This document shows positions 1 through 34,970 of a stretch of 34,970 nucleotides of DNA, piece by piece. Source of the DNA: Planctomycetota bacterium. Lineage in GTDB: Bacteria > Planctomycetota > Planctomycetia > Pirellulales > UBA1268. The position numbers were made by a program, and so were the translations under genes. The stretch's first letter is position 1, and each line of letters starts with the position of its first letter. A model generated the notes under the pieces. The model did not search any database and was not told the origin of the DNA. It was given only the letters and a program-made list of their open reading frames with translations. The stretch spans positions 1 to 34,970 of the forward strand of contig VGZO01000043.1 of the NCBI GenBank assembly GCA_016872555.1, in the 5' to 3' direction.

Positions 1-69
1 CTCCACGATGACGACGGAGATGACGGCGTGCGCGGGTACGCGAATCAGCGGCTTGCCGTCATGCATCAT
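1..69 (-). CDS. Possible partial gene running off the left edge
   Basis: Reading the minus strand, two adjacent ATG codons (69-67 and 66-64) overlap the stop codon of the RhuM-tail fragment (61-59). An open frame runs from there to the left edge. Its first 23 residues begin MMHDGKPLIRVPAHAV. The overlapping stop/start suggests translational coupling in a minus-strand operon. I do not recognise the product, and 23 codons without a stop are weak evidence in DNA this GC-rich. Confidence 0.25.
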   Translation of the reverse strand, partial: MMHDGKPLIRVPAHAVISVVIVE

Positions 70-310
70 CGCCCCGCCGGCGGCCGGGTTTTTTCTTCGC
101 CGCCTTCTTTGACGGGTTCGCAGCCGGGCGTTTTGCAGCAGGCGGCTGCTGCTCCAGCCGTTTGATTCGCTCGACCGCTCTGTCGAAGTCGCTCGTCGGC
201 TCCGTCGCCTCGCGAACCCGAAGCGCCGCTTCGTGCTTGGCGAACTCTTGTTCGGCGTGTTGGCGGACTGCTTCCATCTCGCACGCACACATACCATGAA
301 GGCTCACCAC
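59..310 (-). pseudogene. Truncated C-terminal tail of a RhuM-family gene
   Basis: The frame encodes at most 83 residues. Its core (roughly residues 13-55, with the motif REATEPTSDFDRAVERIKRL) is nearly identical to the C-terminal tail of the intact RhuM gene at 1148-2266. Both end in a Lys/Arg-rich basic segment, but of different sequence. The rest of the RhuM protein is absent upstream, where the unrelated nuclease-fusion gene begins. The simplest reading is a 3' remnant left by duplication or recombination. It may still be translated as a small basic helical peptide from ATG 310 or ATG 277, because the frame is open and its stop overlaps a possible downstream start. There is no known function for the tail alone. 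Confidence 0.65.
141..266. repeat. Direct repeat copy A (RhuM tail)
   Basis: This 126-bp segment matches 1209-1334 at a constant offset of 1068 bp, with about 11 mismatches counted by eye and no gaps. Similarity stops abruptly on both sides. The two copies bracket the RhuM/nuclease fusion gene, so recombination between them would delete it. Confidence 0.85.
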
Positions 311-365
311 GACTGGAAATCAATGGTGTTCGTCGATAGCAACGGAACTGCTGCAGAAGCATCGA

Positions 366-1067
366 TCACTTGCGGCGCTCTCTTCGGGGGGCTGTCGCCA
401 CGTTGTCGACCAACCTGCTGCGGTCTACCCGGGAACACACCAACTTGATGAGCTGGTTGAGCCCCCGGTATTCATCGCCCTCTGCCACCCGAATGATGGT
501 GACGCCGGGGAGCATGTGCATGATCCGTGATTCCCGGAGCCGATCCGCCGCAATGTTTTCGGGCTTCGTGTGATGCTTTTCGTCATACTCAACGGCAATG
601 CACAGTTCCCTGCAGAATAGATCGAGCCGATATCGGTCGACCTCGAATTGATATTCAAAGGCACATATTCCGTCGAAAGCGGCAGTCAACATTTCACGAA
701 ACTCCCGCTCCTTGACCGGAATTACTGGCAGATCCGTCGTGACGATGCCAAGCGCACGACACTCATCGAGTACTTCGTTCGTGATCGCATACTCGCGGGC
801 TTTTACGCCAACCGCATAGACGAAGTCGAGACGATAGTGCAGCTTGTTTCGAACGACGCGCCGAGTGCCTTCCGTCTGTGCGACACGCAAGACCTTCCAC
901 GCTCCTGCCTTTGCTTCCCGAACGGCGGTGATGTGTTCGTTGGCAGTTTGCACGGCCTTTTGGAACACTTCCGCAATTTGCCTTTGTGAAAACCAGGCCG
1001 TTCCGTCAGCCACAATTACCGGCTCGGAGATGCGTGAAAGACGAATGTGCGTGGGCGGTTTGGGCAT
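366..1067 (-). CDS. RhuM-like N-terminus fused to a DUF559/Vsr-like nuclease domain
   Basis: The protein is 233 residues from ATG 1067. A GTG at 1127 would add 20 residues of no recognisable domain, and neither start has a clear ribosome binding site. The first ~95 residues (WFSQRQIAEVFQ, then EGTRRVVRNKLHYRLDFVYAVG) parallel the N-terminal module of the adjacent RhuM protein (LWLTQAQMASIFQ, EGSRRVERLLDHYSLDVVIAVG). The C-terminal part carries RLDLFCRELCIAVEYDEKHH, then a conserved Arg and a late TIIRV strand, the pattern of DUF559/very-short-patch-repair-like PD-(D/E)xK nucleases, with the LDLF Asp and the EYD acidic pair as likely metal ligands. It lies 80 bp downstream of RhuM on the same strand. 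Inference: a DNA-acting enzyme of phage, mobile-element or defence origin. The nuclease assignment is by motif only. Confidence 0.7.
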   Translation of the reverse strand: MPKPPTHIRLSRISEPVIVADGTAWFSQRQIAEVFQKAVQTANEHITAVREAKAGAWKVLRVAQTEGTRRVVRNKLHYRLDFVYAVGVKAREYAITNEVLDECRALGIVTTDLPVIPVKEREFREMLTAAFDGICAFEYQFEVDRYRLDLFCRELCIAVEYDEKHHTKPENIAADRLRESRIMHMLPGVTIIRVAEGDEYRGLNQLIKLVCSRVDRSRLVDNVATAPRRERRK

Positions 1068-1147
1068 AAGGGATATCTGGTTGGGTCCGGCCCGAAGGAA
1101 ATGCGTTCTCAAGCGATCGCAAGCCACTGACTAGTAGGAATGCAAAT

Positions 1148-2266
1148 TCATTCTTCCTTGTTTTTGCGCTTTCGCTTTGCGTGATGCTTCGACGGCGTAG
1201 ATTCCTGTGGCGGCTGCTGCTCCAGCCGTTTGATTCGCTCGACCGCCTTGTCGAAGTCGCTCGTCGGCTCCGTCGCCTCGCGAATGCGAATCGCCGCTTC
1301 GTGCCTCGCGAGCTCCTGCTCGGCGTGCTGGCGGGCCATCGATGCCGAAACCTTCCCGGCGTGCGTCAGGATGTTTCGCTCGTTGAACTCCAGGAACGCG
1401 TCGAGTTTGCTCACCCAGTCCGCCATGTGCATCGGCCGCTGCCGCGTCGCTTGGTCTTCGGCGTAGTCGAGGTACATCGTGACGACGCGGTTCAGGGCGG
1501 TCATCTCTTCGCGGGTCAGGTAGTTCTTCGCGATCGCGACGTCGGCCTTGCGGATCGGGCCGGCTGGGGCATTCTTCCAAGTCGTCAGCCCCATGTTGGG
1601 CTTCGTGGCGTCGGCCCGCTCCGCGATGATCTCCGCGGCGGTGCGACCGTGGATGGCCCAGTGCAGTTTGTTCTGCACCGTCGCGTAGAAGCCCTCCGTG
1701 ATCGGAGCGTTTTTGTCGTAGTCGATGCTCGTCGCGTAGATGTCGGTGATCTTCTGGTAGAACCGCCGCTCGCTGGCGCGGATCGAGCGGATTCGCTCCA
1801 GCAGTTCGTCGAAATAGTCGGCCCCGAGGTTGCGACCGGCGATCAGCCGCTCGTCGTCGATTGCAAAGCCCTTCGTCAGGTACTCGCGAAGGGTGTTTGT
1901 CGCCCATTGGCGGAACTGGGTGCCCCGGGTGGAACGGACGCGGTACCCGACGGCGATGACCACGTCGAGGGAATAGTGGTCAAGAAGGCGCTCCACCCTG
2001 CGACTGCCCTCGATTTGAACTGTCAAGTATTGCTTGACGGTTGCGTCTGGCGGCAATTCGCGTTCCGCAAAGACGTTCTGGATATGCAGGCTGATGTTCT
2101 GCTTGGTCGTCTGGAAGATCGATGCCATCTGCGCCTGTGTCAGCCACAGCGTCTTGTGCTCGATCCGCAACCGAAGCCGCGCCGACCCGTCCGGCGCGGT
2201 GTAGAGCACGAGCCCCGGTGACGGGTCATCCGGTGCAGGGAGGTCGTTCGTCATCGGGAGCTGCAC
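1148..2266 (-). CDS. RhuM family protein
   Basis: 372 residues, the usual length for the virulence-RhuM family first noted on Salmonella pathogenicity island 3. The biochemical role of the family is not established. An N-terminal module (residues ~35-125) contains LWLTQAQMASIFQTTKQNIS, a likely helix-turn-helix-like segment, followed by EGSRRVERLLDHYSLDVVIA and the family signature around FRQWATNTLREYL. The middle has LGADYFDELLERIRSIRASE and FYQKITDIYATSIDYD, all typical of RhuM. The C-terminus is helical, then Lys/His-rich. The start could be ATG 2266 or the ATG four codons later. Its lower GC than the genes to the right and its partial neighbours suggest an acquired block. It is followed 80 bp later by the nuclease fusion, possibly in one transcript. 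Confidence 0.9.
   Translation of the reverse strand: MQLPMTNDLPAPDDPSPGLVLYTAPDGSARLRLRIEHKTLWLTQAQMASIFQTTKQNISLHIQNVFAERELPPDATVKQYLTVQIEGSRRVERLLDHYSLDVVIAVGYRVRSTRGTQFRQWATNTLREYLTKGFAIDDERLIAGRNLGADYFDELLERIRSIRASERRFYQKITDIYATSIDYDKNAPITEGFYATVQNKLHWAIHGRTAAEIIAERADATKPNMGLTTWKNAPAGPIRKADVAIAKNYLTREEMTALNRVVTMYLDYAEDQATRQRPMHMADWVSKLDAFLEFNERNILTHAGKVSASMARQHAEQELARHEAAIRIREATEPTSDFDKAVERIKRLEQQPPQESTPSKHHAKRKRKNKEE
1209..1334. repeat. Direct repeat copy B (RhuM tail, intact gene)
   Basis: This is the second copy of the 126-bp repeat at 141-266, lying inside the 3' part of the intact RhuM gene. It encodes the segment from RQHAEQELARHEAA to RLEQQPP. Confidence 0.85.
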
Positions 2267-2722
2267 TCCGTTGCCCCAGGGCGACAGACTACCGCATCCA
2301 GGGGACGCCGTGGCTTCGGGAGAGCTGCCGCGCCGGGACGGCGGTCCTGGACACTCGACCGGCTGCTGCGGCGCGCGGCGGCGACGCTCGCGGTGGCGCT
2401 CGCGGTGGCGCGCTGGTGAGGGCAGGCCGCGCGCCGGCTCACGATCGCCCGTGAGCCGCCGTCAAGGTGCCCGGGATCGGCAGGCCCGTCATGGCGGGAA
2501 GTGTCGGCGCGATCGCCACGGTTTTCCAAGCAGCGGTCTTCGCGGTGAATTCGCGGGTTGATTCCGGCCGCGGCGCGGCCGCGCCGCGCGGGGCGGGTAT
2601 CCGTGTTGCCACGCGATCCCCATAATCGGGCCTCGCTCGGCAGGGGCGATCGCGGGAATCGCCGCAGAGGCGAGTCGAGTCGACCGTGATCGACCGGCCG
2701 TGCCACACGAGGAGACCGGAAC
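2267..2722. other. Intergenic region with a perfect 20-bp GC palindrome
   Basis: About 456 bp separate the divergent RhuM and oxoamine-synthase genes. I see no convincing gene. Positions 2569-2588 form a perfect palindrome made only of G and C (centre between 2578 and 2579), which could be an operator or a hairpin. A short tandem repeat of a CGCTCGCGGTGG-type unit lies near 2387-2413. No clear -35/-10 pair is visible by eye. The region marks the step from the lower-GC accessory block to the GC-rich core. Confidence 0.4.
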
Positions 2723-4381
2723 GTGGATGACGCAGCGCAAGGAAGGGAGTCTCGCGGCGCGATGCGGCAGACGACCACGGTCGAGCCTGTCGATGCCCTC
2801 CGCGGCGGCGGTCGGGCCGCGATCGTCCGCCTCGTCGTCGCCGAGCTCGACCGCGTCCGTCCCCAGGGCCCGGCGCTGAATGCCGGTGCGGCGCTCACCG
2901 ACGTCGGCGTCGACGAGCAGCGGTTTCTCGATGCCGTCGCCCGGATCGAGGGGCGCTACCAGATGCGGTTCCGCAGCGACTGGCTCGATCGGGTCCACAC
3001 CTGCGGGGACCTCGTCGATTGCATCGCCCACCACATGCTCGATGCCGCCGACGGCTCGGCCGCTCCCGCGGCCCCGCCGACCGCGGCCGACACGGCGTTC
3101 GATGCCCGCGGGCGGGCGGGAGGCGCTGCGGCTTCCCCGCGCCGGTCCGCGCCGCGCGACACGCCCGCCGTCGCGGCGGACGACCCCTTTCCCGAATGCG
3201 CCGCCCTCGAGGAACGCCTCGCGACGCTCGCGGCTGACGGCCTCGAGGACCCGTTCCGGATCCCGGTGGCTTCCGTCCACGGCCGCACCGTGCGGATCCG
3301 CGGCCGGCAGGTCGTGAACTTCACGAGTTTCGATTACCTCGGCCTCGCCGGGCATCCGGCGGTCACGCAGGCGGCGAAGCAGGCGATCGATCGCTACGGC
3401 TGCAGCGCCTCGGCCAGCCGGATGGTCGGCGGCAACAGCGTGCTCCACGACGAGCTCGATGCGGAGCTGGCGGCGTTCGTCGGCACCGAGCGCGCGGTGG
3501 TGTTTCCCTGTGGCTACGGCACCAACGGGTCGATCTTCGGGCACCTGTTCGGCCCCGAGGACCTGATCCTGTACGACGAGCTGTCGCACAATAGCATCGT
3601 CCACGGCGCGGCGGCGTCGCGCGCCGGGAAGCGGTCGTTCCGGCACAACGACCATCGCCAGCTCGACCGTCTCCTCCGCGACCTCCGCGGCCAGTACCGT
3701 CGCGTCGTCGTCGCCCTCGAGGGGGTCTACAGCATGGACGGCGACTACCCCGACCTGCCGCGGTTCATCGAGGTCAAGCGCCGTCACGACGCGCTGCTGT
3801 ACGTCGACGAAGCGCATTCGCTCGGCACGATGGGGCCGGGCGGCCGCGGGATCTGCGATTTTTTTGGCTGTGATCCCGCCGACGGCGACCTGTGGATGGG
3901 CACGATCAGCAAGGCGCTCGGTGCCGGCGGCGGGTTTCTCGCCGGCAGCGAACGGCTGATCCGCTACCTCGGCTACACCACGCCGGCGTTCGTGTTCTCC
4001 ACCGCCTGCTCGCCCCCCAATGCCGCCGCCGCGCTCGAGAGCCTGCGCGTCGTGCGCCGCGAGCCGTGGCGGGTGACGAGGCTGCGGGAGCGGTCGGAGC
4101 TGTTTCTCAAGCTCGCCGCCGATTGCGATCTCGACACCGGCTCGAGCGCCGATACGCCGATCGTGCCGGTGATCGTGGGCAGCTCACAGCGCGCGATCCG
4201 CGTCTCGCAGCGGCTTCTCGAGGCGGGGATCAATGCCCGGCCGATCCTCTACCCGGCGGTGCGCGAGGCGGCGGCACGGGTCAGGTTCTTCATCACCTGC
4301 GAGCACACCGAGGAGCAGATCGCCGACGCCGTGGCGACGGTCGCCGAGATCGTCCACGACACTGCACCCCGGGCCCGCTGA
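2723..4381 (+). CDS. Alpha-oxoamine synthase with degenerate N-terminal carrier-like domain
   Basis: 552 residues, about 150 longer than usual AONS/KBL/serine-palmitoyltransferase relatives. These PLP enzymes condense an amino acid with an acyl thioester, releasing CO2. The catalytic part (residues ~170-545) shows VNFTSFDYLGLAGHP, ELSHNSIVHGA, the PLP Asp in VDEAHSLGTMG and the Schiff-base lysine in GTISKALGAGGG (Lys397). Residues ~30-100 resemble an acyl carrier protein, but the DSL phosphopantetheine motif reads VDEQRF, so the attachment serine is missing. A Pro/Ala linker follows. GTG 2723 is chosen because GAGGAG lies just upstream (2709-2714); ATG 2762 is an alternative. PigH of prodigiosin synthesis also fuses carrier domains to this fold, but with functional serines. 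Its substrate is unknown. It converges with the RND exporter gene. Confidence 0.88.
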   Translation: MDDAAQGRESRGAMRQTTTVEPVDALRGGGRAAIVRLVVAELDRVRPQGPALNAGAALTDVGVDEQRFLDAVARIEGRYQMRFRSDWLDRVHTCGDLVDCIAHHMLDAADGSAAPAAPPTAADTAFDARGRAGGAAASPRRSAPRDTPAVAADDPFPECAALEERLATLAADGLEDPFRIPVASVHGRTVRIRGRQVVNFTSFDYLGLAGHPAVTQAAKQAIDRYGCSASASRMVGGNSVLHDELDAELAAFVGTERAVVFPCGYGTNGSIFGHLFGPEDLILYDELSHNSIVHGAAASRAGKRSFRHNDHRQLDRLLRDLRGQYRRVVVALEGVYSMDGDYPDLPRFIEVKRRHDALLYVDEAHSLGTMGPGGRGICDFFGCDPADGDLWMGTISKALGAGGGFLAGSERLIRYLGYTTPAFVFSTACSPPNAAAALESLRVVRREPWRVTRLRERSELFLKLAADCDLDTGSSADTPIVPVIVGSSQRAIRVSQRLLEAGINARPILYPAVREAAARVRFFITCEHTEEQIADAVATVAEIVHDTAPRAR

Positions 4382-4396
4382 CAGGGCGGCGTCAGC
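4377..4396. terminator. Inverted repeat spanning two convergent stop codons
   Basis: GCTGAC (4377-4382) and GTCAGC (4391-4396) are perfect inverted arms around an 8-nt loop. The left arm holds the TGA of the oxoamine synthase, and the right arm holds the complementary stop of the exporter. It could act as a bidirectional terminator, but there is no T tract. Confidence 0.35.
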
Positions 4397-6716
4397 CCAC
4401 CAGCTCCGTCCCGGCAAGCTCCGCCGGGACGTCGGGAGGGGTCTCGTCGGAACCGGTGAAGATCCCGTCGTGGTACCGCGGCAGGAAGCGCCGCAGGGCG
4501 TCGTCGACGACGAGGATCAGCGCCGGGAGGAGCATCAATTCGGCAACGGTCGCCGCCGCCACCGCGGCACAGGCGAGCCGGCCGAATCCCGACAGCGACG
4601 GCACCGAGCTGACCGTCACCGTCGCGAATCCGATCGCGAGCACGACGCCGCCGATGACGATCGCGTTGCCGGTCTCGGCGACGGCCCGGCGCAGGCTGCC
4701 GGCCATCGATACCCCGGCGCGGCGGTGGCGGCGGACCGCGGCGAGCACGTGGACGGTGTCGTCGACGGCGAGGCCGAGGCAGACGTTGAACACGATCACC
4801 GTGGCCGGCTCGAGCGTGGCCGCACTGGCGACGACCACCGCTCCGATCGCGGCCAGCGGAAAGACGTTGGGGACGAGGCTCACCAGCCCGACGACCGGCG
4901 AGCGGAAGGCGATCGCGAGGATCGAGCCGATCACCGCCAGCTCGAGGAGCAGGCTCGAGCCGAGGTCGCGGATCAGCTGGCGGATGTTCCGCGCCGAGAC
5001 GACCGACATCCCGGCGAGTTGGAAACGCCACCCGGGGCGGTCGGCCGACAGCCGGTCGAGGCGGTCGTCGATCCGATCGTAGACACCCTCGAGCGTCCGG
5101 CTGCCGAGGTCGCGGACGCGGGCGCGGACCACGGCCGTCCGCGCGTCGGCGTCGACGAGGTCGCGGAAGTCGTCCGGGTCGAGCCGCTGACGCGTGCGCT
5201 GCGGGAGCGGTTCGACGACACTCGCCAGCGACACCGCGGGGAGGGGCTGGGGACCGTCGGCGAGCGCTTCGTGGACCGCGCCGAGCGCGGTGACGACGCC
5301 ATCGTCGGTCCAGTCGAGTCCCTCCGGCCAGCGGACGAGGACGTCGACCCCCATCGCACCGCCGAAGTCGCGGTCGACCTCGACCAGCGCCCGCGACGCC
5401 GGCGCCGTGCGCGGCAGCGCGTCGACGACGCGGGTGTCGGCGTCGATGCCGCTGGCCGACCACGACAGGGCGACCAGGGCGAGGCAGCCGAGCGCCGCGA
5501 CGGGCCGGGCATGGCGCATCGCGAAGGCCGCGACGACCCCGGCCGCCCGCCCCGCGGTGCGGCTCGAACGGCCGAGGCGCATCCCGTTGCAGAACCGGGT
5601 CGAGGCCAGCAGCGGGGTCACCAGGCCGACGGCGAGGAAGCTCGCCACGGCGCCGGCGGCCGCCGAGATCCCGAACGTGCGCACCGCGTCGATCCGCGCG
5701 GCGGCCAGCGATGCGAAGCCGACGGCCGTTACCAGGCTCGTGACGCCGCAGGCCACGCCGACCCGGCCGATCGCGGCGGCCGAGGCGTCGACCGGATCGA
5801 CGCCGCGCCGGGCGCTGCGGCGCATGTCCTCGATGAAGTGGATCGAGTCGCAGGTCCCCACGACCAGCGCCAGCGACGGCACGACGCTGGTGAGAATGTT
5901 GATCTCGGCGCCGCACAGGCCGAGCATCCCCATCGCCCACACCGCACCGATCGTGGGGGGTACGCACGCCACCACGGTGGAGCGGAGGCTGCGGGCCACG
6001 GCCGCGGAGAGGATCACCGCCAGGCACAGCCCCGTCGTGTTGAACACGAGCATGTCGTGCCGCAGCGCCGCGGCCGCCGCATGGCGGAGCGGCGGCAGGC
6101 CGGTGAGCTCGAGGTCGAGCGGGCCGCGGGCGGCAGCGAGGCAGGCCTCGATCCGCTCGAGCACCGGCGCCGCGCGGGCCGGGGCATCCTCACCCGGAGC
6201 GAGACGGACGAGCACCAGCGTCGCCGCGGCGTCGGAGGAGAGCATGTGCCCGGCGATCAGCGGGTGACGCGTGGCGCGCTGGCGGGCGGCCTCGGCAGCT
6301 TCGGCGGACAGTGGCCCCTGGGTGCGGGGGATCACCGGCAGCAGACCGCCGGCGGCGCCCTGGCGGCGGATGTCGAGGATCGAGCGGACCTCGGCCACAC
6401 CGGCGATCGCGCTCAGTTCGGCACACAGCCGGCGGATCCGGTCGAGCGCGTCAGGGGCGAACAGCTCGCCGTCGGGGACCGCGACGCGGACGATGCAGTC
6501 GCGGTCGGGCGATCCGAACCGGCCGGCGATCTCGTCGATGACTGCGAAGTCGCCGTCGCTGCCACGGAGCAGGGCCCGGAGATCGTCGTCGATCCGCAGC
6601 CGCGAGAGCCCCACGCCGGCCAGCGCCGAGCAGATCAGGACGGCGGCAAGCGCGGGAAGTCGCCATCCGCGGCCGGGGCGGAGGACGGCGGTGTCGTGGG
6701 GGTGAGGAGATGCCAT
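4392..6716 (-). CDS. MmpL/RND-superfamily transporter
   Basis: 774 residues from ATG 6716. The frame is open further upstream, but that part is unlike protein and lies within the SET gene. A first membrane segment (LPALAAVLICSALAGVGL) is followed by a large extracytoplasmic loop, a block of about five or six helices including NILTSVVPSLALVVGTCDS, then a second single helix, second loop and second helical block (GLVSLVPNVFPLAAIGA, GLAVDDTVHVLAAVRRH). This duplicated 1+5 layout with Asp residues in the central helices is typical of proton-driven MMPL/HpnN-like exporters, many of which move lipids to the outer envelope. The start codon lies inside the SET gene (82-bp overlap), suggesting coupled expression. 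Substrate unknown; a lipid made with the facing oxoamine synthase is a guess. Confidence 0.85.
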   Translation of the reverse strand: MASPHPHDTAVLRPGRGWRLPALAAVLICSALAGVGLSRLRIDDDLRALLRGSDGDFAVIDEIAGRFGSPDRDCIVRVAVPDGELFAPDALDRIRRLCAELSAIAGVAEVRSILDIRRQGAAGGLLPVIPRTQGPLSAEAAEAARQRATRHPLIAGHMLSSDAAATLVLVRLAPGEDAPARAAPVLERIEACLAAARGPLDLELTGLPPLRHAAAAALRHDMLVFNTTGLCLAVILSAAVARSLRSTVVACVPPTIGAVWAMGMLGLCGAEINILTSVVPSLALVVGTCDSIHFIEDMRRSARRGVDPVDASAAAIGRVGVACGVTSLVTAVGFASLAAARIDAVRTFGISAAAGAVASFLAVGLVTPLLASTRFCNGMRLGRSSRTAGRAAGVVAAFAMRHARPVAALGCLALVALSWSASGIDADTRVVDALPRTAPASRALVEVDRDFGGAMGVDVLVRWPEGLDWTDDGVVTALGAVHEALADGPQPLPAVSLASVVEPLPQRTRQRLDPDDFRDLVDADARTAVVRARVRDLGSRTLEGVYDRIDDRLDRLSADRPGWRFQLAGMSVVSARNIRQLIRDLGSSLLLELAVIGSILAIAFRSPVVGLVSLVPNVFPLAAIGAVVVASAATLEPATVIVFNVCLGLAVDDTVHVLAAVRRHRRAGVSMAGSLRRAVAETGNAIVIGGVVLAIGFATVTVSSVPSLSGFGRLACAAVAAATVAELMLLPALILVVDDALRRFLPRYHDGIFTGSDETPPDVPAELAGTELVG

Positions 6717-7162
6717 TCGTCCGGATCCACGATCCACCCGCGGCAGTTGGCGGCCCCGCACCGGCACGGAATCGCGGCATCGGCCGGCCAGGCGTAGTCG
6801 ATCAGCAACTCCTCGCCCGGTGCCACGTCGCGGATCGTCTGCACCCAGAGGCGGTCTTCCTCGCTCGCCCGCCCGTCGTCTTCGCACCAGTAGAAAAGCT
6901 CACAGTTGGGATCGCAACAGTGATTGAGGAACCTGAATGGCGCCGCGGGTTCGAGGAGCCGGCCACTGGGAAGCTCCATGCAATAGGTCGGATCGGGGGG
7001 ATGGGCGTCGCACACCGTGCCGCGGATCTCCCCGACGACGGTGCCCGCGGCGAGCCGCCGCCGTGCGAACAAGCCGCGGCCAACGTGGGTTTGGGCGGTG
7101 CGGACGAGTCGGAGGGCGGCTTCGTCGGCCGGATTGCGGCCGGGGGCGGGGGAGCGAGGCAT
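6635..7162 (-). CDS. SET domain-containing protein
   Basis: 175 residues from ATG 7162. The SET fold is read from VGRGLFARRRLAAGTVVGEI at the N-terminus, the pseudoknot motif FRFLNHCCDPNCEL and APGEELLIDYAW. It is followed by a post-SET zinc cluster with the spacing CRCGAANCRG. SET proteins are usually S-adenosylmethionine-dependent lysine methyltransferases; bacterial members are often short stand-alone enzymes with unknown targets. The tail after the post-SET cluster overlaps the start of the exporter gene in another frame. No good ribosome binding site is visible. Confidence 0.88.
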   Translation of the reverse strand: MPRSPAPGRNPADEAALRLVRTAQTHVGRGLFARRRLAAGTVVGEIRGTVCDAHPPDPTYCMELPSGRLLEPAAPFRFLNHCCDPNCELFYWCEDDGRASEEDRLWVQTIRDVAPGEELLIDYAWPADAAIPCRCGAANCRGWIVDPDEWHLLTPTTPPSSAPAADGDFPRLPPS

Positions 7163-7290
7163 GCGGGGCGGGATGATGACTGGCGGGAAGGCTTGGCAGT
7201 GAGGGACAGCGTCAGCTGGAATGGCCGACCCAGCCTCGGTTCGACGCACTGTACCGGCCGATGGCCCGCAGCGACAACGGACAATGGTTG

Positions 7291-8220
7291 TCAGGCCGCC
7301 ATCTCCGCGCGGACCTTCTCGAGGAGCTTCTTCGTCGCCCGGATTCCCTCCGGTTCCGGCAGAGCGGCTCCCTCGTACTCGACGCCGATCCAGCCGTGGT
7401 AGCCGGCGGCCATCACCAGCCGCAGCATCTTCTGGTAGTCGGTGCGGACCTCGTTGCCCGCGGCGTCGAACTCGTGGCTCTTGGCACTGACACCCTTGGC
7501 GAACGGCATCAACTCCTCGACTCCGCGGTAGCGGTCGTAGTCGTAGAAGTTGCCGAAGTCGGGAAGCGTGCCGCAGTTGGGCTTGGCCACCATCTTCATC
7601 ACCCCGGCCAGCCACTCGCCGTTGCTCGACAGACCACCGTGGTTTTCCACGATCACGTTCATCCCCATCTGCGCCGCGTAGTCGGCGAGCCGCCCGAGGC
7701 CGTCGGCTGCGAGCTTCTGCTGCTCTTCGAACGAACCCTTGCTGGCAGCGTTGACGCGGATCGAGTGGCATCCCAGCCGCTTCGCCGCCTCGACCCACGG
7801 GAAGTGGTTCTCGACCGCCTTGGTCCGGGCCGCGGCGTCGGGGTTGCCGAGATCGCCGAGGCCGTCGCACATGATCAGCACGTTGGTCACGCCGGCGTCG
7901 GCGGAGCGTTTCGCCAGTTCCCCGAGGTAGGCGGTGTCCTTGGCCTTGTCCTTGAAGAACTGGTTGACGTACTCGACGCCGTCGATGCCGTAGTCCTCCT
8001 TCGCGGCCCGAGGGAAGTCGAGATTGTCGAGCTTGCCGGAAAACAGCGTCTTGTGGAGCGACCACTCGGCCAGCGAGATCTTGAACAGCGGCTGCCCGTC
8101 GGCGGGCGCGGCACGGAGCAGGCCGGGAACGACGGCCGGAGCCACGGTGGCCAGCGCGGCAGCGAGGAACCGGCGGCGTTCGGGGCGGTCGGCGGAGGGC
8201 GTGTCGTGGCAGGCAGGCAT
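7291..8220 (-). CDS. Tat-exported sugar phosphate isomerase/epimerase
   Basis: 309 residues of the xylose-isomerase-like TIM-barrel family (AP endonuclease 2 superfamily). The N-terminus has a twin-arginine signal, [14 protein letters not shown], ending in an Ala-rich cleavage region, so export in folded form is likely. Barrel strands with metal-binding acidic and His residues include [44 protein letters not shown] and GWIGVEYEG. Such paralogues are abundant in planctomycetes; the true sugar substrate is usually unknown. The start is supported by GGGAG about 7 nt upstream. It is divergent from the POT transporter across a 284-bp gap in which I see no clear promoter. Confidence 0.9.
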
Positions 8221-8504
8221 CGGAAATCTCCCGGGCGGAACGGCAGCGATCGGGGCAGGGCGACGGCGGGTGCGGAAGCGACTGGGTTCGTCCCGCGGCC
8301 ACCAGCTTCCACGCAGGATAACACCTCCGTGCAGACACTGACAGGCTGCGTGGGGTGCGTGCCGGCCCCCGTGCCGGCTATGGTCCGCACTCCCTCCGCG
8401 GTATCCTCTGGAGCCGTTTCGACATCGTGGGGCGACCGTTCGCGTCCGAAGTCCGGACCGGCTTGGCGTTCCCCACCGGTCCGATCCGCCCTCACGGATA
8501 GCCC

Positions 8505-10295
8505 ATGAGCACGCACAGCGTCGGAGCCGATGATGCCGGCTCCCCCGGGGATGACACGGTCTTCGGGCACAAGCCGGGGCTGTTCCTGCTGTTTTTCACC
8601 GAGATGTGGGAGCGGTTCAGCTACTACGGGATGCGCGCCTTGCTGGTGCTGTTTCTCGTCAGCGACATGGCCGCGGGCGGCTGGGGCTGGACGCGCCAGG
8701 AAGCCCTCGGGCTGTATGCCTGGTACACGGGGCTGGTGTACGTGACGCCCGTGCTCGGCGGCATGATCGCCGACGCGTTTCTCGGCTACCGCCGGGCCGT
8801 GCTGCTCGGTGCCCTGCTGATGACGCTCGGCCATGCGTCGATGGCGCTCGAATCACGGACGGCGTTTTATGCCGGGCTCGCGCTGTTGATCGCCGGCAAC
8901 GGGTTCTTCAAGCCCAACATCTCGTCGATCGTCGGCCACCTCTACAAGGACCATCCGGCGAAGAAGGACTCGGCCTACACGATCTTCTACATGGGCATCA
9001 ACGCCGGTGCGTTCCTGGGGATGCTGTTCTGCGGCTACATCGGCGAGAAGGTGTCGTGGAGCTACGGCTTCGGGCTGGCCGGGATCTTCATGTTCCTCGG
9101 AATGCTGATGTTCCAATTCGGGCAGGGGATCTTCGGCGACCTCGGCCTCGCGCCGGAGCGGCGCGACGGCACGGCAGGCAGGGATGTCGCCGAATCCGCC
9201 GACGAGGCTGCGGTCGTCAAGGACCGGTTGATCGTCATCGGCATCCTGTCGTTCGCCTCGATCTTCTTCTGGATGGCGTTCGAGCAGGCCGGTGGGTCGA
9301 TGAACATCTTCGCCAAGGACTACACCAGCCGCGTCCTGACCGGTTCGGCGGCCACGACCTTCTTCTGGATCGACGCGCTATTGACGCTGATCCCGCTGGG
9401 GATCGTCACCTGGGTGCTCGTCAACCTCGTCCGCGCCACGCACGACCGGATCGCACTGTCCAACGCGTTCATCGTGCTGAGTTTCGTGATCATCTGGGGG
9501 GCGGCGATCTGGCGGCTCAACCGTGAATTCAACATGCAGTCCTACGACCTGGCCGTGACGCCGCTGGCGGCGCCCGCGGACGTAGGGGCGGGGGCGGCGG
9601 AGCCGATCGTCGCGACGATCCTCACCGAGACGCCGCTCCGCGAAGGGGAGGAGGTGTTCGTCGTCGACCTCGAGGGGAAGGGGGGGGCGGGCAAGCTCCG
9701 GATCCTCGCTCCCGCCCAGGCCGCCAACTTCGCCAGCAAGCAGGCGGCCGTGGTGAAGCGGGTCCGCGGGAACGAGATCGAGGTCACGGCGTCGTGGTTC
9801 CAGATCCTCAACTCGTTCTTCATCATCGCCCTGGCACCGTTGATCGGTCGCATCTGGGAGACGCGCTTCAACCCCTCGGCACCTGTCAAATTCGGCTTCG
9901 GCCTGATCCTCCTCGGCGTCGGCTTCGCGGCGCTGGCGCTGGCGAGCATGGGCGTTCCCAAGGGGGCCAAGACGGCGAACCTCAGCATGTCGTGGCTGGT
10001 GATCGCCTATCTGTTCCACACGCTCGGTGAGCTGTTCGTGTCGCCCGTCGGGCTGTCGTACGTGAGCAAGTTGGCGCCGGCGCGGCTGGTCGGGCTGATG
10101 TTCGGGATCTGGTTCTTCGCCTCCGCCGTCGCCAACTACGCCGCCGGGATCACCGGCGGAATGATCGACGCGATCTCGGAGAAGTACGGCCTGTCGGTGT
10201 TCTTCCTCATCTACACGGCGATCCCTGTCGTCGCCGGGTTGGTGCTGATCGCCCTGTCGAAGGGGATCCGCCGGATGATGCATGGGATCGGCTGA
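8505..10295 (+). CDS. POT/PTR-family proton-coupled peptide transporter
   Basis: 596 residues, longer than the ~500 of typical bacterial di-/tripeptide symporters. The family signature is clear: [19 protein letters not shown] in helix 1 (ExxER), then [17 protein letters not shown] and the PTR2 motif [14 protein letters not shown]. Late helices include [19 protein letters not shown]. The extra length is mainly an insertion of about 80-90 residues (after [10 protein letters not shown] and before [10 protein letters not shown]) with [16 protein letters not shown] and [13 protein letters not shown], probably a small beta-rich domain outside the membrane. This insertion type also occurs in other planctomycete and Bacteroidetes POT proteins as far as I recall. 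Its stop is overlapped by the next gene. Confidence 0.93.
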
Positions 10296-11529
10296 GTCGT
10301 CGACAGCGGCGACGGCCCGGGCAGCTGCCGGTGCCCTGGTCGTCACGATCGACCGGCTGCCGGCCTGGATCCTGCCCGCGTACGGTTCGACGTGGGTGGC
10401 GACGCCGGCCCTCGACGGCCTCGCCGCCAGCGGGCTCGTCTTCGATCGGCTCTTCGCCACGACGACCGTCGCGGGTGCCACGCTCGCGGCGCTCGCCGCC
10501 GGCGGTGGGCTCGCCGAGGTCGCTTCGCGGCTCGCCGACGGGCTGGTGGTGATCACCGACGACGATTCCGCGCTGGCGCCGGCGCTGGCCGCCGCCGGCC
10601 GGGTGACCGTCGTACCGCTGCCGCGGCGGCGGCGCGTGGCGGCGAGCGTTGAGGAGACGGCGCTCGGATGCCTCGCCGCCGCGGCGACAACCGCGCTGCG
10701 GAGCGTGGCGCGGGGCTGTGTGTGGTGCCATGCGACGAGCCTCGGCCGGGTGTGGGACGCGCCGGAGGGGTTCCGCGACGCGTTCGTCGATCCCGACGAT
10801 CCGCCGCCGCCGGCCGGCGCCGAGGTTCCGGCGTTCGCCGTCACCGCCGCCACCGATCCCGACGATCTGGTCGGCATCCGCCAACTGTTCGCCGGACAGG
10901 TGTCGCTTCTCGACCACTGCCTGGCGAACCTGCTGGCGGCGGTGCCGCCCGACTGGGCCGTGCTCGTGTGTGGGATCCGCGGGATGGCGCTGGGCCTCCA
11001 CGGCGCGGTCGGCCCGCGCGAGATCGAGACTCCCGACGGCGGCATCGTGCACCTCCCGGCGATCCTCCGCGCACCGGCGGTGGCCGACGCGGCGCAGCGA
11101 GAGCGGGGACTCGTCATTCCGGCCGACCTCGGCGCGACGCTGGCGGCGCTTCTCGGCGGGCCGTCGAGCCTTCCGGGGACGCCCTGGCTCGGCCACGACC
11201 TCGGTTCGATGCTCGCCGGTGATGCACCGCCGCCGCGGGACCGGGTGGTGGTCGCCGGGCCCGGCGGAGGGGCAGTCGTCACCGACGCCTGGTCGATGCA
11301 CGTCGCCCGGACGACGGACAGCGGGATACCCGCGGCGCGCCGGCTGTATGCCCAGCCCGACGATTTTTTCAGGATCTGCGACGTCGCCGACCGCTCGCCG
11401 CAGGTTGCCGAGGAGCTCGCAGCGCTGGTTTCGTCGGTCGGGGAAGGCGTGGTGGACGGGGCGGACGAGGCGGCCGCGGATGCCTGGTTACGTCCGCTCT
11501 CGCCGGCGGCCCGGGAGCCGGCAACCTGA
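10282..11529 (+). CDS. AlkP/sulfatase-fold protein lacking the catalytic motif
   Basis: 415 residues. The N-terminus ALVVTIDRLPAWILPAYGS, then TPALDGLAASGLVFDRLFA, matches the opening of sulfatases and other alkaline-phosphatase superfamily members. The nucleophile loop (C/S-x-P-S-R) that should follow is replaced by TTTVAGATLAAL. A later segment (LLDHCLANLLAAVPPDWAVL, then GLVIPADLGATLAALLG) fits the C-terminal half of the fold. The metal-binding Asp-Asn/His sets are not evident, so catalysis is doubtful. ATG 10282 lies within the POT gene (14-bp overlap), implying co-translation. There is no obvious signal peptide. Role unknown; the fold assignment is moderately secure, and loss of activity is inferred. 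Confidence 0.65.
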   Translation: MGSAESSTAATARAAAGALVVTIDRLPAWILPAYGSTWVATPALDGLAASGLVFDRLFATTTVAGATLAALAAGGGLAEVASRLADGLVVITDDDSALAPALAAAGRVTVVPLPRRRRVAASVEETALGCLAAAATTALRSVARGCVWCHATSLGRVWDAPEGFRDAFVDPDDPPPPAGAEVPAFAVTAATDPDDLVGIRQLFAGQVSLLDHCLANLLAAVPPDWAVLVCGIRGMALGLHGAVGPREIETPDGGIVHLPAILRAPAVADAAQRERGLVIPADLGATLAALLGGPSSLPGTPWLGHDLGSMLAGDAPPPRDRVVVAGPGGGAVVTDAWSMHVARTTDSGIPAARRLYAQPDDFFRICDVADRSPQVAEELAALVSSVGEGVVDGADEAAADAWLRPLSPAAREPAT

Positions 11530-11684
11530 GGGGCGGCCGAAACGGCTCTTCTCCGCCGTTCCCCTCGTGGCTATCCTCCCGCCCCCTCCGGGTGCTCCCG
11601 CCACCCGCAGCACGCCGGCCGTGACGGTGGTCTCGCGGGAGACACGCCGGTCGCGCGGTTGCCGGCCGGTGCCGGGTCGTCTCC

Positions 11685-14600
11685 ATGCCCTGTCCCCTCC
11701 GCCAGCGACGTTCGTTCCGTGGGGACCGCCCCGGCCGGTGCCGCGCGCTCCCGGCCGTCGCCAAACTGCTCGCCGCCCTGACCGCGCTGGCTCCGGCGAG
11801 CGCCGACGAGCCCGGCGCCGTCGGGCCGCCGGTGACGGTGCGGATCACGTGGGGCGGGGGCCGACCACGTGGCTGGAGCGGCACCGTGCGCGTGCTCGCC
11901 CCGACGGGGCAGGTGCTCCCGCTGCCGGCGTGGCGGCCGCTCGCCGCCGATCCCGAGGCGGTGGCGCGGATTCACCCCCGAGACGGTCACCTGCAGGTCG
12001 TTGCCGGCGGCGAACGCGTCGTGCTCGACGGCATCGAGATCGCGATCCCCGACTGGGCCACGGCGCGGATCGAGGTCGCGCTGGCGGCCGACGGCGCCGC
12101 CACCCCGGTCACCACCACGGTCGCGGTCTCCGACCTGCTCGGCAGCCCGGCGCTCGAGCCGCTCGACGCCGAAGCCAACCGGCTGTCACTGGAGCGCGCT
12201 GGTGGGGACGAGCTCCGCGTCGTCTTCCCCGCGCCAGGACCCGTGCCCGACGCGCCGCTGCCGACGTTACGCCGGCCGGGCGACACCGTCCGGTTCGAGG
12301 TCCACCCGCTGCTCGCCGGCCGGCCCGCCGGGAGCACATCGGTCGAGCTCCGGGCCCGGGTGGTGGCCAGTGACGACGGCGAGTCGCACGCCACCCAGGC
12401 CGTGCTCCTCCGCGAGATTGCCGCCGACGGGGCCCGGGCGTTCGAACCGGTGCCGGTGGAGCTCGCGCTGCCGGTCCGCGAGGGGGCCTACGACATCGTC
12501 CTCGAGGTGGTGGAGCGGTCCGGGCTGCGCTGGTCGCGCCCGATCGCGACGCGGACGGTGCAGTGTGTCGCGGTTTCGACCGCGGCGCCGGTGTCGCCGA
12601 TCGCTGAGTGGAAGAAGGTCTGCGAGGTCGACCCGGGCAGTCCCCGGCTCCTCGAGCGGCTGCGCCGGTTGCCGGGCGTCAAGGTGCCGGCCGTGGTGCC
12701 CGCCAATCTCCCGCTGGCCGGCGGCGCGATGGGGCGTGTGCCGCTGCCTTCGCTGCCGGTGCCGCTGCCGAAGCTGCCGGCGGTCGGCGAGATGGTGCCG
12801 AAGTTCACCGGCCTCCTGGCAGTCGGGGATTCGACGCTGGTGCCGCATCCCGCCGGTGCCATGCTCAGCTTGCCTCCGGCGCCGGGCGCGGGGCAGGTGT
12901 CGTGGGAGGGGATCGCCGTCGCCGGTCTCCAGCCGGCGCATCCGCACGTCGTCGAGGTCGAGTACCCGATCGACCAGGATGCGATGGTCGGGATCACCGT
13001 CCTCGAGCAGGTGGGCAGCGAGGTCCGTGCGACCGCCGCCGGCGGATTCGTCGTCGAGCGCCCGCTCGCGACGCGCTCGCACCCGGTCGCCGAGGGGATC
13101 GCCACGCATCGGTTCGTGTTCTGGCCACACACCCGCGCCGGCGTGGTCGTGCTCTCCAACGCCGCACAGCGGACACCGCTCCACATCGGCCGGGTCCGTG
13201 TCCTCTCCGGTCCGCAGCGGCTCCCGCCGGCTCCGTCGGCAGGCGCGGGGGAAGCGCGGCGCACGTTGCTCGCGTTCCTTGCCGAGCCCGACTTCGAGCG
13301 CTTCGGGGGAGTGCGGCGCGTCGATGGTGCGACCGGGCGTGGCGTCGACGACTGGCACGGTCTGCTCGTCGGATGCCGGTCGTTGGCGGAGTGGCTCGCC
13401 GCGCAGGGGGCCGACGGCGCCGTGGTCACCGTGGCCGCCGACGGCGGGGCCGTCTGGCCGTCGGCGACGCTCGGCACCGCCCCGCGCTGGGACGGCGGGG
13501 GCTCGTTCAACGGCCGGCTCGACCCGGTGCCGAAGGACGCGCTGGCGCTGGCCTGCCGGCTGTTCGCCCGCGAACGCCTCCGGTTGGTTCCCGCGATCGC
13601 CGGCACGGGGCCGCTGCCGGTGATCGAGGCGCTGCTTGCCGAAGGGGCCGGGGATCCCACCGGCCTGGTGTGCGTCGGTGCCGACGGGCGGCCGCGGCGC
13701 GGGCCCGGAGTCGCCGGGCGATACAACATCCTCGATCCCCGGGTCCAGGACGCCTGTGCCGAGGTCGTCGGCGAACTGGCCGCGCGGCTCCGTGGCGAAC
13801 CGGCGGTCGAAGGCCTGGCGCTGGTGATGCCGCACGACGGCTGGCTGCACCTCCCGGGAGTCGCCACTGCCCTCGACGACGCGACGTTCCGTCGGTTCCT
13901 CGCCGCGGCTGGTCCTGTCGCGGCGGGCCTCGAGCCTGTCGCCGCGCCGGGACCGGAGCGGTTCGCACGGCGGGCGGCGCTGGTCGAGGGTCCGCTCCGC
14001 GAGCCGTGGCTGGAGTGGCGTGCCGCCGAGGTCGCCCGATTCCATCACCGCCTCGCCGACATCGTCCGCAGCGTCGACCCCGACTGGACGCTCACCCTCG
14101 TGCCGACGACGCTGTTCAGTGCCGGCGACCTGGCGGCACGATTCCGCGCGCTCGTGTCGACCGCCGCGGCCGAAGGCGACCTGGCCCGTGAGGCGGGACT
14201 CGACCTGGCGCGGCTGGCGGCCCACGGCTCGATCGTCGTCGGCATTCCTCACGTGACCGCGGCGACGGCCGACATCGTCGAGGCCGGCATCGTCGAGCGG
14301 GCCAACCGCGCCGTCGCCCCGGGGCCGCCGGCGGCACGGCGCGCCGCGGTCCTCGTCTCCCAGCCGCGTTCCCTCGACCTCGGCACCGCCGTCCAGCACA
14401 TGCCGCTCCGGGGCGATGCACCGGAGTCGATCGACTGCCGTGCCGTCCTCGCGGGCGCCGCGGCGCGGCGCCCGTCGGCAGCCGTGTTTGCCGGTGGGGA
14501 CGTGGTGCTCGTGATCGACGAGTCGCTCTCCACCGTGTCGGCCGACGAGATCCAGTCCCGCACCCGGCGCGCCCGCGCCGCGCTGCCGGCGGTGCCGATG

Positions 14601-15713
14601 ACGGCGATCCCGCGCGCCGCGGCGCCGCTGGCGGCGTTCGCCGGTGCCGCCGATGACGCGACCTGGGTGAGCCTCGTCAACCGCTGCGGTGAGCCGTGCA
14701 CGGCGCAGCTGGTCGCGGCGGAGACGGTGCCCTCCGCCGACGAGCCGGCGACCGGCGCGGCGCTGGCGTCCGACGGTCGGTCGCTCGCCGTGCCCCTCGC
14801 ACCGTGGGAGGAGCGCACGGTGCTGTTCGCCGGCCCCGTCCGCTTCGACCGCGTCGATGCCCTGCTCGACCCGGTCGTGGCCGGCGTCGTCGACGACCTC
14901 GTCGCCGGACTGCGACGGCGCCGCGCCGTCCTCGAGACGCCGCTCCCGCTGCCGGTCCTCGACAACCCCGCGTTCGAGCAACCCGAGTTGGGTGACCGGG
15001 TCGCGGGCTGGGAGCTGCTCGAACCGCAACGCGGCACGCTCCGCGGCGTCGCTCCCGGCGCCGGTGGCGAAGGCCGTGCCGCCGAGTTCGCCACCGTCAC
15101 CGGCCTGGCCACGCTCCGCAGCAATCCCTTTCCGGCGCCGGCCACCGGGCGGATCAGCGTCGCCGTCTGGCTGCGGATCCCCACCGAGTCGACGCAGCCG
15201 CCGCTGCGGATCGCCCTCGAGGGTCTCGAAGGGGGGCGCGAGTACTACCGCTTCGCCCCGGTCGGGATGGCACCCGGGGCGATGCCGCTGTCGCGGTCGT
15301 GGTCGCAGTTCGTGCTCCAGGTCGACGACCTGCCCACGGCAGGATTGGAGTCGCTCCGCGTCCGGCTCGATCTCCTCGGCCCCGGGGCAGTCGAGATCGA
15401 CGACGTGCGCGTCTTCGATCTGGCGTTCGACGAGTCGCAGCGCGTGCAGATCACCAAGCTGCTGGCGCTCGTCGACCACCATCGCGGCGAGACCGATCTC
15501 GGGCGCTGCCTACTCGAGCTCGACGAGCCCTGGGCTCGGTTCCTGCTGGCCTTCGTCGTGCCCGCCGCCGAACCGCCCGTCGCGGGTGCGGTGCCGGCCG
15601 GCCCGGCAGCACCCGGTCCGGGAACGACGGGAACCCCGCGGCCCAAGGAACGGACCGCCCGGCAGCCCGCGCCGGCCGGGATCATCGACCGCTTCCGCCA
15701 GTGGTGGCAGTGA
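11685..15713 (+). CDS. Very large secreted protein, possible glycoside-hydrolase-like barrel with C-terminal jelly roll
   Basis: 1342 residues. The N-terminus has an Arg-rich start and a hydrophobic stretch (ALPAVAKLLAALTALAPASA), a plausible signal peptide. Residues ~45-300 look like beta-sandwich repeats. Residues ~530-860 (DDWHGLLVGCRSLAEWLAAQ, RLDPVPKDALALACRLFA, WLEWRAAEVARFHHRLADI) resemble a family-10-like (GHL10) TIM barrel of the kind found in large planctomycete surface proteins. Residues ~1100-1240 (LPVLDNPAFEQPE, GWELLEP, VEIDDVRVFDL) resemble a carbohydrate-binding jelly roll. The C-terminus is a Pro/Ala-rich linker ending in IIDRFRQWWQ. I cannot identify catalytic acids, so function is unassigned. 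It starts 155 bp after the AlkP-like gene and converges with the HIT gene. Confidence 0.8.
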   Translation: MPCPLRQRRSFRGDRPGRCRALPAVAKLLAALTALAPASADEPGAVGPPVTVRITWGGGRPRGWSGTVRVLAPTGQVLPLPAWRPLAADPEAVARIHPRDGHLQVVAGGERVVLDGIEIAIPDWATARIEVALAADGAATPVTTTVAVSDLLGSPALEPLDAEANRLSLERAGGDELRVVFPAPGPVPDAPLPTLRRPGDTVRFEVHPLLAGRPAGSTSVELRARVVASDDGESHATQAVLLREIAADGARAFEPVPVELALPVREGAYDIVLEVVERSGLRWSRPIATRTVQCVAVSTAAPVSPIAEWKKVCEVDPGSPRLLERLRRLPGVKVPAVVPANLPLAGGAMGRVPLPSLPVPLPKLPAVGEMVPKFTGLLAVGDSTLVPHPAGAMLSLPPAPGAGQVSWEGIAVAGLQPAHPHVVEVEYPIDQDAMVGITVLEQVGSEVRATAAGGFVVERPLATRSHPVAEGIATHRFVFWPHTRAGVVVLSNAAQRTPLHIGRVRVLSGPQRLPPAPSAGAGEARRTLLAFLAEPDFERFGGVRRVDGATGRGVDDWHGLLVGCRSLAEWLAAQGADGAVVTVAADGGAVWPSATLGTAPRWDGGGSFNGRLDPVPKDALALACRLFARERLRLVPAIAGTGPLPVIEALLAEGAGDPTGLVCVGADGRPRRGPGVAGRYNILDPRVQDACAEVVGELAARLRGEPAVEGLALVMPHDGWLHLPGVATALDDATFRRFLAAAGPVAAGLEPVAAPGPERFARRAALVEGPLREPWLEWRAAEVARFHHRLADIVRSVDPDWTLTLVPTTLFSAGDLAARFRALVSTAAAEGDLAREAGLDLARLAAHGSIVVGIPHVTAATADIVEAGIVERANRAVAPGPPAARRAAVLVSQPRSLDLGTAVQHMPLRGDAPESIDCRAVLAGAAARRPSAAVFAGGDVVLVIDESLSTVSADEIQSRTRRARAALPAVPMTAIPRAAAPLAAFAGAADDATWVSLVNRCGEPCTAQLVAAETVPSADEPATGAALASDGRSLAVPLAPWEERTVLFAGPVRFDRVDALLDPVVAGVVDDLVAGLRRRRAVLETPLPLPVLDNPAFEQPELGDRVAGWELLEPQRGTLRGVAPGAGGEGRAAEFATVTGLATLRSNPFPAPATGRISVAVWLRIPTESTQPPLRIALEGLEGGREYYRFAPVGMAPGAMPLSRSWSQFVLQVDDLPTAGLESLRVRLDLLGPGAVEIDDVRVFDLAFDESQRVQITKLLALVDHHRGETDLGRCLLELDEPWARFLLAFVVPAAEPPVAGAVPAGPAAPGPGTTGTPRPKERTARQPAPAGIIDRFRQWWQ

Positions 15714-15749
15714 CCGACCGAGGCCGCCACGGGGCGCGCACGCCGAGCG

Positions 15750-16091
15750 TCAGCCCGGCGGCCAGCCGAGCGCACGACCGCCGAGGAGGTGGACATGGAG
15801 ATGGTCCACCGACTGGCCGCCGTCGCGGCCGCAGTTGACGACCAGGCGGTAGCCGTGGGCGAGCCCGAGCCGGGCGGCGATCTGCGTGGCGACGACCACC
15901 AGATGACCGACCAGCGCCGCATCGCCGGGCCCGAGGTCGGACAGTGCGCGGATCGGCCGCTTCGGGATCACGAGCACGTGGACGGGGGCGTGCGGCGCGA
16001 CGTCGTGGAACGCGAGGCAGGAGTCGTCGTCGTGCTCGATCCGGGCGGGGATCTCGCCGCGGATGATCTTCCCGAACACCGTGTCGGCCAT
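15750..16091 (-). CDS. HIT family protein (histidine triad nucleotide-binding)
   Basis: 113 residues, the standard size for HINT/PKCI-type proteins that hydrolyse nucleoside phosphoramidates or adenylates. It opens with [16 protein letters not shown], has [19 protein letters not shown] and ends with the histidine triad in [11 protein letters not shown]. Start ATG 16091 follows GGAG at a 6-nt spacing. It lies 27 bp downstream of a small conserved protein on the same strand, probably one transcript. Confidence 0.95.
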
Positions 16092-16118
16092 GGTGGGCTC
16101 CGGAGCGCCGGGGAGGAC

Positions 16119-16454
16119 TCAGCCGGCCGGATCGGGCGTGGGCTCCGATCCGGCGTCGGGGGTCGTCGCGGCGCCGCGCCGCACGCGCCGGCGCGGCGGG
16201 CGGGGCAGGGCCCACTCTTTGGTGATCGCCTCGAAGACGTCGGGGGTCTCGTAGCGGACGACGTCGCGCCCCTCCGGCATCGGCCCGACGAGTTTGCGGA
16301 ACACCGGGGCCCCGCGGAGGTCGAGGTCGACGCTGCAATCGTCGGTGCCGACCTGGAGGTGGCTCCGCTGGATCCCCTCGGCGGAGTCGAAGTCGCGGAT
16401 CACGAGGCTGCCATCGGTGGCGCGGGTGACGAGCCGCCAGGTGCGTTTGGGCAT
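16119..16454 (-). CDS. Small conserved hypothetical protein
   Basis: 111 residues from ATG 16454, chosen because GAGG lies 8 nt upstream. A GTG/ATG upstream in the same frame would add ~20 unconvincing residues. The sequence has a compact beta-rich look (TWRLVTRATDGSLVIRDFDS, then SHLQVGTDDCSVDLDLRG) and an Arg/Pro-rich C-terminal tail. I do not recognise a family. Its position directly upstream of the HIT gene suggests co-expression. Confidence 0.7.
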   Translation of the reverse strand: MPKRTWRLVTRATDGSLVIRDFDSAEGIQRSHLQVGTDDCSVDLDLRGAPVFRKLVGPMPEGRDVVRYETPDVFEAITKEWALPRPPRRRVRRGAATTPDAGSEPTPDPAG

Positions 16455-16595
16455 GGCACGGACCTCGGGGTGGGACGGCGGGCGGCCATCGCCGGCCACC
16501 TCACCTCCGAGCATCGACCGGGTGCGGACCCCGGCTGGAGCGGTTGCCGCCCCCGCCGCGCGATCGGTGCGACGGCGTCCGGCGGCATCGCGTGC

Positions 16596-17789
16596 CTATC
16601 CCGCACAAGCGCCGCAGGCGGACTTCGGCGGCCGCTCGCGCGGGACGCGGCGGCCGAAGTCGCACTCGATCGCGAATCGGGCCATGCGGAGGAGCGACTC
16701 GTGGTCGATCGTCGGGCAGGGGAACTGACCGGCATGGGCCACCGTCGCCGCGCGGTCGAAATCGGGATCGCAGCGGAGGTAGCTGCGATACACGCCGAGC
16801 TGTGACCGGAACTCGTCGGCGAACCAGCGCTCGTCGCGGACGTCGGGGTCGTCCGGGGAGGCGGCCCGGGAAAACCGCTCGACAGCCTCCTGGACGACGC
16901 AGGCGATCGTGCCCGTCGACACCGGCTCGGGGTGGGTGAGGTGAAACGTCCGGCCATGTGCCGCCGGGGTACGGACGAGATGGCACATGACCTGCGAGAC
17001 CCAGTCGACGGGGACGAAGTTCTTGCGGTCGCGGCCGTCGATCCGCAGCAGCCGCAGCAGGGCGCGACCACTGGTCGATCCGAGGAGCATCCGCGGGAGG
17101 AGGGTGTGGCCGAGACGCGCCAGGGCGTAGAAACCGTGGTAGGTCGAGGTGAATCCGGAACGCGAGTCGCCGACGATGATCGCCGGACGGTAGACGGTCA
17201 CCGACCGGAGGTGATCGGCGCCGTGGACCAGGGTTTCGGCCTCGACCTTGCTACGCTCGTAGTCGTTGCCGAACCGTTGGCCGACGTCGAGCTCGGTCTC
17301 GAGCACGCGCCCCGAGCGCAGTCCGCAGACGTACGCCGTCGAGACGTGATGGAACTCGCCGATGCCGGCGGCGCGGGCCAACCCGACGACGTGCGCGGTG
17401 CCGCCGACGTTGGTGCGCCATGGGTCGCCGTCGCGGTCCGCGCCGTGGAACGTCAGCGACGCGGCGTTGTGGAGGATCGCCCGGCAGTGCTCCCCGAGAT
17501 CGCGGACGGCGTCGTCGTCGAGACCGCAGCGCGGGGCGCCGATGTCGCCGGCGACCACGGTCGGGCGGGGGAGCGGATGCCCGAGGTCCCCCTCCCAGGC
17601 CGCGACCATCGCCTCGATGCGCATGGCGGGATCACGTTTGCGATCGGGACGTACCAGCAGCAGCGGTCGCTCGCCGGCGAGGAGCAGGTCGCGGACGACG
17701 TACGAGCCGAGCAACCCCGTGGCGCCCGTGACGAGGATCTGCCGGGCCGAAGGATCGACGGGAAACGAATCGGGCGGGCAGACGATCAT
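16596..17789 (-). CDS. Thioester reductase-like NAD(P)-binding protein (copy 1)
   Basis: 397 residues from ATG 17789; earlier in-frame codons give low-complexity Arg-rich sequence. It is an extended SDR of the NAD_binding_4/thioester-reductase type, which reduces carrier- or CoA-bound acyl chains to aldehydes. The nucleotide motif is LVTGATGLLGSYVVRDLLL, followed by HNAASLTFHGADRD, STAYVCGLRSG and the catalytic Tyr/Lys in NDYERSKVEAE, then VYRPAIIVGDSRSG. It is clearly paralogous to the gene at 32136-33677 (shared ETELD-GQ--GNDYERSK block). No carrier or adenylation domain is fused, so it must act in trans. It lies 128 bp downstream of the acyltransferase gene on the same strand and likely contributes to chain release or modification. 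Confidence 0.88.
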   Translation of the reverse strand: MIVCPPDSFPVDPSARQILVTGATGLLGSYVVRDLLLAGERPLLLVRPDRKRDPAMRIEAMVAAWEGDLGHPLPRPTVVAGDIGAPRCGLDDDAVRDLGEHCRAILHNAASLTFHGADRDGDPWRTNVGGTAHVVGLARAAGIGEFHHVSTAYVCGLRSGRVLETELDVGQRFGNDYERSKVEAETLVHGADHLRSVTVYRPAIIVGDSRSGFTSTYHGFYALARLGHTLLPRMLLGSTSGRALLRLLRIDGRDRKNFVPVDWVSQVMCHLVRTPAAHGRTFHLTHPEPVSTGTIACVVQEAVERFSRAASPDDPDVRDERWFADEFRSQLGVYRSYLRCDPDFDRAATVAHAGQFPCPTIDHESLLRMARFAIECDFGRRVPRERPPKSACGACAG

Positions 17790-17917
17790 GGCGACGGAGC
17801 GATCCTGGCTCGAGGGCCGCCGGTTGCCGTGGACAGTGGCGGGCCGGGGTCGAAGCAATCTATCAGCCGCCGGCAAAAGTCCATCGCGGCGCCGTTTCCC
17901 CGCCGATCGGGTCGATG

Positions 17918-19270
17918 TCATCCGCCGGGCGTGGAAGCCGCGAGCGCTGCCGCCGTGTCGTCGATGGCGCGGCGCACGAGCTCCGCGAAGGCGGCGCTCG
18001 CACCGGCGCCGAGGTGCCGCTCGTCGGTGTGGACCGCGAGCCGGAGGCTGCCCGCGTAGGTCATGATCCCGACCCCCGCGCGGGTCCGCGGCCGTAGCGG
18101 GGGAACCCCGACGATGCCGGTCAGCAGGAGATCACGGGGAGCGTGGCGACCGTCGACGATCGGCACCGCGGCACGGAGGCGGGGTGCGAGGTTGCCGACG
18201 TTGCTGATCACCGCGGTCGACAGGCACAGAGGGAGGCGGGTCAGCAGCCACAGCAATCCCGGCACGCGTTCGAGGGCCTCGACGGCGTGAAGAAACTGGG
18301 CGGCGGCACCGGTTTCCTTGATCCAGCGGCTCGCCGCCGCCAGTGAGCGGACGAGCGTCGTGGGATCGCCGCACTCCTCCGCCGACCGGTCGAGAAATGC
18401 GTAGCCGATATGGTTGCCGGTCGGAACCGTCGCGCCAGGGTCGCGGAGGCTGACCGGCATGTTGATGCGCACGTGGCGGGCCGGGGTCCCCGCCGCGGCG
18501 TTCCAGTCGAGGGCGGTGCGCATCGCGGCCGCGACGAGGAGATCGTTGACGGTCACTCCGGCCGCGCTGGCGATCCCCCACAAGCGAAGTGTCTGGTCGG
18601 GAGTGAAGACGACGCAGGCGTAGGGGGGGGCGAGTGGTTCGTCGGGGACGGGCGCGGTCGGGGTGGCGAAGGGGGCGAGCACCGCCGGCCGGAGCCGGGC
18701 AAAACTCCCCGACTCACGTGCCAGGCGGCGGGTGTCGGGGACCGCCGGCCGTGGGGCGGCGCTCGTCTGGGGAGCGGACGGTGCCTGGCGCCGGACGACT
18801 GCCGGAAGGTCGCCGCCGCAGGGTGGTTGCCCGGTGTGGTACGCCGTCCACATCGCGCCGAGCCACTCGATGCAGGCCAGACCGTCGCAGACCGTGTGAT
18901 CGACCACCAGGACCACGCTCCACCGCGGCGGCCCACCCGGATCCCGCTCGCGCTCCAGCGCGACGACCCGCAGCCCGCTGGAGCGGGTCGCGTCGCACGG
19001 TCGCCAGGGATCGGCGGCCGCCCGGTCGGCCGACAGGGGCCACCACTCGACCGCGGGGTCGGTGTCGGGGGGCAGCCAGACCCAGCGTCTGCCGCGGCGG
19101 CCGATCCGCATCCGCATCCTCGGGTGACAGGCGGCCGCCGCCGCCACCGCGGTTTCGAGCCGGCGGCGGTCGAGGGGGCCCTCGAGCTGGACTTCGAGCA
19201 GGAAGTCCATCGGGTAGCCCCGCCTGCGGTCGACGAGGAGCAGCGTCTCGAAAGGCGAAAGCGGTTCCAT
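17918..19270 (-). CDS. Condensation/wax-ester-synthase-like acyltransferase
   Basis: 450 residues of the CoA-dependent acyltransferase superfamily (NRPS condensation domains, PapA, WS/DGAT). The active-site motif reads VVDHTVCDGLACIEWLG: the catalytic second His and the Asp-Gly of HHxxxDG are kept, and the first His is Asp. The C-terminal half has NMPVSLRDPG and GNHIGYAFLD, then VISNVGNLAP and GIMTYAGSLRLAV, as in PapA- and wax-synthase-like members. It is divergent from the large synthase and upstream of thioester reductase 1. Inference: it esterifies the alcohol or hydroxyl product of the cluster with an acyl thioester. Substrates cannot be read from sequence. Confidence 0.82.
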   Translation of the reverse strand: MEPLSPFETLLLVDRRRGYPMDFLLEVQLEGPLDRRRLETAVAAAAACHPRMRMRIGRRGRRWVWLPPDTDPAVEWWPLSADRAAADPWRPCDATRSSGLRVVALERERDPGGPPRWSVVLVVDHTVCDGLACIEWLGAMWTAYHTGQPPCGGDLPAVVRRQAPSAPQTSAAPRPAVPDTRRLARESGSFARLRPAVLAPFATPTAPVPDEPLAPPYACVVFTPDQTLRLWGIASAAGVTVNDLLVAAAMRTALDWNAAAGTPARHVRINMPVSLRDPGATVPTGNHIGYAFLDRSAEECGDPTTLVRSLAAASRWIKETGAAAQFLHAVEALERVPGLLWLLTRLPLCLSTAVISNVGNLAPRLRAAVPIVDGRHAPRDLLLTGIVGVPPLRPRTRAGVGIMTYAGSLRLAVHTDERHLGAGASAAFAELVRRAIDDTAAALAASTPGG

Positions 19271-19392
19271 TCAGTCGCACGAGCCCGGGGGCAACCCGGC
19301 CTCGCGGACGGGAAAAGCGCGAGAGCGATTGTTTCTAGCAATTGCAACGGTCGGAAGGGGGCCGCCTGGGAACGTAGTTTTCCTGGGATTTC

Positions 19393-19420
19393 TTGACACT
19401 TCTTCCCGTCCATCCATACT
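19393..19420 (+). promoter_or_regulatory. Sigma-70-like promoter for the synthase operon
   Basis: A perfect -35 TTGACA (19393-19398) is followed, after 16 bp, by CATACT (19415-19420), four of six matches to TATAAT. It sits in a locally AT-richer patch and points towards the synthase, leaving a leader of about 345 nt to the TTG start. Confidence 0.5.
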
Positions 19421-19759
19421 CACTTCCGCGTCGGAGTCGGCCCAGCGGCCGGTGATCCGTGGCTTCCCGGCGACCGTCCCGGTCACGCGGGCAGCCCGTA
19501 GTCCGACCCGACGCACGCGATCACCCCCGGTCCGGTCGACAGCCGACCCGGCGGTGAGCGGCGATGCCCGCGGCGGGTTGCTGGCGTGGGTGTCGTGCGG
19601 ATCCCAGGGAAGGGTGTTGGACGCCTCACGGCACGTACCGCGCCCTCCCGAGACCGATCCGAGCCGGCTTTCCGCCGGACATCTGCCCGCTTCCCCGACC
19701 CGTCCGGTGTCCCGCCCGTCGTGGCAGGGTTACGGCGGGACCGTACACACGCCAAGGAC

Positions 19760-19764
19760 GAGGA
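19760..19764 (+). promoter_or_regulatory. Ribosome binding site deciding a TTG start
   Basis: GAGGA lies 6 nt before TTG 19771, which begins the sequence LQEPLAIVGMSCRLPG, exactly where ketosynthase domains start. This favours TTG 19771 over ATG 19564. Confidence 0.6.
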
Positions 19765-19770
19765 TCAGCC

Positions 19771-22700
19771 TTGCAGGAACCACTCGCAATCGTCGGCATG
19801 TCCTGCAGGCTCCCGGGCGCCGATGGGCTCGACGCGTTCTGGCGGCTCGTGGAATCGGGGGGAGTCGCCTGGGGGCCGCTCCCTGAGTCGCGCCTGCCGC
19901 GGGATTTGTACTTCGACCCGCGGAAGGGCCAGTTGGGGCGTTCCTATTCGGAGATGGGGGCGCTGGTTTCGGAGCGGCAGCCCGATCCGCGGACCTGCCC
20001 GATCACCGAGGAGATGCGCCACCGCTACGACATCGCCCACGTGGTGTTCCTCGAAGTCACCGCCCAGGCGTGCCGCGATGCCGGACTCGATCCGTTCGCG
20101 ATGCCGGCCGACCGTCGGACGGGTGTCTACGTGGGGCACACCGGCGGCAGCACGCGGATCGGCGACATCGTCTACGGCACCGGGATCGACGAGACGGCGA
20201 CGCTTCTCGGCGACGTCGACGTGGCGCGGCGGTTGCTCGGCCCCGACGTGGCGGCGGTCGCCGCCGAGGTCACCGCGGCGATCCGCGACCGCTACCCGGG
20301 GCGCCTTCCTGGGGAGCGGCTCGATCTCGAGGCCCTCGGCGCCGCCCGGATCGTCCAGGAGGCGCTGCGGCTCGACGGGCCCTACCTGGTGGTCGATGCG
20401 GCATGCGCCTCGTCGCTGCAGGCGCTGGCGATTGCCGCCCGGTCGCTGGCGACCGGCGGGATCGACCAGGCGATCGTCGGTGGCGCCTCGTACTGCAAGT
20501 CGGACAGCCTCGTGCTGTTTTCCGCCGCCCAGTCGGTGAGCAACACCGGCTCGTGTCCGTTCGGCAGTGACGCCGACGGGCTGGTGACCGCCGAAGGCTA
20601 CGTGGCGTTGGTGCTCAAGACGCTGTCGCGGGCGCAGGCCGACGGCGACCGGATCCGCGCCGTGATCCGCGGCATCGGGGTAGCCAGCGACGGCAAGGGC
20701 AAGAGCCTCTGGGCTCCGCGCCGCGAGGGGCAGATGCTCGCCGTCGAGCGGGCCTACCCCGATCCAGCCGAGATGTCGCACATCGACTACATCGAGGCCC
20801 ACGCCACCAGCACCCAAGTCGGCGACGCGACCGAGCTGGGGGCGCTGGCCAGTCTCCTCGGCAAGCACCTGCCGGCCGGACGGCGGATCCCGATCGGCAG
20901 CGTCAAGGCGAACATCGGCCACACGCTGGAGACGGCGGGGCTGGCGAGCCTCGTCAAGGTCGTGTTGGCGATGGAACACGGCGTCATCCCGCCCGGCTCG
21001 ACCTGCCGCGAGCTCAACGAGGAGTTCTGTTGGGACGAGGGGCCGTTCTCGGTGCCGCGCGAGTCGCTCCCCTGGCCACGGCGCGCTGACGGTGGCCCGC
21101 GCTGCGCGGCGGTGAACGCCTTCGGCATCGGCGGGCTCAACGTCCACCTCGCGCTTGCCGAGTCGGCACCGGCACGGGCGCCGTCCGTGGTGCGACCGAC
21201 GCCGGCGGGTGACGACGGCGCCATCGCGATCGTCGGTATCGGCTGCGTACTGCCCGGAGCGTTGTCGGTCGCGGCGTTCGGCGAGTTGCTCGACCGTGGC
21301 GTGCCGGCGCTGGCCGATGTACCGGCGGACCGGTGGAACCTCCGGCGGGCGCTCGACCCGTCGGGGCCACGGCCGTGGCGCACCGTCGCCGGCCGTGGCG
21401 GGTTCGTGATCGGTTTCCAGTACGACTGGCGGCGCCACAAGGTGCCCCCGAAGCAGATCGCTGCCGCCAATCCGCTTCAGTTCATGCTCCTCGAGGCGGC
21501 CGACGCCGCGATCGCCGATCTCGGCGGCCCCGCGCGCCTCGACCGGGCGCGGACGGCGGTCGTCGTCGGGACGATGTTCGGCGGCGAGTTCTCCAACGAC
21601 CTGCAGATGGGGCTCCGGCTCCCCGAGACCGCCGTCCACCTCCGCGCCGCCCTGCAGCGCCGGGGGCTGGGGGCTGGCGAGATCGAAGCGATCGTCGCGG
21701 CCTACGAGAAAAAGGTGCTCGAGGAACTCCCGGCACTGGTCGACGAGACGGGCAGCTTTACCAGCAGCACCCTCGCCAGCCGCCTCACCAAGTCGTTCGA
21801 TTTGATGGGGGGTGCGCTGGCGCTCGACGCGGGCGATTGTTCAACGCTGGCGGCGATCGCCGCCGCGGCCGACATGCTCCACCAGGGGACCTGCGACGCC
21901 GTTGTCTGCGCGGCCGGGCAGCGCGCGATGGACCTGATGGCGTTCGAGGGGTTGTCGCTGGAAGGCGCGCTTACGGCGGAGCCGGCGGCGCCGTTCAACG
22001 CGGCCGGCGGCCGGATCCCGGCCGAGGGCGCGGTGGTCCTCGTCCTCAAGTCACTGGCGGCGGCGCGAGCCGCGGGCGATCCGATCCGTGCCGTGATCCG
22101 TGGCGTCCGCGTCGGCAGTGGCGTGGCGCTCGAGGAAGTCGCCCCGCGCGTCGTCCACGATGCCGCGACGGCGGCGCGCGTGCCGCCCACCGCGATCGGC
22201 GCCGTCGAGGTGTCGGGGAGCGGTGCGGCGGCGATCGACGGCGTCGTGGCCGCGGCCCTGGCGGCGGAATACGGCAACGCCGGTGGGCCGCCACGGTCGG
22301 CCGGATCGCTCGACGGCCTCGTCGGCCACTGTGGTGCCGGTGCCGGTGCCGCGGCGGTGGTCAAGCTCGCCCGAAGCCTCGCCAGCGGTACGCTGCCGGC
22401 AACGCCGGGAATCGCCGGTGAGGTCACGGTCGCCCCCGGAATCGTCGCCAGTGCGGCGCCGCGGGCGATCCCCGCCGCCGACGCCGCCGGGTATCGCGCC
22501 GCCACCGTGACGACGGTCCACGCGCTGCTGGTCGGCCATCTCGTCATCGACAACGGGCTGCCGGTTCCCACGGCCGCCACGGTCGTGCCGGCCGCGCCTG
22601 CGGCGCAGGCGCGACCGATCGCGCCGCCAGCGGCGGGCGGGCGGGCGCTGGTGGCGGCGATCTTTCCCGGGCAGGGGTCGCAGTACGGCGACATGTTCCG

Positions 22701-25700
22701 GTCGTTGGCAACGGAGACCGCCGACGGGTCGGCGGTGCGTGACGAGCTCGACGGCATGGCGCGGCGCGTCGGCCTGCCGACGCTCGCCGAGACGGCGTGG
22801 CGGGCCGACCATGTGCTCGGGCTCGACATCCTCGCCACCCAGTGGTCGATGTATCTCGGTGACCTTTGTGCGTGGCGCGTGCTCGAACGTCTCGGCTTCG
22901 CCCCCGACATCGTCGCCAGCCACAGTTTCGGCGAGTTCCCGGCGCTGGCGGCAGTCGGCGCCTGGTCGGTCGACGACGGTGCGCGGGCGACACGGGCCCG
23001 GGCCGACGCGGTCTTGCAGCACGGCCCGCGGGGCGGGGCGATGCTCTCGGTGATCGCCGACCGGGCCACGGTCGGCGACCTGATCGCGCCGCTGGCCGGT
23101 TCGGTGTGGGTGTGTGCCGAGAATGCCCCCGAGCAGATCGTGGTCGGCGGCACGGTCGCCGGTATCGACGCCCTCGAAGCCCGGCTGCAGCCGACGCGGA
23201 TCCGCTCCAAGCGGCTGGCCGTTCCGAGCCCGTTCCACACGCCGTTGCTGGCGGCTGCCGCCGATCGATTGGCCGGCGCGCTGGCCCCCGTGGCGTTCGC
23301 CACGCCGCGATTGCCGCTGGTGAGCAGCACGACGGTGGAGCCGCTTGTCGACGCGGCGGCGATCCGCGCGAGCCTTGTCCGGCAGATGACCGAGCGCGTC
23401 CGCTGGGTCGACGTCGTCCGTCGTCTCCACGCCGCTGGGGTCCGCACGTTCGTCGAGGTCGGCCCGTCGGGCGTACTCACCGGTCTGGTCCGGCGGATCC
23501 TCGACGGCCTGCCCGGGGTGACGCTGGTGCAGTTCGACCAGCGCGGCCAAGCGGGAGCCGACCACCTGCGGCGGCTGCGCGACCAGCTGTCGGCTGCCGG
23601 GGCGCTGCGAACAGTCGCTACGGCGGTCGCGGTGCCCTCCGCGGTGAGGGCGGTGGCGACCCACCCGGCGATCCTGTCGTTCGATGCCACGGCACGGCGG
23701 CGCGCCCGCAATCGGGCTGGTGGCGGAGGGCCACCGGCCGTTCCGGCGGGCACGGCACCGGCACCGACCGCGCCGATCGCGATGCTGGCCAACGGCCACG
23801 CGGCAGACGCTCCGGGTTCACCCCGCGCTCCTTCTCCCGCGCCCAGCGGCCGCCATGGCGGCGACAGTGGCACGGCCCGAAACGGCAGCCACGATGGCGG
23901 CAATGGCGCTGCAGCGGCGCCGCTGGCACCGGCGCCGTACGTGGCTGTCGGCAGCGCCGCGACCAATGGCTCGGCCTATCCGTCGTCGGGCAATGGCTAC
24001 CACGCCGGCGGCTCGGTCATCGATGCTTCCGCCAAGGCGGCGCCGGTCCGGCTCCGCAACGCCGCCGCCGGTGCCTCTCCGGTCATCCGGCCGGTCGGCG
24101 GCCTCGAGCAGATCGTGGTGGCGCTGCTCACCGAGCATGCCGCCCGCCTCCCACTGGCGAGCGCCGGCACCGCCGGGAGCGACGTGCTCGACGCGCTCGA
24201 GCACCTGTTCGAGAGCGTGCCGTCGCGCCGCGCGGCGGTGATGGCCGCCACGACGCTCGACGATTTCTGCGCTCTGCTCGCGGCCAGCGGCGGGAAGGCC
24301 GAATGGGTCGAGCCCGCGCCCCCGGTGAGCGCTCGAGCCGGCGCTGCGAAGCCATCAGCCCAGGGTGACGGGCTCGAGACGTTCGTGATCGACTTCGTCG
24401 TCGAGCAGACGGGCTACCCGCGCGAGATCGTCGAGCTGGACGCCGATCTGGAGGGCGACCTGGGGATCGACAGCATCCGCAAGGCGCAGCTGTTCGGTGA
24501 GATCGGCCAGCGTTACGGTCTGGGCGCCGACGCGAGCGTGTCGCTCGACGACTTCCGCACGCTGCGGCACCTGCTCGACTACATGCTCCCGCGCGTCGGC
24601 GGGGCGGGGACGTCGACGGCTGCCGTGGCGGCCGTTGCACCGGCTCCGGCGCCGGTCGCGTCGGCTCCGGCGGTGGTCGCGAGCGCCGCGGCGGCTCCGG
24701 CGAGCGCGGCAGGAGCCGCGGAGCTGGAGGCGTTCGTCGTCGACTTCGTCGTCGAGCAGACGGGCTACCCGCGCGAGATCGTCGAGCTGGACGCCGATCT
24801 GGAGGGCGACCTGGGGATCGACAGCATCCGCAAGGCGCAGCTGTTCGGTGAGATCGGCCAGCGTTACGGTCTGGGCGCCGACGCGAGCGTGTCGCTCGAC
24901 GACTTCCGCACGCTGCGGCACCTGCTCGACTACATGCTCCCGCGCGTCGGCGGGGCGGGGACGTCGACGGCTGCCGTGGCGGCCGTTGCACCGGCTCCGG
25001 CGCCGGTCGCGTCGGCTCCGGCGGTGGTCGCGAGCGCCGCGGCGGCTCCGGCGAGCGCGGCAGGAGCCGCGGAGCTGGAGGCGTTCGTCGTCGACTTCGT
25101 CGTCGAGCAGACGGGCTATCCGCGCGAGATCGTCGAGCTGGATGCCGATCTGGAAGGTGATCTGGGGATCGACAGCATCCGCAAGGCGCAGCTGTTCGGT
25201 GAGATCGGCCAGCGTTACGGTCTGGGCGTTGACGCGAGCGTGTCGCTCGACGACTTCCGCACGCTGCGGCACCTGCTCGACTACATGCTCCCGCGCGTCG
25301 GCGGTCACTCAGATGCAACGCCCGCCAGTGTTGTTGCGGCGTCAGCCAGCTTCGTCGCTCCGCCCGCTCGGGCTCCCAGTGAGGCGTTCGTGGTCGGTCA
25401 GGCCGAAGGGCGGCGGCATTCCGCTGCCATCCGTGGGTGGTGCCGAGAGCTGGCGGCGCTCGGCTCTGCAGCGCAGCGCGCGACCCCCGATCAGACCACC
25501 GCCGACTTCCTCGCGGGCGTCGCCGATGCGACCGGAATCGACCGCGGTATCCTCGAAGCAGGGTGGGCCGAGCCGGCCCGCGCCCTCGGCGGCCTCGACG
25601 TGATCGCCGATCTTGCCGGCCGTGACGGCCCGGCGATCCTCGTCGGATTCGGCCGCCATGCCGCGCCGGTGATCCGCCAGCAGTCTGTGGGGACGACGCT

Positions 25701-28662
25701 CGTCGGCGTCGCCGGTCTGCCTGGTGCCGTGGCTGGCTGGAACGACGCCGGCATCGTCGCCTTGGTGTCCCCTGCGGCTGCCCCCGGGGCCGCGCAGTCG
25801 ATCGAGCGGATCGTCACGACGGTCCAAGCGCACGCCGACGTCGCCGCCTCCGGCCCATGGCCCGCGGGGATCGTGATCGCGCTCGCCGGAAGCGGCACGG
25901 TGTTCACGACCGATGGCTCAGGCCGGCCCGTCGGTTCGGCTCCCGCCTTCCGCGCCGTCCGCGGCGACGCTCCGCTCGGCCGGATCCTCTGCAGCGCGGC
26001 CCCCGACACTCCCCTCACGGCGCTGCTGGCATCCGACCCGGCCGGGTTGCCCGCAGCGCTGTCCGCCGCCGCCACGTGGATGATCGCCGGCGTTGATGGC
26101 AGTGGACCGCGGGCGCTTTCCGGAGGGCCGCTCAGCGCCGGAGACCTCGCGGCGGCTGCGGCGTCGCTCGCGGCCGTGCTGGCAACCCGCTCGCCGCGCC
26201 CGTCGCCGACGACTCCCTCGGTACCATGCGACGAAGGAGCGATCACGCGCCGCTACGGCCTCGCCATCCGTCCGCTTCCGGCGGCTCCCGCCGCCCGGCT
26301 CGCTGGGGAGCGCGTGCTCGTGCTCGCCGTTGCCCAAGCTTCCGACGACGGCGTGGCGGCAGTCGCCGATCGGCTCCGTCGGGAAGGGGCGGCCGTCGAG
26401 ATCGGGCGCGCCGATGACGCGGCCACGGCCGTGATGGTCGTCGAACGCGCCGAGTCGGCCGGCCCCGTCCGTCATCTGTTGATGCTCACTCCGTCCGGCG
26501 AAGGCCGCCCCTGGTCGGCCGCCGCCGGCGAACCGATCGCTTCGCTGTTTTCGGCCTGCCAGCGCTGGATCGTCGCCCGGAACGCCTCCGGCGACCTCGG
26601 CCGATCCACGCTCACCGCGGCGACGACGCTCGGCGGTGACTTCGGTCTCGCCGGGGACATCGGCTGGGTGGGTGGTGGTGCCCTGACCGGTCTGTTCAAG
26701 AACATCGCCCACGAATGTGCCGGTCTCGTCGTCCGGGTGGTCGACCTGCCTGCCGCGATCACCGCGGCCGAACGGGCGGACCGGATCGCCGCCGAGATCG
26801 GCGCCGCCGGTCCGGTCGAGGTCGGCTACGCCAGTGGCCAGCGCGTCGAGATCGTGCCCACGGAGGGCGGCCCACGACCGGGGCGGGCACTCGCGAGCCT
26901 CGCTCCGGGGAGCGTGTGGCTGGTGACCGGTGGGGCACGGGGGGTAACCGCCGCCTGCGCCCTCGAGGTGGCCCGGCGCCGCGGGGTCGATCTGGTTCTC
27001 GTCGGCTCGACGAACCCCGAGCCGGTCGAGCCGGCATGGCTCGACGCCGACGCCGCGCTGCTCCGCGATCTCAAGGGGCGCGTGATGCTCGCCGCCAAGG
27101 GACGCGGCGAGGACCCGCGCAGGGCCTGGGCACGCGTCGAGAAGTCGATCGAGATCGCCCGATCGTTGGCGCGGTTCCGCGCCGCCGGCGTGAAGGCCAG
27201 GTACCACGCCTGTGATCTCGCCGACGCGGCTGCCGTTGGTCGCCTCGTCGCCGACGTGGCGGCGACGGTCGGCCCGATCCGCGGCATCCTCCACGGTGCC
27301 GGCTGGGAATCGGCCTGCCGGTTCGAGAAGAAGACGCTCGCCGGTCTCGCGGCGACGCTCGGCCCCAAGTGCCTCGGGCTCGAGGCGCTGCTGGCGGCGG
27401 CGTCCGGCCAGCCGGTCGAGGCCCTGGTCGCGTTCGGCTCGACGAGCGGCAGGTTCGGCGGTCATGGCCAGGCCGACTATTCGCTCGCCAACGATCTCCT
27501 CGCCAAGCTCGTCGCCGACGCGCGGCGGCGCCTGGGCCTGCGGGCGACGACGTTTCACTGGCATGCCTGGGACGAAGTCGGAATGGCGAGCCGGCCCGAG
27601 AGCCGGTTCGTCCTCGAGCAGTTCGGGCTCGAGTTCATGCCGTTGGCCGAGGGGGTCGGGCGGTTCCTCGCCGAGCTCGAGGCGGGGCTGCCCGATGCGG
27701 AAGTGCTCGTCACCGAGCCGAAGCTGTGTCCTTCAGGCGTCGCCACTGCCACCGACCGCCGCCCGGGTGCGTTCCCCGAACGCGCCGAGACGACTCGACG
27801 CGGCAGTCTGGTTCAAGACGTGGAGAACACACCCGATCAATCGTGTGTATCGTTCCAGCTCGATCCGAGCGTCGATCGGTTTCTCCTCGACCATCGCTTC
27901 AATGGTCGTCCGCTCCTCCCGGCAGTGATGGGCGCGGAGTTGTTGTGCCAAGCCGTCATCGCAGCGGAGGCCGGCGCCAGTGTCGGCGAGATTCACGACT
28001 TCAAGGTGATGCGACCCGTCGGTTTTCCGGACGACGTCAGTCGAGAGATCGTCGTCGAGGTACCGACTCGTTCGTCGCGTGCGCTCTCTGCGCGTGCCCT
28101 GGCGCGGGCCACGGCCGGCAAGGGCATTCCTTCGAGCGGCACGGTCGAGTGTCTCAGCGCGCGATGCGTGGTCGGACCTGCTGAGCCGCTGTCGGCTCGA
28201 CCAGAACCGTCGCCGATGCCGTTCTACCCCACCACCTACCGGGAAGACACACCGCTTTGGCACGGTCCGGCATTTCGGACCCTCGGCGGACTGTTCCTCG
28301 ACCGGAGCGGGGGATGGGCACGGCTGACCGCATTCGATCCCGATGTCACCGCTGCACCGCGCGGCGCACGCGGGTGGACGGTTCCGGTTGCCCTCGTCGA
28401 TGGATGTGTGATGGCATGCGGAGTGTATTCCTATGTGATGTGTGGCCAGCGCATCGAGTTGCCGGTGGGCTGGGATCGTGCGAGATTCGTCGAGGCCCCG
28501 CGGTCGGGAGAGAAGTGCACCGCGCGGCTCCGGTTCGTGAGTCAGACCCCCGGTCAGTCGGTGTACGATGTCGTGGCATTCGGCGATGACGACCGCCCAC
28601 TGTTCTCGATCGAGGGGTTGATGCTGGCCCTGGCGTCTCGGGCCGTGGGCGCGGCTTCATGA
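19771..28662 (+). CDS. Secondary-lipid type I PKS: KS-CLF-AT-ACP3-(C45-like)-KR-DH
   Basis: 2963 residues. Domains in order: KS (~4-465; Cys212 in VDAACASSL, His344 in EAHATST, His384 in NIGHT); degenerate KS/chain-length factor (~483-897; Cys position is Asp in LDAGDCSTL, first His lost); AT (~960-1263; Ser1052 in SHSFGE, His1156 in SPFHTP, suggesting malonyl); Gly/Ala/Pro linker; three ACPs with Ser1568, 1685 and 1802 in GIDSIRKAQL; an unassigned region (~1870-2143) faintly like a C45 hydrolase; KR (~2150-2650; TGGARGVTA, FGSTSGRFGG, Tyr2570); DH (~2689-2957; His2708 in LDHRFNGRPLLP, Asp2877). No ER or thioesterase. Tandem ACPs and KR/DH type resemble PfaA of PUFA synthases, but the CLF normally in PfaC is included. 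Likely an iterative fatty-chain synthase. Overlaps the PPTase gene by 4 bp. Confidence 0.93.
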   Translation: MQEPLAIVGMSCRLPGADGLDAFWRLVESGGVAWGPLPESRLPRDLYFDPRKGQLGRSYSEMGALVSERQPDPRTCPITEEMRHRYDIAHVVFLEVTAQACRDAGLDPFAMPADRRTGVYVGHTGGSTRIGDIVYGTGIDETATLLGDVDVARRLLGPDVAAVAAEVTAAIRDRYPGRLPGERLDLEALGAARIVQEALRLDGPYLVVDAACASSLQALAIAARSLATGGIDQAIVGGASYCKSDSLVLFSAAQSVSNTGSCPFGSDADGLVTAEGYVALVLKTLSRAQADGDRIRAVIRGIGVASDGKGKSLWAPRREGQMLAVERAYPDPAEMSHIDYIEAHATSTQVGDATELGALASLLGKHLPAGRRIPIGSVKANIGHTLETAGLASLVKVVLAMEHGVIPPGSTCRELNEEFCWDEGPFSVPRESLPWPRRADGGPRCAAVNAFGIGGLNVHLALAESAPARAPSVVRPTPAGDDGAIAIVGIGCVLPGALSVAAFGELLDRGVPALADVPADRWNLRRALDPSGPRPWRTVAGRGGFVIGFQYDWRRHKVPPKQIAAANPLQFMLLEAADAAIADLGGPARLDRARTAVVVGTMFGGEFSNDLQMGLRLPETAVHLRAALQRRGLGAGEIEAIVAAYEKKVLEELPALVDETGSFTSSTLASRLTKSFDLMGGALALDAGDCSTLAAIAAAADMLHQGTCDAVVCAAGQRAMDLMAFEGLSLEGALTAEPAAPFNAAGGRIPAEGAVVLVLKSLAAARAAGDPIRAVIRGVRVGSGVALEEVAPRVVHDAATAARVPPTAIGAVEVSGSGAAAIDGVVAAALAAEYGNAGGPPRSAGSLDGLVGHCGAGAGAAAVVKLARSLASGTLPATPGIAGEVTVAPGIVASAAPRAIPAADAAGYRAATVTTVHALLVGHLVIDNGLPVPTAATVVPAAPAAQARPIAPPAAGGRALVAAIFPGQGSQYGDMFRSLATETADGSAVRDELDGMARRVGLPTLAETAWRADHVLGLDILATQWSMYLGDLCAWRVLERLGFAPDIVASHSFGEFPALAAVGAWSVDDGARATRARADAVLQHGPRGGAMLSVIADRATVGDLIAPLAGSVWVCAENAPEQIVVGGTVAGIDALEARLQPTRIRSKRLAVPSPFHTPLLAAAADRLAGALAPVAFATPRLPLVSSTTVEPLVDAAAIRASLVRQMTERVRWVDVVRRLHAAGVRTFVEVGPSGVLTGLVRRILDGLPGVTLVQFDQRGQAGADHLRRLRDQLSAAGALRTVATAVAVPSAVRAVATHPAILSFDATARRRARNRAGGGGPPAVPAGTAPAPTAPIAMLANGHAADAPGSPRAPSPAPSGRHGGDSGTARNGSHDGGNGAAAAPLAPAPYVAVGSAATNGSAYPSSGNGYHAGGSVIDASAKAAPVRLRNAAAGASPVIRPVGGLEQIVVALLTEHAARLPLASAGTAGSDVLDALEHLFESVPSRRAAVMAATTLDDFCALLAASGGKAEWVEPAPPVSARAGAAKPSAQGDGLETFVIDFVVEQTGYPREIVELDADLEGDLGIDSIRKAQLFGEIGQRYGLGADASVSLDDFRTLRHLLDYMLPRVGGAGTSTAAVAAVAPAPAPVASAPAVVASAAAAPASAAGAAELEAFVVDFVVEQTGYPREIVELDADLEGDLGIDSIRKAQLFGEIGQRYGLGADASVSLDDFRTLRHLLDYMLPRVGGAGTSTAAVAAVAPAPAPVASAPAVVASAAAAPASAAGAAELEAFVVDFVVEQTGYPREIVELDADLEGDLGIDSIRKAQLFGEIGQRYGLGVDASVSLDDFRTLRHLLDYMLPRVGGHSDATPASVVAASASFVAPPARAPSEAFVVGQAEGRRHSAAIRGWCRELAALGSAAQRATPDQTTADFLAGVADATGIDRGILEAGWAEPARALGGLDVIADLAGRDGPAILVGFGRHAAPVIRQQSVGTTLVGVAGLPGAVAGWNDAGIVALVSPAAAPGAAQSIERIVTTVQAHADVAASGPWPAGIVIALAGSGTVFTTDGSGRPVGSAPAFRAVRGDAPLGRILCSAAPDTPLTALLASDPAGLPAALSAAATWMIAGVDGSGPRALSGGPLSAGDLAAAAASLAAVLATRSPRPSPTTPSVPCDEGAITRRYGLAIRPLPAAPAARLAGERVLVLAVAQASDDGVAAVADRLRREGAAVEIGRADDAATAVMVVERAESAGPVRHLLMLTPSGEGRPWSAAAGEPIASLFSACQRWIVARNASGDLGRSTLTAATTLGGDFGLAGDIGWVGGGALTGLFKNIAHECAGLVVRVVDLPAAITAAERADRIAAEIGAAGPVEVGYASGQRVEIVPTEGGPRPGRALASLAPGSVWLVTGGARGVTAACALEVARRRGVDLVLVGSTNPEPVEPAWLDADAALLRDLKGRVMLAAKGRGEDPRRAWARVEKSIEIARSLARFRAAGVKARYHACDLADAAAVGRLVADVAATVGPIRGILHGAGWESACRFEKKTLAGLAATLGPKCLGLEALLAAASGQPVEALVAFGSTSGRFGGHGQADYSLANDLLAKLVADARRRLGLRATTFHWHAWDEVGMASRPESRFVLEQFGLEFMPLAEGVGRFLAELEAGLPDAEVLVTEPKLCPSGVATATDRRPGAFPERAETTRRGSLVQDVENTPDQSCVSFQLDPSVDRFLLDHRFNGRPLLPAVMGAELLCQAVIAAEAGASVGEIHDFKVMRPVGFPDDVSREIVVEVPTRSSRALSARALARATAGKGIPSSGTVECLSARCVVGPAEPLSARPEPSPMPFYPTTYREDTPLWHGPAFRTLGGLFLDRSGGWARLTAFDPDVTAAPRGARGWTVPVALVDGCVMACGVYSYVMCGQRIELPVGWDRARFVEAPRSGEKCTARLRFVSQTPGQSVYDVVAFGDDDRPLFSIEGLMLALASRAVGAAS
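24370..25307 (+). repeat. Three tandem 351-bp ACP repeats
   Basis: Units begin at 24370, 24721 and 25072, each offset exactly 351 bp (117 codons). Each encodes one carrier domain plus an Ala/Pro/Val linker; the last lacks the linker. Units 1 and 2 are identical apart from the first few codons. Units 2 and 3 differ at about seven positions in the ACP, with one amino-acid change (Ala to Val after GLG). The near-identity of silent sites indicates recent duplication or ongoing conversion. Confidence 0.95.
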
Positions 28663-29324
28663 TGCCCCGATCCCATTCCGTCGTTGCTGCATCGAAGAGC
28701 GGATCCACGCGTCATCTCGCTGTCGGTGACGAGATCGTGTCGATCGCCACCCGGGTGCCTTATCCCGGTGAGTCGCTATCGACGGGCGTTCGGCGATTGG
28801 CCGCTGAAGTCATCCGGGACCACCTTCGTGGCCATCACGGCATGATTCGGATCGCGACCGTGCTGCCCTCCGGTCGGCCGGTTGCCACCGATTCCACTGG
28901 TCCCCTTCGGGTGACGGTGTCACTCTCCCACGACGATGGACTGATGGCGGCTGCGGCGGCGGAGCGGTGCAATGTCGGTGTTGATGTGATCGCGAGCAAA
29001 GCACGCTCATCGGGGCTCGACTTTTGGCTCGATCCGGGTGAGCAGCGGTGGGAGAAGCGAGCCGGGATTCCCGGTCTTCTCTGGGCGGCCAAGGAGTCGG
29101 CCTACAAGGCGTCTCGACTCGACACGCCGTTCCGACCCCGCGAGATCGCGGTTTCACCCCGCGGCGACGACGGGTTCCGGTTCACCTGGTCCAACCGCTG
29201 GCACGTGGTCATCGGCTCCGGCCGATTGCTCGTCGACGAAGGCCACGTTGTGGCAGTCGCAACCGCATCTCGGCATGGTCAGCGATCGACCGCGTCGGCC
29301 GCGGAGAGAGCAGCATGTTCTTGA
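28659..29324 (+). CDS. Sfp-type 4'-phosphopantetheinyl transferase
   Basis: 221 residues. It transfers phosphopantetheine from CoA to the serine of carrier domains, here presumably the three ACPs of the adjacent synthase. Family motifs are TVSLSHDDGLMAAA (the SHxxG segment), NVGVDVIA (GxD magnesium site) and LLWAAKESAYKA (WxxKEA-type). ATG 28659 overlaps the synthase stop as ATGA, so it is probably coupled to it; ATG 28662 is a possible alternative. The gene has visibly lower GC than the upstream part of the synthase. Its 3' end overlaps the Rieske gene by 10 bp. Confidence 0.93.
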   Translation: MMPRSHSVVAASKSGSTRHLAVGDEIVSIATRVPYPGESLSTGVRRLAAEVIRDHLRGHHGMIRIATVLPSGRPVATDSTGPLRVTVSLSHDDGLMAAAAAERCNVGVDVIASKARSSGLDFWLDPGEQRWEKRAGIPGLLWAAKESAYKASRLDTPFRPREIAVSPRGDDGFRFTWSNRWHVVIGSGRLLVDEGHVVAVATASRHGQRSTASAAERAACS

Positions 29325-30472
29325 GCGACACCCACCTGCAGCAGCTTTTCCCGCCAGCGTCGTATACCTCTCCGGCGATGTTCGAGGCGGAACGCGAAAG
29401 ACTTCTGTTGCCGGCCTGGCATCTCGTCACGACCATGGCCGAGATCCCGCGGGTCGGCGACTTCATCACATCTCGGCTCCTCGATCATGACATCATCGTT
29501 CACCATACCGAAGAAGGCCCGCGGGCGTTCCTCAATGTTTGCCCCCACCGGTTCGCGAACCTTTCCAGTCATCGGGATGGACGGCAGTGTCGACTCACGT
29601 GCCAGTACCACGGCTGGGAATTCGGCGCTGACGGAAGCACGCGTCGGATTCCCGACGCGCCGAGCTTTCGGCCCTTGGAGAAAGGTGCGTTCGGGCTCCA
29701 TCGACTGTACTGCGAGACATTCGGGCAGCTTGTGTTCGTGAGGCTGGGCCTCGGTCAGACGGCACTGGATGCACGATTCGGTCCGCGGCACGACGACGTC
29801 AGCCGCGCGGTCGCCAGCGAGCATCGGTTGGTGGTGTCCTGGTCGCGTGAAGTCGCGGCCAACTGGAAGGTGATCATCGAGAACAACCTCGAAAGCTACC
29901 ACGTCGGCGTGGTGCATCGGTCAACGCTCGGATCGATGCCCGATGAAGAGGTCTGCCACCACGAATTGTCACCGGTTCACAGCCGTTTCACGGCACCAGG
30001 TGGTGTCCCGGGATTCATCGGTGACCTGCAGCGAACACTTCTCCGGCGGGTCGGCGGGGAGCCCTCGCGGAAGTATCACCATTGCCTGTTCATGCCAAAT
30101 CTGACCGTGTTGTGGATGGATGACATCTCCGCGGTGCAGACCTTCGAACCGATGACCTCGAGGACGACGAGGGTGACTTTTCGCGGATTTGCGCTGTACG
30201 GCTCGCGGCGGGGGCCTGTCGTCGAGCGCTGTCTGCGTTGGCTTGCTGCCCGCCATCTGCGTTTCTGGGGCCGCGTGTGGGAGGAGGACTTGCGGCTTTT
30301 TCCCGACCTCCAGGCGGGACTCGAGAACCCGGTGCTCCCGTCGCCGGGGCTGATTTCAAGGCGCGAGGAACGAATTCACCATTTCCAGCGCTGGGTTGTC
30401 GATCGATTGGCTGACGCTGCAGACGGTTCCACAGCAGTCAGCACGCAGTCGAATGCGGGAGGGGTGGCATGA
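29315..30472 (+). CDS. Rieske non-heme iron oxygenase alpha subunit (copy 1)
   Basis: 385 residues from ATG 29315, which has GGAGAG upstream. The open frame extends further left but only as an out-of-phase reading of the PPTase gene. The [2Fe-2S] Rieske ligands are in NVCPHRFANL (CxH) and CQYHGWEFG (CxxH). The mononuclear iron site shows NNLESYHVGVVHR, with the third ligand probably the Asp in WEEDLRLFPD. Such enzymes hydroxylate, demethylate or desaturate substrates with electrons from a separate reductase, which is not in the window. Placement between PPTase and methyltransferase genes with overlaps on both sides implies tailoring of the synthase product. Related to the second Rieske protein at 33694-34803. 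Confidence 0.93.
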   Translation: MFLSDTHLQQLFPPASYTSPAMFEAERERLLLPAWHLVTTMAEIPRVGDFITSRLLDHDIIVHHTEEGPRAFLNVCPHRFANLSSHRDGRQCRLTCQYHGWEFGADGSTRRIPDAPSFRPLEKGAFGLHRLYCETFGQLVFVRLGLGQTALDARFGPRHDDVSRAVASEHRLVVSWSREVAANWKVIIENNLESYHVGVVHRSTLGSMPDEEVCHHELSPVHSRFTAPGGVPGFIGDLQRTLLRRVGGEPSRKYHHCLFMPNLTVLWMDDISAVQTFEPMTSRTTRVTFRGFALYGSRRGPVVERCLRWLAARHLRFWGRVWEEDLRLFPDLQAGLENPVLPSPGLISRREERIHHFQRWVVDRLADAADGSTAVSTQSNAGGVA

Positions 30473-31356
30473 CGACCACCGCGCCGCCCCCCCGTGGCCT
30501 CGTCGAGATGGTCCTCCCCGACGGCCGGGCCGTGCTCACGTTGTGCCGCGACAACACCGCGATCGCCTACGGGGAGATCTTCTCCGAGCGGATCTACGAG
30601 CTGTTCGGGATCACGCTCGAAGACGGCGCGACGGTGATCGACGTCGGCGCCAACGTCGGCCTGGCGGTGATCTGGGTCGGCGATAAGATCGCGCACGGCA
30701 CCGTCCACGCCGTCGAGCCGATCCCGGCGACGTTCGCCGCGCTCGAGGCCAACGTCGCCCGCCACGTGCGCCTCGACGTCCACCTCCACGCTGCCGGCGC
30801 GTCGAACCGGGCCGGAACGGCGGAATTCACCTTCTACCCGCTGACGAGCACCAGTTCCTCGATGTACCCCGACGACTCGGCGGCGGCCCACGCCGAGTCA
30901 CGGGCGTTCATCCGCGCCGACATCGAGAAGCGGATCGGCTTCCTCGCCCGGCTCGCCCCCGGCCGGCTCCTCGAGCGCGTCGCCGAGCGGATCCGCCGCC
31001 ACTACCAGGCCGCCGTCACCGTTCCCTGCCGGTTGCTGCGGATCTCCGACCTGTTCGCCGCCCACGGCCTCGAGCGCGTCGACCTGCTCAAGATCGACGT
31101 CGAGGGGGCGGAGTTCGACGCCGTCGCCGGGATCGACGCGGCGCACTGGCCGCGGATCCGCCAGGTGATCGTCGAGGTCCACGAGGGCACCGCCGCCTGC
31201 GACCGGATGGAGGCCCTGCTCGCCGCCGCCGGGTTCACGACGGCGCGCTACCAGCAGGCCCCTACGATCTTCCCGCGCCACTGGCTCGTCTATGCCAGGC
31301 GGTCCGCCGCCACCAGGTCCGTCGCCCACGCTCACACCGAGGAGTGCCTGTCATGA
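30469..31356 (+). CDS. FkbM family methyltransferase
   Basis: 295 residues. FkbM enzymes transfer methyl from S-adenosylmethionine, mostly to hydroxyl groups. The SAM-binding motif is TVIDVGANVGLAVIWVG, followed by VHAVEPIPATFAALEANV and the family hallmark VDLLKIDVEGAEFDAVAG. Residues ~130-185 form an Arg-rich insertion between core strands. The start ATG overlaps the Rieske stop (ATGA), and a strong GGAGGGG lies just upstream. GC and codon use jump back to the GC-rich norm exactly at this gene. Likely role: O-methylation of a hydroxyl added by a Rieske enzyme (inference). Confidence 0.93.
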   Translation: MTTTAPPPRGLVEMVLPDGRAVLTLCRDNTAIAYGEIFSERIYELFGITLEDGATVIDVGANVGLAVIWVGDKIAHGTVHAVEPIPATFAALEANVARHVRLDVHLHAAGASNRAGTAEFTFYPLTSTSSSMYPDDSAAAHAESRAFIRADIEKRIGFLARLAPGRLLERVAERIRRHYQAAVTVPCRLLRISDLFAAHGLERVDLLKIDVEGAEFDAVAGIDAAHWPRIRQVIVEVHEGTAACDRMEALLAAAGFTTARYQQAPTIFPRHWLVYARRSAATRSVAHAHTEECLS

Positions 31357-32117
31357 TCGACCTGTCGGGGAAAGTGGCCCTGGTCACCGGTTCGAGCCGC
31401 GGCATCGGAAGGGCCTGCGCACTGCGGCTCGCCGAGGCGGGGGCCGACGTGGTGGTGAACTTCGTCACCAGCGGCCGTGAGGCCGACGCCGTCGCCGCCG
31501 AGATCGCGGCGCTCGGCAGGCGCGTGGCCTGTGTCCGGGCCGACGTCGGCCAGGAGGAGGACGTCGACGACATGATCGGCTTCGTCCGCGAGTCGTTCGG
31601 GCGCCTCGACATCCTCGTCCACAACGCCGCCACCGGCGGGTTCCGCCCGCTGGCCGCCACGTCGCAGCGCCACTTCGATGCCGCGATGCACACCAACGTC
31701 CTTTCGCTGGTCCACCTCCTCAAGGCGTCGGCGCCGCTTCTCGAGGGGGGCCCGGGACGCGGCAAGGTGGTCGTGCTCTCCAGCCACGGCACCCACATGG
31801 CGCTGCCGATGTATGGATTGATCGGCGGCACGAAGGCGGCGCTGACCGCGCTGTCGCGGCACTGGGCGCTCGAGCTCGGAGACCGTGGCGTGAACGTCAA
31901 CATCGTCGAGGCGGGGCTGGTCGATACCGACTCCACGCGCCGCCTCCCCGGCGCCGCCGAGATGTTCGCCGGCCGGACGAGCAAGACGATGGTCGGCCCG
32001 CGCCAGCTCGAGGCGACCGACGTCGCCGACGCGGTGCTGTTTCTCGCCAGTCCCCTCGCCGATCTCGTGCAGGGCCAGACGCTCGTGGTCGACGGCGGCG
32101 CGGCGATCCACGTCTGA
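31353..32117 (+). CDS. FabL-like SDR, probable enoyl reductase
   Basis: 254 residues from ATG 31353, which overlaps the FkbM stop (ATGA) and has GAGGAG 8 nt upstream. The Rossmann motif is VALVTGSSRGIGRACALRLA, with HNAATGGFRPLAAT and a Tyr-x6-Lys active site in YGLIGGTKAAL. The Y-x6-K spacing, the NAATG--RP segment and the ending VQGQTLVVDGG match Bacillus FabL (enoyl-ACP reductase III) better than FabG, which has Y-x3-K. The synthase has KR and DH but no ER, so this protein could supply trans enoyl reduction. A keto- or alcohol-reductase role remains possible. Confidence 0.85.
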   Translation: MIDLSGKVALVTGSSRGIGRACALRLAEAGADVVVNFVTSGREADAVAAEIAALGRRVACVRADVGQEEDVDDMIGFVRESFGRLDILVHNAATGGFRPLAATSQRHFDAAMHTNVLSLVHLLKASAPLLEGGPGRGKVVVLSSHGTHMALPMYGLIGGTKAALTALSRHWALELGDRGVNVNIVEAGLVDTDSTRRLPGAAEMFAGRTSKTMVGPRQLEATDVADAVLFLASPLADLVQGQTLVVDGGAAIHV

Positions 32118-32135
32118 TCCTTCCAGGACCTCCCC

Positions 32136-33677
32136 ATGGCCCCCGACCGCTCCTACCTCCTGCTCACCGGCGCCACCGGCCTCCTCGGCCGGTCGCTGCT
32201 CCGCGATCTCGCCGCCGCCGGGCGGCGCGTGGCGGTGCTGGTGCGCGGCTCGAAGACGGCCGACGCCGCCGCACGCGTCGACGAGCTGCTCGCTGACTGG
32301 CAGGAGGTCGCAGGCGCCGTCGTCGAGTGCCCGGTCGTGCTCGAGGGCGACATCACCCGCCCCGGGCTCGGCCTCGACCCGGCCGCCGCCGACTGGGTGG
32401 CGCGCCACGTCGGCGAGGTGGTCCACTCGGCGGCGAGCCTGTCGTTCGAACGGCGCCCGAGCGACGACGAGCCCTACGCGAGCAACGTCCGCGGCACCGC
32501 CAACGTCCTCGACGCCTGTCGGACCGCCGGGATCCGCCGGCTCCACCACGTCAGCAGCGCCTACGTGTGCGGCCTCCGCGAGGGGCGGATCCTCGAGACC
32601 GAGCTCGACATCGGCCAGACCCCGGGCAACGACTACGAGCGCAGCAAGATCGACTCGGAGACGGCTGCGGTCTCGGCGCCGTTTCTCGACGTGGTCACCG
32701 TCCACCGGCCGAGCATCATCGTCGGTGACCTGGTCACCGGGTTCACCAACACGTTCCACGGGTTCTACAAGCCGCTGCGGATCGTGCAGCCGTTCGTCGA
32801 GGCGTTCGTCCAGGCGCGGCTCGCCCCGGGCAGCCTCCTCGACGTGCTTGGGATGAGCGGCCGCGAGGCCAAGAACCTCGTGCCGGTCGACTGGGTCTCG
32901 GCGGTGATGACCCGGATCATCCAAGACCCGTCGGCCCATGGGCGCACCTACCACCTGGCCACCGATCATCCGACCCCGTCGGGGCGGCTGTGCCGGCTGT
33001 TCGAGGAGCTGGTGGTCGCGATGGCCGCCGAGCGTTCCGCCGGCCGCGCGGGTGCCGCCCCGCGCCCGCCGGCGTTCGACCCGGCCACGCTCGGCCGGCT
33101 GTTCGGCGACCAGATGCACGTCTACCGCGCCTACTGGCGCGACGACCCGCGCTTCGACACCAGCCACACCCGCGCCTTCGCCCCCGATCTCCCCGCGCCG
33201 CAGCTCGACGACGAGACGATCCGGCGCCTGTGCCGATTCGCGATCGGCAGCGGCTTCCGCTGGCCCCCTCCGGGGCGCCCGGCGCCCGGGCCGGGCGCGC
33301 GGGGGGCACTCGTGGAGCGTCTCGGCGCACCGCGGTGGAGCGCCGCACCGGCCGGCCCCTGCGCGGGCCTCGCCGTGGCGGGTGCCGGCGGTGGGCAGTG
33401 GACGCTCGGCAGCGGCGCCGACGGGCGTCCGACGTGGCACGTCGGTCTCCCGGCGCCGGGCGCCCCGGTCGTCCGCCTTACCGCCGCGCGGCTTGCCCAC
33501 GCCTGCGACGAGCGCCATCCGGCCGCGGCCCTCGACGGGGCACTCGTCGAGGGGACCACCGCGGCCGATCGCCAGGTGGCGGTCGACCTGCTCACGGCCG
33601 TCGTCATGCGAGCGCCCGGCGCTTCCGCGCCCGCGGAGCGGCCCGCCGGCTCCCGGCCACTGGCGGCAGTTCGCTGA
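32136..33677 (+). CDS. Thioester reductase-like protein with extra C-terminal domain (copy 2)
   Basis: 513 residues. Residues 1-395 parallel the gene at 16596-17789: LLLTGATGLLGRSLLRDLAA, HSAASLSFERRPSD, SSAYVCGLREGRILETELD and catalytic NDYERSKIDSE, then VHRPSIIVGDLVTG. Residues ~395-513 are unique to this copy: a Gly/Pro-rich linker, then QWTLGSGADGRPTWHVG, VVRLTAARLAHACDERHP and GTTAADRQVAVDLLTAVV. This has the look of an SCP2-like lipid-binding domain, but I am not sure of it. The start follows AGGA 8 nt upstream, 18 bp after the SDR stop. Likely role: NAD(P)H-dependent release of the chain from ACP as an aldehyde, since the synthase has no thioesterase. Confidence 0.88.
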   Translation: MAPDRSYLLLTGATGLLGRSLLRDLAAAGRRVAVLVRGSKTADAAARVDELLADWQEVAGAVVECPVVLEGDITRPGLGLDPAAADWVARHVGEVVHSAASLSFERRPSDDEPYASNVRGTANVLDACRTAGIRRLHHVSSAYVCGLREGRILETELDIGQTPGNDYERSKIDSETAAVSAPFLDVVTVHRPSIIVGDLVTGFTNTFHGFYKPLRIVQPFVEAFVQARLAPGSLLDVLGMSGREAKNLVPVDWVSAVMTRIIQDPSAHGRTYHLATDHPTPSGRLCRLFEELVVAMAAERSAGRAGAAPRPPAFDPATLGRLFGDQMHVYRAYWRDDPRFDTSHTRAFAPDLPAPQLDDETIRRLCRFAIGSGFRWPPPGRPAPGPGARGALVERLGAPRWSAAPAGPCAGLAVAGAGGGQWTLGSGADGRPTWHVGLPAPGAPVVRLTAARLAHACDERHPAAALDGALVEGTTAADRQVAVDLLTAVVMRAPGASAPAERPAGSRPLAAVR

Positions 33678-33687
33678 CGCCCTGTCG

Positions 33688-33703
33688 CTCGGCTCACGCC
33701 GAG
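33688..33703. terminator. Short hairpin between convergent genes
   Basis: CTCGGC (33688-33693) and GCCGAG (33698-33703) pair perfectly around a TCAC loop that contains the stop of the minus-strand Rieske gene. It lies just after the end of the synthase operon. There is no T tract, so termination is only a possibility. Confidence 0.35.
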
Positions 33704-34803
33704 GCGAGCGCGCGCTTCAGATACGAGTGGAACGCCCAGATCCGTTCCTCGCGGGTGCCGATGCAGCCCTTGAACGGCGTCGCGGCGATCCCGCGCTGCT
33801 GCGCCTCGAACACGCTGGCGTCCTCGCGCTGGATCGCGGAATTCGCCTTCACGCCGTGCCGCGCGACCATGTGGGCGATGATCCGGGCGATCGGCCCGCG
33901 CTTCTCCCCCTCGAGGCTGAACATCCACGCCATCGTCCGCGACGTCGTCGGTCCGGTCGGCAGGTACACCTGCGCGTAGGTAAACAGGTCGGCGAACGTG
34001 AACACCAGGTTGGGAAACACGTGGTGGTGCACGTACTGGTCGTGGCACGGCGGTCCGCCGAGTTGCCGCGACACCTGGCGCTGTTTCTTCACCGGCTCGC
34101 TCGTCGGATCGAGCGCGTAGACGAGCGTGGTCGAGCGGTCTTCGAGCCAGTGGGCCTGGGCCTCCTCGGGGATCATCCCGAAGCCGCCGAGCGTGGTCGG
34201 GTGGATGAACGGCAGGTGGTAGGTCTCGACCGTGTTCTCGACCGGGATCTTCCAATTGCAGGCGAACTCGCGCTGGTACGTCCAATTGCAGCGGTAGGGC
34301 ATCGCGAACGCCGCGGCGACGCGGGCGTGGAACTCGCCGAGGTATTCGGCGAGGGTCGGTCCCTCGGGCGCGAGCCGCACGAACACCAGCTCGCCGCAGG
34401 TGTCGGCGGTGAAACACTGCAACCGGGCGTTTTCCCGGTCGAACGGCTTGAAGCAACCGCCGTCGGGAACCTTGGCGACCTTGCCGTCGGGCCCGTATTC
34501 CCAGCCGTGGTACTGGCAGACCAGCCGCGGGTCATGCCCCTGCGCGCGGCTGGTGAGCTGGCAATGGCGGTGGGAGCAGACGTTGAGGTAGGCGAGGAAC
34601 CGCCCCTCGTGGCGGCGGAGGAGGACCGGCCGGCCGCACAGGTCGAGCGACCGGTAGTCGCCGTCGGCGTGGAAGTCGCTCGCCAGCGCCACCGGGTGCC
34701 AGGCGGCGAGGAACAACTTCTCGACCTCGCTGCGGGCGACCTCGGGATCGACGTAGTCGGCCGGATCGAGGAGGTAGGCGAGTTGTTCCTTGTGGACGAA
34801 CAT
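33694..34803 (-). CDS. Rieske non-heme iron oxygenase alpha subunit (copy 2)
   Basis: 369 residues. Rieske ligands lie in NVCSHRHCQL (CxH) and CQYHGWEYG (CxxH); the catalytic iron motif is ENTVETYHLPFIHPTT. The N-terminus EVEKLFLAAWHPVALASDF and the end GTREERIWAFHSYLKRALA are typical of single-component alpha subunits. It shares layout with the Rieske protein at 29315-30472 but is clearly diverged, so the two probably act at different positions or steps. It faces the operon, ending 16 bp from thioester reductase 2. A hairpin precedes its start. No ferredoxin reductase is present nearby. Confidence 0.93.
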   Translation of the reverse strand: MFVHKEQLAYLLDPADYVDPEVARSEVEKLFLAAWHPVALASDFHADGDYRSLDLCGRPVLLRRHEGRFLAYLNVCSHRHCQLTSRAQGHDPRLVCQYHGWEYGPDGKVAKVPDGGCFKPFDRENARLQCFTADTCGELVFVRLAPEGPTLAEYLGEFHARVAAAFAMPYRCNWTYQREFACNWKIPVENTVETYHLPFIHPTTLGGFGMIPEEAQAHWLEDRSTTLVYALDPTSEPVKKQRQVSRQLGGPPCHDQYVHHHVFPNLVFTFADLFTYAQVYLPTGPTTSRTMAWMFSLEGEKRGPIARIIAHMVARHGVKANSAIQREDASVFEAQQRGIAATPFKGCIGTREERIWAFHSYLKRALASA

Positions 34804-34805
34804 GG

Positions 34806-34825
34806 CGGCCGACCCTACTCGGCCG
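34806..34825. promoter_or_regulatory. Inverted repeat directly upstream of the Rieske start
   Basis: CGGCCGA (34806-34812) and TCGGCCG (34819-34825) are perfect 7-bp arms around a 6-nt loop, only 2 bp before the minus-strand ATG. In mRNA it would occupy the place of the ribosome binding site, which is otherwise not evident. It could be an operator or a translation-limiting hairpin. Confidence 0.4.
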
Positions 34826-34895
34826 TGGAAAACCAGTCAAACCGCATCGCCGCCGCGGGGCGGCCCGCGCCCGTACCGTGGCCGCCCGGGCGAAC

Positions 34896-34924
34896 TTGAG
34901 CGCCACGGCGGCGTGTTCTACATT
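34896..34924 (+). promoter_or_regulatory. Sigma-70-like promoter before the tRNA candidate
   Basis: TTGAGC (34896-34901), a 17-bp spacer and TACATT (34919-34924) give four of six matches at each box. The expected start of transcription falls near 34931, at the first base of the tRNA-like sequence. Confidence 0.4.
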
Positions 34925-34931
34925 GAACGAC

Positions 34932-34970
34932 GGAGGGTAAGCGAACTGGCCAGCGGTCTGACTCGAAATC
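34932..34970 (+). tRNA. Partial tRNA-Ser(CGA), cut by the window end
   Basis: The sequence begins GGAGGGT, as bacterial serine tRNAs usually do. At 34957-34961 the stem TCTGA leads into a seven-base loop CTCGAAA (34962-34968) with anticodon CGA at 34964-34966. The last two bases, TC, start the complementary stem. A GG suitable for positions 18-19 is present in the D-loop, but the D-stem pairs poorly by eye and the anticodon is about two bases early. The 3' half is outside the window. Confidence 0.45.

Follow-up and report, generated by a model that had tools for sequence, protein, structure and literature searches.

The secondary lipid (Pfa-like) synthases have been sorted into Types A to T by Shulse and Allen in 2011 (PMC3098273), and several of these types bear on the locus described here. 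The Pfa synthases of Types A to E (PfaABCD(E)) combine a PfaA of the order KS-AT-tandem ACP-KR-DH with the KS-CLF pair and the DH pair of PfaC, and with PfaD. Type R is a single large synthase, KS-MAT-CLF-ACP(3-6)-KR, followed by a PPTase gene. Type F, the hgl system, has separate hglE and hglC (KS-CLF-AT) and PPTases with the motifs P0 (hRxhLS) and P1b ((F/S)NxSH) (PMC3098273); its HetM/HglB is an N-terminal ACP fused to a thioester reductase (PMC8064123), and the hgl islands are themselves relatives of the PUFA synthases (PMC11804610). The zeamine-type and hybrid specialised-lipid synthases likewise join a PUFA-like synthase to release by a thioester reductase (PMC13291983, PMC3547906).

The stretch of DNA analysed here, hereafter the window, is the 34,970-nt contig VGZO01000043.1 of assembly GCA_016872555.1, from a Planctomycetota bacterium (Pirellulales; UBA1268). 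It carries a cluster whose product is probably a long-chain fat, saturated, reduced and hydroxylated (a fatty alcohol or its ester), assembled by one giant iterative enzyme; this synthase is a member of a distinct and chemically unstudied family present across the order Pirellulales. The cluster occupies positions 16596-34803 on both strands, where all the genes named in the initial annotation match Pfam/NCBIfam and have intact catalytic motifs: two thioester reductases, a PapA5/WS-DGAT-like acyltransferase, the 3032-aa synthase, a PPTase, two Rieske oxygenases, an FkbM methyltransferase and a FabL-like SDR. What is retained below of the initial view is a lipid pathway, so far uncharacterised, that is inherited as a conserved unit, works iteratively with a synthase related to the PUFA synthases, and ends in reductive release and probably in esterification; its parallel with HetI/HetN/HetM and its O-methylation as a core step are abandoned. 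No characterised cluster was found to match it, and the open-access literature gave no planctomycetal paper on such a synthase.

The cluster is more than a chance neighbourhood, because the same genes recur in the same order in relatives. The divergent acyltransferase-synthase pair is kept in those close relatives whose assembly covers that side, distant Pirellulales repeat the order TR-synthase-(PPTase)-(Rieske)-SDR-(acyltransferase), and the conserved block stops in relatives at the second Rieske oxygenase. Among 59 genomes, in counts that include close relatives and with p-values that ignore shared ancestry, the SDR is found in 17 of the 19 synthase genomes and in none of the 40 others (p=6e-13), and co-occurrence with the synthase is likewise seen for the Rieske oxygenase (p=1e-10), the acyltransferase (p=1e-9) and the thioester reductase (p=7e-6), while an AONS protein occurs with and without the synthase alike (p=0.40). 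In plasmid records, no similar KS-CLF covering at least 80% of the query turned up.

The synthase (19564..28662, forward strand like all its domains; its true start is probably near residue 43-70) has the layout KS-CLF-AT-ACP3-psiC45-KR-DH. Across 39 synthase rows, some of which are one genome fetched twice, the catalytic residues are invariant: C281-H413-H453 in the KS (19765..21183), S1121/H1225 in the malonyl-transferase-type AT (22654..23601), Y2639/S2626 in the KR with its structural subdomain (26221..27753) and H2777/D2946 in the double-hotdog DH (27820..28644). The second KS-like domain (21205..22563) is a real CLF, since an Asp stands at the position of the active Cys and a Cys was never seen there in the family. 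Three PP-binding domains form the tandem ACPs (24373..25305; Ser 1637, 1754 and 1871), which are 96-99% identical. The matches listed in a fold search with the whole model were all KRs.

With its iterative KS and CLF, AT, tandem ACPs, KR and PPTase gene, the cluster belongs to the broad secondary lipid class. Its KS-CLF aligns to the PfaC KS-CLF structure 6riw, and its remaining domains recall the order of PfaA; however, KS and CLF are fused in front of the AT, the NCBIfam PfaA model gives 757 bits against a cut-off of 1010, and no PfaD-like gene was found among the window genes scanned with Pfam/NCBIfam, all of which sets it apart from Types A to E. In a tree that included KSs of PUFA synthases, of other planctomycetes and, for the cyanobacteria, non-hgl KSs from Gloeothece, the KS stays apart from all of these: it falls outside the PfaA and PfaC KS clades, in a Pirellulales-only clade of full support (100/100). 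Type R is the nearest type by layout only: the single large synthase, its domain types and the downstream PPTase gene are shared, but the AT follows the CLF here, and the window cluster adds the DH, a C45-like domain, the trans FabL-type reductase, the thioester reductases, the Rieske oxygenases and the acyltransferase. The zeamine-type systems differ by their NRPS/PKS partner and aminotransferase domain, neither of which is present in the window cluster.

Between the third ACP and the KR, the alignment revealed a degenerate domain that the initial annotation had overlooked (25366..26238). By their sequence, residues 1940-2210 of the synthase are homologous to the C45 proenzyme family, that is, to an isopenicillin N acyltransferase-like (AAT) Ntn domain: NF040521 matches 19 of 24 family members (best 4.8e-46), and the window-type profile aligns with that of the deep members at 95% in hhalign, shuffled sequences giving at most 0.5%. 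A fold search of a viral library returned a linear amide C-N hydrolase and an acid ceramidase as weak matches without aligned ranges. The N-terminal nucleophile Cys is absent from the window synthase, which has GGLD at the site, and is present in the same column in loci L100, L124, L083, L103 and L114. No report of a C45 domain inside any PKS was found in the open-access literature. It is conceivable, though we hold it rather doubtful, that the iterative lipid synthases of the Pirellulales are a class apart which has absorbed this penicillin-acyltransferase-type domain, the intact-Cys form being a chain-release or acyl-transfer device new to polyketide synthases, and that in the window lineage only a structural remnant of the domain is left, release having passed to the thioester reductases. 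When loss of the Cys is listed against the presence of a thioester reductase in the locus, the correspondence is visibly not clean.

Scans with Pfam/NCBIfam showed no ER domain in the synthase, and the reduction of the chain would depend on the SDR (31344..32117, forward strand; start probably 31353). This protein probably stands in for PfaD as an enoyl reductase acting in trans, because it co-occurs with the synthase, has the Y-x6-K signature in place of Y-x3-K (29 of 30 cluster SDR rows) and finds its closest PDB match in B. subtilis FabL (3oic, 185 bits; runner-up 127 bits). On the same signature and best match, the HetN analogy initially proposed was rejected. Enoyl reduction by the SDR nevertheless stays unproven, because its score of 250.5 bits lies below the NCBIfam FabL equivalog cut-off of 328 bits. 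This shortfall and the missing ER domain would also suit a polyunsaturated or partly reduced chain, in which double bonds are left by the synthase and the SDR works on the product, as a keto- or alcohol dehydrogenase; we consider this unlikely, given the strictly kept Y-x6-K, the wide margin by which FabL is the top solved homologue, and a DH that is of PKS type and C-terminal, not a PfaC DH pair.

For release, the cluster has two thioester reductases: TR1 (NAD_binding_4; 16596..17921, reverse strand), which has the catalytic motifs GATGLLG and YERSK and adjoins the acyltransferase in most close relatives, and TR2 (32136..33677, forward strand), recognised by its domain match. Thioester reductase relatives are also present in genomes without the synthase, and no PP-binding domain was found in either protein (P0001, P0008). 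The PPTase (28659..29324, forward strand), at 24.9 bits against 25 on the edge of the Pfam cut-off yet with PPTase motifs, has P1a SGRP and P1b' VSLSH, which by the criteria of PMC3098273 is the class of Types M-T; it has no P0, and VSLSH stands in place of the P1b of Type F. These features weigh against the idea that the cluster is a true hgl-like system making a heterocyte-glycolipid-type 1,3-diol aglycone, with the PPTase, SDR and thioester reductase as HetI, HetN and HetM. The two systems do share PUFA-synthase-derived long-chain synthesis by an iterative KS-CLF-AT synthase, a PPTase and reductive release, but the thioester reductases lack the HetM ACP, the SDR is of enoyl-reductase type, the PPTase motifs are not those of Type F, a single fused synthase replaces hglE and hglC, and no glycosyltransferase was found in the window. 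We therefore judge an hgl-like identity very improbable.

The acyltransferase (17918..19270, reverse strand) belongs to the C-domain/PapA5/wax-synthase superfamily. Its motif DHTVCDG keeps the second His, the Asp and the Gly of HHxxxDG, and H125, D129 and G130 are invariant. No PDB relative of this protein (P0002) was found by sequence; its AF2 model (pLDDT 87.6) has PapA5 (1q9j) and a wax synthase (6chj) among its fold matches, together with C-domains. The substrate that PapA5 esterifies is a diol made by a PKS. The window enzyme resembles PapA5 and the bacterial wax synthases in fold and motif, and is a subfamily of its own that scores far below the NCBIfam cut-offs (50.2 against 396 and 41.6 against 310 bits). 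The superfamily also makes amides, and the substrate cannot be read from the sequence. The product could be an amide- or amino-lipid, the acyltransferase acting as an NRPS condensation domain, as its C-domain fold would allow, or the ACP-like/AONS protein to the left of the cluster (2723-4381) condensing the chain with an amino acid to give a sphingoid-type base exported by MMPL; in related synthases from Stieleria, an AONS domain does sit between two ACPs. The AONS/MMPL pair was, however, excluded from the pathway, as the AONS protein is indifferent to the presence of the synthase and adjoins MMPL in genomes that lack it, and an amino-lipid has in our opinion little chance of being the product.

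The first Rieske oxygenase (29315..30472, forward strand), which co-occurs with the synthase, has its Rieske Cys/His and 2-His ligands intact; the second (33694..34803, reverse strand) is the right-hand end of the conserved block. The FkbM methyltransferase (30469..31356, forward strand; domain match) is accessory: it was rejected as a core step, and O-methylation with it, because the gene is missing even from sister genomes of the same genus.

The model we propose, which we consider somewhat favoured, is that of a secondary-lipid (PUFA-synthase-related) cluster making a saturated long-chain acyl-ACP that is reductively released, esterified and hydroxylated. We infer the product from the enzyme classes, and with it the saturation and length of the chain, its reductive release, esterification and hydroxylation, and the order of the steps. 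The PPTase would activate the three tandem ACPs, the AT would load malonyl units and the KS-CLF pair would extend the chain iteratively, each unit being fully reduced by the KR, the DH and the trans FabL-type SDR to yield a long-chain, saturated acyl-ACP. Release of the chain as an aldehyde or alcohol would fall to one of the thioester reductases (judging by position, TR2), and a 1,3-diol would result if the last beta-hydroxyl were kept. The PapA5/wax-synthase-like enzyme would O-acylate the released alcohol and the Rieske oxygenases would hydroxylate the chain or the head, FkbM methylation being an optional decoration in the window genome.

To our knowledge, the type I PKS chemistry of Planctomycetota is almost unexplored. 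Our observations add to it an order-wide, taxonomically confined lipid synthase family without a known product in Planctomycetota. The FabL-type enoyl reductase, acting in trans where PUFA synthases use PfaD, and the C45-type acyltransferase domain embedded in the synthase would be new and testable parts for fatty alcohol or ester engineering. Since related synthases are carried by the cultured Blastopirellula marina, Bythopirellula and Stieleria, the product can be sought directly.

Translation and domain scans bear out the gene list of the initial annotation: the synthase gene (19564-28662) encodes KS, CLF, AT, three PP-binding domains, KR and DH. Wherever the position is present, 39 aligned long homologues (some rows being duplicates of one genome) retain the KS Cys/His/His, AT Ser/His, KR Tyr/Ser and DH His/Asp residues. 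The Cys position of the second KS is occupied by Asp, Glu, Gln, Asn, Ala or Thr, a replacement by which we assign this domain as a CLF. The KS-CLF region can be aligned with a solved KS-CLF structure, 6riw (named ORF10; presumably Moritella PfaC). The three ACPs share 96-99% identity; the DNA repeats encoding them (24373-25305) are 95-98% identical and suggest a recent duplication or gene conversion, and assembly collapse may have affected their copy number.

The domains named initially were all found, and one was overlooked: a C45/AAT Ntn domain between ACP3 and KR. Residues ~1940-2210 gave no family match in the window sequence itself; the domain is clear in the homologue alignment, where 19 of the 24 members match NCBIfam NF040521 (best 4.8e-46) and 14 match Pfam AAT. 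The family profile of the interval found the Penicillium acyl-CoA:isopenicillin N acyltransferase (2x1c, 9e-15), and a profile built solely from close relatives of the window matched that of the deep members with 95% probability (E 2.5e-8), as against ≤0.5% for 20 column-shuffled controls. The nucleophile Cys is present in some deep members (loci L100, L124, L083, L103 and the Stieleria-type L114) and replaced in the window (GGLD) and many other members, a replacement from which we read the domain as degenerate here. The AlphaFold model of residues 1935-3032 has moderate confidence in the C45 region, and the structural search with it probed the KR only.

The scans found neither an ER domain in the synthase nor a cluster-borne PfaD gene. 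The enoyl-reductase spacing Y-x6-K occurs in 29 of the 30 cluster SDR rows; that of locus L083 (18907-19755) is the sole complete SDR without it. The closest solved relative is B. subtilis FabL (185 bits, Tyr and Lys aligned; runner-up 127), and the score falls below the NCBIfam FabL cut-off. Among 59 related genomes, for which p-values ignore kinship, the SDR (E≤1e-70) is present in 17 of the 19 with the synthase and none of the 40 others; of the two exceptions, one is 69% complete and the other has its synthase on a short contig. Since synthase-free genomes lack it, the SDR is unlikely to be a housekeeping enoyl reductase. Its signature, its kinship with FabL, the missing ER domain and PfaD, and its absence without the synthase lead us to regard the SDR as the enoyl reductase that the synthase lacks, acting in trans.

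The Rieske homologues, the close acyltransferase homologues and the thioester reductases (TRs) are likewise associated with the synthase in these 59 genomes, again with p-values that ignore kinship; AONS is not (p=0.40). The order TR1-acyltransferase<>synthase-PPTase-Rieske1-SDR-TR2-Rieske2 is maintained within the genus, and family members keep it with losses; no gene past Rieske2 is common to the relatives. The FkbM gene is found at this site in the window only: three congeneric genomes (two of them 69-74% complete) have no comparable homologue, and G002 and G003 have the cluster assembled without it. The iron ligand motifs of both Rieske proteins and the GATGLLG and YERSK motifs of both TRs are intact. 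The acyltransferase, in a model with pLDDT 87.6, adopts the C-domain/PapA5/wax synthase fold, and in its HHxxxDG motif the second His, the Asp and the Gly are invariant; its likeliest use is ester formation, beside reductive release, and amide formation instead is possible.

The AONS-MMPL pair (2723-6887) was rejected as part of the pathway, its genes being adjacent in synthase-free genomes too. The AONS (BioF/serine palmitoyltransferase-like, 2723-4381), adjoining the MMPL transporter, is 67-97% conserved in most family genomes, and its N-terminal ACP-like stretch apparently lacks the phosphopantetheine serine. A second AONS domain (G000:C1:61388-62551 and homologues, locus L149) lies within open frames that mostly span some 1150-1260 aa, and was found at ~50% identity in a majority of the searched Pirellulales genomes. 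In the Stieleria/Rhodopirellula group, L114 (8432-21358), L118 and L119 hold two synthases per locus, ordered KS-CLF-ACP-AONS-ACP, PPTase, SDR, KS-CLF-AT-C45(AAT) with the Cys intact, an arrangement reminiscent of an assembly line for sphingoid-type lipids. Elsewhere in the window, a 1342-aa protein (11685-15713) conserved in the family, without Pfam or NCBIfam match, adjoins a sulfatase-like gene, and the lower-GC left end (366-2266), possibly mobile, carries a RhuM-family gene and one weakly similar to DUF559/REase.

In the KS tree, which includes no HglE reference, 33 Pirellulales rows form a long-branched clade (support 100/100), separate from PfaA-/PfaC-type KSs encoded by a Streptomyces and a Persicobacter plasmid, and also from Gloeothece KSs and other planctomycetal PKSs. 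By layout, the nearest type is Type R of Shulse and Allen, KS-MAT-CLF-ACP-KR followed by a PPTase (PMC3098273). The P1b' motif is present in the PPTases of the window and 15 relatives, with no credible P0 (one stray match, L108), and by the criteria of that study these motifs place them among Types M-T rather than in Type F, to which hgl belongs. HetM bears an ACP at its N terminus, and hetN reportedly plays no part in glycolipid synthesis (PMC8064123). For these reasons the cluster resembles hgl in part of its working, the iterative chain and the reductive release, without belonging to that type. A survey of 182 phyla placed hgl islands next to the PUFA synthases from Proteobacteria, Bacteroidetes and Chloroflexi, its main text leaving planctomycetes unmentioned (PMC11804610).

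The window is an entire contig (G000:C43) from an assembly of 4.47 Mb and 98% completeness. When named genomes were scanned with the CLF domain, matches came from planctomycete-type records only, the majority being metagenome bins labelled Planctomycetaceae or Pirellulales, with a few odd labels (Kuenenia, plain 'bacterium'); the cultured carriers are Bythopirellula polymerisocia, Blastopirellula marina DSM 3645, strain TBK1r, Stieleria sedimenti and Rhodopirellula sp. SM50. On this distribution, the source of the window is most likely a planctomycete of the Pirellulales.

In conclusion, this is a real, conserved and uncharacterised secondary-lipid cluster, whose product is most likely an esterified, hydroxylated fatty alcohol or diol with a long saturated chain. 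The pathway class was already known; the cluster adds a new variant to it, set apart by its architecture, its probable trans-acting FabL-type reductase and the C45 domain embedded in the synthase.
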